IMG/VR virus record: IMGVR_UViG_3300009593_000022
Location: 1-55,113 of that record
Strand: one strand, 5' to 3'
Origin: a virus
DNA length: 55,113 bases
Below, in pieces: positions 1-55,113 of this stretch. A program made the position numbers and the translations under genes. Under the pieces are notes generated by a model. It had not been told where the DNA came from, did no database searches, and was given only the letters and a program-made list of their open reading frames with translations. Position 1 is the first letter of the stretch, and the number at the start of each line of letters is the position of its first letter.

Positions 1-2622
1 TACACACCCAGTCCAACTGGAAAAATTGCTAACTCGTTCTCGAACTATGCAGGAAATTATTACCTAGTAAGGGACAAGGACACAGGGCAGATAGTCGATT
101 TTGATGACAACCCAACACCTTATCTACAACTTCCGTTCTTGCCAGCGAATACAATCAACGATATTCCATATGGACCAGAACCAGAAGACCCATATCAAGC
201 TACAGACACGAGATTCGATTTCAAACTGAACGATGAAAACCTAGCCGTTATGGATAGGTATGTAGCAAAACCAACCATCAAGATGTTCCTGAATACAGTT
301 AGTCCAGAGAACTCATTTGTTGTAGGGGAAACAGTTGTTCTTGGAACAGACTCGGCAGTCATCTACGAAGTTCAAGAAGCAAACACAGATGTTATGACTG
401 TCACAATGTTGATTGATGAGATATCAAACACAGTATCCTTCGCAGGACAGGTAGCGAACCTAGAACTTCAACAGCCCGCTGTTATTACGACTGGGAAGGA
501 AGTTCGTGGATTGACTTCCACGGCAAAGGGGCTGATATCATCCACAGTCCCAGCCTTCCGCTGGAAATTGGATGCGGGAAATATTGAGTTTGACGAAGAC
601 GCAGGAGGGGCAAACAACCAAGACTACTTCCTGAAAGACTATGCGACGATGAACGTTGACTTCTACACCGAAGCAACGACGCTTCAACCTGCAAAGCTTT
701 ACATGCGATACAACCTTCAAGCAGGTATTGCGAATCAGGTTTCAGGACAAACGGAGGAACCAAGAGTTACTCCTTCAGCGAATGTCACAAACCCAACTCT
801 TCTACAGACTTTAGGTCTGAAAAGATGGGTGGACATGAGTCCTCTTGATGACAATGGAATTCCAGACGGCTCAGTCCAACCTCATACAACTGGACTTATT
901 GCCGTATCATCGGCTCGTGGACTACAGATTAATTATCAATGGTATGGAGGGACTTCTTTCCTAACTTTGGACGAAGAAGATGTCACCAAAATGGACCAAG
1001 CTACATGGGAAGGATATCTTGGATACCTGAGTGATGCCTCTGTATCATCTATCGCATCTGCCGACCCTGACATTATTTCTACTGCGACACCTACGGATAT
1101 CAACGACTCTCATAACGGAAATCAACAGTATCAAAATGGTCTTGATGCAGGTATCGTGAGACTGGGAGAATGTTTCCCAGAAATAGAACTCAACCCTCAC
1201 TACCCAGCAGTTGATGCGTCAGACCAATATCCAGACCAGATGCCTTACGCGAATACATTCGTTAAGTACAACCTTTTAGACAGTACGAAGATAGACTATA
1301 TCATCTACGCCTTTCACAGATGGACATATCAAGTCAACCCACTGCAAGACTTGAGTCACGCACAGATTCCAGGCGGGGCTACATATACTTCAGGCGACAC
1401 ACTTTCTCGCATCGACTCGGCTTTTGTCCGCTTGAAAGAAGGAAAGTTTACCAACGACGCTTCGGTCCAAGTATCATGGGGGTTTAACCAAGGCGGAGCT
1501 AACGACTGGACAGTCCCAGGCTCAGTTAACTTGTTACCACCCGCTGATAATACTTACGGACCTATGATAGACACAGGTGGCTCTTTGGGCAACGACTCTC
1601 CTTTTACAGGACCTTCTGGTTCCAGTTCAACATCAGGATATGTTACTAATGGTCTGACAGGACAGGTTGTCGAAAATGCAGATATGATAGTTGGAGAATG
1701 GTTCACTAAGTCAACCGCAGGCAGAGTTGCTCAGGCAGGAACTTCATACGATGGAGACCACTTAATACGAATCAAGGCTCATCAGTCTTTCGTAGTTAAC
1801 GACTACTACGATGTTATTGTCACGAATAGTTCAGGAACACATACTGTAAATACGGCAGGAGATAACAGAAGGTATTATACTCTGGTTGTCAACTCAGAAT
1901 ATTACGACCACAATGTCAATACGATGAGGAAACTCTACAGAACTTCTCTGTCTGGACAGTCAGTTGGAAGTTCTCATGGATATTCAGACTGTAACGACTT
2001 CCAGTATGTCATAAACTGTCTGGCGAATCTAGAGAATCCTCAGAACTGGAGTGAAAGTCATCTAGAGTTTACAGACCCTTATCACTACAACTACAACTAC
2101 AATACTGTCTCAGGAACTTATCCTCTGATAAGAGATGGTGCACGACTAACTGTAGACGAAACATTCAATACTTTCGCTAAAGCGAAGGCGGATATTTTTA
2201 GAGCAGTAAATACTTATAACGAAGATTGGTGGACGAACTTTGGTATGTCTACGAGTCCTCAAACATGGACTCCGACAGCGAATATGGAGATGTCAAACAG
2301 TGATGGCTCGGCCAATACTGATATGCTTCAGACTCACTTTCAAGAATGGAGAGATGAGGTTGCACTCTATGTCGCGAATATTCAGACTAGAATAGGAGTT
2401 CCACATATTTATGTTGCTGGAGGTTCAGGTTCAGTACCAGAGATAGGTTCGAAATCATACTCAGGAATGTTGTACGCAGCAGTTTCTACGATGTTGTCTG
2501 GGTCAACAGGTGAAATAAAAGGTATAAAGAATGCGATTAGCAATATCCAATCCGTATATGACGATATCTCAAAAAAGAGAAGAGTCTACAAAACCTACGG
2601 ACCAGTCGACACAATCGGTTAA
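1..2622 (+). CDS. Large virion structural protein, 5' end outside window
   Basis: The reading frame is open from base 1 with no stop, so the gene begins before the window; at least 873 residues are visible and the stop is at 2620-2622. An internal TTG at 139 can be read as a start, but the coding character is the same on both sides, so I treat it as internal. The visible protein is rich in Asn, Thr, Ser, Gly and Tyr, has few Lys or Cys, and has no membrane segment, as is typical of phage tail or baseplate proteins. A low-complexity Gly/Ser/Pro stretch (about residues 520-550) separates two larger parts, and the C-terminus is helical and basic. I do not recognise the family. Its position a few genes upstream of gene 25 suggests a baseplate, hub or tail-tube-proximal structural role, which is inference. 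The 3' end overlaps the next gene by 92 bp. Confidence 0.8.
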   Translation, partial: YTPSPTGKIANSFSNYAGNYYLVRDKDTGQIVDFDDNPTPYLQLPFLPANTINDIPYGPEPEDPYQATDTRFDFKLNDENLAVMDRYVAKPTIKMFLNTVSPENSFVVGETVVLGTDSAVIYEVQEANTDVMTVTMLIDEISNTVSFAGQVANLELQQPAVITTGKEVRGLTSTAKGLISSTVPAFRWKLDAGNIEFDEDAGGANNQDYFLKDYATMNVDFYTEATTLQPAKLYMRYNLQAGIANQVSGQTEEPRVTPSANVTNPTLLQTLGLKRWVDMSPLDDNGIPDGSVQPHTTGLIAVSSARGLQINYQWYGGTSFLTLDEEDVTKMDQATWEGYLGYLSDASVSSIASADPDIISTATPTDINDSHNGNQQYQNGLDAGIVRLGECFPEIELNPHYPAVDASDQYPDQMPYANTFVKYNLLDSTKIDYIIYAFHRWTYQVNPLQDLSHAQIPGGATYTSGDTLSRIDSAFVRLKEGKFTNDASVQVSWGFNQGGANDWTVPGSVNLLPPADNTYGPMIDTGGSLGNDSPFTGPSGSSSTSGYVTNGLTGQVVENADMIVGEWFTKSTAGRVAQAGTSYDGDHLIRIKAHQSFVVNDYYDVIVTNSSGTHTVNTAGDNRRYYTLVVNSEYYDHNVNTMRKLYRTSLSGQSVGSSHGYSDCNDFQYVINCLANLENPQNWSESHLEFTDPYHYNYNYNTVSGTYPLIRDGARLTVDETFNTFAKAKADIFRAVNTYNEDWWTNFGMSTSPQTWTPTANMEMSNSDGSANTDMLQTHFQEWRDEVALYVANIQTRIGVPHIYVAGGSGSVPEIGSKSYSGMLYAAVSTMLSGSTGEIKGIKNAISNIQSVYDDISKKRRVYKTYGPVDTIG

Positions 2623-2803
2623 GGTAGAAGAACCAAAACCAAAGGTTGATGTAGGCCAAGAATGGACTCCGTTTCTTCAGGGGAACGACCCATCAAACCT
2701 CATCAAAGAGTTGGACTCGTTGATTGAGAATAACAAAATAATAAGAACAGAACTTCAAGAACTCAAAACTGCATTAGAGGAAAAACGTGGCGACATGGAG
2801 TAA
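2531..2803 (+). CDS. Small coiled-coil protein, unknown function
   Basis: This 90-residue acidic and basic protein overlaps the upstream gene by 92 bp and the downstream gene by 17 bp. The ATG at 2531 follows an AAAAGG stretch at 2517-2522, a plausible ribosome binding site. A second ATG at 2558 has no such site. The N-terminal third is polar and Pro/Lys-rich. From about residue 55 to the end the residues fit a single amphipathic helix with Leu/Ile heptads (LDSLIENNKIIRTELQELK). It has no Cys and no membrane segment. A short coiled-coil gene between two large structural genes could be a minor baseplate component or a chaperone. I recognise no family. The part after 2622 has no competing + strand gene until 2787, which supports its being real. 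Confidence 0.65.
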   Translation: MRLAISNPYMTISQKREESTKPTDQSTQSVKVEEPKPKVDVGQEWTPFLQGNDPSNLIKELDSLIENNKIIRTELQELKTALEEKRGDME

Positions 2804-5800
2804 ATTTGCAACACCACCATCGGCGAAAGAGATAGCCCACTTTTTAGGACAAGTGGACAATGGTATTTCTACAGTCAAGATGGTTGCATCACTTGCGAAA
2901 ACAAACTTAGAGTTTGCAGAAATGCTGATGGTAGGGTTTATCAATCCTATGTGTATTGCGGTCAACTTCCTCGCTGACTCCTTAGAGGGATTTGTCAACG
3001 ACATATTCCAGACAGGGGTTTATCATATCATTATCGACCCAACAAATGTCCCGCCAGGAGTCGAACCTTTTCTCAATGCTAACGGAAATTATCAATATCC
3101 AGGCGCTCTCCTTCAGACAGGACTGGCCGTTTCCTACTCATCTATCATCGGTCTTGTTGGTGCGGAAAACGCAACAGCTAACAAGATATCTTCAGGTGGA
3201 GGTTCAGCAGGTTCCAACAACGTAGACAATCAGGCGACACGAGCCGAGAAACAAAAGGCGACAGAACAGAGATTCAAAGATGACTTGATTCGTGTCTACG
3301 AAGCACGAGCTGACCTATTCATTAAGAACAGGGTTGCGTCAGGATATTACAAAGGTTTGAGCCAAGACCAGTTGAAGAGAGAACGTATTATCGCAATGGT
3401 TCTTGATGTTTCCAAGACAGGTGGACTCTTGACTCATACTATCATGACTGTCATTGAGACCAAGGCTGAATACGGAGACATGGGGAAAGAAGTTGTCAAG
3501 GACTATTACAGAAACACTCTGTCTGCAGACTCAGCATCTTCCGCTAAACTACTGGGAGAACCAGCAAAAGCGATAGGAAGCACAGGAGCCACAGGAGCAG
3601 GTGGAACGAAAGACGACATCTTCCGAACCTCACGAAACTTTATTGGAGACTACGAAAGAAAAGTATTTGGATATGTCGCGAGTAAAGCGGCTTTGACAGG
3701 TATTGTCAAGATGAGACCAGCTCAATGTTTTAGTGCGTTAGGGAACGCTCTCTTTGATGAAGGGGATATGAACAGGCCAGGCTCACCTCACTTCGCTAGA
3801 CATATGAGTCTTGATGCCAACAACCGAACAGAGATAAGACTAGACAGTCCAAAGGACTATTTCGCTTTCCAGAAGAAGGCTCGTATCTATGATGCTTTGA
3901 TATCCAACGCAGGTGCTCTTCCCGATTCACCTACGAAGTCCTCAAAGATAGCATCACTTAGAGAACAACTGACTCAGGTAAACGCAGCGATATCCAACCT
4001 ACCAGAGTCTACAGTTTATTCACCTTATGGTTCAGTCATGAGGGACAAGTACGGAAGACCAAAACTTCTTGGATACACAGACGAAGTAGACATGAAGAAG
4101 AAAGGATACTTCTTTCAGGCCGACTACGAAAGGTCAAAAGACGCATCAATGAGAACAGGGACAGAGAAGTATGTCGCGATGGTTCTCTACGCAGGAGCCC
4201 CAACCATATCAACCATACCTACAGAGTTTCTTGACTATCTTGGAATGGTATTTGGTGCTTCCATTAAAGACTACGCTCAGGACATAGCAGGTAAGATAGC
4301 TGATATCTGGACTCTAGACAACCAACCCAGAAAGATATTCATTACAGAATCGACAAAGGTTTCAGCTCAGTTGGTAACAGTTCCGTCTGGATACAGTCCA
4401 TCAATGCCTGTTCCAGGCCGTATGCCAACGAGAAGAATCGTTAAAGAAGAACAATACAAGTTTGAAAAGGGTGATATCCTTTATGGGTCAAACTCCAAGA
4501 ATACTTTCATTGTCCTACAAAACATGGGCATGACCGAATGTAACAAGATAGATTTTGATGACCAAGGAAATGTAGTCAACTCCTTTCAGGAGGTTATGGC
4601 TCAACAAAGAAAGAACGAAGTAGAAGCAACGAACTCACAGGGAGGAGTTACAAAAGTAGGTCCAGCTGGCCAACCACTTCAGTTTCAGGTAGACCAAGAT
4701 GAACCTATTCCATATACAGACCAGACTTTACTTGTAGTACCTTATAATAATGACCAAGAGAAAGGGCAGTTTGAACCACAAGATAAAGAAGCATTTAAAA
4801 AGGGTGAACTCTTGTATCTTGCTCAGGAGGGGGATGACGGCTCGATTGCTCCTAACCGCAACGTGGGAGGAGCAGACAACTCTTTCGTGGTTGGTAAGTA
4901 CGTTATCGAACTCACAGAGCCAGACCCATCATCCTACAGAATTCCAAACTCAAGAGCCCCAGACTTCGGTCCAAAGTTCACAGTAGCGGATATGTTCCCA
5001 GAACAGGCGGGGGTATTACGAGCAACCATTCTAGGTTTTTGTGATATGTTAAGAGGGTTTGCAAAGAACTCATCCTCAACTCTGGGTGTATTGATAGACA
5101 TGCTACAACAACTAATCGATTTCATCACAGAGATTGAAAGGTCGTTCCTTGAGTTTCTTAACTGGATTAAGACTCTCGTTAAACTAGCGGACATGAACAT
5201 TTACTCAACAACCATTGAAGCGACAGGAATAGGTAACTTCGCAGCTGAGTTGTCAACTCTTTCTGCAAGGCCAGGCGCTCCACCATCACATTTGGAGTAT
5301 TCAACTTGTGTTATGTTCCTTGGAACATCCGCCGATATGGGAGGGTTTAAGTCAATGCTAGAGTCCTCTTCAGCGTTCGCTAACTTTGAGAAAGCGATAC
5401 AAGATACAGGCTCAGCGATAGACAAGGTATTGAAAAACTTTGAGAGAGATAGTAAAGAAGCTATCAAGAACGTTCTCGCTAGGTCAGACCAGTTCAGTAA
5501 AAAACTTTCTGAAGGACGCGATGACTTGTTCAACACTCTTAATAACCCAATGTCGATTGCTAACCAGATAGAAGACTTGACGAATGTATTTGCGTCAGAC
5601 GCCGCAAAGAGACTGGGTATCACACAAGAAGGTGAAGGTGGCTCAGGCCGTTTCGGAGGAGATGATTCAGGGTCGAATATTATTGGACTAGACAATCCTC
5701 GTTTCCAAGTTGGACAAAGAGCAATAGGAGAGTTCGACCTAGAAGACTTTGAGTCTGCGGGACTGGATGGAATCGACCTAGAGGCGGCGAGACTGAAAGC

Positions 5801-7466
5801 TGGTTATCGTTCAGACGCCACAAACGGAGTGGTTGACCAGAGATTCTTAGGACTTGATGACTCTGAGTTCCTAGCGATGGCGACCAAGAAGGAGTTTTAC
5901 TGGGTGGTAAAAGTTGCAAGAGAAGATGTTACGACAGAGATAAACAATGGAATCATTCGATACAAACTTTGGTGGGGTAAAGAGATAACACCAACCGACA
6001 GAATACAGTCAGAAGCCGTTAACTCTGCATCCTTGGATGTTACGATTAACGAGGATGGGACTCTCGTAACAGGAGATGGTTCAGCACTCGTTTCAGAGAC
6101 AGGAGTCACTCCTGCATCTTTCGAACAGGTAGAGAAGATACATACCTTTGAAGTGACCACAGGAGTTGACACAGACATAGAACTTGAAGTAGAAGTTAAC
6201 GTAGGTGCGAACTTCAAACCTACAGAGGCCACTCACTTACTTCTCTATTCATATGGACAGGTTACAAAAACCATCGGAGGACTGGAGTATATCTTTGAGG
6301 CCGAGAACGAAGTTCCTTATGCAATGGAAATCATGTCTCGTAGACCTAACATGCCTGAAATCGCAGTTGACGAAGAAACTTCTTCTGTATCCATTTCAGA
6401 AGACAAGATTATCAACCTCGACATGGTTATTACAGATACAGACGACAACGGCGAAGGTGGAGTTTCAACGACTCTGGGATATTCAATCTTTCTTGCAGAC
6501 GTTGAACGAAAGACTTTCTCCGAACCTCTGGCGACAGTAGTCAGGGATGCTGACACGAACACCATCAACTTTTCAGATGTAGAGGTAGACCCAACTCTCA
6601 ATCCAAACTGGTATTACATGGCCGTCTTGGCCGAGAACCAGAATGGTTTCTCTGGAGGAAACTTCTTTAACCTCTCAAGAATATCTGCACCTCTGGACAA
6701 TGCGAAAGAAATAACTTTCACAGATACAGATGTTACAGCAGGTTCACTCTCTGGTGTAGTTGAAGTTGAGCCAGGCTCACATACATCTCAGAATGGTATC
6801 GACCCATATTACAAACTTTTCTGGGGTCAATACAACCAGACAAAGAATACAATATCTACAGTTGGAACACAAGTTTCTACAGACCAGAACTTTCGTCTAC
6901 TGAACGCGAATGGAAACCTAGAGTTCACTCTGACAACCGAAACCATACCTACGAATGTCACTCATTTCGTAGTCTACTCATCTATTCGAAAGTTTGCCAA
7001 CTCGGCTCAGGAAATATATCATACAACTCCGTTGTTTAAACCTATCAACGACTTGGGTTCAGCCCCGAACTATTCACCCATTGAGCTTGTCTTCACGGAT
7101 GAGGACAAAGTCACAGGTCAGGTCACAGGCACATTTACAATCACTCCTGCTCTGGACGAACAACTGGTAGACAACTACCAGATTTTCTTCGCTGACGCTG
7201 AAGGTATTCCTATCGACGCGGCGGGGAACCAAGGGGTGACTCTTGCGACGCCAATACACGATGACGCTATTTCAGAATTGGCTCCGAGCGTAGCTTCAGT
7301 TCCAGTTCCACAAGGAGCTGTTTACTTTCAAGCCTGTTCGAAGAACGCATATGGGACTGGACCTTTCTTCGCTCGTATCCCAATAATAGACCCTAAATAC
7401 CCAACAGAGCCAGGCGAAATATCAAATATTACCAAAAATAACGTAAGACTAACAACCAACTTCTAG
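2787..7466 (+). CDS. 1559-residue virion structural protein with alternating C-terminal beta domains
   Basis: The start is GTG at 2787, preceded by AGAGG at 2776-2780. The N-terminal two thirds are mixed helical and hydrophobic, with a helical stretch near residues 770-820, and match nothing I can name. From about residue 1037 to 1540 the protein consists of two alternating beta-rich domain types. Type A (near 1037-1180 and 1311-1420) carries YKLWWG or YKLFWG and later PTEATHLLLYS or PTNVTHFVVYS. Type B (near 1218-1300 and 1434-1540) carries LGYSIFLAD or DNYQIFFAD and an aromatic strand followed by a Gly/Phe-rich end. These resemble fibronectin-III-like modules found in tail proteins. Gene 25 starts 9 bp downstream, so a baseplate or hub-associated role is likely, but the exact part is unknown. 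Confidence 0.85.
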   Translation: MATWSKFATPPSAKEIAHFLGQVDNGISTVKMVASLAKTNLEFAEMLMVGFINPMCIAVNFLADSLEGFVNDIFQTGVYHIIIDPTNVPPGVEPFLNANGNYQYPGALLQTGLAVSYSSIIGLVGAENATANKISSGGGSAGSNNVDNQATRAEKQKATEQRFKDDLIRVYEARADLFIKNRVASGYYKGLSQDQLKRERIIAMVLDVSKTGGLLTHTIMTVIETKAEYGDMGKEVVKDYYRNTLSADSASSAKLLGEPAKAIGSTGATGAGGTKDDIFRTSRNFIGDYERKVFGYVASKAALTGIVKMRPAQCFSALGNALFDEGDMNRPGSPHFARHMSLDANNRTEIRLDSPKDYFAFQKKARIYDALISNAGALPDSPTKSSKIASLREQLTQVNAAISNLPESTVYSPYGSVMRDKYGRPKLLGYTDEVDMKKKGYFFQADYERSKDASMRTGTEKYVAMVLYAGAPTISTIPTEFLDYLGMVFGASIKDYAQDIAGKIADIWTLDNQPRKIFITESTKVSAQLVTVPSGYSPSMPVPGRMPTRRIVKEEQYKFEKGDILYGSNSKNTFIVLQNMGMTECNKIDFDDQGNVVNSFQEVMAQQRKNEVEATNSQGGVTKVGPAGQPLQFQVDQDEPIPYTDQTLLVVPYNNDQEKGQFEPQDKEAFKKGELLYLAQEGDDGSIAPNRNVGGADNSFVVGKYVIELTEPDPSSYRIPNSRAPDFGPKFTVADMFPEQAGVLRATILGFCDMLRGFAKNSSSTLGVLIDMLQQLIDFITEIERSFLEFLNWIKTLVKLADMNIYSTTIEATGIGNFAAELSTLSARPGAPPSHLEYSTCVMFLGTSADMGGFKSMLESSSAFANFEKAIQDTGSAIDKVLKNFERDSKEAIKNVLARSDQFSKKLSEGRDDLFNTLNNPMSIANQIEDLTNVFASDAAKRLGITQEGEGGSGRFGGDDSGSNIIGLDNPRFQVGQRAIGEFDLEDFESAGLDGIDLEAARLKAGYRSDATNGVVDQRFLGLDDSEFLAMATKKEFYWVVKVAREDVTTEINNGIIRYKLWWGKEITPTDRIQSEAVNSASLDVTINEDGTLVTGDGSALVSETGVTPASFEQVEKIHTFEVTTGVDTDIELEVEVNVGANFKPTEATHLLLYSYGQVTKTIGGLEYIFEAENEVPYAMEIMSRRPNMPEIAVDEETSSVSISEDKIINLDMVITDTDDNGEGGVSTTLGYSIFLADVERKTFSEPLATVVRDADTNTINFSDVEVDPTLNPNWYYMAVLAENQNGFSGGNFFNLSRISAPLDNAKEITFTDTDVTAGSLSGVVEVEPGSHTSQNGIDPYYKLFWGQYNQTKNTISTVGTQVSTDQNFRLLNANGNLEFTLTTETIPTNVTHFVVYSSIRKFANSAQEIYHTTPLFKPINDLGSAPNYSPIELVFTDEDKVTGQVTGTFTITPALDEQLVDNYQIFFADAEGIPIDAAGNQGVTLATPIHDDAISELAPSVASVPVPQGAVYFQACSKNAYGTGPFFARIPIIDPKYPTEPGEISNITKNNVRLTTNF

Positions 7467-7474
7467 GAGATTGA

Positions 7475-7870
7475 GTGCCTTTAGAGGTTCCAGCCCTATA
7501 TTCAGATATTAGTGCTTCACTGGCGGTCAATCCAGTCACAGGAGATATCGCTCAATTAGACAACAAACAGTCTATCCGAGCGTCCATTTTAAATATTTTA
7601 AGAACACGCAAAGGTGAGAGGTTATTTCAACCTCAACTAGGGACGAACATACATCGTATGTTGTTCGAACCTAATACTCCGTTCACTGCAGGACAGATAA
7701 ACCAAGAGTTAAAAACCTCTATTGAGGAGCAGGAACCAAGAGTAGCAGTGGAACGTATCAGCACAGATGCTTTCCCAGAAGAATATGGCGTTAAAGTTTT
7801 CATTCTCTGTAGAATCAAAGACACCACAGAGGAAGTAGAAATTGCAGAGATGCTAGAGAGAGGAAGATAA
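7475..7870 (+). CDS. 25: Baseplate wedge subunit gp25 (GPW/gp25 family)
   Basis: This 131-residue protein has the length of T4 gp25 (132 residues). It shows the family signature RTRKGERLFQPQLG at residues 43-56, preceded by a helix that begins with the conserved NKQSIRASILNIL and followed by a beta sheet. In T4, gp25 joins the inner baseplate disc to the sheath and forms the wedge core with gp6 and gp53. The start is GTG at 7475 with AGGAGA at 7465-7470 overlapping the previous stop. Its stop overlaps the ATG of gene 6 as TAATG, so the two are translationally coupled. The next gene is gp6, as in other T4-like phages. Confidence 0.95.
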   Translation: MPLEVPALYSDISASLAVNPVTGDIAQLDNKQSIRASILNILRTRKGERLFQPQLGTNIHRMLFEPNTPFTAGQINQELKTSIEEQEPRVAVERISTDAFPEEYGVKVFILCRIKDTTEEVEIAEMLERGR

Positions 7871-9735
7871 TGCCCGTAGCAAATGTCGCCCTTGAGGTAA
7901 CAAACCTAGACTTTGATGGAATAAAAACTAATCTAAAGAACTACCTCAAGTCCAAAGACACGTTTGCTGACTTTGATTTTGACCATTCGAACCTATCAGT
8001 TCTTATGGACGTTCTTGCTTACAACTCGTTCTACAACGCTTTCTACATTAACCAGTTAGCGAACGAGTCATTCCTAGAATCAGCTCAACTTAGAAATAAC
8101 GTAGTCGCTAAAGCCAAAGGAATTGGTTACACTCCAAGGTCGACTACTGCCCCATCTGCGACCCTTACGTTGCAGATAACACCCGCGACTCCCACCGCAG
8201 AAGCACTCATCGTAGAAGAATATACAGAGTTCGCATCTGCTGTTACTGGAGTCGACTACTTTTTTGTCACTACTGACACCTATACAGTTAATCAAGATAG
8301 AAACGGAAACTACATTGCAGAGGTTGAGGTCAAAGAGGGAACTCAAGTCGAACACAGATATGTTGTCGATAAGAAAAACCCAGACCAACGATTTCTTGTT
8401 AAAAACAAATCTGCTGATGTATCCACTTTGGACGTTGTTGTTCAGAGGTCACAAACGGACTTGACAGTCAAGGAATTCAAGTTAGCCGACAACCTAGTCG
8501 AACTAACTGGAACAGACGATGTCTATTTTCTTGACGAAGTTGAAGAAGGACTCTTTGAAGTCACTTTTGGAAACGGAGTTCTTGGAACACCAGTTGCAGA
8601 TGGTAACGTAGTAATACTAGACTACATCTCTACTCAGGGAGAAAAAGGTAATGGAGCCCTGACATTCACTCCGACTGGAAGAGTCGCAGGTTCAGAGAAC
8701 GTAACAATAACTACACTTGTTGCGGCGAACGGAGGGAAACCTAGAGAGACCATTGAAGAAATCAAATTCAACGCTCCAAAATATTTTGCAACACAGGGTA
8801 GACTTGTAACAGTTGAAGACTACCTTGCGATGACACGAAACATGGTTCCTAACCTCGATTCCTTAACAGGATGGGGAGGCGAAGATAACGTACCTAAACG
8901 ATATGGCGAGGTATACATCTCCGTAAAGCCTGTGAACAGAGCATTTTACTCCGAACTGGAGAAAGAAAATATCAGAAGACAGCTTACTGAGAGAAACCTC
9001 GTGACTGTCCGTGTTCGCGTCGTTGACCCAGACTACACTTTCATCGAAGTCACCTCAGACATTTACTACGACCCAAGAGGAACCAAGTTGACTTCGGACC
9101 AGTTGAAAGCGTTTGTCCATGCACAACTTAAAAACTTTTCAAAGACTGAACTTCTAAAGTTCAATCGAGATTTCCGATATTCTATGCTCGTTGGTCTGAT
9201 GGATAATCTAGACCCAGCGATACGTAACAACTTAACAAACTTACGTTTGAGAAAGTCTTTCATCCCATCCATCGTGAGGGAGAACAACTTTACTCTGTAT
9301 TACAACAACGACTTGTATAGACCAAACCCAAGTTATTCTGGGACTCTTACAAGTAGTTACTTTTCTCATGCTAATCCTTCTGGAGCTGAGATTGCAGATT
9401 GTCAGTTAGATGACAGCGAAGGTATTCTAAGGGTAGTTCAATATGACGCACAGTCAAACGTTACTTCCATCGTTCAGTCCAATATCGGGACTGTAGGATA
9501 CGGCGGAGGTGATGTGGTATTCCAAGGTTTTAGGCCATTATCTTGGACAGGCGATAAAGTGGATGTCTTTTGTAGACCAAAAATACAAGATATAAAGCCC
9601 TTGAGAGAACAAATTCTTGCCATACTCGATGAGGACATCAAGTTGACGATGTTCACAGTAGTAGATAGAGAAGGTTCTGACCCGACATCTAACACAAGCA
9701 CTGTCACAAGCTCTGAAGCCTATACTGGAACCTAA
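7870..9735 (+). CDS. 6: Baseplate wedge subunit gp6 (baseplate J-like)
   Basis: This 621-residue protein is close to T4 gp6 (660 residues). The N-terminus (residues 15-95) carries the conserved helical segment with FDGIKTNLKNYLKS, then LMDVLAYNSFYNAFYINQ and RNNVVAKAKGIGYTPRS, which is characteristic of gp6 in marine T4-like phages. The middle holds the baseplate J-like fold, including VTFGNGVLG near residue 231. gp6 dimers link wedges into the ring of the baseplate inner core. The ATG overlaps the gp25 stop and its stop overlaps the next ATG (TAATG), forming a coupled 25-6-next cassette. Confidence 0.95.
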   Translation: MPVANVALEVTNLDFDGIKTNLKNYLKSKDTFADFDFDHSNLSVLMDVLAYNSFYNAFYINQLANESFLESAQLRNNVVAKAKGIGYTPRSTTAPSATLTLQITPATPTAEALIVEEYTEFASAVTGVDYFFVTTDTYTVNQDRNGNYIAEVEVKEGTQVEHRYVVDKKNPDQRFLVKNKSADVSTLDVVVQRSQTDLTVKEFKLADNLVELTGTDDVYFLDEVEEGLFEVTFGNGVLGTPVADGNVVILDYISTQGEKGNGALTFTPTGRVAGSENVTITTLVAANGGKPRETIEEIKFNAPKYFATQGRLVTVEDYLAMTRNMVPNLDSLTGWGGEDNVPKRYGEVYISVKPVNRAFYSELEKENIRRQLTERNLVTVRVRVVDPDYTFIEVTSDIYYDPRGTKLTSDQLKAFVHAQLKNFSKTELLKFNRDFRYSMLVGLMDNLDPAIRNNLTNLRLRKSFIPSIVRENNFTLYYNNDLYRPNPSYSGTLTSSYFSHANPSGAEIADCQLDDSEGILRVVQYDAQSNVTSIVQSNIGTVGYGGGDVVFQGFRPLSWTGDKVDVFCRPKIQDIKPLREQILAILDEDIKLTMFTVVDREGSDPTSNTSTVTSSEAYTGT

Positions 9736-12700
9736 TGCCTGGACCTGTTGGAGATCAAAGAATAACTGACCTAATCCCCGATATGCTCCCAGAGCGTATG
9801 AGGGATAGCGAGGAAACATACAAACTGTTCCTCGAAGAGTATTATAAGTGGTTAGAGTATATCAAAATTGATTTTATTGAGGATATCAGTACCATCTTTT
9901 CAGAGGGTGCAGTTCTCATAGGTGAAACAACGTTCGCCAGAGCGATTGTTAAGTCCATTCCTACTCCATATTGCGCATATGTCGAGTATATCTCCACAGA
10001 AAAATTTGCCATCGGTGAGGAAGTTGCTACAGAACAACTTTCTTGGGATGACCTAGTCGAAGAACACAAAGACCGATTCGATGTAGAGTTCTGGGGCCTA
10101 AGTCCAGGCCGAGACTATTCCGCACAAGTTCAGACTTTTACGTACAACGCCGCTATCGCCGCGTCGTACATGATGAACCTTCAAGATGTTGACTCTACAG
10201 ATTCCGATATATTTCTACAAACAGCCCGCGACTCAATGCTACACGGGTGGCCTGAGTTAGCTTCCAAGTCTTATGATATGCCAGACGGAGCCGAAGGTTC
10301 TGTCAACGAGAGACAACTCGCTAAAATGATTAAGTCCTACGGACTACAAAAAGGTACGGACTTGTCAATGGAATTCTTATTCCGATTGATATTTGGTGAA
10401 GAAGCAGACATATACTATCCAAAAGACTTCATGCTCAGAACATCGGATGGTCGATGGTCAGAGCCGAATGTTACCTTTGTTCGAAACATCAAACCAAATG
10501 GGTTTGAATTAGAAGACTTTGTCGGAAAGAGGATACGTGGCCAAACATCGGGTGTCGAAGCTATTGTTGTCAACTCGTATAAAAACTCGGTCCCTGGAAA
10601 AGATGTCTCCGTTCTCGTTTTGGAAACACCGAAAGATGCGGCCAAAGGGGAACAAGGCGGAGGTCCGTGGACGCCTGGAAATCACACCGCGAATAATCTG
10701 TTCGTGGGGGAGACAATCGAAGTCTTACCTGCTACATTCATTGAAGAAGAGGATTGGAGTACCCAGCCCGACAACGTTCTTACGGCCACAATATTCGGTG
10801 GACTCAGAGAAGTTGATATCTGTTCAGCGGGAAGTGGATATGCTCCAGGCGATACAGTCACATTCTCCGATAGAGGAGGCGTCACGGCGACAGCTAATGT
10901 CCGCCTCGTTTCTAACAACTATGCTGTTGACTTCATTAGAGTGGACTCGCAAGGAACTGGATATCAAGTCGGAGATGAAGTTGTCTACTACCCAGCCTAT
11001 TCAGGAGGGCAGAATGGAAAGGCGATTGTTAATGAGTTAGTCGATACTTATTCGATGATACACTCAAATACAGCTATCCAAGAATACGCTAACTTTACAC
11101 CAAACTCAAACGGAGTATTTGGCTCGGTAGGTGATTCCCTGAACGCAAACAATGGTCTGTATTACACAGTCCATATGGGTACTCACTTAGACATGAACGC
11201 TGATACCACAGGACAAACTCTACTCGTTTTCAATACTGCGATGTTTGATGTTGGTGATACAGTTGAATATATGAACGATGTCGGTACATACGATACTGCG
11301 TCGATTACTGGTATTCGTGGAGACCATAGAGAAATTCTAGAACTCAGACTGGACACTCAACCATTTTCCCTAGACGAAGACCACCCACTTTATTCGACTA
11401 CAGAGATTAGGTCTACGACTTACACCCATGCCAATGGGGATACACTCAGTTCAAACGGAATAACACACAATACTGCAAACACGACTATCGCCGCTATGCA
11501 AATCGGTGATACGATGGCATTTCAGACAGAGGTATTCGGTGGTGTAGGAAAGATATTGGTAGAGTCTACTGGTATTGAATACTATGACATACCAGCGGTA
11601 ACAGTTCTTGGTCGTTCAAATGTCGCGACAGATACATCAGCCTGTTATGCCGAAGCATTAGCTTCAGACGCAAGATACTCTACAGCGGTAGGGGCGTCGA
11701 CCTCAGCTTATAACGTTGTAACAATGGCGGTAGACGAAAACGCTATCGTATTTGCGAATGGTTTCTCCGACACAGACCCAGACTTTCCAAAATCTCGTAT
11801 TGAGGTGATGGAACTTTTCCGTACAGAACAAAATGGTATCGGGGAAGCACACAAGCGGTATGTTTGGGGTAACAACGGAGGTGGAGAGGTACGGGCAGAA
11901 CTTGTCGGTGTATTGGAATCAGAATCTATTTCATACTTCATACAAGAAGAGACTCCAGACCAGTTAGAAACAGGTGACTCTTATTATATGTTGTCTGAAG
12001 AAGACCCAGACAGAGAAGACCAGATAATGGCTGAGGGTGATTCAGTCTACATCAAAGTGAAGTTTGACTCAGAAGTATCAGACCCATTCTACCAAGGTCA
12101 AACCTTTCAAATTACAGATAACGCAAACAATGCAATAGGTTCGTTTGACGCGTCACAGGTTTACGACTTCATGAAACAAGGTCGAGACGCAACACTCACA
12201 GTACCTTATCTCGCAACGAACTCTATCTTTGACCTAGCAGTTGTCGACCCAGGCTCAGACTATTCTAACACAGAGAAACCCACGGGTGACGAAAGAAGCC
12301 TAGAAGTCAGGGACGAAAGACAGGCGTATCTTGGATATCATAACCTCAACGCTATTTTAGTCCCAGTCTTAGGCGGAACAATTAAGTACCAAGGACGCTG
12401 GCTAAACGATAAAGGTAAACTTGACTCCTCAATGGTTGTTCAAGATAGTTTCTTCTACCAAGACTTTTCATATGTACTCCGTTCCAAACTGGAAATCGCT
12501 GCATACAGAGATGTAGTTAAGAAGTTAGTCCACATGGCTGGACATCAACTCTGGGGCGAGGTAATGATTGTTACCAGAGCTAACGCTCAACTCTACTCAG
12601 GTGGAGACTACGGAGGCAAGTACGACCCGAACCACATCCACGATGGTTCGTTCATTCCTACAGAAGCCCTTGGGGGTCCTTCTGGTTCACGACCATACCT

Positions 12701-15700
12701 TGAAGTCGTTAGATATTTTGGATATCTGCGTGAGTTCAATGAAGATGGAACAGGTAAACCAGACATTCAGTTCGGTCCTCTTGAAGAGGGAACTGGTTAC
12801 GACCACCCGAAAGAACTTATCAAGGGTCAGGCAGGAGCGTTTGATGTTCTCTTGCACCACGAGCCAATCCTTCACGATGGGTTGTTTTACGCCAATGGCG
12901 CTCCAATAAACTACATTTACACGCCTGGTAAACAATACAACAACCAAGAAGTGTTCAACCTTGTCGACACGATGATAGCGGACGACAAAGAGGGTAACTA
13001 TTTCGACCAGATATTGCACGAACATGGGGGTCAAATCTATTATGAGTTTGACAACGAAGTTCTCAATAACCAACCGACCCACGGGGAATACGTTGACTGG
13101 TATCAGTTCCATCTCGACAGACAAGCGGGAAGAATTGTATGGATAGACGATTCACTTCAGGCACAGAGATTCGGTCTCAACATTGATGACTCTTGGGAGG
13201 GAGCTTGGTACAGAGTTGACCCAGAGGGTAACCACTTATTGACTCAAGACGGAGACTCACTTGTAGGAGAGGACTCCAACCAAGATGTTCTTTTTCCTGA
13301 AGTTTCCTTTAATGCAGGAACAGGTATCATTGTCATCGAAGAAACAAACTCAGTTGATATAACATTCACAGACGCTAACTTCCCTACCGACATTGAGGCA
13401 GGACAAGAAGTCAATGTTCAACTAGAGTATTTCGTTCCAAGGTTTGAGGACTCAGGTTTCACAGTTGATATTAAGAAAGACTTTACCGACTACGAAGTTG
13501 AAGCTCACGTAAACTACGATGAGATGGTTGTAGATGTTCATAACCCAACCATCCTTACTTCAGACCACGCTTTCAAGACGGCTGATGTTACGAATCCTTT
13601 GGGAGACCTCAACGATAGATTCAACTTCTCAAATGGTTTCATTTTCTCACAGTCAGGACTGAAACAGATATCAGAAAGTCCTATCGGTTCAGAACATTAC
13701 GTTGAGGATTCTGCAGGCAATATCGGTCTGTACAAGAACAACGGAGATGACTTTTCCTCGACTCCTTTCACAGTTATGATGGAATATGTCTCTGGACACA
13801 GATGGGGAACAACTCCAACGACTTACGATTTAAGAAAATCCTATTACATTCAAGAAGACAGGATTTCTATTCTTCAGCAGGGTGGGAGAGAGACCACATA
13901 CTTTCACTATAGCCCTTCTCCAAATGTAACTGCTGGAGCTGGTTCAGGTTGGACTGCTGGATGGTTGAAAGAAGTTTCTTCTGGGAATATCGGTAGATAT
14001 ACAAAGTTTGGTCCTACAACACACGGAGAATCAAGGTTTCATGAAGGTACAGACTTTATCGGTAACGGAGGAGCGTCATATACTTACGATGTCTTCACTC
14101 CTAACTCTTCTCTAGACGGACAGACGATTACGATATCAGAGATTGGTAACGACTACAACGTTTCGAATGTAACGAATCTCCCAGCGGTATACAAAATGGA
14201 AGCTATTGATGCTTCGCTTGGTCTTTACAAACCTGTCCATGTTGGAGGGGCGGTCATTGACTGGGGTGGACCTGCAGACAAATACATCGGTGGTCCAAGT
14301 CACAACGCTTTCCAGTCGACCATTCGTTCATCCACTGCTCAGACAATAAACGTAAGAGACAAAGATACAAACGTAGCTATCACAGACCTTGTTGGTCAGG
14401 ATATAGAAGTAATAGGCATAGAGTCTAACACTTTCACACAACAGGATACTTTACTAGGAGAAGATACTGGCGGGACAACTCATATGGATGTCTTTTACGG
14501 ACATAACTATGGGACATTTACAGTTAATGGTCAAGTCCATAACGCTGATGTAAGATACAGAGGATTGGGAGACCCAATTTGGAGCACAATAGCAAGTCAA
14601 CTCGTTCCTGGCGATATGCTTCATGTTCAGTACGTAGGTTTCGCAGCAGTTCTGGGAACTGGTATGGTTCTTTCAGTTGATACCACAAACCAAATTATTT
14701 ACATAAAGGATAACTCACCGATTTATCCAAATGGTGGTTTGATGACTTGGAACAACCTTGACTCCATTAACAAGTTAATGTACAAGAGAGAACAGGTTCC
14801 AACGACACATATTTCTGGAACAGCGACAAGGGCGGTGCCATCGGTCTACAACTTCAATAGTCATATCGGTAGTGGAAAATACGCTATCAATTACGTATCT
14901 GGACCAACGATAGATTTCGGAGTAGGTAACAACTGGTCTGCGGGATACATGACGGAGTTCCAAGTAAAGACTACACAGAAACTTGAAGTCCAAGACCAAG
15001 ACGGAGTTGCAGCAACTTTCGCCAACAGCGATATCACTATTACAGAAGCCTTACCACTTGTTTCAACTCCAAAACTGGATACAACAAGTCTGGTAGTATC
15101 AGCGAATAGTTCAGGTAGACATCATTACATGGCAGACATAGACTCCACAGGTCTATCATTCGGTGATATGGTTTGGTTGACAGGAACGAAACCTACTGGG
15201 GAATCTGTAAGACTTCCAATGAAAGTCACAGGAACCTCTTCCCTGACTTTGACCACAGACAACTGGACGGCTGACTACACATTTCCAGGGACCTTTACAC
15301 TCAACGATGCACAAGTAGAGAAGTATTCTGTATCAAACTCCACAGGAGCTTTCCCAGCTATCTACACTTTCACGGAAACATCAGTTTCAGGAGTTTACGA
15401 CATAACGCACAAATCAGGAGCGGTATTAGATTGGGGTGGACTAAACGACCTTTACGAACAAGGGATGAATACACCTCTCGTTGTAGTCAATGCGACTGCG
15501 GCGAGTTCAGTTGAAGACTGGAAGAAAGATACATTAAACCTTACTGGTAGTATCATCGATTCCAACTCAGCCGCACCTATTGTTCATTTTGATGTAAACT
15601 TACCACAAGGTATTTACTACTTTACAGACATGGTCGCAACTCGACCTTCTTTGGTTCAAACTTTCACAGGGGGTTTTGGACAACCTCTCTATTTTGAACA

Positions 15701-18700
15701 AGAGATATCTTCAAGAGACGCGACATACATTCGATACGACTTCATGGTTCCAAACTATTTCATTGACGGAACTATTCAGTTGTATGCACTTAAAGAAATA
15801 GAGTTCAACTTAGAGGTAGCTCATCTCTGGCAGTCAGACCATCTCGATTGGGATGATCATATGGACGAACAGAAGAATGTAGCTCCTGCAGGAAACAGGT
15901 CTCATTTCCCTGAAGCCCCAGGCACGAACTACTTGAATGGTGGTCTTGATGAAAAGGGGCGATGGGTGCCGAACAGATATGGGCGGAACCAGCAGAATAG
16001 AGGTGCATTTACTCAAATGGATATTGAGTATCTACCTGCTGTAGACGGAAGTTCTATGACTGCTCATTTCCAACCCCCTAAGACACAAATAGTTCATGGA
16101 CACGAAGCTATTGAGATAACCGAGCTTGTCTCGTTTCCTGTCGAAATGGGACTTGACCCAATTGAGATTGAACATCCAGAAATGCTTGTCAATGCGATGA
16201 TGATATCCTCAGACGATATTGAGCCATACTACTGTCATCGTCAAATAGAAATCTACGGATACATGAACGCATATGCAGAGTTCATTGATGACCTAGAAGA
16301 CCACAAAGTCGAGTACGAAATTACAATCGATGTTCGTCCTACAGTTGATATTCTTGACTACGAAGTTGAGATATCTTCCATCAACGAAAAAGAATCAAAT
16401 GTTCTCGTTGTTCCTTTCGGGTCAAACCAAGGAAGATTGGAAGACGAACAGAGTATCTACGACTTCATGAACGAGGACACAGACGGATACATCTCACAGG
16501 AAGCTTCTGAAAACTATCTTCTAGACCCAATCGAAATCGAATATGAGTTGTATGTTGTTCAACAACTTTCTGCTAAAATAGCCGACTTTGAGATGGATAG
16601 TCATCTCTACACTTCTCAGTTACCTTTCGATGTTCACAGAGAAGAAGTTCATATTGAGTTCAAACATTATCCAGCAGTCAATGTATTATTTGGAAACCCA
16701 GAGGAAGACCAGATAGCTTGGAGAGGTGATGATGGAGCTGGATATCTTTGTACAGAAGACGGACACCATAACTTAGTTTACGAAGGTATTCCAAGAGTCG
16801 TTCTCAACGAACCAGTAGAAAAAGAAACAGAGCATGTCATTCGTTACAACTCGTTCACTCCTCCAACTCCACAAAACTTGGAGATGGAAGATGGAACAGG
16901 TTATATGTATGAGGATGGTGGATATGTTTGGTCTGAAGGAGAATACACTCCTCATAACCCTTGGGGTTTTGGAAACAATCCTTGGAGAGTATTCACTGAG
17001 CCAGGCGACAATCCATACAGAGATATCGACCTAGAACTTCAAGCGATAATGACACCAGTCATTATCCCAGATGAACACAGTATTGAGTTTGACTGGAGAG
17101 AAGCAGATGTCATTCCTATGGGTGATATCGTTGTCTACAACCATAACAGGGATAGAGAAGACTACATCGACTATCAGTTGGCCGACCTCATTATGGAGAA
17201 CGAGCCAGGCCATATCCTTGGTGAAGACGGAGTAGGTTTCTGTGTTCTCAGCCGAGGTAACGACTATTTCTTCTACATCGCGAATACTGACTTACCAAAC
17301 CTCTATCACAGACAGATAGAAATAGAACTGGATATTCAGACTCCAGTTGTCGTTGCTCCGAATCCAGAAATGATTCATTACTTTGAGACACGACTTTGGG
17401 TACTTCCACCAGAAGCTTACATAGACTGGAGTCCAGAAGGACACTTTGGTGGTTTCCCTTGTATGGTCGATGAGGATGGTATCTATCATATCGTTGACGA
17501 AAATTACAGCACAGGATTACCTCCTTACGAAATTGGCAGAATATGTTTCGAACCTGCTACATTCCCACCAGACGATCAGGAATGGCACCAAATCGAAATC
17601 GAGCTTATTGCGAATACGGCACCTGTCGCACCTCCACCAGCTCTTCCACCATTGTTATACGAGATATTCATTGGTGCACCTACAGTCTTCAACGAGACTG
17701 AGATAGAGCCATACCCATTCATCAACTATTACCAGATGAGAATTCCTTGGGTATCCTTGGGAGACAGTGGTTTCGAATTTGACGAAGGGGAAAGAACAAT
17801 TCTGTACGGAACTTTGGCAGGTCTGCCAGAACCAATAGAGTTAGAAAAACAACTTCTCTACATCTACAACCCAACGATAATAAGAGAAGACCCAATAAGC
17901 GACCACTTGTTGCAGGTCAACATTGACGCTTCTATCTCAAGTACATTTGACCCAGTTGACAACGAACTTTCACCAGTTCTAGACTATCAGAATGGTGCTG
18001 TCATTTGGAGAGTTAAGTCTCAGGAAGAATTGGAACAGAGTCTTTTCCATTCAATGAACCCAATAAACATCCTGACTGTACTTGAACATATTAACCCATT
18101 TCCAAAACCCATTTATGTTGGAAGTCCGTTAGACCAGACATTGCAAGTCGAAGGTCAAGATAACCAGATGGTTCTTGCACCAGCGATGGCACCAGTTGTC
18201 AAACCAGAGAACGATTTCGCAGAGATGGAATATCAACTCTCCGCCAACTTTGTTTCGGACGAGAGAGAAACGATGGCCGATTGTGCTTGGGGTTCGACAC
18301 AATGGGATGCATGGCTTGAACTTGACGGAAGTCGTGATAGAATACAAGTCTCAGGTGCACTTGATTCAACTCCAGACGAGACATACGGAGATAATGGCGA
18401 GGTTCAGTTCTGGAGATTTGACGGACCTGACAATGTTTCCATACAACAAAAGTCTAAGGAACTCAGACTCGCAGCTGGTTCAGGTGGACATAACAGATAT
18501 TGGAATCACAAGGCGATGCTCGCACTCTGGGATAACCCAGAATATTGGGATGGTTCAGCGTTCCAGCCTGGGTCATACAACTACTCAGGAGCGAGTACCC
18601 CATCTGTTGATGGATACGCACATACATTAAGTCCATTCACAGTAACAACTACAACCAGTCTTTTTGATGCAAGTCAATGGGACAAATACAGAACTTTCTG

Positions 18701-21032
18701 GTCTTGGGGTAAATTCAACCATAACCATAGAGAAGCGGCAGGAGCACGACTCTTCCAGTTTCAAGGTTTGATGCACTTTTTCTTAGGGGGTGGTGCTCAT
18801 TACAGAGATTCTACAAGTAACCACTTATCCTTTATCCCATCTGTACCTGAAGAAATTTCCGAAGGTCGTGGGTCGATGCATACAGCAACTAATGCGACCA
18901 GTACGATAATCAAGACTTTGGGTTCAGACGTAAACAGAATGTTAGAGAATCCATACTCAGGTGCTTGGGGTTCACCAGACCAACGAATTAAGTGGTATCA
19001 GATGACTGTCTCTTACAATGGTGGTCCAGTTGGATATGTTGGAGCTGGAAATACTGGGTTGACAGAGTCAGAGATGTTACAGAACATAAATGACTCTTGG
19101 AAGTTTTACTTCACGAACATGGAGTCTGGTCAAGTCGTAGAAGCTGACTTCCTCTTGACGACTTTCCTCAGAGATGGAATCTTTGGTTTCACAGGCGGTG
19201 ACACGTATCAAGAAACAACTGGCACCAGAAGAAATATGTTTGGTTGGGGTGCTAACCAAGGTGGAGATAATAACTACACATTTAAAGGTAAGTGGGCAGA
19301 AGGTCACTTTATTAACGAGGCTCTTACTCTTGAACAATTGCAGGGTGACCAAGACAGACGAAACGGATGGTGTTTGGACCCAATTGGATTTAAGAAAGTT
19401 AGAGCACTTGCGTCCAACCCAGTCAACGAAACGAATGCTGGATTCTGGTCATTCTCTTATCACGCACAGAAGAACGATAGTTCCACAACTGGAACAGCGA
19501 ACAACCTGAACAACATCTTTGCTGACTCTAAGACAGATTCAGACATTGTTCTTTTCAGGGGCGATGCTCATATTTACGACCATCGTAATATGATAGGTGA
19601 TTGTGCAAGCGAATGGGGTTTCGGATATCCAGACGATAGAGCAGGTGACTTATCCTCTATCTTCATTTCGTCTGTCCTCGTTCAGGAAAGACCAACAACT
19701 TACCAGATAGAAGAACTTGTTGTCGATATCACTTCTGATGTTGACTACAAAGGAGAGCTGGAAATCGTTGAGATACTAAACTTAAACATCAACGATGAAG
19801 ACAGGCCAGTAGACTTTGGTTCGTATTTCGATAACATTGTTACTGAAGCTGACGGATTTAATATTCTGACAGAAGATGACGAACCACTTGTTGGACCTTT
19901 TGGTTTCGACCGCAACTGGTTAGAAGATGTAGTAGCGCTCGAACTCGAAAAGTCCTTGTACATAAACGTTGCTGTACAAAACGCATTTACGAAGTTTGGA
20001 GATAGGGAAATACCAGAAGTACGAGAGTTTATTGACAACTTCCCTGTGACTCCAACTATTTCGAATGAGACACATTTGACAGGGAACCATTGGGTGAACT
20101 CAATACTTGTCTCAAATACTATTAGTATCTTTGGCGGACATACACAGAATGGTTCACCAGAGACATTGTTCAGAGAACCAAACCCACAACCTCTGATAGA
20201 TGGAACGATAACAACTGTCACAGATATTGGTGATGTAAGAACGCAGTATGAAAGTAAGATTCCCGCGTACACATTTGACCAAACTGATACAGAATATTTC
20301 GCTCTTTCCTCAGAGGCGGATGTAGACCTATTTACAGAAGACGATATTGAAATAGAATTCCCGAACACTATTATTACCGAGGGGTCATTGATTATCTCTG
20401 AAGTATACACGAAAGGACTTGCTACCTTTACCGAACTTGAGGACATTATCCTCGGACCTATTGACATGGCTCCACAGGTAACTCCTCTTTTTTCGAATGG
20501 CGGAAGTATAGACCTTACCATTGTACCTCCAGTAGAAGCAGGAAGCTTCCTTGGAGACACATACGAAGTGACGGCCGGACCGACCATCACTATCAACTCC
20601 GACTTTGAAGTTCCAGCGGATTTTGTCAGTACGACAAACGCCGCGAGTACATTCATTCAAGGAGCGACATTAGAACGCCGAACTCTGTCAATAGCTTTCG
20701 GTAGTATGGGTACTAATTCACTGGGGAGACTGGTGATAGCTGACCAAGATGGGGAATACTTAATAACCCAAAATGCTACATCGTTATTAGCTAGACAGTC
20801 TCATACAGAGGAACTACAACAAGTCATCGCAGACGATGATGGAAACCTCCTGAACTTAGATATTGGTGATGATTTAACTGCTGAAGCTATTACTCAGGAA
20901 AACACAAATAGAATATTACTGTCGTACCCCTTTGTCCCAGCTAAAACTGAAATCATACTTGATTCCATTTCTAGCCCAAGGACAATAAACGATATCGTAT
21001 TCGAACCTTTTATTAACTATCGTTACCAGTAA
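9735..21032 (+). CDS. Giant 3765-residue baseplate wedge protein in gp7 position
   Basis: The gene starts at ATG 9735, overlapping the gp6 stop. The first 240 residues resemble the N-terminal wedge domain of marine T4-like phage baseplate proteins next to gp6 (ITDLIPDMLPERM, YKLFLEEYYKWLEY, then YYPKDFMLRTSDGRW near residue 228). The 25-6-x-8 gene order puts it in the gp7 slot. T4 gp7 is 1032 residues, so this is more than three times longer. After the N-domain there are Gly-rich SGxGYxxGD segments (residues 350-430) and several DWGG-type repeats (about 1480-1930). An acidic region with recurring IEIE or QIEIEL strands follows (about 2130-2780). A LamG/concanavalin-like domain lies at roughly 2850-3200, and a last beta-rich part follows. 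It probably forms the wedge plus a large peripheral, perhaps receptor- or fibre-binding, extension. The identity with gp7 is positional and partial. Confidence 0.8.
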   Translation: MPGPVGDQRITDLIPDMLPERMRDSEETYKLFLEEYYKWLEYIKIDFIEDISTIFSEGAVLIGETTFARAIVKSIPTPYCAYVEYISTEKFAIGEEVATEQLSWDDLVEEHKDRFDVEFWGLSPGRDYSAQVQTFTYNAAIAASYMMNLQDVDSTDSDIFLQTARDSMLHGWPELASKSYDMPDGAEGSVNERQLAKMIKSYGLQKGTDLSMEFLFRLIFGEEADIYYPKDFMLRTSDGRWSEPNVTFVRNIKPNGFELEDFVGKRIRGQTSGVEAIVVNSYKNSVPGKDVSVLVLETPKDAAKGEQGGGPWTPGNHTANNLFVGETIEVLPATFIEEEDWSTQPDNVLTATIFGGLREVDICSAGSGYAPGDTVTFSDRGGVTATANVRLVSNNYAVDFIRVDSQGTGYQVGDEVVYYPAYSGGQNGKAIVNELVDTYSMIHSNTAIQEYANFTPNSNGVFGSVGDSLNANNGLYYTVHMGTHLDMNADTTGQTLLVFNTAMFDVGDTVEYMNDVGTYDTASITGIRGDHREILELRLDTQPFSLDEDHPLYSTTEIRSTTYTHANGDTLSSNGITHNTANTTIAAMQIGDTMAFQTEVFGGVGKILVESTGIEYYDIPAVTVLGRSNVATDTSACYAEALASDARYSTAVGASTSAYNVVTMAVDENAIVFANGFSDTDPDFPKSRIEVMELFRTEQNGIGEAHKRYVWGNNGGGEVRAELVGVLESESISYFIQEETPDQLETGDSYYMLSEEDPDREDQIMAEGDSVYIKVKFDSEVSDPFYQGQTFQITDNANNAIGSFDASQVYDFMKQGRDATLTVPYLATNSIFDLAVVDPGSDYSNTEKPTGDERSLEVRDERQAYLGYHNLNAILVPVLGGTIKYQGRWLNDKGKLDSSMVVQDSFFYQDFSYVLRSKLEIAAYRDVVKKLVHMAGHQLWGEVMIVTRANAQLYSGGDYGGKYDPNHIHDGSFIPTEALGGPSGSRPYLEVVRYFGYLREFNEDGTGKPDIQFGPLEEGTGYDHPKELIKGQAGAFDVLLHHEPILHDGLFYANGAPINYIYTPGKQYNNQEVFNLVDTMIADDKEGNYFDQILHEHGGQIYYEFDNEVLNNQPTHGEYVDWYQFHLDRQAGRIVWIDDSLQAQRFGLNIDDSWEGAWYRVDPEGNHLLTQDGDSLVGEDSNQDVLFPEVSFNAGTGIIVIEETNSVDITFTDANFPTDIEAGQEVNVQLEYFVPRFEDSGFTVDIKKDFTDYEVEAHVNYDEMVVDVHNPTILTSDHAFKTADVTNPLGDLNDRFNFSNGFIFSQSGLKQISESPIGSEHYVEDSAGNIGLYKNNGDDFSSTPFTVMMEYVSGHRWGTTPTTYDLRKSYYIQEDRISILQQGGRETTYFHYSPSPNVTAGAGSGWTAGWLKEVSSGNIGRYTKFGPTTHGESRFHEGTDFIGNGGASYTYDVFTPNSSLDGQTITISEIGNDYNVSNVTNLPAVYKMEAIDASLGLYKPVHVGGAVIDWGGPADKYIGGPSHNAFQSTIRSSTAQTINVRDKDTNVAITDLVGQDIEVIGIESNTFTQQDTLLGEDTGGTTHMDVFYGHNYGTFTVNGQVHNADVRYRGLGDPIWSTIASQLVPGDMLHVQYVGFAAVLGTGMVLSVDTTNQIIYIKDNSPIYPNGGLMTWNNLDSINKLMYKREQVPTTHISGTATRAVPSVYNFNSHIGSGKYAINYVSGPTIDFGVGNNWSAGYMTEFQVKTTQKLEVQDQDGVAATFANSDITITEALPLVSTPKLDTTSLVVSANSSGRHHYMADIDSTGLSFGDMVWLTGTKPTGESVRLPMKVTGTSSLTLTTDNWTADYTFPGTFTLNDAQVEKYSVSNSTGAFPAIYTFTETSVSGVYDITHKSGAVLDWGGLNDLYEQGMNTPLVVVNATAASSVEDWKKDTLNLTGSIIDSNSAAPIVHFDVNLPQGIYYFTDMVATRPSLVQTFTGGFGQPLYFEQEISSRDATYIRYDFMVPNYFIDGTIQLYALKEIEFNLEVAHLWQSDHLDWDDHMDEQKNVAPAGNRSHFPEAPGTNYLNGGLDEKGRWVPNRYGRNQQNRGAFTQMDIEYLPAVDGSSMTAHFQPPKTQIVHGHEAIEITELVSFPVEMGLDPIEIEHPEMLVNAMMISSDDIEPYYCHRQIEIYGYMNAYAEFIDDLEDHKVEYEITIDVRPTVDILDYEVEISSINEKESNVLVVPFGSNQGRLEDEQSIYDFMNEDTDGYISQEASENYLLDPIEIEYELYVVQQLSAKIADFEMDSHLYTSQLPFDVHREEVHIEFKHYPAVNVLFGNPEEDQIAWRGDDGAGYLCTEDGHHNLVYEGIPRVVLNEPVEKETEHVIRYNSFTPPTPQNLEMEDGTGYMYEDGGYVWSEGEYTPHNPWGFGNNPWRVFTEPGDNPYRDIDLELQAIMTPVIIPDEHSIEFDWREADVIPMGDIVVYNHNRDREDYIDYQLADLIMENEPGHILGEDGVGFCVLSRGNDYFFYIANTDLPNLYHRQIEIELDIQTPVVVAPNPEMIHYFETRLWVLPPEAYIDWSPEGHFGGFPCMVDEDGIYHIVDENYSTGLPPYEIGRICFEPATFPPDDQEWHQIEIELIANTAPVAPPPALPPLLYEIFIGAPTVFNETEIEPYPFINYYQMRIPWVSLGDSGFEFDEGERTILYGTLAGLPEPIELEKQLLYIYNPTIIREDPISDHLLQVNIDASISSTFDPVDNELSPVLDYQNGAVIWRVKSQEELEQSLFHSMNPINILTVLEHINPFPKPIYVGSPLDQTLQVEGQDNQMVLAPAMAPVVKPENDFAEMEYQLSANFVSDERETMADCAWGSTQWDAWLELDGSRDRIQVSGALDSTPDETYGDNGEVQFWRFDGPDNVSIQQKSKELRLAAGSGGHNRYWNHKAMLALWDNPEYWDGSAFQPGSYNYSGASTPSVDGYAHTLSPFTVTTTTSLFDASQWDKYRTFWSWGKFNHNHREAAGARLFQFQGLMHFFLGGGAHYRDSTSNHLSFIPSVPEEISEGRGSMHTATNATSTIIKTLGSDVNRMLENPYSGAWGSPDQRIKWYQMTVSYNGGPVGYVGAGNTGLTESEMLQNINDSWKFYFTNMESGQVVEADFLLTTFLRDGIFGFTGGDTYQETTGTRRNMFGWGANQGGDNNYTFKGKWAEGHFINEALTLEQLQGDQDRRNGWCLDPIGFKKVRALASNPVNETNAGFWSFSYHAQKNDSSTTGTANNLNNIFADSKTDSDIVLFRGDAHIYDHRNMIGDCASEWGFGYPDDRAGDLSSIFISSVLVQERPTTYQIEELVVDITSDVDYKGELEIVEILNLNINDEDRPVDFGSYFDNIVTEADGFNILTEDDEPLVGPFGFDRNWLEDVVALELEKSLYINVAVQNAFTKFGDREIPEVREFIDNFPVTPTISNETHLTGNHWVNSILVSNTISIFGGHTQNGSPETLFREPNPQPLIDGTITTVTDIGDVRTQYESKIPAYTFDQTDTEYFALSSEADVDLFTEDDIEIEFPNTIITEGSLIISEVYTKGLATFTELEDIILGPIDMAPQVTPLFSNGGSIDLTIVPPVEAGSFLGDTYEVTAGPTITINSDFEVPADFVSTTNAASTFIQGATLERRTLSIAFGSMGTNSLGRLVIADQDGEYLITQNATSLLARQSHTEELQQVIADDDGNLLNLDIGDDLTAEAITQENTNRILLSYPFVPAKTEIILDSISSPRTINDIVFEPFINYRYQ
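14180..15510 (+). repeat. Divergent DWGG-type protein repeats inside the giant wedge gene
   Basis: Three clear copies are spaced about 500-650 bp apart (near 14185-14330, 14835-14975 and 15350-15510). They encode the pattern Tyr-x-Phe/Met, a small-residue turn, SG/GG-A-V/I-x-DWGG or DFGV, an Asp-x-Tyr or Asn-Trp, then a Gly-rich end. Examples are GGAVIDWGGPADKYIGG, SGPTIDFGVGNNWSAGY and SGAVLDWGGLNDLYEQG. A weaker relative lies near 13920-13990 (GSGWTAGWLKEVSSG). Between the copies are segments ending in NVAITDLVGQDIEVIG-like strands. The copies are protein-level only and too diverged to show as DNA repeats. They suggest that the protein grew by domain duplication. Confidence 0.6.
16120..18070 (+). 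repeat. Degenerate acidic beta-strand repeats (IEIE region) in the giant wedge gene
   Basis: Residues about 2130-2780 of the giant protein contain recurring short acidic strands. Examples are LDPIEIEHPEMLV, CHRQIEIYGYM, LDPIEIEYELYVV, HREEVHIEFKHYP, HRQIEIELDIQTP, WHQIEIELIANTAP and EPIELEKQLLYI. They are separated by Gly/Tyr-rich loops such as DDGAGYLCTEDG, EDGTGYMYEDGGY and EDGVGFCVLSRG. The unit is roughly 80-130 residues with alternating strand and loop sub-motifs. It matches no domain that I can name. Confidence 0.5.
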
Positions 21033-21038
21033 CCTATC

Positions 21039-21046
21039 ACTAAATA
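21039..21046 (+). promoter_or_regulatory. Possible T4-type late promoter upstream of gene 8
   Basis: ACTAAATA lies in one of only two non-coding gaps of any size in the + operon (21033-21096). It differs from the T4 late promoter consensus TATAAATA at two of eight positions. A transcript starting about 8-12 bases downstream would carry a short leader with AGGAG at 21086-21090, 6 bases before the gene 8 ATG at 21097. Placement is good, but the match is imperfect and the -35 region is not diagnostic in this class. Confidence 0.35.
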
Positions 21047-21096
21047 GGGGAAGTGGCAACATCTACACAAACACATTACAATTTTAGGAGCATAAA

Positions 21097-22917
21097 ATGC
21101 CTGCAATCGTAACTAATAAGTTCCGAGTTCACAACTCTGAACAGTTTCACGAGGCATTCTCTGAAACAGCGTCAACCAACCAATTCATTTTTATTGGTAA
21201 GGTTTCGGAATGGCTGGATGCATCTAGCGTCAATATTGATGCTAACCCACCAACTCCGACTGACACAGTCGAGAATACCGAGTACAACCATTGGGACGAT
21301 ATGATTTTGGCCAAGCGTGTGACAGCTAACGATGTTTCGCACGTTATCAACAGATACAACTGGACCTCTGGAACAGTTTACGACCAGTTTGATAGCCAAG
21401 ATTCAACCCTTTATTCAAAACCATTCTTTGTTGTAACAGAAGACTTCAATGTCTACAAATGTATGTACAACAGTCATGGTGCACAATCAACTGTGATGCC
21501 TTCCAGTATTAATACAAGTGCTGGGGTTTCTGAGACAACTGCTGACGGCTACAAGTGGAAGTATATGTACTCCATTTCCGCAGCTGACGCTCTCAAGTTC
21601 ATCACAACCTCATTCATCCCAGTTAAGCGACTGCGAACCAACGACTTCACCGCTTTAGGTGCAAACGCTGGCGAGATAGCTGACGATGGTTCAAACCAAT
21701 GGGAAATTGAGAACAGCGCTTCAGACGGAGCGATTGACACAGTAGTTCGTAACGCATCTGGAAACGGAGCGGGATATCTCTTCACCGACGCAGAAGTTAC
21801 TACTTCAGCTTTGGGTGGAGCTACACCTGACCTTACTCTGGACTTCACAAACTACGGAGGGTCAAACCCAGCTCAGGATACACTAGCTGGTTCATGGTTA
21901 TACGTTTCTTCCAGTTCATCTGGACAAGGAATGTTGGCCGAAATTTCCGCACACAACGGAACAACTTTTACACTCGACGCTAATACTGGTAACCTTGGTT
22001 CACAGGCCGCTGATGCAAACTATCAGTTCGACCTTACCTTGGCTCTGGCTGGCGGAGATGTCGTAAAGATTGGACCTAAAGTCGTGGTAAACGGAGATGG
22101 TAGCGGGGCGCTCATTTACGGAGTAGGAGCTAACACTTCAGGTGTAACAGATATGTATGTAGCCAATACTGGTTCAGGATATCACGTTGCTAACCTGTCT
22201 GTAACTCAAACCAACGCGACTATCACAACCGCCGCTGACTTCCGTCCTATTGTTTCCCCAGTAGGTGGACATGGATACAACATGGTCGAAGAACTTTTCG
22301 GCTTCAACGTAATGTTGAATGTCCGTCTTGAAGGTTCTGAGTCCAATACTTTCACAGTATCCAACGACTTCCGTAAAATCGGATTGGTTCGTGACCCAGT
22401 TCAGTCTGCAGACGCAACTCAGTTATTCGTATCTGAGCTAGCTGACCAGACAACACGTATTAAGATTGGTTCAACAATCGCTTCTGCAGGAGACTACTAT
22501 GTCGCTGACCAACAAGTCATCGGTTCATTGTCTGGTGCAACAGCTTACGTTGTTGACTACAATAATACGGCTGATGCAAACTCCGCTGGAACACTTGGTT
22601 CAGGTTCAGACCCACAAGTCTACCCAGAACTAAGAGTAACAGAGATTGTTAGAGGTGGAAACGCAACTGCAGGATGGGATTCCATTCCTGGCTCTTTCCA
22701 AATTGGAGAGAGAATCATGCGTGTCACTGCCGCTGACCCTAACGGAGTCGCTACTGACCCAGTCACCGCTGCTAACGATGCTACATCTTCAAGCGTAGTA
22801 TTCGAGAAGCCAGACATGAAGAAATATCGTGGAGATATTCTTTACGTTGAGAACAGGTCTCCTGTTTCTAGAGCTTCCGACCAAGTTGAAGATATTAAAC
22901 TCATCGTTCAGTTCTAA
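21097..22917 (+). CDS. 8: Baseplate wedge subunit gp8
   Basis: This 606-residue protein has the N-terminal pattern of gp8 in marine T4-like phages: MPAIVTNKFRVHNSEQF, then an NQFIFIGKVSEW strand, then KPFFVVTEDFNVYKCMYN, and DGYKWKYMYSISAADALKF near residue 160. In T4, gp8 dimers connect gp6, gp7 and gp10 in each wedge. T4 gp8 is 334 residues. The extra length here is mostly a middle and C-terminal beta region containing SGxGY turns (NTGSGYHVANLSV near residue 360). The start has a strong AGGAG six bases upstream. It is followed directly by an intrinsic terminator, and a possible late promoter precedes it, so it may form its own transcription unit. Confidence 0.85.
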   Translation: MPAIVTNKFRVHNSEQFHEAFSETASTNQFIFIGKVSEWLDASSVNIDANPPTPTDTVENTEYNHWDDMILAKRVTANDVSHVINRYNWTSGTVYDQFDSQDSTLYSKPFFVVTEDFNVYKCMYNSHGAQSTVMPSSINTSAGVSETTADGYKWKYMYSISAADALKFITTSFIPVKRLRTNDFTALGANAGEIADDGSNQWEIENSASDGAIDTVVRNASGNGAGYLFTDAEVTTSALGGATPDLTLDFTNYGGSNPAQDTLAGSWLYVSSSSSGQGMLAEISAHNGTTFTLDANTGNLGSQAADANYQFDLTLALAGGDVVKIGPKVVVNGDGSGALIYGVGANTSGVTDMYVANTGSGYHVANLSVTQTNATITTAADFRPIVSPVGGHGYNMVEELFGFNVMLNVRLEGSESNTFTVSNDFRKIGLVRDPVQSADATQLFVSELADQTTRIKIGSTIASAGDYYVADQQVIGSLSGATAYVVDYNNTADANSAGTLGSGSDPQVYPELRVTEIVRGGNATAGWDSIPGSFQIGERIMRVTAADPNGVATDPVTAANDATSSSVVFEKPDMKKYRGDILYVENRSPVSRASDQVEDIKLIVQF

Positions 22918-22924
22918 TTTTACT

Positions 22925-22950
22925 GCCCCGCTTCGGCGGGGCGTATTTTT
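22925..22950 (+). terminator. Intrinsic terminator after gene 8
   Basis: A perfect 7-bp GC stem, GCCCCGC and GCGGGGC, closes a TTCG tetraloop at 22925-22942. It is followed by a T-rich tract (TATTTTT) at 22944-22950, eight bases after the gene 8 stop. This is a textbook factor-independent terminator. The next gene starts only 12 bases further, so downstream transcription depends on read-through or on a promoter inside gene 8. Confidence 0.95.
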
Positions 22951-22961
22951 AAGGAAGTTGA

Positions 22962-25900
22962 ATGCCAGTCCAATCAGACCAACTATTTACCTCTGACCCA
23001 TATTATGATGATTTCGATGAGAGGATGAATTTTTATCGCATCCTATTTCGACCATCATATGCAGTTCAGGCCAGAGAATTAACACAGATACAAACTCTCT
23101 TACAGGACCAACTCACCAAGACAGCGAATGTCTCATTCAGAGACGGCGACTTGATAGCAGGAGGGGGATTAACAGTTGACACGACTTTAGCGTCTGTCAA
23201 ACTAGAGAATACTTTCGACAACGCCACAGTCAATGCTCAGCATTGGTTGGGGTCGACCATCTATGGTGCCGCTGATGGCGGGACTGGGGTCGCACGAGGA
23301 TATGTTGTCGCTGTGTCTGATAGGGACTCATTCGACCCAAATACACTTATCGTAAGATATGTCACAGATTTAATTTTTGCAGACGGCGTTACTATTTACG
23401 ACGCTGACCGAACATTAGAAGCAACAACAGTTTCCGCGACAGGTGCGTCAAAGACACCAAACGCATCAAACGTCGCCTCAATAGTATCTGTAGACGAGTC
23501 GGTCTACTATGTCTCAGGATTTCTAAACTACGTAGCTCCCCAAACACTTATCCTAGAGAAATACGCTAATACTCCGAGCTACAGTATTGGTTTCAACATT
23601 GACGAAGTCATTGTTGACGAAGCTGACCAAAACTCAAGTCCTGTTTTCACAGCCATACCTATTGGCGAAACACTTCTTGACCCAGCTAACGGGGCATACA
23701 ACTACAACGCTCCAGGCGCGACCAGATACAGACAGATACTTAACATTTCGAAACGCACTTATTCAAATACATCAGTAATCGAGGCAGAAGGTAATACTCG
23801 ATTCGTAGAACTATTCAGAATCAACTCAGGTGAAGTATCATCGAACTATGACTCTATCTATCCTAACGACACTTTTAGAACAAGACCTACTCATAAAAAA
23901 GAGCAAATCAAACCACTTCTTGTATCAACACATCAGAGCAAGGGTGTCCAAGGATTCACAAACACTTCAGTTCAAAGTACGATTTCAGGAAAAGGCACTG
24001 CCTTTCTAACCGACTTCTCCGTAGGCGATAAAATATACCTTGAGAAAGACCAATACTATGGTAACGGAACAGTAACGTTCAATGGCTCAGGATTTATCGC
24101 AGGTTCAAATACAACCTTCAGTAACGACTTCTCTGCGGGGATGTTCATTACTGTAAACGACACAGACTACGAAATTGCAAACGTTCTGTCAAACACATCG
24201 ATGTTTATCATCGGACAGACAGAGAAAAACGTTGTAGATAACCCATACGTAGTCAAGGCGGTAAGACCTTCAGAGGTTCTCGCCGTAGGTTCTGACACAT
24301 CTATGACTGTCAACGCACTTGTCGGTGACGGAACTGACCAAAAGATTATCAATGCTAATACCTTTACTGTACGAGTTGAGGGTGGCGTAACTATGAATGG
24401 TGAAGAGGTCAAGACATACCAGACCTCCCAAGACATCACTATTCGTAAACCGCGCGATACCCAATACATCAACAACGTATCGGTAGGGGTGGGACTACAA
24501 AACTATTTCGTAGTCTCTGGAGAACAAGACGGGCACCCCACATTCCTCCAAGGACCAGGCGCGTTCGACCTTGAAAACCTTGGTGAGGTAGTCCACCTCC
24601 ACAGTTCTCCATACGCCAATACCTCAACTCTCACGCAGATTATGTCAACAGTTGTTGCGACTGCAAGGGTGAGAGACTTCATGCCACTTTTTGTCGATAA
24701 CGTAGACCAAGGAAAGAACGGATATGGTATTGCACTTTGGAATATAGAACCAAGAACAGTAGCAAATACTATCGGTGTAGCAGGAGACACAACAGGTGTC
24801 AATGCTAACGATACTTTCCTTACACTCAACGGACCAACGGCACAGTTAGACGATGCCTACAACGGAGTCACGATTGAGTTTACAAGTGGAAGACTTGAAG
24901 GATTTCAAACAAGAATTAAAGACTATTTTGCGAATAGCTCGCTCATCGTTGACCCTCTACCTAACATGCCTGCTAACAACGATGGGTATCGACTCCTGTT
25001 TCAAACAAAGGATGTCAAGTCTATTTGTGCACAGAATAACTCTACCTTGAGTATTTCAACGAAGTACCAAGTTAGTAACGTATATGGGAAGGTAAGTAAT
25101 ACAATACTTGGAAATACTTATCGTGACAGCGTATTATTTAAACAAAGCCAAACTCCTCAGTTCCTCTATGAAACACCTTATCAACTGAAGTCCTTACGGA
25201 CTGCGGGCGGTACTGTGAAGACCAGTTACAAGTCTAGACGTAGAGAGTTAGTTACGATTGTTCCTCAGGCTGGTACTGCAGGTTCAATGACTGTAGATTC
25301 AGGTATTCAGTTTACCTTCCCATTTTTTGACGGAACGATGTCCGCGAACGACGCTAGATCAAGTTTTCAAGTGTTCGTCGCCGCTACATCGGACAATATT
25401 AACACGCCAGTAGGGAACTCCCTAGCCATCTCAGGACAGTTAGATACTGTTTCACTTGGAGGTGGCGGTGCTGGCGGAGGTGCAGGAAAAGCAACCTCAG
25501 CTACCTTTTTCATTTCCGATAGAGGTGCGGCGACACAAGCTTATGTCGTAGCGACAGTTGAGGCCGCGAATATGACATTTAAGACAAAGACTTTAATAAA
25601 CCAAACAGGATTCATTGTTGAAGAACCTAACACTACACTAGGAAGCCTTGACAGTGTTCAAAAGACAGATGTTTACAGAATCAGAGCAGTTATTGATTCA
25701 CAGGTAGACGTAAATGGAAATAAGAACATTCTGTCTTCTACCGACCTCCAAACCGCTGCTCAGGGGGGAACGTTGTCTGGGGCAAATACTGTTTATGTCA
25801 CAGAAAATTACGAACTTGACACAGGACAACGAGATGACTTCTACGACCACGGAGGAGTTAGGCTCGTGGGTTCACCACCTACTGGACAAATTGGAATCGT

Positions 25901-28900
25901 TTTTGACTTTTTTGAGCATGACACCATTGGAAGTGCTGCTTATTTTTCTACTGATTCCTATCCTAATGTTTTTGAACCCGAAGATATTCCTGTCTACACA
26001 ACGAGTGCTGGAAGAAAAATTCCCCTCGCTAACGCGATAGACTTCAGACCTGCGATACAAGACTACAACTATACTTCTACGTATTACGCAAATACGAATG
26101 TCGATGACCCAAGCTCAGTTGGAGATGTCTGGGACTCTCTTCTTTTCTTACCTACGATGAATGACGGAGTATCGGTATCTTTAGGTTATTTTACCAAGAG
26201 AATCGATACCATTATGATAGACGCGGAAAATGAAATAGAACTTATCAGAGGTAAAGAAGACTCAGAACCAGAAGCACCAATGGTAAAGAAAGACGAACTA
26301 GAACTGTTTGACATTCTCGTCTATCCTTACGCAAGGTCTCTCAGAGAGATTAAGGTCAAACCAAAGTTCGCAGATTACAACATAAATTACAATCTCTTCT
26401 CAAACTTTTCTGAGGGAGATACATACGGGCAACCTCAAGGACTGGTAAAAGCTTATGTCGAATCTTTTGAAGGTTTCGGTAAAGCTGACATCGGTACTCC
26501 AGAGTTTTCAATGGCGATAGACACGAAGGACAGAGTCCTTCACTCCATGAAGAATGTACAAACTTGGGATATGGCCTTTGCCCAAAACGCATCAAGAAAC
26601 GTGACATCCTACGATGATAAGATTATCGTTATGGAACATACTCATGTCGATGCTATCAACCAACCATATTACTCAAATACCACAGCGATAAACCCATTCG
26701 GTAGGTCAAAGTTCCAAGGTCAGATGAAGATGACTCCAAGTATGGACCCTTGGTTCGATGATAATGTTAAACCTACAGTAGCGGTAAACGAAGTTGGTGA
26801 GAATGATATGTTTGAGGTTGGAGTAGTAAACTACTTAGATACTTCATTCAACTTCTGGCAGACATACTGGTGGGGTCAACATTCTAGGAAAGACGCATTT
26901 AAAAACTTGTCGACACGACAATTTCAGTCGTTCGCTGACAGAGTTCCTTTCGCACCTCTACCAATACAATTCAACGAACCTTTGAACGACAACATCACAA
27001 GAGATGCTTCAGTCGTTCCTTACATGAAGTCTCAAGACATCTTCTTCAACTCAGAAGGTCTGAAACCATACACAAATGTTTTCATGTATGTTGACGGAGA
27101 AAGAGTTGACCATCGATTCGTATCACTCCCACAAGGACTGGTATTTGAAGATGTCAATATCACAGGTGCAACCTTTGAGGTTGGTGAGACAGTTAGTCAG
27201 GTTACAAACGTTGGAACAGCAGAAGCGACAGTCGTTCACCTTTTCAAACCAACTACAGACAGAACAACAGTTTTGGTGATACGAACATCCACAGCCGACT
27301 TTGATGTTGACGCAGAAGATACAGTTGACGGACAGACATCAGCGGGTAGAGGAAATCTATTTAACGTAGAAACTGCCGCATCACAGTTTGAAGTAAATCA
27401 GTATGGTATCGTTGCGGGACTTCTAAAACTACCGCCAGGCCGTTTTACTGCGACAGACAAACTCGTTCAGATAACAGACAAAAACTTTTACGAATCTGGA
27501 AACGTAGCTGAGTCAACCTTCGCAGAATTTGTTTATCGTTCAAGACCAAGTTATCCACAAGCAAGACAGACCAGACAGAATGAACTAAGAAGGTCTGACA
27601 ATAGAGATGACACAGTTTACTATTCAGAGTTTGACAGAGAAAAGTATACTACTGATTTCACAAGAGAGTTCGCACAATGTTTGTATGTCGACCCAGCCGA
27701 ATATCCAAAGGGATATCACATGACAGGGTTTGCTATCTACGTTGCGAACACAGACTCTTTGGCTAATACTGGTTCTCCTTTGAAGTTTAGCGTAAGACCA
27801 ATGGTTGATGGTTATCCATCTCCTTCTGAGATATTACCATTCTCAGAAAAAATAGTCCAAGCTACAGAGATAAGAACCACAGTCCAAAACAACTTAGAGC
27901 CTGACAGTCAAACAACAAACGATGGTGACGGAAACGGAACGAAAGTATGGTTCCGAGCCCCAGTTTATCTCTACCCAGGCAAAGAATACGCGTTGGTCAT
28001 TGATACAGATAACCCAGAATATAAATTGCACGTTGGACGAATAGGTGAGACATTAACAAACCTCACTCATCGTATTAGACCATACAAAGAACTACCTCGC
28101 ATGTTCCGTAGAAATAACAACGGAGGATGGATGCAAGACAAGTTCAACATGCTTACCATGCAGACATACAGAGCGGACTTTTACACAGGAAGTTCATACG
28201 CAAGATTTGTTATGGACGCTCCTCCAAGTTCCAATGTCAAGATGGACGGATTTCACCTACACGTTGGTGATGTCTCGTATGGAAACGTTGCTTACATTGA
28301 CTACCAATGGAAAGGTTCATCCGAAACTTTGGGCGATGACTTAGACTATCGCTCCTTCGGTCCTAACGAAAACTATTGGTTCAATAACATATCAAAAATA
28401 AACCAACAAAGAGTGATATCAACTTCAGCTAACTCTTTCGTCCTCAATGCAGTTATGTATTCAACGGACGAAGACTTGTCACCTATCTTTGACTTTGAGC
28501 AAATGAAGTTAGTAACTTGGGAAAACATTATTGATAACGCTGAACTTTCAGCAGACAAGTTTATCATAGAAAACCCAGGCTTAGGTTATCACTTTGACAC
28601 TACTGTAAATGGAAACACAGAAGCTACTATCGTAATATCTGGCGGAGACAGATATGCAAACGGAGATGAGATAGGCACGGCTACCCTAAACATGGGAGCG
28701 GGTGGAAGAATAATGTCCGTCAATGTTGTTAACGGCGGTTCTGGTTATACAGGAAACGTTTCTGTTACAGTAACGAATAAAGCTGGAGAAGCTGCACCAA
28801 CAACAAACGCAGTTCTAAGAGTTAAATCAGAAACAGACCCTTACCTTGGTCTTGTAGGTAGTAGATATATAAGTAAAGTCTTTGAGATTGGTGATACAGC

Positions 28901-29234
28901 AAATGCTCTCAAAGTTATAATGGAAGGTAAGAGGCCAGGCGGTTCAGATATAAAAGTTTATTTGAGGGCTGTTTCTGGTTTTGATAACAGTAGGATATAT
29001 GATGCTTGGTATCAAGAAATACCAATGATGGGTGACTCAAACACAGTTTACTCAGACGCATTCACAGAGTTCTGTTTTGAGACATCTACAGACTTCTTAC
29101 TGAGAGACCAGACAGAACGAGTCTTCAAAGAGTTTTCAACTTTCCAGATAAAAGTTGTCTTTACATCAGAAGACACAAGTCGAACACCAGAAGTAAAGAA
29201 TATGCGCATCTTCGCATTTAATAGGAACTTATAA
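22962..29234 (+). CDS. 2090-residue DUF4815-type virion structural protein
   Basis: The N-terminus (residues 10-60) has the recognisable marine T4-like pattern: DPYYDDFDERMNFYRILF, FRPSYAVQARELTQIQ, then LQDQLTKTANVSFRDGD. This pattern is found in long structural proteins annotated as DUF4815. The rest is beta-rich with many Asn/Thr/Gly turns. A Gly run near residues 820-835 (GGGGAGGGAGKA) looks like a flexible linker. Near the C-terminus (about residues 1895-1950) is a YANGDEIGTATL segment followed by GGSGYTGNVSVTV, a turn shared with gp8 and the gp7-like protein. The start ATG 22962 has AAGGAAG at 22951-22957. Its location between gp8 and the fibre genes suggests a peripheral baseplate or fibre-attachment role. 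The precise function is unknown. Confidence 0.85.
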   Translation: MPVQSDQLFTSDPYYDDFDERMNFYRILFRPSYAVQARELTQIQTLLQDQLTKTANVSFRDGDLIAGGGLTVDTTLASVKLENTFDNATVNAQHWLGSTIYGAADGGTGVARGYVVAVSDRDSFDPNTLIVRYVTDLIFADGVTIYDADRTLEATTVSATGASKTPNASNVASIVSVDESVYYVSGFLNYVAPQTLILEKYANTPSYSIGFNIDEVIVDEADQNSSPVFTAIPIGETLLDPANGAYNYNAPGATRYRQILNISKRTYSNTSVIEAEGNTRFVELFRINSGEVSSNYDSIYPNDTFRTRPTHKKEQIKPLLVSTHQSKGVQGFTNTSVQSTISGKGTAFLTDFSVGDKIYLEKDQYYGNGTVTFNGSGFIAGSNTTFSNDFSAGMFITVNDTDYEIANVLSNTSMFIIGQTEKNVVDNPYVVKAVRPSEVLAVGSDTSMTVNALVGDGTDQKIINANTFTVRVEGGVTMNGEEVKTYQTSQDITIRKPRDTQYINNVSVGVGLQNYFVVSGEQDGHPTFLQGPGAFDLENLGEVVHLHSSPYANTSTLTQIMSTVVATARVRDFMPLFVDNVDQGKNGYGIALWNIEPRTVANTIGVAGDTTGVNANDTFLTLNGPTAQLDDAYNGVTIEFTSGRLEGFQTRIKDYFANSSLIVDPLPNMPANNDGYRLLFQTKDVKSICAQNNSTLSISTKYQVSNVYGKVSNTILGNTYRDSVLFKQSQTPQFLYETPYQLKSLRTAGGTVKTSYKSRRRELVTIVPQAGTAGSMTVDSGIQFTFPFFDGTMSANDARSSFQVFVAATSDNINTPVGNSLAISGQLDTVSLGGGGAGGGAGKATSATFFISDRGAATQAYVVATVEAANMTFKTKTLINQTGFIVEEPNTTLGSLDSVQKTDVYRIRAVIDSQVDVNGNKNILSSTDLQTAAQGGTLSGANTVYVTENYELDTGQRDDFYDHGGVRLVGSPPTGQIGIVFDFFEHDTIGSAAYFSTDSYPNVFEPEDIPVYTTSAGRKIPLANAIDFRPAIQDYNYTSTYYANTNVDDPSSVGDVWDSLLFLPTMNDGVSVSLGYFTKRIDTIMIDAENEIELIRGKEDSEPEAPMVKKDELELFDILVYPYARSLREIKVKPKFADYNINYNLFSNFSEGDTYGQPQGLVKAYVESFEGFGKADIGTPEFSMAIDTKDRVLHSMKNVQTWDMAFAQNASRNVTSYDDKIIVMEHTHVDAINQPYYSNTTAINPFGRSKFQGQMKMTPSMDPWFDDNVKPTVAVNEVGENDMFEVGVVNYLDTSFNFWQTYWWGQHSRKDAFKNLSTRQFQSFADRVPFAPLPIQFNEPLNDNITRDASVVPYMKSQDIFFNSEGLKPYTNVFMYVDGERVDHRFVSLPQGLVFEDVNITGATFEVGETVSQVTNVGTAEATVVHLFKPTTDRTTVLVIRTSTADFDVDAEDTVDGQTSAGRGNLFNVETAASQFEVNQYGIVAGLLKLPPGRFTATDKLVQITDKNFYESGNVAESTFAEFVYRSRPSYPQARQTRQNELRRSDNRDDTVYYSEFDREKYTTDFTREFAQCLYVDPAEYPKGYHMTGFAIYVANTDSLANTGSPLKFSVRPMVDGYPSPSEILPFSEKIVQATEIRTTVQNNLEPDSQTTNDGDGNGTKVWFRAPVYLYPGKEYALVIDTDNPEYKLHVGRIGETLTNLTHRIRPYKELPRMFRRNNNGGWMQDKFNMLTMQTYRADFYTGSSYARFVMDAPPSSNVKMDGFHLHVGDVSYGNVAYIDYQWKGSSETLGDDLDYRSFGPNENYWFNNISKINQQRVISTSANSFVLNAVMYSTDEDLSPIFDFEQMKLVTWENIIDNAELSADKFIIENPGLGYHFDTTVNGNTEATIVISGGDRYANGDEIGTATLNMGAGGRIMSVNVVNGGSGYTGNVSVTVTNKAGEAAPTTNAVLRVKSETDPYLGLVGSRYISKVFEIGDTANALKVIMEGKRPGGSDIKVYLRAVSGFDNSRIYDAWYQEIPMMGDSNTVYSDAFTEFCFETSTDFLLRDQTERVFKEFSTFQIKVVFTSEDTSRTPEVKNMRIFAFNRNL

Positions 29235-32200
29235 TGTCAAACACCGCAGCAAATAACACAGGAAGTTTCGTAGACTTACTAGAGATTCAAACGGCTGATA
29301 CTCTAGACACTTTCAGAACAGAGTTCAACAAAGTTGCGAATCTGATAAATCTCAGTTATTCATCAGAGTCGAGCAATACAGAACTTTATCCTGACTGGGA
29401 CCCTTCCACAATTGTTATGAGAGGACCGAATGGAGAGTTCTCTGCTGGAGACTTAGTTGTCAATAATATCTTTCTACAAGGAGAGATTTCAGGTAAAATC
29501 AACATGATATCTGATGATGACTTCTCAACGAAAATAAAACTAGACGGAGAAGACGAACTTATTGATGACGAAACAATTAAGTTCTATGCAGGCGGGGGAA
29601 CGACTGGTTCTGAGAGAGCCACTATCAACTCTTCCATGATACACTTGAGACTGGACACAAACCAGATGGGTGTATTCAATGCATATTCTCAGGTAAACAT
29701 AATGGACCAACTGGTCGTTTACCAAAATACCGAATTCAAAAACCCTGTCATGTTGTCTACTGGGAACAACACAATCACAGTCGGACTAGAGGGACAGGTA
29801 AGATACAATATTGAAAGTGAAGAAGTTCAGGCGTACAAACTCAACGATGGATGGACAAACGTAGCATCCAGTATCGACGCCGCTACTGATACAATACTTA
29901 CAAACCCAGCAGACAATGAGGTTCTAACTTGGAACGGCTCATCTTGGGTTAACCTTCCTGTCAATCCTTTGGGGTCAGCCTCGATGGATATTCTCGCTGA
30001 TGTCGCGATAGATGCGGCGAACGTTGTTTCAGGAATGTTCATAAGACACGATGGAACATACTGGAGAGAAGAAACTTTGTCTCTGGATATGGCGAGTGAC
30101 TTTGACTCTGTTAACCGAACACCAAACGATGGTGATGTTCTTCACTGGGATACAGCGAACTCAACTTGGGTTCCTAATACAGTAGCGAATACTTCAACTG
30201 CGAACGCTACTTTAGTAGCTCATGATATCATTTTCACAAGACAAGATACAACACTTTATTCTGTAAACGTAGAGTCTCTTTTCGACTCAGTCAACGCAAT
30301 GTCTGATGTCGATACTACTGGAGCATATCAAGACGCCATTCTAAAATGGGATATTGGTCCAGGCGGAGTTGGAAGATGGATAGTAACTGCACAAGATTCA
30401 GTTGCGAATACTTCTATCAAGGATGCTCACCTTGGTTCACAGACAAGTGTTTACGCAAATACCATTCTGGTCGAGAGAGCAAACGGACTTGACCCATTCA
30501 ACATTCCTCTCCATGACCTCATTTCCAGTATTGATAGACTGGGTGATGTTTCAACCAAGGACGGACAAGCTCCTTCAGCAGGACAGGCTTTGGTTTGGGA
30601 TGATGTTGCTTCCAGATGGTCACCGAATAATATCGTCGCTACGACAGCGAACTTAACCGCAAACTTCTTAAACGAACTAAGTGATGTTACGAGTGCAACT
30701 CCTTTAGACGGACAAATACTGAAGTATTCCACTACAACAAGTAAGTGGGAAATTGGAAACGACATAAACGATATCACACAGAAAGCCCTCACGGAACTTC
30801 AAGATGTTGATATTGTCAGTCCTACTGCTAACTCCTATCTAAAATGGACAGGAGCAGAGTGGGTCGCCGCTTCTGATATTGTTTCAGAAAGTCTGGGGAA
30901 ACTTACAGATGTTGCAATAGATGACCCTCTATATGCACCACAACATATGCAGGTTCTCAAGTTCAATACGAACACAAATAAATGGGAACCACACGATGAC
31001 TCTCTGACAGAGATTGGTTCTTTCGGTCTGTCTAGACTTTCGGATGTCGATGTAGAAACATTAGCTCCTACAGACGGACAAGTATTGAAATGGGATCAAG
31101 CAGCCCTTCAATGGAAACCAGTCGCAGACGATTCATACTTAGCAATATTAGATACAGTCGTTCTTACAATAATGAACGATGTAGACTTAGTTACTACTCC
31201 TCCAGCAACAGGAGACATTTTAAAATACGATGGGACAATGTGGGTGGCTCATACGCCAGCCGATATTGGAACCATTGACGATATAGGCGATGTAGATATA
31301 TCTACTATCGCACCTCAAACTGGACAAGTCCTCAAATGGGACGGCACGAATTTTACCCCAGCGAACGATGCCATCGCTGATTTCGCAAGCCTCTCCTTCT
31401 CAGTTTTCCAAGACGTGGATGTTGCCTCAGCCACAGTAGGAAATCACCTTGTCTTCAACGGCGTAGATTGGGTTCCCGAAGATGCTAGTATTCCTAGAGA
31501 CCTAAACGACTTATTGAACGTTAACCATACTACAACTAATGCCCTTCAATCAGGACATTTACTTTCGTGGGATGGAACTCAATGGGTTAGTCGAGCAGAG
31601 ACGCCTGTTGACTTGTCCACGCATTCTATTAATGAGTTGACGGATGTCGTAACAGACAACGTTATTCTCGCAACTGGTATGTATCTCAGATGGGACGGAG
31701 GCACAGGTTGGAAAGCTTCACCTGCCGATACTGTCTCTCTGGATATGTTGGACCTGTTCGCAAACACTCAAGCCTTGGATGAACAAATACTCATCTTCAA
31801 CGGCACAGCGAACAACTACGAGCCAGCGAACATACCAAACCAAAGCATTGAGGTCATGACCGACACAGACTTGACCTCTCTACAAGACGATGATGTTCTG
31901 AGATACAATCAGAGCACGAGTATGTGGGAGCCTGAAGCTCCATTTGACGAAAGTTACCTGTCACTTACTGATCTCCCAACCATTTCCCAAGTTGGTAACA
32001 CAGGTGAATACTCAGACCTACTCAATAAACCAGACCTAAAACCAATTGCAACGAGTGGGTCGTATACCGCATTGACAGACCTTCCAACCCTACACGCTAT
32101 TGCGGGAACTGGAAGTTTCGATGATATGGTTGATAAACCGACAACCTTGGCAGGTTACGGAATAACAGACGCGATGTCGGGCAGTGCTACAACATCGTTC

Positions 32201-32479
32201 AACGATTTGACGGATAAACCTACCAATCTTGCAGGTTATGGTATTAACGACGCTTTTGACGGAGATTACGACTCTCTGACAAACTTACCTGACCTTACTG
32301 GACTCCTTGCCCAAAAGATGAATACTTGGGTGTCTGAACCAACAACTTCATTTGGTCAGGCAGGAGATACAGCGGGAATGCTCGCTTATACTGATAGTTT
32401 TATGTATATTTGTGTCAGGGATTTTGATGGGGCAGACGGATGTTGGAAACGTATCACTTTAAGTTCAGCAACATGGTAA
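29234..32479 (+). CDS. Repeat-built tail fibre/baseplate pin protein (gp10-like position)
   Basis: This 1081-residue protein overlaps the previous stop as TAATG. Residues 1-75 form a helical attachment domain (TLDTFRTEFNKVANLIN), then a strand motif (STIVMRGPNGEFSAG) also present in the next gene. From about residue 245 to 905 it has roughly fifteen copies of a 30-45 residue unit with consensus L-x-D-V-D, variable, P-x-x-G-x-x-L-K/R-W-D-G-x-x-W-x-P. Residues about 910-1040 hold LTDLP and DKPTTLAGYGITDA segments, the classic phage tail fibre repeat, twice nearly intact. The C-terminus ends in a compact domain with C-x4-FDGADGCW. It is probably a trimeric fibre or pin anchored to the baseplate. 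Its place after gp8 agrees with a gp10-like role, but the similarity to gp10 is weak. Confidence 0.8.
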   Translation: MSNTAANNTGSFVDLLEIQTADTLDTFRTEFNKVANLINLSYSSESSNTELYPDWDPSTIVMRGPNGEFSAGDLVVNNIFLQGEISGKINMISDDDFSTKIKLDGEDELIDDETIKFYAGGGTTGSERATINSSMIHLRLDTNQMGVFNAYSQVNIMDQLVVYQNTEFKNPVMLSTGNNTITVGLEGQVRYNIESEEVQAYKLNDGWTNVASSIDAATDTILTNPADNEVLTWNGSSWVNLPVNPLGSASMDILADVAIDAANVVSGMFIRHDGTYWREETLSLDMASDFDSVNRTPNDGDVLHWDTANSTWVPNTVANTSTANATLVAHDIIFTRQDTTLYSVNVESLFDSVNAMSDVDTTGAYQDAILKWDIGPGGVGRWIVTAQDSVANTSIKDAHLGSQTSVYANTILVERANGLDPFNIPLHDLISSIDRLGDVSTKDGQAPSAGQALVWDDVASRWSPNNIVATTANLTANFLNELSDVTSATPLDGQILKYSTTTSKWEIGNDINDITQKALTELQDVDIVSPTANSYLKWTGAEWVAASDIVSESLGKLTDVAIDDPLYAPQHMQVLKFNTNTNKWEPHDDSLTEIGSFGLSRLSDVDVETLAPTDGQVLKWDQAALQWKPVADDSYLAILDTVVLTIMNDVDLVTTPPATGDILKYDGTMWVAHTPADIGTIDDIGDVDISTIAPQTGQVLKWDGTNFTPANDAIADFASLSFSVFQDVDVASATVGNHLVFNGVDWVPEDASIPRDLNDLLNVNHTTTNALQSGHLLSWDGTQWVSRAETPVDLSTHSINELTDVVTDNVILATGMYLRWDGGTGWKASPADTVSLDMLDLFANTQALDEQILIFNGTANNYEPANIPNQSIEVMTDTDLTSLQDDDVLRYNQSTSMWEPEAPFDESYLSLTDLPTISQVGNTGEYSDLLNKPDLKPIATSGSYTALTDLPTLHAIAGTGSFDDMVDKPTTLAGYGITDAMSGSATTSFNDLTDKPTNLAGYGINDAFDGDYDSLTNLPDLTGLLAQKMNTWVSEPTTSFGQAGDTAGMLAYTDSFMYICVRDFDGADGCWKRITLSSATW
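29968..31945 (+). repeat. About fifteen DGQVLKWDG-type fibre repeats
   Basis: Protein-level tandem repeats have a period of 30-45 residues. Well conserved copies include LSDVDVETLAPTDGQVLKWD, MNDVDLVTTPPATGDILKYD, IGDVDISTIAPQTGQVLKWD and LNELSDVTSATPLDGQILKY, each ending a few residues later in W-x-P or a related aromatic. The DNA of different copies has diverged strongly, which suggests old duplication followed by selection on the fold. Confidence 0.75.
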
Positions 32480-32488
32480 AGGAAATAG

Positions 32489-35400
32489 ATGGCAGGAGAT
32501 AGTCCACTTCAACCGATAACTTATATCGAACTGACTCACACTTTTGATGACTGGAGAGTCCTCACCAACCAAGTGTTGGCGAGGGTGAACAATGCCGCAA
32601 GTGCAAACAGTTCTGGAAATGACTACAGTGAATTGAGTGGTTCTATTGTTATTCGAGATACAACTGGGTCTTTTGCATCAAACACAATAAACGCTGAACT
32701 CTTCAACGGAAACAACGCAAACATCGTCTACGGAAACTCCTACCAGTGGACATCCAATATTCATATCGTAACTGGTGGATGGTATGTAAATGCCGACCCA
32801 GTCACCGACCCAGCTCAACTCAAGGGTGGAACAATACGAACAACTGACGCTATTTTGATTCCAAGGGGAACAACTGGCGAAAGACCTCAATATCCTGAAT
32901 CAGGGATGATGAGATGGGATGATACTACTGGACAGTTGACTTACTACTCAGAACTTGTTAACCAATGGTTAGGTTTAGGTGGTGGTCAAATTGGAGACAG
33001 AGACTTAGACACGAAAGTTATGGCGGAACTTGGTCCAGGCACGGACGAAGACACCATTTATATGTTCGTTGGAAATACTGGAGATGTAGAACCAGTTTAT
33101 ATGTTGAACGCATTGCAAGCGAACCTTGTAGTTAATGCGGTCTTTAAGTCAAATGTAATGTTTGAACAGGACGCCACTTTTGCGGGTAACCTGACATTCC
33201 TTGGTTCAATGACTTCCATTGATACCACTTCTCTTTCAGTTGAGGACAAGAAAATAAACGTTGGTCTTGTCAACGGACTACGACATAAAGCAGTCGTTTC
33301 ACAAAGAGGTCCGAACATTGACATTGCAACCACAATACCTCACGGACTGAACACAGGTGACAGAATCTTTGTTACCAACCTGAACGACATTGTTGGTATG
33401 GCGGAAGGACTTTACTTAGTCCAGACAGCCGTTAACGCTCAATACATGGAACTTACCAACTTGGACGGAACAGGTATCGGAGCTTCCGTTGGAAACTACC
33501 AACCTGAAGTTTCATTCTCTGGACCTCATACAGACAGCGCTGTCAACAACTCTGGTATAACAATTCCAGGCAATACCGAACACTATATGGTCTGGGAAAA
33601 CCAAGACCAGTATTGGCACGTTTCTGATGGGATGAAGTTTGATAACAGTTCTGCTCTTATTGTTCCAAAAGGAACAAACTTAGAAAGACCTGATGGAACT
33701 CCAATGGGTCACGAAACTGGTATTATCCGTTTCAATACACAGACAAATACATACGAAGGTGTAGTAGAAAGAGAGCCAGGAACAGATAGCACTTTAGTCT
33801 GGACTGACTTGAGAGGTATTGTTGATACCGACTCTGCTTCTGATACATTTATTAACGTATATGGAAACGCGACAAACCCATACGCACTTGTTTCCGACAC
33901 AACTCATACTACAGACGATATCGTCTTTGTATCTCAGGGAACAACCCGATTACATATTGACAGAACATCATACGCTGCATTTACATCGAACTCAGGTCTT
34001 GTAATACCAAGAGGAACAAACGCTGAAAAGCCAGGCTTCCCTTCAACATATCCTGCGTACGCTTCTTCAAACGGAGCGATAACAGGTATGATTCGTTACA
34101 ACGAAGATGTCAATACATTTGAAGGACTTGCGTACGACCCAGATGGAACAGACAACTTAGAATGGATTTCAATCAGTCACATGGCTGACTCTAAGTCTGG
34201 AAACGATACTTTCGTTTCTGTTTACGGACATGCAAGCAACTCCACTTCCGTAACTCCTGGCCCAGACCTTCACGGAGGAACTCATACCTACGATGATATG
34301 GTTTTCACGACCGCAGGGACAGAGAGATTTTACGTAGACAACTCAGGTTGGATAGAATTTTCAGCTGCGAATAACTCAGTAAGATTACCAAGAGGAACGA
34401 ACGCACAGAGACCAGCCGACTTTGACAACGGACACAGGCCAGGCGCAATTCGTTTTAATACTGATAAAAATGTCATGGAGTTATTACTCAATGACAACGC
34501 TTCTTGGGCTTCCATTGGTGGAGGTGTTTCTGACTCTGGAGACACAGGTTCAGAAGAAGATACTTTCATGAACTTGTATGGAAACATCACCGACCCGAAT
34601 GGAGTCACCTCTTCAACTACTGGAGGAACTGACCCTCACGATGGAACAGGCGGAGCAGGTCATACGAAAAACGATATTGTATTTGTTACAAACGGAGTAG
34701 AGAGATTATTTGTAGATAATACTGGATACATTGAAGCGACATCCAACTCGACATTCAGAGTTCCACAGGGAACAGTAGCACAAAGACCAGCTACTACAGC
34801 GACAGGACACAACCCAGGCGCCCTACGTTTTAATACTGACTACAACATTCTTGAAATTGTATTGAACGATGGTGAATGGCAGGCAGTTGGTTCTCTGACT
34901 CAGATAGACAGAGATACTTGGATAAACGTATATGGTAACGCCGCGAACGGAACAGCGATAACTTCAGATGCGAACCACGATGATAACGAGATGGTGGTTA
35001 CCACGGCTTCAGCTCATGCGTTGACCATTGACAAGAACCAAAATGTAGGTATTGGTCCTGACTCAGATAACTTGAATACTTCACCTGACGCGAGACTCAG
35101 AGTTGACGGAACGGCAAATGTCACAGCCAACGTTACAATGAACGACTATCTCACAGGTGATAACGATTCTTCCCAGTTGACTTGGGCTGGACATATCAAC
35201 GTATCGAATACCGCACAATTCGGAAATACGATGGGTGTCACAGGCGCCGTCAACATGGCGAATACTCTGACAGTCGTAGGTGCGACAGAAGTTCAAAATA
35301 CTTTTGATGTAACAGGAGCTTCCACTTTCGCTAACACGATGGATGTAACAGGAGCTTCATTATTCTCAAATACAATGGGAATCACAGGAGCGACCTCAGT

Positions 35401-35767
35401 AGGTGCGACTCTGACAGTAACAGGTGCAACAGTTCTTTCATCTACTCTAACAGGAGTAGGACACGCAAACTTCCAGTCTACAGTTGATATTGACAACAAC
35501 TTGAATGTCGATGGAACAGCTCAGATAGACGGCGATACTGTAATTGATGGCACACTAAATGTAAAGGACAACGGAGACTTTGACGCTGACTTGAATGTTG
35601 ACGGAGATATCTCAGTTACAGCAAACGCAAACTTTGACGGACATATTCATATCGAAGCTGGTGCAACTGCGGCTCAATATAGAATTCTAAGGTCTAAAGA
35701 CGCTGATGGACATGCGGAATGGGTAGATTTCGGAGTATTTGATCAAAGTAATAATAGAGTTTTCTAA
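32489..35767 (+). CDS. Second repeat-built tail fibre protein, paralogue of the upstream fibre gene
   Basis: This 1092-residue protein starts at ATG 32489 with AGGAAA just upstream. The N-terminus (THTFDDWRVLTNQVLARVN near residues 12-30, then GSIVIRDTTGSFASNTI) parallels the N-terminus of the preceding fibre protein, so both probably attach to the same kind of site. The middle has five copies of P-x-GT-x-x-x-RP, variable, G-x-x-R-F/Y-N, E, W-x-x-I (starting near 32852, 33655, 34003, 34380 and 34753). Between them are DTFINVYGNATNP-type spacers. The last fifth is a regular 12-residue beta repeat (see separate entry), then a short end domain. Such architecture is usual for trimeric beta-helical fibres. 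It has no recognisable enzymatic or chaperone domain. Confidence 0.8.
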   Translation: MAGDSPLQPITYIELTHTFDDWRVLTNQVLARVNNAASANSSGNDYSELSGSIVIRDTTGSFASNTINAELFNGNNANIVYGNSYQWTSNIHIVTGGWYVNADPVTDPAQLKGGTIRTTDAILIPRGTTGERPQYPESGMMRWDDTTGQLTYYSELVNQWLGLGGGQIGDRDLDTKVMAELGPGTDEDTIYMFVGNTGDVEPVYMLNALQANLVVNAVFKSNVMFEQDATFAGNLTFLGSMTSIDTTSLSVEDKKINVGLVNGLRHKAVVSQRGPNIDIATTIPHGLNTGDRIFVTNLNDIVGMAEGLYLVQTAVNAQYMELTNLDGTGIGASVGNYQPEVSFSGPHTDSAVNNSGITIPGNTEHYMVWENQDQYWHVSDGMKFDNSSALIVPKGTNLERPDGTPMGHETGIIRFNTQTNTYEGVVEREPGTDSTLVWTDLRGIVDTDSASDTFINVYGNATNPYALVSDTTHTTDDIVFVSQGTTRLHIDRTSYAAFTSNSGLVIPRGTNAEKPGFPSTYPAYASSNGAITGMIRYNEDVNTFEGLAYDPDGTDNLEWISISHMADSKSGNDTFVSVYGHASNSTSVTPGPDLHGGTHTYDDMVFTTAGTERFYVDNSGWIEFSAANNSVRLPRGTNAQRPADFDNGHRPGAIRFNTDKNVMELLLNDNASWASIGGGVSDSGDTGSEEDTFMNLYGNITDPNGVTSSTTGGTDPHDGTGGAGHTKNDIVFVTNGVERLFVDNTGYIEATSNSTFRVPQGTVAQRPATTATGHNPGALRFNTDYNILEIVLNDGEWQAVGSLTQIDRDTWINVYGNAANGTAITSDANHDDNEMVVTTASAHALTIDKNQNVGIGPDSDNLNTSPDARLRVDGTANVTANVTMNDYLTGDNDSSQLTWAGHINVSNTAQFGNTMGVTGAVNMANTLTVVGATEVQNTFDVTGASTFANTMDVTGASLFSNTMGITGATSVGATLTVTGATVLSSTLTGVGHANFQSTVDIDNNLNVDGTAQIDGDTVIDGTLNVKDNGDFDADLNVDGDISVTANANFDGHIHIEAGATAAQYRILRSKDADGHAEWVDFGVFDQSNNRVF
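35225..35500 (+). repeat. Twelve-residue beta-helix repeats in fibre stalk
   Basis: About seven consecutive units of 12 residues (36 bp) follow the pattern T-M/L-x-V-T-G-A-x-x-x-x-N/S, for example NTMDVTGASLFS, NTMGITGATSVG and ATLTVTGATVLS. Some adjacent copies share DNA, notably GATGTAACAGGAGCTTC near 35307 and 35342. Further 6-residue NVDGD-type strands continue to about 35640. The periodicity fits a triple-stranded beta-helix stalk. Confidence 0.75.
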
Positions 35768-36735
35768 TGGCAATACAAAGACCTTTGACTTTTCAGAGCG
35801 ACGCAGACTCCTCTGGCAAGCAAGGTATGAGGGAGATGACAGACTCAGAGATGGGTCTTCTCCGTTATAACCTAGCAGTCGCATACGGCGACTCATTGAA
35901 TAGTGGAATTGGTTCAGTAGGTGCGATAGCAACAGGGACAGGTAAAGCAGATATATTCAGTCCTATCGGCGACGGAGTTATTGACACGAAAAGAAACTTT
36001 GTAGAAGCTACAAATACTGCTGGTGGTTCTGAGGCGGAAGACTATCCTGCTTACCCTACTGTAACAACAAGTGTCATTTCAACCACACGATGGCAACAGA
36101 ACTTTGACTCTGTAACTTATCCTACCAACGCAACGATGGATGCAGATTCTTATCTGTATTACACCGATAACGCATACGATTTCCGATACTTATCATTAGA
36201 AGCAGACTTTGTTTCTACAATTATTTCTGATACTATCTCTGATATGAGAACAGGTCACGGAGTAGGAACATATTATGTTGCTGCGGCGGAACCATTCTTT
36301 CTTGGTGCAGGAACTTGGACGAACAAAGGAACTGTCATGACTGACACGACTTATGACGCAGGTTCTACTTCATATCAGTTGTATCTAAAAAGAAGTTTGA
36401 CAGACGCCTCGTCTTATTCCAATAGTTCGAAACCTATGTATAGATGGGTGACAAGCGGAGCGAATCAAGGTTTCAACGAAATAGATATAGGGACAAGTGG
36501 GAATTTAATCCAGAACATACTCTTGCCCATTTTGCGACGAAACTGTTCTGGTTCTGGACAACTACAATATCAAGTAAGCGCATCTTCTACTGGCCTAGCC
36601 CGTGGGAGTTGTATTGATAAACGGCAAGAGGGATATACTGAGTCTCGTACTTACAGTCATCCTCTCTATTATTCACGGAGGACTCCTTCAGGACCGACCT
36701 CCTCTATCACACAATATCATCTGAATCTAACATGA
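35767..36735 (+). CDS. 322-residue virion structural protein, probable fibre-associated
   Basis: The start ATG 35767 shares a base with the stop of the fibre gene (TAATG). The protein opens with a short conserved-looking MAIQRPLTFQSD segment and an amphipathic stretch (MTDSEMGLLRYNLAVAYG). A Thr/Ser/Tyr-rich beta region without membrane segments follows. The last 60 residues are basic with two Cys. Family unknown. The neighbours and composition suggest a tail or fibre-tip structural component rather than an enzyme. The gene ends in an ATGA overlap with the next gene. Confidence 0.7.
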   Translation: MAIQRPLTFQSDADSSGKQGMREMTDSEMGLLRYNLAVAYGDSLNSGIGSVGAIATGTGKADIFSPIGDGVIDTKRNFVEATNTAGGSEAEDYPAYPTVTTSVISTTRWQQNFDSVTYPTNATMDADSYLYYTDNAYDFRYLSLEADFVSTIISDTISDMRTGHGVGTYYVAAAEPFFLGAGTWTNKGTVMTDTTYDAGSTSYQLYLKRSLTDASSYSNSSKPMYRWVTSGANQGFNEIDIGTSGNLIQNILLPILRRNCSGSGQLQYQVSASSTGLARGSCIDKRQEGYTESRTYSHPLYYSRRTPSGPTSSITQYHLNLT

Positions 36736-37301
36736 CTACTTTCACAAAATGGCCAAGTCCCAGATGGGTTTTATGGGTTTCTAACAGAGAAGAAGACCGA
36801 CTACTTGATAGAACAAGTTCTATTGAGATTATCAAATGCAATGACTATGAAGAATATGTTCATGAAGTTATGCAATGCGATATGGGTTCACCTTCTTATT
36901 TGGAACTTGTCAACGACCCTAAGTGGGGCAACGGAAACGAAGAAATACTTATTCCAAAGATAGATGCGTCAAGTGAAGAGTGGGCTATCGCTCAAGCAAA
37001 GTCCATGACTGAACTTGAAGAGTTTCGTGTTTGGAAAGAAAACAACGGCGAACTGCCAGACAAGGCAATCGATACAAAGACTGAAAAGGTCGACTCAATC
37101 TCCTTAGAATATTTGGAAGAGAGAGTCGAGAAAGAGGACATATTCAAGATGAAACTTGATATGTTCGAAAAAGATTTTGTTCGAAATGCAAACAGGGAAC
37201 AGAAGTCCGAACTTAGGAAGACGGATGACTTCTTTCAGTTGTCGTCCATTTACTTCCAGATGAAGGCAGCGGCGGCTCACGCTGATAATGCACCATCTTG
37301 A
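36732..37301 (+). CDS. 189-residue acidic helical protein, possible fibre/tail assembly factor
   Basis: The gene begins in ATGA overlap with the previous gene, so it is translationally coupled. The N-terminal half (about 1-70) contains KWPSPRWVLWV and a Tyr/Glu-rich region. The C-terminal half is charged and helical, with likely coiled-coil segments (LEYLEERVEKEDIFKMKLD and following). One Ala-rich tail ends the protein. Small acidic helical proteins at the end of fibre gene blocks are often assembly chaperones, but no sequence signature supports a specific one here. The last 89 bp overlap the convergent - strand gene at 37213-37917. Confidence 0.65.
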   Translation: MTTFTKWPSPRWVLWVSNREEDRLLDRTSSIEIIKCNDYEEYVHEVMQCDMGSPSYLELVNDPKWGNGNEEILIPKIDASSEEWAIAQAKSMTELEEFRVWKENNGELPDKAIDTKTEKVDSISLEYLEERVEKEDIFKMKLDMFEKDFVRNANREQKSELRKTDDFFQLSSIYFQMKAAAAHADNAPS

Positions 37302-37917
37302 TGTCTGGGTGAAACTCACCCATCCATAGATAGTCATTCTTATATCTTTCTGTCATCTTTGACATATAGGTATCGTCGCGTTCCATCTTCCATTGCGTAT
37401 GCCAATGGTCTGGGACAAACTTCATCTTCAAAGACTGAGATGTCCCTATCCTTCCCCTTACCATATCTTCAACAAAGTTCATTTCTCCGTTGACAGGACC
37501 AATAGTTATTCCTTGGTCGATATAGTAGGTTTGCCAAAATTCCGAATCTTGTCTAAAAGTTTCGTGAATATATTTCGTATCTTCTGGAAAAAATTTATAA
37601 AAACCTCCTGCAAATTTGTAAGTGCGTGCTGTGCCGTTATCTTGCCACCACCAATTTCGTGCAACAAGAAATTCACCTCGTTGAACAGGTTGTGAAAAAA
37701 GACTGGAATAATCGTTAAGGAACTCAATGTCAATGTCAATAAGGACCACAGGGCAGTCTTCTGATACGGAAAATGCTCGTAGCTTATTCCACTGAAGATG
37801 TATGCCAGGGTCCTCTTCACGAATCCATTCGATTGGTCCCAACTTGTTTTCAAGAGTACGTTCATAGTGAATGCCATATTTTTCTCCGATTCTTACAGCG
37901 TATATTTTGTAGTCCAT
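37213..37917 (-). CDS. Glycosyltransferase-like protein with DID motif
   Basis: This 234-residue protein is last in the - strand operon. The N-terminal half shows a GT-A-like arrangement: a short beta-alpha start, then WNKLRAFS and a hydrophobic strand ending in D61-I-D63 (VVLIDIDIEFLND), the usual metal/nucleotide-sugar DxD site. It continues with FLVARNWWWQD and a KFAGGFYKFFP strand, which parallel the other two glycosyltransferase-like proteins of this operon. No membrane segment is seen, so it should be cytosolic. Acceptor and sugar are unknown. It overlaps its upstream neighbour by 25 bp. Its 3' end overlaps the convergent + strand gene by 89 bp (TAA at 37213-37215), and the last 25 or so residues, Ser/Pro-rich, may be dispensable. 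Confidence 0.75.
   Translation of the reverse strand: MDYKIYAVRIGEKYGIHYERTLENKLGPIEWIREEDPGIHLQWNKLRAFSVSEDCPVVLIDIDIEFLNDYSSLFSQPVQRGEFLVARNWWWQDNGTARTYKFAGGFYKFFPEDTKYIHETFRQDSEFWQTYYIDQGITIGPVNGEMNFVEDMVRGRIGTSQSLKMKFVPDHWHTQWKMERDDTYMSKMTERYKNDYLWMGEFHPDIKMVHYQREPPLPSSGSKWTTTERSHPSS
37306..37322. terminator. Hairpin at the convergent junction, candidate weak terminator
   Basis: TGGGTGA (37306-37312) and TCACCCA (37316-37322) form a perfect 7-bp inverted repeat around a 3-base loop, 4 bases after the + operon stop codon. There is no T run on either strand, so it is not a canonical intrinsic terminator. It lies inside the codons of the - strand glycosyltransferase gene. It could attenuate + transcripts or be chance. 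Confidence 0.3.
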
Positions 37918-38414
37918 TCTGGTTTCTCTACATCATGATTTAATAAACATATTGGGTATGAGCGTATATTCTCATCCCAAAACCAAGACCAAGCAATTCT
38001 ATCATAGATTCTAAAATCTACTTCCCTATAAATGTATTCATCAATACCTCTTGTGTATTTGCTCCTATCCATTCCCAAGGATATATCTATTCTGTCACCC
38101 TTCCATGCCATGACTGATGAATTAAGTGGAGTATGATAGGGTTGTCTCCACCAAGCATACAACAAAGTAAAGTCATCTCTGACTACATCTATTGCATCTT
38201 TGATAACGACATCTAAATCGAAGTAGACGTAATTTTCGTCTTCTCTCCGACACTCCTGAAACATTTTCAGTTTATCGTAAACTGAGCCTTCTCCTCTTGT
38301 GATAACGTGAGTTCTGTCATATTTGAACTCAACGTTATGTAACTGATATTCAATGTCTGCAACTGCTTTGAGAGGATACTTGTCTCCAGTACAGACCATA
38401 ACTACAGTGGTCAT
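37893..38414 (-). CDS. Small glycosyltransferase-like protein with DLD motif
   Basis: This 173-residue protein opens with a strand (MTTVVMVCTGDKYPLKAV) as in phage glycosyltransferases. It has a YDKLKMFQ helix and then the DxD strand NYVYFDLDVVIKD (D66-L-D68). Later residues include FTLLYAWWRQPYHTPLNSS and VMAWKGD, the part that in relatives forms the acceptor or sugar pocket. It is short for a full GT-A enzyme, so it may have a reduced C-terminal lobe. It starts in ATGA overlap with the phosphoribosyltransferase gene. It is related to the products of 39170-39862 and, more weakly, 37213-37917. Confidence 0.75.
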   Translation of the reverse strand: MTTVVMVCTGDKYPLKAVADIEYQLHNVEFKYDRTHVITRGEGSVYDKLKMFQECRREDENYVYFDLDVVIKDAIDVVRDDFTLLYAWWRQPYHTPLNSSVMAWKGDRIDISLGMDRSKYTRGIDEYIYREVDFRIYDRIAWSWFWDENIRSYPICLLNHDVEKPEWTTKYTL

Positions 38415-38785
38415 GGCATTCTGAACAACGCGTTTACCCAGAGAGGTGGTTTAGAACGGGCAAAGACACACCAACCAAAGTATTCCTTGTCCTTAAAATT
38501 CGCTTCAACAAAATCGTGGAAACTTCCTCCAGTTGTAAGAACATCATCACAAATGAGATAAGGGTCATCTGCATTTTGTGTTGAATAGTCGTTCAACCAT
38601 CTTTCAAGTTTGTTTCCTCCTCTAGGTATTCCTATCGCGGCTTGAAACGGCCTGTCTTCATATTCTACAATCATTTTAGCTAGAGTCCACCATTCCGAAT
38701 CGCTAATAGCGTCACATTCTATTTTCCAGTTTAGTTGTTTTCCTGAGTGACCAATGAAATCAACACTTTGAAATAAGTCCATCAT
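38411..38785 (-). CDS. Phosphoribosyltransferase-like protein
   Basis: This 124-residue protein has the type I phosphoribosyltransferase signature. The PRPP-binding strand and loop is YLICDDVLTTGGSF, with the acidic pair D80-D81 followed by T84-T85-G86. An upstream pyrophosphate-loop-like IGIPRGG lies at residues 52-57. Such proteins transfer or release phosphoribosyl groups at nucleobases, or act as regulators. The protein is shorter than most catalytic family members (about 150-200 residues) and its hood domain is minimal, so the base specificity cannot be read. The gene overlaps both neighbours by 4 bp. Together with the PP-loop ATPase and kinase-like genes it hints at nucleotide chemistry in this operon. 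Confidence 0.85.
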   Translation of the reverse strand: MMDLFQSVDFIGHSGKQLNWKIECDAISDSEWWTLAKMIVEYEDRPFQAAIGIPRGGNKLERWLNDYSTQNADDPYLICDDVLTTGGSFHDFVEANFKDKEYFGWCVFARSKPPLWVNALFRMP

Positions 38786-39207
38786 ATTCCTTCTATTCCA
38801 AGGTTATTACCATAAATATATGTATGCGTATCATCGTGATACTTGTCGTATAAATTGTACAACTTGTTTTGAGTTACCAGTTGTGCATGGTTGTGTATGG
38901 GGTTACAGTCGCCGTTATGTTCTTTAGCATCACCTCTGAGGATGAATTCTCCGTCATGAACTTGGCCAATAGGGAAGGTCTTTTCACAGTTCCAATGCAC
39001 GACACAACCACGAAGTTCTACCTCATCGAAGATAGCGTCCTTGCAGATAACATCATCTCTGTCTTTATATTTAATATCATAGTTGATATTGTGAACAACG
39101 ATGCCCAGCGAACGAAGCTGGTCAATTAAGTCGAAGTTTTCACACGCGACAAACGTTAGTTCATCGTGCTCAGTCAACCATGAATAAATCCGTTTCGTGG
39201 AGTTCAT
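38782..39207 (-). CDS. Minimal Rossmann/methyltransferase-like protein
   Basis: This 141-residue protein has no catalytic signature I can assign with certainty. Strand VVHWNCEKTFPIG (residues 69-81), the preceding KDAIFDEVELRG, and the following GEFILRGDA and NGDCNPIHNHAQLV align in order with the second half of the 42873-43643 protein (HVIINTSGEHMPHI, TIVMSNDY, GHTHCVSDMMEL). That protein looks like a class I methyltransferase. The N-terminal glycine-rich cofactor loop seen there is missing or reduced here, so this may be a non-catalytic partner or a degenerate paralogue. It overlaps the upstream gene by 38 bp and the downstream gene by 4 bp. Confidence 0.55.
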   Translation of the reverse strand: MNSTKRIYSWLTEHDELTFVACENFDLIDQLRSLGIVVHNINYDIKYKDRDDVICKDAIFDEVELRGCVVHWNCEKTFPIGQVHDGEFILRGDAKEHNGDCNPIHNHAQLVTQNKLYNLYDKYHDDTHTYIYGNNLGIEGI

Positions 39208-39862
39208 AGTGTTTTTTGTTTACAGAAATATTATTGTTGTAAAGATGAGAGGTATTAAATAGGGTCACTTTACCTCTTTGTCCATTTACATTATAATTAG
39301 AGAATAAACCCTCGCCCCAATAACTTAATCTATTATTACGGGCATGTTGGTAAAAAAGATACTTGTCGAGACTCTTATAAGTCCAAGCTATTTTTTCCCA
39401 ATTCTTTTCTGTATACTCACGAAGCCACGTCGCGCAACCTTTATCCCAAAAAACAAATGAACTATTGACATGACACGATGACCCTCTTCCATAGGGTTTC
39501 AAACTCATCGTTTCGAAGTCGTTCCAATAGTTCCAGATAAAGGTTATAGTTTTATGAGGCCGAGATACCAATTTCGTTATGTCTTCATTGATGTGGATAT
39601 CTAAATCCAACCATCCGTTTATCTCTGCTTCATCTTTGTCAATCAGCATCAGTTTTTCATACGTAAAGACCCTATCCGTGTCGTATGGTCTCAACTCTTG
39701 TATGTCACGATGCTCGATATCTTTTGTTAGTCCTTTCGTATCATCTGTCCAAACTCTCAGTATGAAGTCTGTGTTCAGATGTTTTCCTAGTAGTTTATAT
39801 AGACGATTAACATATTCAGCATTATATTTCTCCCCCCACTTCAGGGCATTTATGTGCACCAT
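39170..39862 (-). CDS. Glycosyltransferase-like protein with DLD motif
   Basis: This 230-residue protein starts with a short helix-forming region (WGEKYNAEYVNRLYKLLGKH), then a beta strand FILRVWTDD. A YEKLMLID helix and the metal-site strand INGWLDLDIHIN (D86-L-D88) follow. After it, FIWNYWNDF, CHVNSSFVFWDKG and helical segments match the order of motifs in the 173-residue glycosyltransferase-like protein of 37893-38414. This supports a nucleotide-sugar transferase of GT-A type in the cytoplasm. The donor and acceptor are unknown. It overlaps the upstream radical SAM gene by 13 bp and the downstream gene by 38 bp. Confidence 0.75.
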   Translation of the reverse strand: MVHINALKWGEKYNAEYVNRLYKLLGKHLNTDFILRVWTDDTKGLTKDIEHRDIQELRPYDTDRVFTYEKLMLIDKDEAEINGWLDLDIHINEDITKLVSRPHKTITFIWNYWNDFETMSLKPYGRGSSCHVNSSFVFWDKGCATWLREYTEKNWEKIAWTYKSLDKYLFYQHARNNRLSYWGEGLFSNYNVNGQRGKVTLFNTSHLYNNNISVNKKHYELHETDLFMVD

Positions 39863-40959
39863 AGCCGTTCCGTTGATGTGGATTTCCGCTTTGGTATCTT
39901 TGAGTCAGCGCTCGAGACGCAAGTGTCTGTGACACATGGCATGGGTTGTTCAAAGAGGGAAAAACCTGTTTCCAGACTCCCAAGTGGAACATCACTACAA
40001 GAATAAGAACGCTTGACAGAACCATCAGGCTCACGTATGATAATGGACCGATAGCCTGACGAGCATGTCCACCCTTTAAACTTGTTAAAACCGAACGCAT
40101 TAAACCTTTCCGCTTGGTCGAGTCTCCACGTTTTGCCATTTTGATCCTTCATCTCTATTTGATAATGTTGTCCATTCTCTGCTATCCGATGCTGGAATTT
40201 TGATTTAGGTCTACGCACTTTACGTTTCTGTTCTGTAAAATCTTGTTGAGGCATTCCGTTATGAAGAACCTCAAACATTCTGGGGGTGTAACCACTAACA
40301 ACGTGGCTAGCAGTAGGGTCGCTCTGAGGCTTGAGCGTAACATTGATGCCCCTAGAATGAAAGTAGTTAGCGTCTTCCCAGAGTTCGTCAAATCTTTCTG
40401 GGACCATAACTTGGTTAATTGTAACTTGTACATCTTGAGTCTGGAGATAATCCAACTTATCAGCAAACTCCATTCGTTTAGTATTGTCATTTACGTGCTC
40501 CTTATGATAGGAAGCTGTAATAGAGACTCTATGAAAGTCTCTTGTTAGGTTTGTGTATTCCTCCCACCATTTCAACTTACGAGATATATTCGAAGTCAAG
40601 TGAGTGGATGTCCAATTGCATGACATAATATCTTCCCGCAAACTGTCAAGTAAAGGAACAAGGGTAGGAACAACGCTAGGTTCTCCCCCCGAAAAAGAAA
40701 AGTGAAACGAGTTGAATCCCCTCTCTCTTGCTTGTTTTTTAATCTCTTCCAGCGTAAGTAAAACGACATCTTCACTTCTCCAATCTTTCTTTTTGGTTGA
40801 TGCGTAAGGCCAACAATACGAACACGAATAGTTACAGTATCGGCCCAGCAGCCAAGATACGTTGAAGAGGTCTCGATGAAGCATTGTCCATTGCCCCACC
40901 ATCTCGATGTCTTCCCAAGGAATTTTTGTAAAGTCAGTTTGTGAAAATTTTATTGCCAT
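39850..40959 (-). CDS. Radical SAM protein A with C-terminal auxiliary cysteine module
   Basis: This 369-residue protein carries the radical SAM cluster motif C42-x3-C46-x2-C49 (RYCNYSCSYCWPY) and the SAM-binding FSGGEPS at 89-95. Residues 294-357 form a second cysteine-rich module. It begins FKGWTCSSGYRS (C299), continues with an EPDGSVKRSYSC strand pair (C321), and ends with C342-x4-C347-x-S349 before DSKIPK. The same layout appears in radical SAM C and in the edge-truncated gene at 54565. There the last position is Cys, here it is Ser349. The module probably binds an auxiliary Fe-S cluster, as SPASM-type modules do in peptide- and sugar-modifying radical SAM enzymes. The substrate is unknown. 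It overlaps the upstream gene by 10 bp. Confidence 0.9.
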   Translation of the reverse strand: MAIKFSQTDFTKIPWEDIEMVGQWTMLHRDLFNVSWLLGRYCNYSCSYCWPYASTKKKDWRSEDVVLLTLEEIKKQARERGFNSFHFSFSGGEPSVVPTLVPLLDSLREDIMSCNWTSTHLTSNISRKLKWWEEYTNLTRDFHRVSITASYHKEHVNDNTKRMEFADKLDYLQTQDVQVTINQVMVPERFDELWEDANYFHSRGINVTLKPQSDPTASHVVSGYTPRMFEVLHNGMPQQDFTEQKRKVRRPKSKFQHRIAENGQHYQIEMKDQNGKTWRLDQAERFNAFGFNKFKGWTCSSGYRSIIIREPDGSVKRSYSCSDVPLGSLETGFSLFEQPMPCVTDTCVSSADSKIPKRKSTSTERLWCT

Positions 40960-41999
40960 TGTGCGGTAAAAGGGTCATATCCATCATTGCATTTTAATGC
41001 GCAAGTTTCTAGTCTATCTACTCTAGACCAAGAATCTCTCACTTTAGTAAAGAAGTCGCCTTCAACTATCTCTTGAATACTCCGAACCTTCTTTACATTT
41101 ATCTTATCATAGTCACCAATCATGTTATGAACATCGCCTTCTTTTTCCTTACGCCACCATTTGTAAGGTTGTCCAGCCAACCAGCAACAAGGGAATACAT
41201 TCCCCTCTGATGATATATAGATTTCTGACTTATCTTCCGCTTTACATTTTATACTACATTTCTCCAAGTAGTTCTTAAAAGTTCCATGTTTCTCCTCTAA
41301 TTCCTTGAACTTGGGTAACTCTTTGTTCTGATACTTAGGATGAGTGGGCTGTTCAAGATACTGCTTTCTCTCCCCTTTCTTATTTATTGCTTGATGTCCT
41401 GTCTTGGTTTCAAGGGAAGCAGTATTTATGTATCGTCCACTTTTCTTTACGATGAACTCTTTTACTCCTAAAGCTCGTGCCCATCCTCGTGCAATGTCAA
41501 CTTGATGTTCGTTATGTTTGAAGACAAGGAAGGTCCACTTTGCCAGTCCGCCTGCATCACAGAAAGAAACGATATTGTCCTCGACCTTTTCCCATTTGAC
41601 ACCTTGACGATAGAGATGGTTGGTATCCTCTAGTCCATCAACGGAAAAGTTTACCTCACTAAACTGGGCAAGTTCTTCCCACCATTTCTGGTCTCTAGCA
41701 CCTCCGTTTGTTGTGGTCATTATTCTAAGTCGAGGATTCTTGTCCTTCATCCATTCGTAGATATGAAGAAGGTCATCACAGAAGATAGGGTCTCCGTGGT
41801 TACCACAGGAGTAGAAGAAATCTAATCTTTTTATGAATTCAAAATCGATAGAGTTGGTGAACTCTCGAAAGCTCCACGTTGCATTAGACAAATGATGGTT
41901 AACTTTACCTCCATTTTCGTTCCTGTCACACATTGGACAGGATGCATTACAACCTTGAGTTGGTTCGAAGTGAACCTGCTTTATGTTACGATACTCCAT
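40950..41999 (-). CDS. Radical SAM/SPASM-like protein B
   Basis: This 349-residue protein carries radical SAM motif C17-x3-C21-x2-C24 in FEPTQGCNASCPMCDRN. The usual GGEP segment is replaced by YSCGNHGDPI (C65), as in proteins F and H of the same operon. The C-terminal SPASM-like part has C-x3-C followed by C-x18-CC (around EIYISSEGNVFPCCWLAG) and a final C-x3-C (CALKCNDG). A family with this architecture usually acts on peptides or on small polar substrates through auxiliary clusters. A Lys/Gln-rich insert (about 195-240) lies between the barrel and the SPASM part. ATG 41999 overlaps the upstream gene by 19 bp, with no strong ribosome site, so translation is probably coupled. Confidence 0.9.
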   Translation of the reverse strand: MEYRNIKQVHFEPTQGCNASCPMCDRNENGGKVNHHLSNATWSFREFTNSIDFEFIKRLDFFYSCGNHGDPIFCDDLLHIYEWMKDKNPRLRIMTTTNGGARDQKWWEELAQFSEVNFSVDGLEDTNHLYRQGVKWEKVEDNIVSFCDAGGLAKWTFLVFKHNEHQVDIARGWARALGVKEFIVKKSGRYINTASLETKTGHQAINKKGERKQYLEQPTHPKYQNKELPKFKELEEKHGTFKNYLEKCSIKCKAEDKSEIYISSEGNVFPCCWLAGQPYKWWRKEKEGDVHNMIGDYDKINVKKVRSIQEIVEGDFFTKVRDSWSRVDRLETCALKCNDGYDPFTAQWQ

Positions 42000-42892
42000 A
42001 TGTCTTTTGGGTAGTCCATGATTTCTTTAGTGCCTGGCGTCCACAAAGGAGTAACAGTCAGGTCTATGTCGATGTAATTTCTAAACTGTTTTATAAACTG
42101 TTTAACTTGAGGCACTTTTTCTGGGTGTAACATGCATTTGAGTCGAACTGTCTTTTTGCCTTTACCACTTCCTCTGGCGTCAAGGAATCGTTTAAGTTTT
42201 TGTATGTAAGTATCCCGAACAAATTCAAAGTGAATAGAAATAGCGAGGTGACTATAAACATTGAGATGATTGAGATACTCAGCCGACTTGGTTCCATTAG
42301 TGCTCGTAGAAATTTGTGAATAAGGATTATTCCCTTTCAACCACTTGACAAAGTCAATGTAGTTTTTGTTTAATGTTGGTTCTCCACCACTTATATTTAT
42401 GGTGCGCACATTTCGGGGGTTTACTGTCCTCCAAGCTTGTTTATATTTTTCTATATCTATTGACTCTGTCGAGGAATGGTTTTCAGGTTCACAGTATGAA
42501 CATTCAAAGTTACATTTCTTTTCTGTGTAGAAGTTAACATTGACTTTGTTCTCGTTGTCAATGGCTCGTATCTTCTGTCCCTGTTTGTATGGTTCTATTT
42601 TGGCAGGTGCGTGTTTGATGAGTTTGAGTAGGTCTTCATTTGCTCCTTTTCTCATTTCAATATCATTACCACAGAAACAATTGTCATTCGGACATATTTG
42701 ACTTTTGATGGGAGTGAAGTCATCAATACTTTGTTCTTCAGGACTTCCGCAGACTGTCTGTCTGACTGTCCATTTTTCTACATCTATGACATACTGGGAT
42801 GGTTCACAAATCCAACCCTTAAAATTAGTTACCTGTTTTAGTTGACTGACTGTAGCAGTCTTCATCCCTTGGTCAGTCAGTACCTTCAGCAT
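41981..42892 (-). CDS. Radical SAM protein C with N-terminal auxiliary cysteine module
   Basis: I place the start at ATG 42892, because GGGAGG lies four bases upstream. A TTG at 42904 would add four residues. The protein is 303 residues. Residues 24-80 form the auxiliary cysteine module: NFKGWIC (C29), C48 in TVCG, then C67-x4-C72-x-C74 (CPNDNCFCGNDIEMRKG). The radical SAM motif follows at C127-x3-C131-x2-C134 (KKCNFECSYCEPEN), with ISGGEPTLN at 167-175. In relatives A and the edge gene, the same module sits after the barrel. The C-terminus ends with a short polar tail and no SPASM region. Substrate unknown. Confidence 0.88.
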   Translation of the reverse strand: MLKVLTDQGMKTATVSQLKQVTNFKGWICEPSQYVIDVEKWTVRQTVCGSPEEQSIDDFTPIKSQICPNDNCFCGNDIEMRKGANEDLLKLIKHAPAKIEPYKQGQKIRAIDNENKVNVNFYTEKKCNFECSYCEPENHSSTESIDIEKYKQAWRTVNPRNVRTINISGGEPTLNKNYIDFVKWLKGNNPYSQISTSTNGTKSAEYLNHLNVYSHLAISIHFEFVRDTYIQKLKRFLDARGSGKGKKTVRLKCMLHPEKVPQVKQFIKQFRNYIDIDLTVTPLWTPGTKEIMDYPKDIWSIVT

Positions 42893-43643
42893 GCATCCTC
42901 CCAATCACCATAAACCTATTATAAGTTTGCATAGACCTAGTACCTGTGTAATAAGTCTTGCCCAGTTCTTGTTGACGCATCAGTTCCATCATATCTGAAA
43001 CACAATGAGTGTGTCCGTTTCCATCAAAATAATCATTTGACATAACGATAGTAAGAGGGTTTCCCTTAAAGAAGTTTCTTCTTTGGGATATGTGTGGCAT
43101 ATGTTCACCAGAGGTATTTATAATAACATGCCGTCTTCTGACATCAGACCTGCTGAACCAGTCTCCGAATTGATGCACAGGATATTTAGGTTCGAACTTA
43201 TTTTTATATTGAGCCATGACTGGATGGCAGAGTTCGTCTTTGTCGTAACAGTCTATCTGTTTTATGTTTGGAAAGGCGTAGTCGATATATTCTATCAACG
43301 GCCAACCAAACCAAGAACCAACTAACTCAATGTGACAGGGTCTTGTATAGTCAAACTTAGAACCGAGATTTGCTATCTCTTCAACCATCCATAGTTTAGA
43401 TTCGTGTTGTTGAGATGAAAGGGAGTCTGCGTGTGACTGGACATATGCTTCTGAGAGGTTGTTTTCAATCCATCTTCCAACTTCTGAATACTTTGTCGCT
43501 CTCTGAATCTTGTTGACTGTCGCTTGTTCTTCTCGCATTTTTGAGAGAAGAGCCTCGTTTCGCCGATAGTCAATTATCTCCAGTACAGTTCTCTTTTCTT
43601 CATCTTTACCTTTGTGAAGTAATCGTTGAAGTTCTGATTCCAT
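42873..43643 (-). CDS. Methyltransferase-like protein (class I fold)
   Basis: This 256-residue protein has a helical N-terminal region (about 1-95), then a Rossmann-type core. IELVGSWFGWPLIEY (106-119) fits the cofactor-binding strand and glycine loop. An IDCYDKD strand (130-136) gives the acidic ribose-binding residue. RHVIINTSGEHMPHI (171-185) and TIVMSNDYFDGNGHTHCVS (198-216) fit strands 4 and 5 with the active-site region. Related proteins in phages are annotated as SAM-dependent methyltransferases, but I see no substrate signature. The 70-bp overlap with the upstream radical SAM gene is long, and an internal ATG exists at residue 36, so the first 35 residues are less certain. The minimal protein at 38782-39207 is a relative. 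Confidence 0.65.
   Translation of the reverse strand: MESELQRLLHKGKDEEKRTVLEIIDYRRNEALLSKMREEQATVNKIQRATKYSEVGRWIENNLSEAYVQSHADSLSSQQHESKLWMVEEIANLGSKFDYTRPCHIELVGSWFGWPLIEYIDYAFPNIKQIDCYDKDELCHPVMAQYKNKFEPKYPVHQFGDWFSRSDVRRRHVIINTSGEHMPHISQRRNFFKGNPLTIVMSNDYFDGNGHTHCVSDMMELMRQQELGKTYYTGTRSMQTYNRFMVIGRMHAEGTD
43115..43122 (-). promoter_or_regulatory. TATAAATA, possible internal late promoter on - strand
   Basis: The - strand reads TATAAATA, an exact match to the T4 late promoter core, inside the methyltransferase-like gene. It lies about 220 bp upstream of radical SAM C and all genes to 37213. It could give extra late expression of the downstream half of the operon. An 8-base AT-rich match can occur by chance in a sequence of this size, so support is limited. 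Confidence 0.3.
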
Positions 43644-44782
43644 ATTTTGTCTGTCTCTTCTATGTATAAAAGAAATGAGTTGTAATGTCTGTAGGGAACA
43701 TCTGCCTTGTTGACATAGTCCTCAATATAAGCGACCCACCATTCGGCGTCTGTTCCTGCAACTAACATTTTGGTTTTATTTATCTCTTCCTGAATCTCCT
43801 CACGAAAGTCATGCATGATGAGTGAAGGGTCAAGATAAAGGGGTGACTGGACTATTGATGCATCGTATCCATCAACATCCAATTCTAAAAAGGACTCCCA
43901 GATATTGTAGAAGTCCATCATCTGATAAATCGAAGTCGTGCAAGTAGGTTGTATTTCTATTCTCCCACCCATCTGTTTCATTTCGTCAATATTCCATTTC
44001 ATCTTCTCCCAGTCTCCTTGACGAAAGTATCCATAGATATTCTTTCCAGCATCAAGTGAAACTGTTATTGTAGACTTCTTAAACGGCAACAGTCTTTTAT
44101 GTAGTTCGAATACTGAGAAGTCTGTATTGAAATTTGTGTGAAATGATAAGTGTATGTTTTTAGAGTTGGGATGTTTCGCCAGTAGTTCTAGACAAGGATA
44201 GAATTGTTTCTGTATCGTTACCTCTCCTCCAGCAAAGTCAACCATTTCAAGATTCGGGAAGTTCTCGTTGAGGTCTTCCACTATCAACTTAACTTCGCTC
44301 ATCGGCATCTGCATCTTGTACTGGTCGAACGCTCCATTTCGATGCATCTGTTTTGTCAACTGTATCAGTTGATGACCACGAACTTCATAAGTTGGTTCGT
44401 ATCCTTCAAGTCTTTTGGTCCATCCAGATGAGTAAACATCAGAACAATGAAGACAAGACATATTACATGCGTTGGAAAATCTAAGTTCTACATGCCGTAG
44501 GTTCTCAAAGGGAGAAAACCCTTTTTCGTGTTCTCCAGCCAAGACATGGTCGAACCTCATAGAAGGATGACCAATACTTTCTGAATGTTCACAAAGGTCA
44601 CAACCAGTCGGCCATCTTCCCGCGTCAAGCTCGGTCCTAACCCATTTAAACCCTAGGCTATTGAATATTTTTGAAGGGATACCGACTTCAGCCAGTTGGT
44701 CTGACTGACGCGGACAAACGGAGACAGTTCCGTTCTTGTAGTTGATACCGCTATTGGCATAGAAGCATTTTATTTGTACCAT
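43574..44782 (-). CDS. Twitch-type radical SAM protein D
   Basis: This 402-residue protein has an N-terminal auxiliary Fe-S (twitch) domain followed by a radical SAM barrel. N-terminal cysteines are C6, C23, C61 and C64, the last two as C-x2-C in PTGCDLCEHSE. The CC pair seen in the other twitch proteins is C-Pro here (SVCPRQ), so one potential ligand is missing. The SAM cluster motif is C106-x3-C110-x2-C113 (SNACNMSCLHCSD), and the glycine motif reads FAGGEVTI instead of GGEP. The C-terminal third is helical and Tyr/Trp-rich. Twitch-domain radical SAM proteins are frequent in marine phage sequences but have no assigned substrate. It overlaps the upstream gene by 13 bp and the downstream one by 70 bp. 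Confidence 0.9.
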   Translation of the reverse strand: MVQIKCFYANSGINYKNGTVSVCPRQSDQLAEVGIPSKIFNSLGFKWVRTELDAGRWPTGCDLCEHSESIGHPSMRFDHVLAGEHEKGFSPFENLRHVELRFSNACNMSCLHCSDVYSSGWTKRLEGYEPTYEVRGHQLIQLTKQMHRNGAFDQYKMQMPMSEVKLIVEDLNENFPNLEMVDFAGGEVTIQKQFYPCLELLAKHPNSKNIHLSFHTNFNTDFSVFELHKRLLPFKKSTITVSLDAGKNIYGYFRQGDWEKMKWNIDEMKQMGGRIEIQPTCTTSIYQMMDFYNIWESFLELDVDGYDASIVQSPLYLDPSLIMHDFREEIQEEINKTKMLVAGTDAEWWVAYIEDYVNKADVPYRHYNSFLLYIEETDKIWNQNFNDYFTKVKMKKRELYWR

Positions 44783-46191
44783 TCAAGCCACTCAAGGTCT
44801 GGAAAAGTTTGAATGAAGTTCAAGTTTCTATTTTCAGAAACACCGAAACACCATTCTGCCGTTTCTGGCAGTCTTTCACTCCAGTCTTCACTATTCATAA
44901 ACGAGACAAGACCTTTTAGTCTTTTAACTCCATACGGAAGTTCTAACCATTCTTCTTTGGTACAGTTCCCCTCTGCCATTCTATCCCAGTTTTCTTCTAA
45001 CCACGGATAGAAGTTTTCGAACTTTTCCTCCACTTCCATCTTGAACCACTTAGGTAAAGCTTTGATGTTTAACTGAGGTGGCCAGTAGGCTAAGTGAAGG
45101 TCTATCATCCCTGCTCCAGCAGGGAACTTGTTCAGTAACTTCCAGTCTTGATTTATTTTCCAACCGATAAAGTCTGGAAGGTAATAGAGATTTAATAGAG
45201 TAATGCAGCAAGCAGTAGTAAGCCGAAGGTTACCATGAGGGTAATTATCCAACTCCCTAAGTTGGCGTTGGACCTTTCTCCACGGAGATGGCCAGCGGAT
45301 AAAATGATTAATGTCTCCATAGGAGTCGATGGAGAAATGAAATATAACCTGCTTGAACTTTGACCAGAGCTCGAATAGGTGAGGTTCCCAGTCAAGTCCA
45401 TTGCTATTGTATCTAAGTTCGATTTGTGACGCATATCCCGACTCGATGATTTCAGCCAAGACATCATAATGTTCCTTCATTATTAGAGATTCACCACCAG
45501 CCCAGTAAAGTTGTTTTAGGTATGGATACTGAGTTCGTAGTTCGTCAAAGAATAAGGGGTTCTTTTTATGCCATGCGTAGGAGCCCCCAGACCACGCTAG
45601 TTTACCTGAGTCCTTCTCCCATTCCATAGAGGACTGCAGTCTGGAATTATTTAGTCTGGGATAAATGTCTCTGTATTCTTTAACCCAAGACGAAGAGTCG
45701 TGAGGAGAACACATCACACAGGCAAGTTGGCATTTAGAACCTAAACGAAGGTCAACATACCTCACCCGTGGTGGTACTTCCCCAGTCTGATAGTCGTAGT
45801 TTATCAGTATTTCGTCAAGACCTATTTCATCAACCCACTTCGCAGTTTCCCATTGTCGTTTGGAACGATGACCTGCGTCCTCTTCTTTGTAGCACTTGAT
45901 ACAAGAATCTGGTTTCTCACCCGCCATCATTTGTTTTCGGACATTCTTCATGTACGAGGCGTTCCAAGCTTCAAGCATAGGAGTATGAGCAAGGTTAGCT
46001 GGTTTCCCATCTTCCTTTCTCATGACTCCCGCTTCCGAGACTGTCTTCTTAGTTGAGTCTTTGTCCTGAACTCCAGATGCATTTGCCGTACAACAAGTTC
46101 TCATGTGTCCGTTTGGACGCGTAGAAACGTGCATCCATGGCAATGCACAGAAGGTAGGACTTGGAGTTACTGGGTCTTTATCAATATTCAC
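44770..46191 (-). CDS. Twitch-type radical SAM protein E
   Basis: I prefer the GTG at 46191, which overlaps the upstream stop by 11 bp and leaves 473 residues. The in-frame ATG at 46263 would add 24 residues and overlap the previous gene by 83 bp. AGAGAG lies about 10 bases before the GTG. Numbered from that ATG, the twitch domain has C39-x17-C57-C58 (FCALPWMH and RTCCTA) and C121-x2-C124. The radical SAM motif is C178-x3-C182-x2-C185 (SKCQLACVMCS), and the glycine motif is WAGGESLI. C-terminal to the barrel is a long Trp-rich segment (WFKMEVEEKFENFYPWLEE). This is the most typical of the five twitch proteins in the operon. Its function is unknown. Confidence 0.9.
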   Translation of the reverse strand: MNIDKDPVTPSPTFCALPWMHVSTRPNGHMRTCCTANASGVQDKDSTKKTVSEAGVMRKEDGKPANLAHTPMLEAWNASYMKNVRKQMMAGEKPDSCIKCYKEEDAGHRSKRQWETAKWVDEIGLDEILINYDYQTGEVPPRVRYVDLRLGSKCQLACVMCSPHDSSSWVKEYRDIYPRLNNSRLQSSMEWEKDSGKLAWSGGSYAWHKKNPLFFDELRTQYPYLKQLYWAGGESLIMKEHYDVLAEIIESGYASQIELRYNSNGLDWEPHLFELWSKFKQVIFHFSIDSYGDINHFIRWPSPWRKVQRQLRELDNYPHGNLRLTTACCITLLNLYYLPDFIGWKINQDWKLLNKFPAGAGMIDLHLAYWPPQLNIKALPKWFKMEVEEKFENFYPWLEENWDRMAEGNCTKEEWLELPYGVKRLKGLVSFMNSEDWSERLPETAEWCFGVSENRNLNFIQTFPDLEWLEWYK

Positions 46192-47026
46192 CGAAAGCCC
46201 ACTCTCTTTCCCAACACCACCAACATTTTTCACAACCTTTGGTGTAGTTATCAGTATCATCAATATGTCCTTCGCAAGAACGAGTCATGCGAAACAAGTC
46301 CATGCATCCAAGGTCTTTGTACATCTTAGCGATAAAGCTTTTATCGCCACCAAAATAAGGATTGATGTATGTCCTCATCGGGGTACACATTTTAGTTGGT
46401 CTCTCAGCATTTTCATCCCTAGTTGGCTCAGTATGTTGTGCGAGCCATTCAGGTTTCTTCTCCATCTCAGATAGAGGCGGAGCGGCAGTGATACCAGAGA
46501 ACAAAACTTGTATCTTATTCTTAGAAAAGTTCTCATGGTCTTTGTCTAAGAATTCTTGGATGTTGGTTTGATGCTCGTCTTCTATCGCTGGCCAGTATGT
46601 TTCATGAGGTTCAAACTGGTAGTTCAGTCTGTTCTCAATTTCCTCAATGACATTTGCCGCATACATCCAGTTCCAGTTACGAGGACTTCTCCGTACTGAC
46701 ATCGGTTGTATCTTGTAAGGATGACCTTTGTCAATAACAGTACGAGCTAGGTTGTACAGAAGAATAGTCGAGTCAGCACCTCCAGATGCCCAGACTCCGA
46801 TAGTTTCTACATCGATTTCTTCACAGGCTTCATCCCAGTTGTTGTAGGGGGGAAGTTTTATCTGTCTCAGTATTTCGTCTGGGGGATGTTGGTACAAAGA
46901 CTTGGCGTATTCTTCTTTGTATCTAATAACTCTTTTTGGGATACGAAGGTAGTAGTTATCGTACCATTCTTGTTCGTATGTATTCATTCGGATATAGTCA
47001 TAACAAAGGTGTGTCTTCAAACTCAT
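46181..47026 (-). CDS. QueC-like PP-loop ATP-pyrophosphatase
   Basis: This 281-residue protein has a PP-loop SGGADST at 81-87 after a hydrophobic strand (TIGVWA), the ATP-binding signature of N-type ATP pyrophosphatases. These activate a carboxyl, carbonyl or similar group by adenylation. Near the C-terminus, C251, C265, C268 and C271 (GCEKCWWCWERE) form a four-cysteine cluster like the zinc site of QueC, which makes 7-cyano-7-deazaguanine. QueC has a C-x8-C-x2-C-x2-C spacing; here it is C-x13-C-x2-C-x2-C, and the rest is divergent. The natural substrate may therefore be another carboxylate. No queD, queE or folE homologue is visible in the window. ATG 47026 is supported by AAGGGAA just upstream and overlaps the previous gene by 29 bp. 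Confidence 0.8.
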   Translation of the reverse strand: MSLKTHLCYDYIRMNTYEQEWYDNYYLRIPKRVIRYKEEYAKSLYQHPPDEILRQIKLPPYNNWDEACEEIDVETIGVWASGGADSTILLYNLARTVIDKGHPYKIQPMSVRRSPRNWNWMYAANVIEEIENRLNYQFEPHETYWPAIEDEHQTNIQEFLDKDHENFSKNKIQVLFSGITAAPPLSEMEKKPEWLAQHTEPTRDENAERPTKMCTPMRTYINPYFGGDKSFIAKMYKDLGCMDLFRMTRSCEGHIDDTDNYTKGCEKCWWCWEREWAFGEY

Positions 47027-47999
47027 CGTGGTTCCCTTGGGCGCAAGTCTTCACGCATCTGTCAAAAGGGTTATCATTCCAAGACTCTATTATACCATGA
47101 TAATAGTCAGAGTCAAGTATATTTTTTATTTCTCTTTTGTGTATGTTAATAGAATCTTTTCCCTCAGTTTCCCAGAAAAGTCTGTAGGAATTGTCGTTAC
47201 CCTCTCGCCCGTAAATAAGTTTGAGTGTGTCAGAATTGAGGTGACAGCAGGGGATGAGATATCCTCTATGGTTAAGGAAAAGTCGTTTGGACTGAAGGTA
47301 TCGGCAGGATACGGCATTTGGTGATAGGGAGTTGTTGGATTCAAAGGGTAGTCCTGACATATCACTATGTTTGGGTTCGTCTGAACCTCCCTTGCGCACC
47401 TCCCCACTTCTATCACGATGCGACCAGATGAGGCGAAATCCCGCAAACCCCGAACTAATACTCTCCCTTTTAGCGGCCTCAATTTGATGCTCGTTGAAGT
47501 CGAATGCGATGTACTGCCATACGGCCTTACCTCCCGCATAGATGAAGGCTCGGGAGTTGTTTCTAACAAGTTCCCAGTCGCTTCCGATTCGATATTGTTC
47601 ACTGGTTGAGCCCACACCATCAATGCCAAAGTGTATATGATGAGGCTTAGTAGAGAGAAGTGAACCAAGTTTCCTCCAAAATGGTGGCATCCTTACGGAA
47701 CCACTTGTTGCTATGTTTAGATGGCACCCCAAGTCAGTCGCCCATTCAGCGATTTCAAATATTTGCGGATGTGCGATAGGTTCGTCTATCGATCCACAAA
47801 AATTAATAATTTTTAGATTAGGGAGTGCTTCTCGTGTTATACGCTTTTTGAGAAGGTCAAGGTCTAGCTTTTCTTTGTTCAGGTGAGGTTTTATCCATTC
47901 ACCTTGCTGTCTCAGACAGCCTGGACATTTAAGTCCGCAATATGATGTGACTTCAATATCAAGCCACTCTACCATAGAGGAGTTCCACATAATCATCAA
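46998..47999 (-). CDS. Radical SAM/SPASM-like protein F
   Basis: This 333-residue protein has C21-x3-C25-x2-C28 in EVTSYCGLKCPGCLRQ. The glycine motif is replaced by NFCGSIDEPIAHPQ, as in B and H. The C-terminal cysteines are C-x18-CC (RLFLNHRGYLIPCCHL) and a final C-x3-C (RCVKTCAQG), identical in spacing to B and H. The spacing suggests the same auxiliary clusters and a related reaction. Three in-frame ATGs lie within the first nine residues. The one at residue 9 (47975) would reduce the overlap with the upstream gene from 41 to 17 bp, and I cannot choose between them. The substrate is unknown. Confidence 0.9.
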   Translation of the reverse strand: MMIMWNSSMVEWLDIEVTSYCGLKCPGCLRQQGEWIKPHLNKEKLDLDLLKKRITREALPNLKIINFCGSIDEPIAHPQIFEIAEWATDLGCHLNIATSGSVRMPPFWRKLGSLLSTKPHHIHFGIDGVGSTSEQYRIGSDWELVRNNSRAFIYAGGKAVWQYIAFDFNEHQIEAAKRESISSGFAGFRLIWSHRDRSGEVRKGGSDEPKHSDMSGLPFESNNSLSPNAVSCRYLQSKRLFLNHRGYLIPCCHLNSDTLKLIYGREGNDNSYRLFWETEGKDSINIHKREIKNILDSDYYHGIIESWNDNPFDRCVKTCAQGNHDEFEDTPLL

Positions 48000-48969
48000 G
48001 TAAGGGGGGATACCCAGTTAAGTTACTCATTAGTCGCTCAAAGAGGTCGCCTCTGAACTTGTCTTCCATGCAGTATTTAGAAAGGGCATCTTCCATCAAT
48101 GGATTCTGCGATATTATATATTGTTTGACATCCACAGGTAAGTATTGAAGGTTTAACCATTTGGGACCAAGTAGATAGTCAGTTGACCAATGCTCAGAAT
48201 TAAAATCAAACTGTTCTATCGTCTGTTCAAAGAAGGGAGCGTTAATGGTATGAAAGACGAAGTGCGGTTTAGCATCGAACTCGTAACGGAAACGATTCAT
48301 GTTTCTTTCGATACGACTCCACTTGGTTCCTTCTCTTATGTATTCAGCAAGTTCTCCATATCCATCAATACTGACAGAGATAACCAGATTCTTAAACTCA
48401 TTGAGAAGTTTACGAACATAGTCGTTAGGCCAGATAGAACCATTTGTCACCAACCAGAGTTCGATATTGTGTCTGGGTACTGACTCCATTATCGCTATGT
48501 TTCTCTTGTCGAGGAATGGTTCACCTCCAAGAAGTTTCAGTCTGTCAAGATTTTCATAGAGGGCTGGGTTGGGTAGTTCGTTGTCTATCGTGTCACCAAA
48601 CTGGTTTGAGAACCTATCGTTGCAGGTAACACATTTCATGTTGCATCTGTTACTCGTTGAAATTTCTAAGTAACGGAGACCAAGAGGGGCGTCTGGATAC
48701 CAACCAGAAAACTGTTGCCGATAGGATACGACATTCTTTTTGTATAGACTATTTTTAGCAGAATGTTTTTCGTCTAGTTTGCATTTCTCACAACCTTCAA
48801 CTTCATATCCTTTCTCCATGTCTGAACGAATGAGATTCATTTCATCAGAAAGAAAAGCTTCTTCTATGTTTTTATATTTTCCTTCCAGAGGATACTTGAA
48901 CATACAACAAGGACGAAACTCTCCATTGGGATTTTGAACCATATGGGTCCAAGGTGCACTACACTTCAT
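47959..48969 (-). CDS. Twitch-type radical SAM protein G
   Basis: This 336-residue protein begins almost directly with the twitch domain: C3 in KCSAPWTHM, then C21-C22 (FRPCCMFK) and C60-x2-C63 (GCEKCKLDE). The radical SAM motif is C109-x3-C113-x2-C116 (SNRCNMKCVTCND), followed by LLGGEPFLDKRN. SIDGYGELAEYIREG near residue 200 is a strand-loop shared with proteins E and I. The start ATG 48969 overlaps the kinase-like gene by 11 bp. The short C-terminal part ends near a Tyr/Leu-rich helix. No substrate can be read from the sequence. Confidence 0.9.
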   Translation of the reverse strand: MKCSAPWTHMVQNPNGEFRPCCMFKYPLEGKYKNIEEAFLSDEMNLIRSDMEKGYEVEGCEKCKLDEKHSAKNSLYKKNVVSYRQQFSGWYPDAPLGLRYLEISTSNRCNMKCVTCNDRFSNQFGDTIDNELPNPALYENLDRLKLLGGEPFLDKRNIAIMESVPRHNIELWLVTNGSIWPNDYVRKLLNEFKNLVISVSIDGYGELAEYIREGTKWSRIERNMNRFRYEFDAKPHFVFHTINAPFFEQTIEQFDFNSEHWSTDYLLGPKWLNLQYLPVDVKQYIISQNPLMEDALSKYCMEDKFRGDLFERLMSNLTGYPPLLDDYVELLYGRVA

Positions 48970-49426
48970 ATTCTGTATAAATGTTTTCTAAGGAGTTTCT
49001 AGGTATCCAACCCATTGAGTCTATGTCTATCAGATATGGTTTTCCATTCCAGATACGAATGTTGTCCATCTTGAGGTCAGTATGCATGAATACCTTTTCT
49101 TTTCCTTCACTAAACTCAATACAGTCTGGGATGACTTTCAACGAAATCAGTTTTATGGTCTTGTTGATAAGGCGAGAGTTCTTTTCGTCAATGAGTACAG
49201 GCGGGAACTGTTCTCCTCCAATATGGTCGTATTCTAAGGTCAGATAGTTATCTGTCCATTCTCCATTATGATTCCATGTATAATCATGCAATGTAGGAAG
49301 ATATTCTTGCCCGTATATTTTACGAAAGCTCATATACGAAATGGGGTCGAAACGAAAGTCGTCATCGTATTTTACAGTCTTGACCCATCGGTCTCCGACT
49401 CTAGTCATGTTCACAGTTTCTATCAT
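48959..49426 (-). CDS. Minimal kinase-fold protein
   Basis: This 155-residue protein has the catalytic segment of a protein-kinase-like or aminoglycoside phosphotransferase fold. The catalytic loop is VFMHTDLKMDNIRI with H115, D117 and N122. PYLIDIDSMGW follows with D134-x-D136 as the metal-binding motif. An upstream WVKTVKY strand (14-20) may supply the ATP-contacting lysine. The protein is much shorter than usual (250-300 residues), and the N-lobe and the region after the DxD are minimal. It could be a small phosphotransferase acting on a metabolite or modified substrate of this pathway, or a regulatory remnant. ATGA overlap with the upstream gene indicates coupling. Confidence 0.75.
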   Translation of the reverse strand: MIETVNMTRVGDRWVKTVKYDDDFRFDPISYMSFRKIYGQEYLPTLHDYTWNHNGEWTDNYLTLEYDHIGGEQFPPVLIDEKNSRLINKTIKLISLKVIPDCIEFSEGKEKVFMHTDLKMDNIRIWNGKPYLIDIDSMGWIPRNSLENIYTEYEV

Positions 49427-50385
49427 TCTATAATCTTTCTTACCTCCCTTTTTCCGTTGTCACCACAGGTTAGGTAACATCTGGGTAGGTGTAATGGATG
49501 GTTCTTATTCCAAGATTTTTCTAAAGTCTCAGTATACCACGGGTCAGAGAGTATGTCAAGTAGACCTCTGTTTTTCAAGGAAAAGTCTACATTCAGTTTT
49601 TCAATATAATGTTTAGTGTAGGAGCCGACTGACTCATCGTGGATATGACAACAAGGAAAAACTTTCCCAGTTGCAGTTATGAAGATTTCGTCTTTCTCTT
49701 TGTGTCTACATCGGATATCGGGCTTGTCGTAGTTACCTCTATACGCCCTGCTCTGTACATCTTCATACTTTTCTGTGTCGATGGACTTTGCTGTTTCTGA
49801 CCCGAACTTAACATGATCAGCATTGTTCCTCCAGCTTTCTCGTGTTGCGAAAGATAGTCCCGCTTTTCTGGCGAGAGTTCTTGCTTCATCGACTTCATGT
49901 CTATTGTAATCGAACTTGATGAATTGCCATATTCCTTTACCTCCGTTGTCGGTGTAGGACTTGACATTTCCCAAGACCTTATCCAATGATACGCCTTCTC
50001 TATAGTCATTCCTAGTCGCTCCATCAATGCTCCAATGGACATTCATTCTCCCTTCTGACATTTTTGACATCAAACCCATTTCTGCCCACCACTTGGTTGT
50101 CCTCAAACCTCCGTTTGTGGATATCTCCAAGTCTCTTATCTTTTTTTCGAATAGGAAGAACCAAAGTATTTCGTAGAGTTCTGGGTTAGCGATAGGGTCG
50201 CCTAAAACTCCACAAGCTTTTATTTTGGTGTCTGTGAGGTCAACATCGGAGAACCATTCTTCACAGTTCTCCAAAGTGATATTCGTCTTTTCGTAAAAGA
50301 CCTTTTCATTATCTAACATTGTTCTCTTACAACCACTGCAACGGGCGTTGCAATGGGAAGACAACTCAACTTCTATTATTCTCAA
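49423..50385 (-). CDS. Radical SAM/SPASM-like protein H
   Basis: This 320-residue protein has a predicted TTG start at 50385 that overlaps the previous stop (TTGA), with no clear ribosome site. The radical SAM motif is C12-x3-C16-x2-C19 (SSHCNARCSGCKRT). KACGVLGDPIANPE replaces the GGEP region. C-x18-CC (EIFITATGKVFPCCHIHD) and C-x3-C (RCYLTCGDN) form the SPASM-like C-terminus with the same spacing as B and F. The short N-terminal lead before the first cysteine is typical of this subfamily. It likely acts on a substrate related to that of F, to which it is most similar (ISTNGG/IATSGS, HWSIDG/HFGIDG, GIWQFIKFDYNRHEVDEA/AVWQYIAFDFNEHQIEAA). The substrate is not identifiable. Confidence 0.9.
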   Translation of the reverse strand: MRIIEVELSSHCNARCSGCKRTMLDNEKVFYEKTNITLENCEEWFSDVDLTDTKIKACGVLGDPIANPELYEILWFFLFEKKIRDLEISTNGGLRTTKWWAEMGLMSKMSEGRMNVHWSIDGATRNDYREGVSLDKVLGNVKSYTDNGGKGIWQFIKFDYNRHEVDEARTLARKAGLSFATRESWRNNADHVKFGSETAKSIDTEKYEDVQSRAYRGNYDKPDIRCRHKEKDEIFITATGKVFPCCHIHDESVGSYTKHYIEKLNVDFSLKNRGLLDILSDPWYTETLEKSWNKNHPLHLPRCYLTCGDNGKREVRKIIE

Positions 50386-51551
50386 ATATTATGTTTAACA
50401 AAAGGTATGTGTGGTTTGTTTTGACTGCCTGGTTCCTTGAACTCTTTTTGACTGTCTTGGTAGTTACTTATTCCAAGATTGTATTCTTCTTGTCCTTCCC
50501 AAGCTTCAACTACAGTAGTATGGTCATCCTCACCCGCGTCAACAAAACGAGATGCTATTTCAGCTCTTTCTCCTGTCTCTTCTGTGTAAGTGCAAATAAC
50601 GCCTGGATATGCAGTTCCGCGAGTTATGTCCATAACCTTGTCCCATTCTTTTCCGAACTCATTCCAAGAAAACCCAAGTTTGAAGATATCATGAACACTC
50701 TTATGACTTTCAAAGTTCATAACTCTGTAACCATTTCCAGAGTCATAGTCTTGACGGAAATAAATATGTTTCTCAGGGTCGCCAGATGGGTGTAGTAGAT
50801 TAGGTCCGTATTCTCCATAGACCTTTTTCCAGTCCTGTTCAAATCTCTGGTCGTAATGAATGGAAATAATACGAGGTTGCATCATCCACCAGTTGTAGTC
50901 GTCTTTTCTACACCAGTTATCTCTGTTAAGATAATCGACATGGCACCAAGTGAAAAACTTTCTAACGGGCGACGAGTGCTTATTTGAACCTGAGTCGTTC
51001 ATATCAATTGTCATCATACAAGGTTCTTTATCCCATTCCCAGAAGTTTCCAGCAGTAAAGATTTCTAAATGTCTTTTTTCTCTTTCTTCGCCTTCATCTA
51101 AAGAGTAATACCAATCAAGGTAAGGTCTAGCGTCAATATTGTAACCTGATGTATATGCAAAGTTCTGTTGTTTTACAACGTGGTTCAGTTCTGCATGAAG
51201 AGTTAGTTCAGGTGCTTTAACATTCTCAAAATGTCTAGCTTTTTGGGCGGGGTGGATAAACTCTTTTACATCATCAGCATCGCAATGTTGTGAATTGTAG
51301 TAGTCAAGAGCCCTCTTAGCTTCAGGTGTGCACGCTTCATAATGGAGTTCTTTTTCCCAGAGGAGAGCCAAAGCTCCTACAGCCTTGTCATCTTTCATTA
51401 CAATCATTTGAGTATTTGATACCCAACTAGCTTGTAGACAGTCCATATGATTTTGAGCAGGAATATCCCATTCCCAGTTCGCCATACTTGTTATTCTACA
51501 TCTTTTAGTTTGGAAATGACAGGCTTGAACTTCTGCCCAATCTTTAAACAT
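50382..51551 (-). CDS. Tryptophan- and histidine-rich orphan protein in radical SAM operon
   Basis: This 389-residue protein is well expressed by context: GGAGACAGA lies just before ATG 51551, and it has an 8-bp overlap with the upstream gene and a 4-bp one with the downstream gene. It lacks CxxxCxxC and any nucleotide-binding loop I can name. Trp and His are abundant (for example FWEWDKEP, WCHVDYLNRDNWC, DDYNWWMMQPR), and there are several Asp/Glu-rich segments. Residues 50-75 (TQMIVMKDDKAVGALALLW) resemble an acetyltransferase beta-hairpin, but the rest does not continue this way. It may be a substrate-binding or metal-binding partner for the surrounding enzymes. It could also be an oxygenase-like enzyme. 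Neither idea is supported by a diagnostic motif. Confidence 0.7.
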   Translation of the reverse strand: MFKDWAEVQACHFQTKRCRITSMANWEWDIPAQNHMDCLQASWVSNTQMIVMKDDKAVGALALLWEKELHYEACTPEAKRALDYYNSQHCDADDVKEFIHPAQKARHFENVKAPELTLHAELNHVVKQQNFAYTSGYNIDARPYLDWYYSLDEGEEREKRHLEIFTAGNFWEWDKEPCMMTIDMNDSGSNKHSSPVRKFFTWCHVDYLNRDNWCRKDDYNWWMMQPRIISIHYDQRFEQDWKKVYGEYGPNLLHPSGDPEKHIYFRQDYDSGNGYRVMNFESHKSVHDIFKLGFSWNEFGKEWDKVMDITRGTAYPGVICTYTEETGERAEIASRFVDAGEDDHTTVVEAWEGQEEYNLGISNYQDSQKEFKEPGSQNKPHIPFVKHNI

Positions 51552-52812
51552 TCTGTCTCCTTTCGGTCAAGTGGTCCTCCATGAGTCGGTCATAGACTTC
51601 AACAATTTCGTCAGGCATCGTGTAACGCCTTGATTCGATAAAATCGGAAAACTTGAAGAAGTTGTCTACGTGCTTAGGGTCATAGTCGTTAGTCATGAAA
51701 TGAAGTCTAACCCTATCTTCATACAGTTCTCCTTTTATTCTATTTAGTATCCACTCCTTTGTTTTGCGAGGGAAATATGCCGAATTAAGATACTCAGGTC
51801 TATGTAAGAAAGATAAGTCGAAGTGACCACAGTTATCTTTTATTCTTTCGAACTGGTTGAGATAGTCATAGGTCTTCTGAATGTCAAACATATTCATTGC
51901 ATGAGCGACATAATGATATCGAAACTTTGAGTCTGGGTTTCTATGGTTCGCGATGTATTCTATCCACTTCTGAAGGTTTCGCGTGAAACGTTTCATTTTG
52001 AGTCCATAACGAACATACTCTCCAACCTCATCTATTCCGTCAATGGAGAACATTAGCAATATTTTTTCTGCTCTGTCAAGTTTCTCTGTCCATGCTTTTG
52101 TAGGTGGAATTGAACCATTCGAAACAATGATGATATGAGCCTTATCTATTTCTATTCGTTCCAGTATTTCGTGATACCTTCTGTCTATCATCGGTTCACC
52201 TCCGATACAACGAATCGTCCGAACTCTCGACCAGTCAACATCGGCATACTCAAACGAATCTATAAGAGGTTCTCCTGTGTCTGGTTTGATAACACGAGCA
52301 AAAGAAGCTACATGCGCTCCTACACGCGGTATTATTTTATCAAGGTCATATTCCTCATCGTGCCAAAGAGAACTCCTGTCCACTCCGCAGTCTACACATT
52401 TGAAGTTACACTTATTGGATATCGCAAGGTCAATATCTCGTATCTCAGGGTTGTTGATAAGGTCGACTGCATCTTCCTTCCACATTTCGTTGAGATGTTC
52501 ACGGAAAGAAATGTTCTCCAGTAAGGTAGAGGTATTGAGGTCTTTCTCATCATTTCTAGATAACCACTCTTTATTGTAACAGGTATCACATTCTGATACT
52601 TGTTCTCCTCGCAAGAATCTCTGGCGTAACTCATTCCATTCCTTGCCATGAAATGCGTCGTTCAACTTGCGAGGGGTATGACCATCAATGATGTTTGGTT
52701 TGAAAATACAACAAGGTTGAGGAACGCCTTCTGGTGTATTCTGTATGTGCACCCAAGGAGCAATACAGAAGTTTCCATCGTTCATTAGTTTGTCGACTTC
52801 ATCTCTTTCCAT
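51544..52812 (-). CDS. Twitch-type radical SAM protein I
   Basis: This 422-residue protein has twitch cysteines C16-x17-C34-C35 (NFCIAPWVHI and PQPCCIFK) and C75-x2-C78 (SECDTCYNKE). The radical SAM motif is C135-x3-C139-x2-C142 (SNKCNFKCVDCGVD), with RCIGGEPMIDRRY afterward. SIDGIDEVGEYVRYG follows the SIDG strand-loop of G and E. A linker of about 55 residues between the twitch and barrel domains is longer than in G. The C-terminal region is charged and helical. ATG 52812 has GGAG four bases upstream and overlaps the phosphoesterase gene by 28 bp. The reaction is unknown. Confidence 0.9.
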   Translation of the reverse strand: MERDEVDKLMNDGNFCIAPWVHIQNTPEGVPQPCCIFKPNIIDGHTPRKLNDAFHGKEWNELRQRFLRGEQVSECDTCYNKEWLSRNDEKDLNTSTLLENISFREHLNEMWKEDAVDLINNPEIRDIDLAISNKCNFKCVDCGVDRSSLWHDEEYDLDKIIPRVGAHVASFARVIKPDTGEPLIDSFEYADVDWSRVRTIRCIGGEPMIDRRYHEILERIEIDKAHIIIVSNGSIPPTKAWTEKLDRAEKILLMFSIDGIDEVGEYVRYGLKMKRFTRNLQKWIEYIANHRNPDSKFRYHYVAHAMNMFDIQKTYDYLNQFERIKDNCGHFDLSFLHRPEYLNSAYFPRKTKEWILNRIKGELYEDRVRLHFMTNDYDPKHVDNFFKFSDFIESRRYTMPDEIVEVYDRLMEDHLTERRQNV

Positions 52813-53582
52813 AGTTCTCCAATCTTTTCCTGTTCACTTTTCGGTGCTGATCTCCAGTAACGAATAGATTCTGTGATAGCATCCAAAGCTTTCTCTTCAT
52901 ACTCCTCATCCCATCCCAAATAGATTTTGAGTCGGAGTTTCAGGTTCTCCTCAGATACTCCAAGTATGTCTTGGTTTCCAAGGTCTAGAATATGTTTAGG
53001 GAGTACGTTTGTGTAGTCCATCCAATACTTAGTATGCAGTTCGACAAACTTTATCTCTCCCTGTTTGATCACGTGAAACCCTTTTGGAGTTTTCGACTGA
53101 CCAATGTCATACGCCCAGGCTGAACCAAATCGACTTTCCCTCCTATTGTGAAAGTGACCACAAAAGACTCCTCGTTCTTCAGACGCATGAGCAAACCTGT
53201 ACTTGATCTCTTGGTCCTCTGTGAAGAGAGTATGAAATGCCTTCCCAAATCCTTCAGCAGGTAGGAACTGACATTCGTCCATTACTGTGTTCACAGAAAT
53301 AGAAATGACTTTTGGATGAAAGTCTGTGAAAGATCCGTCCATTCCATAGTCATGGTTTCCAGCCAGCATGTAAACTCTCTCGTCTTGAATCTCCTCAAAG
53401 AAGGCATAGTTCTTCCTATCAGCAGACTGAAAGACATCGCCCATGTGAACGATAGTCTTTATGTTTCGCTTTCTGATGTTCTTGAAGAACTCTTTTGTTA
53501 GTCTGTTCTTCTCCTCTTCAGGGAAAGACGGACTGTCATAGTGTGTGTCAGAAATTACTGCAAACTTTTCAAAATGGAACAT
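52785..53582 (-). CDS. Calcineurin-like metallophosphoesterase, Mre11/gp47-like
   Basis: This 265-residue protein has the standard two-metal phosphoesterase motifs in order: ISDTH (D12, H14), HMGDVF (D49), AGNHD (N76, H77), RFAHAS (H131) and CGHFH (H143, H145). After the last motif, AYDIGQSKTPKGFHVI resembles the strand pattern of Mre11 and T4 gp47 nucleases, in which a capping segment precedes a helical tail. T4 gp47 is about 340 residues and works with gp46, and this protein is shorter. No gp46-like ATPase is in the window. It could be the phage recombination nuclease subunit displaced into this operon, or a phosphatase serving the modification pathway. GAGGAG precedes the ATG at 53582. It overlaps both neighbours by 28 bp. 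Confidence 0.85.
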   Translation of the reverse strand: MFHFEKFAVISDTHYDSPSFPEEEKNRLTKEFFKNIRKRNIKTIVHMGDVFQSADRKNYAFFEEIQDERVYMLAGNHDYGMDGSFTDFHPKVISISVNTVMDECQFLPAEGFGKAFHTLFTEDQEIKYRFAHASEERGVFCGHFHNRRESRFGSAWAYDIGQSKTPKGFHVIKQGEIKFVELHTKYWMDYTNVLPKHILDLGNQDILGVSEENLKLRLKIYLGWDEEYEEKALDAITESIRYWRSAPKSEQEKIGELWKEMKSTN

Positions 53583-54619
53583 ATCTCCTCGTTTGGGAAC
53601 TCGTTATTGAGTAAAATGTCCATGTGTTTCATAGCCTCTAAAGCGCCTGTCTGAGGTTCTTCAGGAAACATTATGGTGTTATTTATGTGCTCATCATCTG
53701 TCAACCATCGTTGACGATACTCCAAAGGTATTTGAGTATGTCTTAGATAGTCTGGAACAAACAAGGGGTAAACCTTAGTAGGATATCCCAAGTCCAAAAC
53801 TTGTTGAATATGATTAACGTTCATGACAGAGAGAGTGCAGTTAATACTAACAGGTCCCTGTTCTTCCCATCGTTTCATATTCTCTTTAACCTTCTTCCAC
53901 TTAGCAGGATATCTCATAGACTCAAAGAGGTCTCCTGTCGCGTCAATAGAAAGTTCGATGTTAACAGACTTAAACTCTGGTAAAGAGTATAACACAGTTC
54001 CATTCGTATTACAAGAGAAATCTATCTGTTTTGTAGGAATATTATCAAAAAACCAGTCGATGTTCTTGGCGAGAAATGGTTCTCCTCCAGAAAGTCTGAC
54101 TCTGGTAAGATGAGAGAGGTCTGTATTTTCTAAGACTCTCTTCATCGCTACTGCGTAGTTTCCAGTTCCTATGTCGTTATAATGGTCTTTGTCAAACTTT
54201 TGTAAACCTGAGACATCCAACCTGTCCCAACGTGAAGAAATGCCTGGCCGACAAGAACGACAAGACAAATTACAATGATAGTCCAAACCAATATGAAGTC
54301 TCTGCAACTTCTTAGCTTTGGTAAGCTGTTTGTTGAGTCTTCCGCGAGTCGATTGTGGTTGTCCATCTTTAGCTAAGTCTTTTTTAAGAAATTCTAGTTT
54401 CTGACATTGGTTACATTCCTGTGGCCATTGTCCTTCCGCAAACTGGTCTTCCATTTGGAAGTAGAGATAGGACGAATTGATATTGTCCAGAGTTGCGATA
54501 TTGTGAATGTTTAGTTCGTCCCATCGAGTGGTATGTGCCATATCCGTAATACAACACGGAACTGCTATTCCCCTGTTATTGGTAATGGCGACTGAGCCGT
54601 TGATTGCTCTGCACTCCAA
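53555..54619 (-). CDS. Twitch-type radical SAM protein J
   Basis: This 354-residue protein starts at TTG 54619, supported by a perfect AAGGAGG four bases upstream (54624-54630). The twitch domain is C3-x18-C22-C23 (GIAVPCCITD) and C69-x2-C72 (QECNQCQKLE). The radical SAM motif is C116-x3-C120-x2-C123 (YHCNLSCRSCRPG), with RLSGGEPFLAKN following. The C-terminus is short and helical, with no extra cysteine module. Overlap with the upstream gene is 55 bp. It is the most proline- and glycine-poor of the twitch proteins. Its substrate is unknown. Confidence 0.9.
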   Translation of the reverse strand: MECRAINGSVAITNNRGIAVPCCITDMAHTTRWDELNIHNIATLDNINSSYLYFQMEDQFAEGQWPQECNQCQKLEFLKKDLAKDGQPQSTRGRLNKQLTKAKKLQRLHIGLDYHCNLSCRSCRPGISSRWDRLDVSGLQKFDKDHYNDIGTGNYAVAMKRVLENTDLSHLTRVRLSGGEPFLAKNIDWFFDNIPTKQIDFSCNTNGTVLYSLPEFKSVNIELSIDATGDLFESMRYPAKWKKVKENMKRWEEQGPVSINCTLSVMNVNHIQQVLDLGYPTKVYPLFVPDYLRHTQIPLEYRQRWLTDDEHINNTIMFPEEPQTGALEAMKHMDILLNNEFPNEEICSILKSLQ

Positions 54620-55113
54620 TATGCCTCCTTTGTCAGAAAATGTTCATGGTCACCTGCCTTGACCACTTCTGGGGTAAGTCCATCCATCCATTTTCCCATC
54701 AAAGGTTCTACTGGTCCATCTGTCTTGTCGATACAGAGACCACAACCACAATGGGTTTTTGGACAGGTTACGATTGGGAGCTTTTTTTCGTAGAGTTTTT
54801 CGGCGAGACGATCAACAATTTCTCCAAATCGACTGGCAAAGCCAAGTGGCTTAACTTCTCCGTCCAAGTTAACTCCACAGGTTTGATGAGACCATACCCT
54901 ATCAAACTCACTATTGATAAAGAGGAAATAATAATTAACCCAGCATCGAAACCCAATAAAGTTGTTACTGGAAACGTAATTGCAAGAAGAACCATCCATC
55001 GAGAAAGTTCTTCCTCCACAGCAGGGCCTGCCCAAGGACTTGTTGCGTTCTCCAAAATGGTCTTTGAAGTATTGCTGTTGTTCAGTATTGTATTCATGTG
55101 TATACCCAAATAA
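54565..55113 (-). CDS. C-terminal part of a probable radical SAM protein K, cut by window edge
   Basis: The frame is open from the last base of the window to a TAG at 54565, so 182 residues of a gene that starts outside are visible. Numbering from the edge, FIGFRC (C57) is followed by C79 (HQTCG), a DGEVKPLG strand, and C117-x4-C122-x-C124 (CPKTHCGCG) plus C127. C31-C32 and C44 lie upstream. This matches the auxiliary cysteine module of A and C closely (C-x18 to x21-C, then C-x4-C-x-C). The protein is therefore very probably a radical SAM enzyme with its barrel outside the window. The C-terminal 50 residues are charged. The radical SAM motif itself is not visible. Confidence 0.8.
   Translation of the reverse strand, partial: LFGYTHEYNTEQQQYFKDHFGERNKSLGRPCCGGRTFSMDGSSCNYVSSNNFIGFRCWVNYYFLFINSEFDRVWSHQTCGVNLDGEVKPLGFASRFGEIVDRLAEKLYEKKLPIVTCPKTHCGCGLCIDKTDGPVEPLMGKWMDGLTPEVVKAGDHEHFLTKEAYWSAEQSTAQSPLPITGE

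Follow-up and report, generated by a model that had tools for sequence, protein, structure and literature searches.

A 55,113-nucleotide stretch of DNA from a virus of marine bacteria (IMG/VR record IMGVR_UViG_3300009593_000022; hereafter the window) carries a single gapless operon on its minus strand, positions 39850-55113, with ten complete radical SAM genes and part of what is probably an eleventh. The core of this island is common to hundreds of uncultivated viruses and to some bacteria of predatory type. Its gene order, correlated distances and low nonsynonymous change support the conclusion, drawn from sequence comparison, that the island genes are under purifying selection and have long been inherited together. 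The island is probably a multi-step pathway that alters structures used in host recognition. Radical SAM enzymes cleave S-adenosylmethionine with a CxxxCxxC-bound [4Fe-4S] cluster, and the 5'-deoxyadenosyl radical takes a hydrogen from an unreactive substrate carbon. Auxiliary clusters of the SPASM/twitch type serve in substrate binding or electron uptake, and the SPASM enzyme substrates known so far are mostly peptides or proteins.

All ten complete radical SAM ORFs claimed in the preliminary description were present, each with an intact CxxxCxxC motif (Table 1), and the operon totals 21 genes, 11 of them radical SAM when the partial one is counted. Nine of the ten complete genes matched PF04055 at E ≤ 1e-3, and five exceeded its curated cut-off. 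The NF033640 model (N_Twi_rSAM; curated cut-off 170 bits) was passed by r4, r5, r7 and r9, and r10 scored under it (E 1.7e-44, 152.5 bits). The SPASM model was passed by r8, with r2 just under and r6 under its cut-off; these three genes share their cysteine spacing, and r6 is homologous to both r8 and r2. The same model was passed by r7, but at the N-terminal position. The overlaps of 4-83 bp between neighbours first described were reproduced from mechanically assigned start codons; homologues of r5 start about 24-34 residues further in, so the 83-bp value is probably inflated. At the window edge, the e11 ORF has no CxxxCxxC within the window, and its core would fall past the edge. Its family has the common pattern GRPCCGGR...HQTCGVN...TCPKTxCGCGxC, and full-length homologues of about 380-430 aa bear CxxxCxxC (RRCSYACSYCPPH), which makes e11 probably the C-terminal half of the eleventh radical SAM enzyme that had been suspected there.

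Table 1. Genes of the island and its flank in the window.
Gene	Position	Strand	Description
f14	35767-36735	+	fibre-like protein adjoining island, candidate scaffold; 15 members, all beside islands
f13	36732-37301	+	small partner gene of f14; 15 members, same position
gt3	37213-37917	-	DxD protein, probable glycosyltransferase (from sequence); conserved in 13 segments
gt2	37893-38414	-	DxD protein, probable glycosyltransferase (from sequence); conserved DLD motif
prt	38411-38785	-	probable phosphoribosyltransferase, CDDVLTTGG; PRTase-CE E 0.019, under cut-off
h141	38782-39207	-	conserved protein paired with gt1; family in 18 segments, invariant residues
gt1	39170-39862	-	predicted GT-A fold glycosyltransferase; model pLDDT 83
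r1	39850-40959	-	radical SAM, 4-Cys C-terminal auxiliary domain, core member; PF04055 47 bits
r2	40950-41999	-	radical SAM, probable C-terminal SPASM, core member; PF04055 33 bits, over cut-off
r3	41981-42904	-	radical SAM, e11/r1-type N-terminal auxiliary domain; PF04055 41 bits, over cut-off
mt	42873-43643	-	predicted class I methyltransferase fold, long N-terminal helix, core member; model pLDDT 90.7
r4	43574-44782	-	N-twitch radical SAM; NF033640 201 bits; PF04055 over cut-off
r5	44770-46263	-	N-twitch radical SAM, near-universal island marker; NF033640 375.7 bits
pp	46181-47026	-	PP-loop ATPase, QueC-like zinc tail; motif SGGADS
r6	46998-47999	-	radical SAM, probable C-terminal SPASM; PF04055 2e-4, SPASM 0.03
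r7	47959-48969	-	N-twitch radical SAM; NF033640 196.6 bits, over cut-off
kin	48959-49426	-	possible kinase-fold protein, HxDxxxxN; CotS-like E 0.005, weak
r8	49423-50385	-	radical SAM, C-terminal SPASM; SPASM 22.9 bits, over cut-off; PF04055 2.2e-5
orph	50382-51551	-	389-aa protein, no relative
r9	51544-52812	-	N-twitch radical SAM; NF033640 213 bits and PF04055, both over cut-off
pe	52785-53582	-	calcineurin-like metallophosphoesterase; PF12850 (Metallophos) 45.5 bits, over cut-off
r10	53555-54619	-	radical SAM, N-terminal SPASM/twitch; motif CNLSCRSC
e11	54565-55113	-	probable C-terminal half of eleventh radical SAM, 8-Cys auxiliary domain; cut by window edge

The accessory genes were less evenly assigned. 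Foldseek searches with the structure models placed mt with O-methyltransferase, GidB and TehB and gt1 with GTA/GTB, LgtC and LARGE1 (E ~1e-6 in each case), bearing out the methyltransferase-like and glycosyltransferase-like labels given earlier, and the phosphoesterase label was upheld by its Metallophos match. Labels of kinase fold and phosphoribosyltransferase stay at the level of motifs and sub-threshold matches. The PP-loop assignment was supported by residues as well as by relatives: SGGxD and SC..CxxCxxCxE are invariant across 25 relatives, found in r5 loci after an earlier peptide-pattern scan had given none. Profile matches of pp were to asparagine synthetase (3e-5) and Cap9 (2e-4), and that to QueC (PF06508; E 0.0037, 17.2 bits) lay under the curated cut-off of 22. 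No PDB relative was found for h141, and pe had no relative among island ORFs. Searches with orph gave no match in Pfam, PHROGs, NCBIfam, phages, viral contigs or island ORFs and none of significance in the PDB, and a peptide-pattern scan found no relatives of it.

Relatives of the island were numerous. An r5 relative was encoded in 130 viral stretches, and r5 was common to 80 IMG/VR loci; across 68 islands, 568 of 885 genes were radical SAM. Single records contain up to 23 such genes. When r1 served as an independent anchor (at least 543 viral relatives; 55-81% identity over the aligned set), at least three radical SAM genes were present in 55 of 55 full-length loci. The conserved core consists of r1, an r2/r8-type gene and r5, often with mt. 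Gene order was also conserved, with 73 adjacent pairs compared to 35 expected and a maximum of 55 in 1000 shuffles, and the r1, r2 and r5 distances correlate with one another. For r1, r2, r3, r5, mt, gt1 and gt2, compared with one relative, pS was about 0.8 and pN 0.14-0.20, dS being saturated for most pairs. The genes are thus neither scattered singly nor decayed in relatives, and the earlier proposal of a single pathway stands as far as co-inheritance is concerned, with several candidates left for its product: the scaffold may be a fibre protein, a surface glycan or a diffusible product. Orthologues of r1, e11 and gt1 occurred in none of the 50,697 records of a phage collection, so isolate-based work would have missed the island.

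Matches to gp25, gp6 and a wedge subunit confirm the phage as T4-like. In the window, baseplate wedge genes together with f14/f13 are followed by gt1-gt3 and then by the radical SAM operon. A fibre-like gene with a small partner flanks islands in two phage clades, as f14/f13 and as f31/f30. f14 had no family match, and the two fibre-like genes could not be treated as a single family, there being no similarity between them. The late-type promoter motif ATAAATA was found upstream of 14 of 55 island runs versus 4.4 expected; it was equally enriched upstream of other operons, which tempers its support for the fibre reading.

The core also occurs in cells. About 8% of the Bdellovibrionota genomes sampled have r1, r2/r8-type and r5 genes, often with a methyltransferase gene, in their chromosomes. 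On one of these chromosomes the core adjoins f31, f30, f21 and f1. f31 was missing from 20 of the 21 core-positive genomes; it was ruled out as a universal substrate because it was present in only one, which weighs against a fibre as scaffold. By inspection, cellular copies lie near GT2-type and acyltransferase-like genes; with the UDP-sugar dehydrogenases of the islands, these neighbours would suit glycans too.

Our preferred reading, which we hold tentatively, is that the island, set among the host-recognition genes of marine T4-type phages, encodes a co-inherited, modular radical-tailoring pathway whose scaffold would be a distal fibre or adhesin of the phage itself. Separate radical SAM orthogroups would install separate changes on one shared scaffold, mt would methylate it, pp would form an ATP-driven amide-type bond and gt1-gt3 would attach sugars. 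Larger islands hold tailoring genes of natural-product type, among them glycosyltransferase genes and genes for Trp halogenase, carbamoyltransferase, nitroreductase, TauD, PhyH, FkbM, AMP-binding, aminotransferase and Asp/Asn hydroxylase proteins, and their halogenase, amidino- and carbamoyltransferase and oxygenase genes may put on further groups. The least certain step is that the scaffold would be a polypeptide of the distal fibre or adhesin; if so, the island would chemically diversify the receptor-binding surface. A broader version is unlikely, in which a previously unrecognised radical-SAM pathway, common to marine phages of the T4 type and to part of the Bdellovibrionota, rewrites receptor-binding adhesins through a core modification and variable tailoring. 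Such rewriting could be likened to a chemical counterpart of fibre-tip sequence variation.

The sugar-linked genes might instead indicate remodelling of the host envelope, with an unusual sugar built or edited and then transferred by gt1-gt3 to LPS or O-antigen, which would block superinfection or alter receptors. The predicted GT-A fold of gt1 is consistent with this, as are the GT8, UDP-sugar dehydrogenase and cytidylyltransferase-like genes of the islands and the closeness of cellular copies to GT2-like genes. Islands also encode a StrB-type amidinotransferase (inosamine-phosphate amidinotransferase family, E 1e-96), which, like carbamoyltransferase, is familiar from sugar and aminocyclitol chemistry. 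A change of the O-chain has been proposed for glycosyltransferases of the host-recognition cluster (PMC7029224). However, the window is without a complete nucleotide-sugar pathway, Trp halogenase and Asp/Asn hydroxylases suggest amino acids, fibre-like genes adjoin the islands, and late-type promoters precede some of them. We consider envelope remodelling somewhat unlikely.

A diffusible natural product, such as a RiPP-like peptide or an amino-acid derivative that infected or lysing cells release, perhaps to act on competitors, would suit an enzyme mix that resembles biosynthetic clusters. The sole recurrent small protein noted near radical SAM genes, f3 (74 aa), lies near r2-type genes in 28 loci. 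However, f3 is conserved over its full length, unlike a precursor peptide with a variable core, and the window is without it. Neither a protease nor a variable-core precursor peptide was identified, no exporter was noted, and general family searches showed no RRE domain; the lack of precursor, RRE domain and protease weighs against the preferred reading as well. This explanation is improbable.

That the island is a loose set of unrelated cargo genes collected in a hypervariable region is very unlikely: its content does differ strongly between islands, and four genes (orph, kin, prt and pe) occur in this window alone, but the core orthogroups, their order, selection and correlated distances, and the presence of this core in cellular genomes, argue otherwise. 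Least probable is that the genes modify a nucleic acid (tRNA, or DNA with a 7-deazaguanine-like change) or a nucleotide in the manner of viperin, a reading towards which the QueC-like pp, the PRTase-like prt and a weak similarity of r3, r1 and r7 to the viperin profile point, but QueD (PTPS) was missing from 8 of 13 island records (several records being fragments), among them the 167-kb G005 with 16-18 radical SAM genes, and lay away from the islands in the five that have it, and the viperin matches were limited to the common core. 7-Deazaguanine DNA modification was rejected with QueD, unlinked to the islands, as the marker examined; viperin (pVip) was rejected at about 42 bits for the best match, far under the NCBIfam cut-off of 180, and other defence systems at similarity confined to the core.

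Several known systems resemble the island in part. The T4-like marine contig TARA_ERS488813_N000010 has 12 radical SAM genes with adjacent Fe-S assembly genes (Nishimura 2017, PMC5332604); it was published as a gene count, without order, core or function, and is likened to the island by description only. Radical SAM cassettes were named, with no function given, within the pelagimyophage host-recognition cluster (Zaragoza-Solas 2020, PMC7029224), where they adjoin tail-fibre genes and occur with glycosyltransferases, as in the window; enzyme families, a core and cellular copies were not described. The preliminary description knew of no characterised phage system with so many radical SAM enzymes; these two precede it and weaken its claim to rarity, although neither is characterised. 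Vibrio schizotequatroviruses (KVP40, K566) likewise carry several twitch-type radical SAM genes, KVP40 with a nearby QueC-like gene, but these number three to five, show about 25% identity and neighbour nucleotide metabolism rather than fibre genes, and orthologues of r1, e11 and gt1 were not found in that cluster. NF033640, for which r4, r5, r7 and r9 qualify, is one enzyme type without an assigned substrate, not an island. Radical SAM/SPASM maturases and RiPP clusters share SPASM/twitch auxiliary clusters and tailoring enzymes with the island, whose number of radical SAM genes is far higher. The QueC-family enzymes Cap9/QatC carry out protein deazaguanylation (PMC11996544, PMC13279940); pp resembles them in its PP-loop, C-terminal zinc cysteines and predicted ATP-driven amide-type bond formation, but differs in its sub-threshold QueC match and in that deazaguanine genes are unlinked to the island. 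In the literature library searched, no paper deals with radical SAM enzymes, phage tail fibres and post-translational modification together. Dense radical SAM sets themselves had already been published; what is new is a core inherited as a unit, the scale on which it occurs, its copies in cells and the chemistry that goes with it.

If the preferred reading of a tailoring pathway for the distal fibre or adhesin is true, lytic phages bear unusually dense, co-inherited and selected radical SAM sets with an unseen product. The island would then supply substrates for the widespread N-twitch family NF033640 and open up a large reservoir of enzymes for C-H functionalisation in uncultivated viruses. 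The minimal core in cellular genomes means that few genes would suffice to test the problem, and a chemical layer would be added to phage-host recognition.

Twenty-one overlapping genes occupy the minus strand of 37213-55113, and 10 of them encode an intact CxxxCxxC. A PF04055 search of the window recovered nine radical SAM genes at E≤1e-3, five of them over the family cut-off, and the tenth gene, r10, matched the twitch radical SAM model NF033640 (1.7e-44). The edge ORF, e11, lacks CxxxCxxC and aligns to the C-terminal half of ~400-aa proteins bearing that motif, so the count of ten complete genes and an eleventh in the preliminary description holds. T4-type gp25, gp6 and wedge subunit genes lie on the plus strand ahead of the operon; the closest matches to gp6 come from Pelagibacter phage HTVC008M and Methylophilales phage Melnitz (37-39%).

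The preliminary description knew of no characterised phage system with so many radical SAM enzymes. Earlier work had already counted 12 radical SAM genes on a T4-like marine contig (PMC5332604) and noted radical SAM cassettes in the host-recognition clusters of pelagimyophages (PMC7029224); no paper assigning a function to these sets was found in the literature searched. Among 50,697 phage records, r1, e11, f14 (the fibre-like gene adjoining the island) and gt1 had no match at E≤1e-5. Vibrio T4-like phages have distant twitch radical SAM clusters of their own, which in KVP40 includes a QueC-like gene.

Features of the window and of related loci
Feature	Location	Strand	Description
Radical SAM operon	window 37213-55113	-	21 genes
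e11	window 54565-55113	-	edge ORF
ORFan	window 50382-51551		389 aa, mid-operon; Trp- and acidic-rich; no relative detectable
Baseplate-region ORF	window 9735-21032	+	3765 aa; very large for T4-type tail genes
Fibre protein	window 29234-32479		many imperfect DVDxxxPxxGQVLKWDGTxW-type repeats
KVP40 cluster	L009:21499-25162		small; cultivable Vibrio T4-like phage
K566 cluster	L010:14708-22447		small; cultivable Vibrio T4-like phage
Bdellovibrionota cluster	L250:7061-19513		contig with housekeeping genes; r5, f1-mt fusion, r1, phage structural proteins f31/f30, more radical SAM genes
f29	L114:13284-13643		stand-alone SPASM-type proteins, ~119 aa, inside islands
f3	L090:8620-8844 and 27 other loci		74 aa, conserved full length, near r2-type genes; sequence also inside 259-354 aa proteins

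The window's radical SAM enzymes fall into three architecture classes. Class A (r4, r5, r7, r9, r10) carries an auxiliary domain, C-x16/18-C...CxxC, N-terminal to the core; in class B (r2, r6, r8) a similarly spaced SPASM domain lies at the C-terminus; and class C (r1, r3, e11), recognized by inspection, is marked by a distinct auxiliary domain containing F-x-G-W/F-x-C, which r3 carries at its N-terminus and both r1 and e11 at the C-terminus. For this family, the radical SAM chemistry and what the auxiliary clusters do are already known. A weak BLAST match between the r10 N-terminus and the r2 and r6 C-termini suggests that the auxiliary domain has changed sides. Predicted structures show a class I methyltransferase fold for mt (pLDDT 90.7) and a GT-A glycosyltransferase fold for gt1 (pLDDT 83).

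A single pathway had been proposed, to be doubted if relatives carried the genes singly, without co-inheritance, or decayed. Gene order, co-occurrence with r1, correlated distances and low nonsynonymous change all indicated otherwise. Across 20 segments in which five or more genes were assigned, the window's order was kept by 73 adjacent pairs (35 expected; maximum of 1000 shuffles, 55). Because these loci had been chosen via r5, r1 was used as an independent anchor. Of its at least 543 confirmed viral relatives, the best 80 included 55 full-length loci, every one with three or more radical SAM genes; genes of the r5 group occur in 47 of these loci and genes of the r8 group in 41. Under stricter thresholds, r5 was also present in 76 of 122 r1 segments, short segments counted. 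Over 42 non-redundant segments, the r1, r2 and r5 distances are correlated with one another (Mantel r 0.48-0.73, exceeding 999/999 permutations), a correlation to which vertical phage descent contributes. Between the window and the viral record G003, synonymous change in r1, r2, r3, mt, r5, gt1 and gt2 is saturated (0.71-0.88) and nonsynonymous change is 0.14-0.20.

In G003 the 3' end of the window recurs as mt, r3, r2, r1, gt1, h141, gt2 and gt3, followed on the other strand by f13/f14, at 65-81% protein identity. An IMG/VR scan gave 130 r5 relatives, and 80 loci were kept (identity 51-74%). PF04055 matches per whole record reached 23 (242,646 bases), 22 (328,149), 20 (58,963) and 19 (60,133), which are lower bounds because the identical search scores the window at 9. 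T4 gp23 was found in 7/22 tested records, all those >160 kb among them, confirming these carriers as T4-type phages. Five island-bearing records (G008, G012, G016, G020, G023) contain A-type Fe-S carrier genes (PF01521), consistent with high Fe-S demand.

Radical SAM genes made up 568 of the 885 genes in the 68 clusters that had four or more of them. Also present are tryptophan halogenase (205 bits), carbamoyltransferase, TauD, PhyH, FkbM, nitroreductase, AMP-binding, aldo-keto reductase, aminotransferase, Asp/Asn hydroxylase, UDP-sugar dehydrogenases and GT8, together with an amidinotransferase from the StrB inosamine-phosphate family (E 1e-96); B12-type radical SAM genes and stand-alone SPASM domains also occur. 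This mix resembles natural-product tailoring, with amino-acid and sugar chemistry both represented; the window itself has the core and only a few accessory genes.

The T4-late type motif ATAAATA lies within 120 nt upstream of 14/55 island runs (4.4 in shuffles, P about 8e-5), among them a site ahead of r5 in six related records, which suggests that some islands are expressed late. Enrichment is similar before other operons, so the motif does not distinguish islands.

The r5 scan of bacteria gave 17 loci, some being phage contigs binned with bacteria and several, by inspection, on long housekeeping-gene contigs. Profile search found r1 in 6/129 and 15/144 genomes of two Bdellovibrionota classes, once in 18/21 positive genomes and twice in 3/21, among them G032, where the gene is split across contigs. 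Bacterial r1 usually has r5 and an r2/r8-type gene as neighbours, and mt and f1 are often present too. In the L250 genome, the core follows pheS/pheT and adjoins f31, f30, f21 and f1, the gene set flanking phage islands. The contig ends at this cluster, so a phage remnant is possible, as is a domesticated module. No other core-positive Bdellovibrionota genome contained f31, which rules it out as a required component.

Enzymes of the QueC family are known to attach a nucleobase to a protein (PMC11996544, PMC13279940), making an amide-forming role for the PP-loop ATPase plausible; the ATPase itself fell outside QueC in a membership test. Beyond the gene content, core, order, constraint and neighbourhood observed for the island, one shared scaffold would receive successive modifications. 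Glycosyltransferases in the island and the neighbourhood of the cellular copies favour a glycan as that scaffold; a fibre protein is favoured by where the island lies, by its late-type promoters and by the substrates known for SPASM enzymes.
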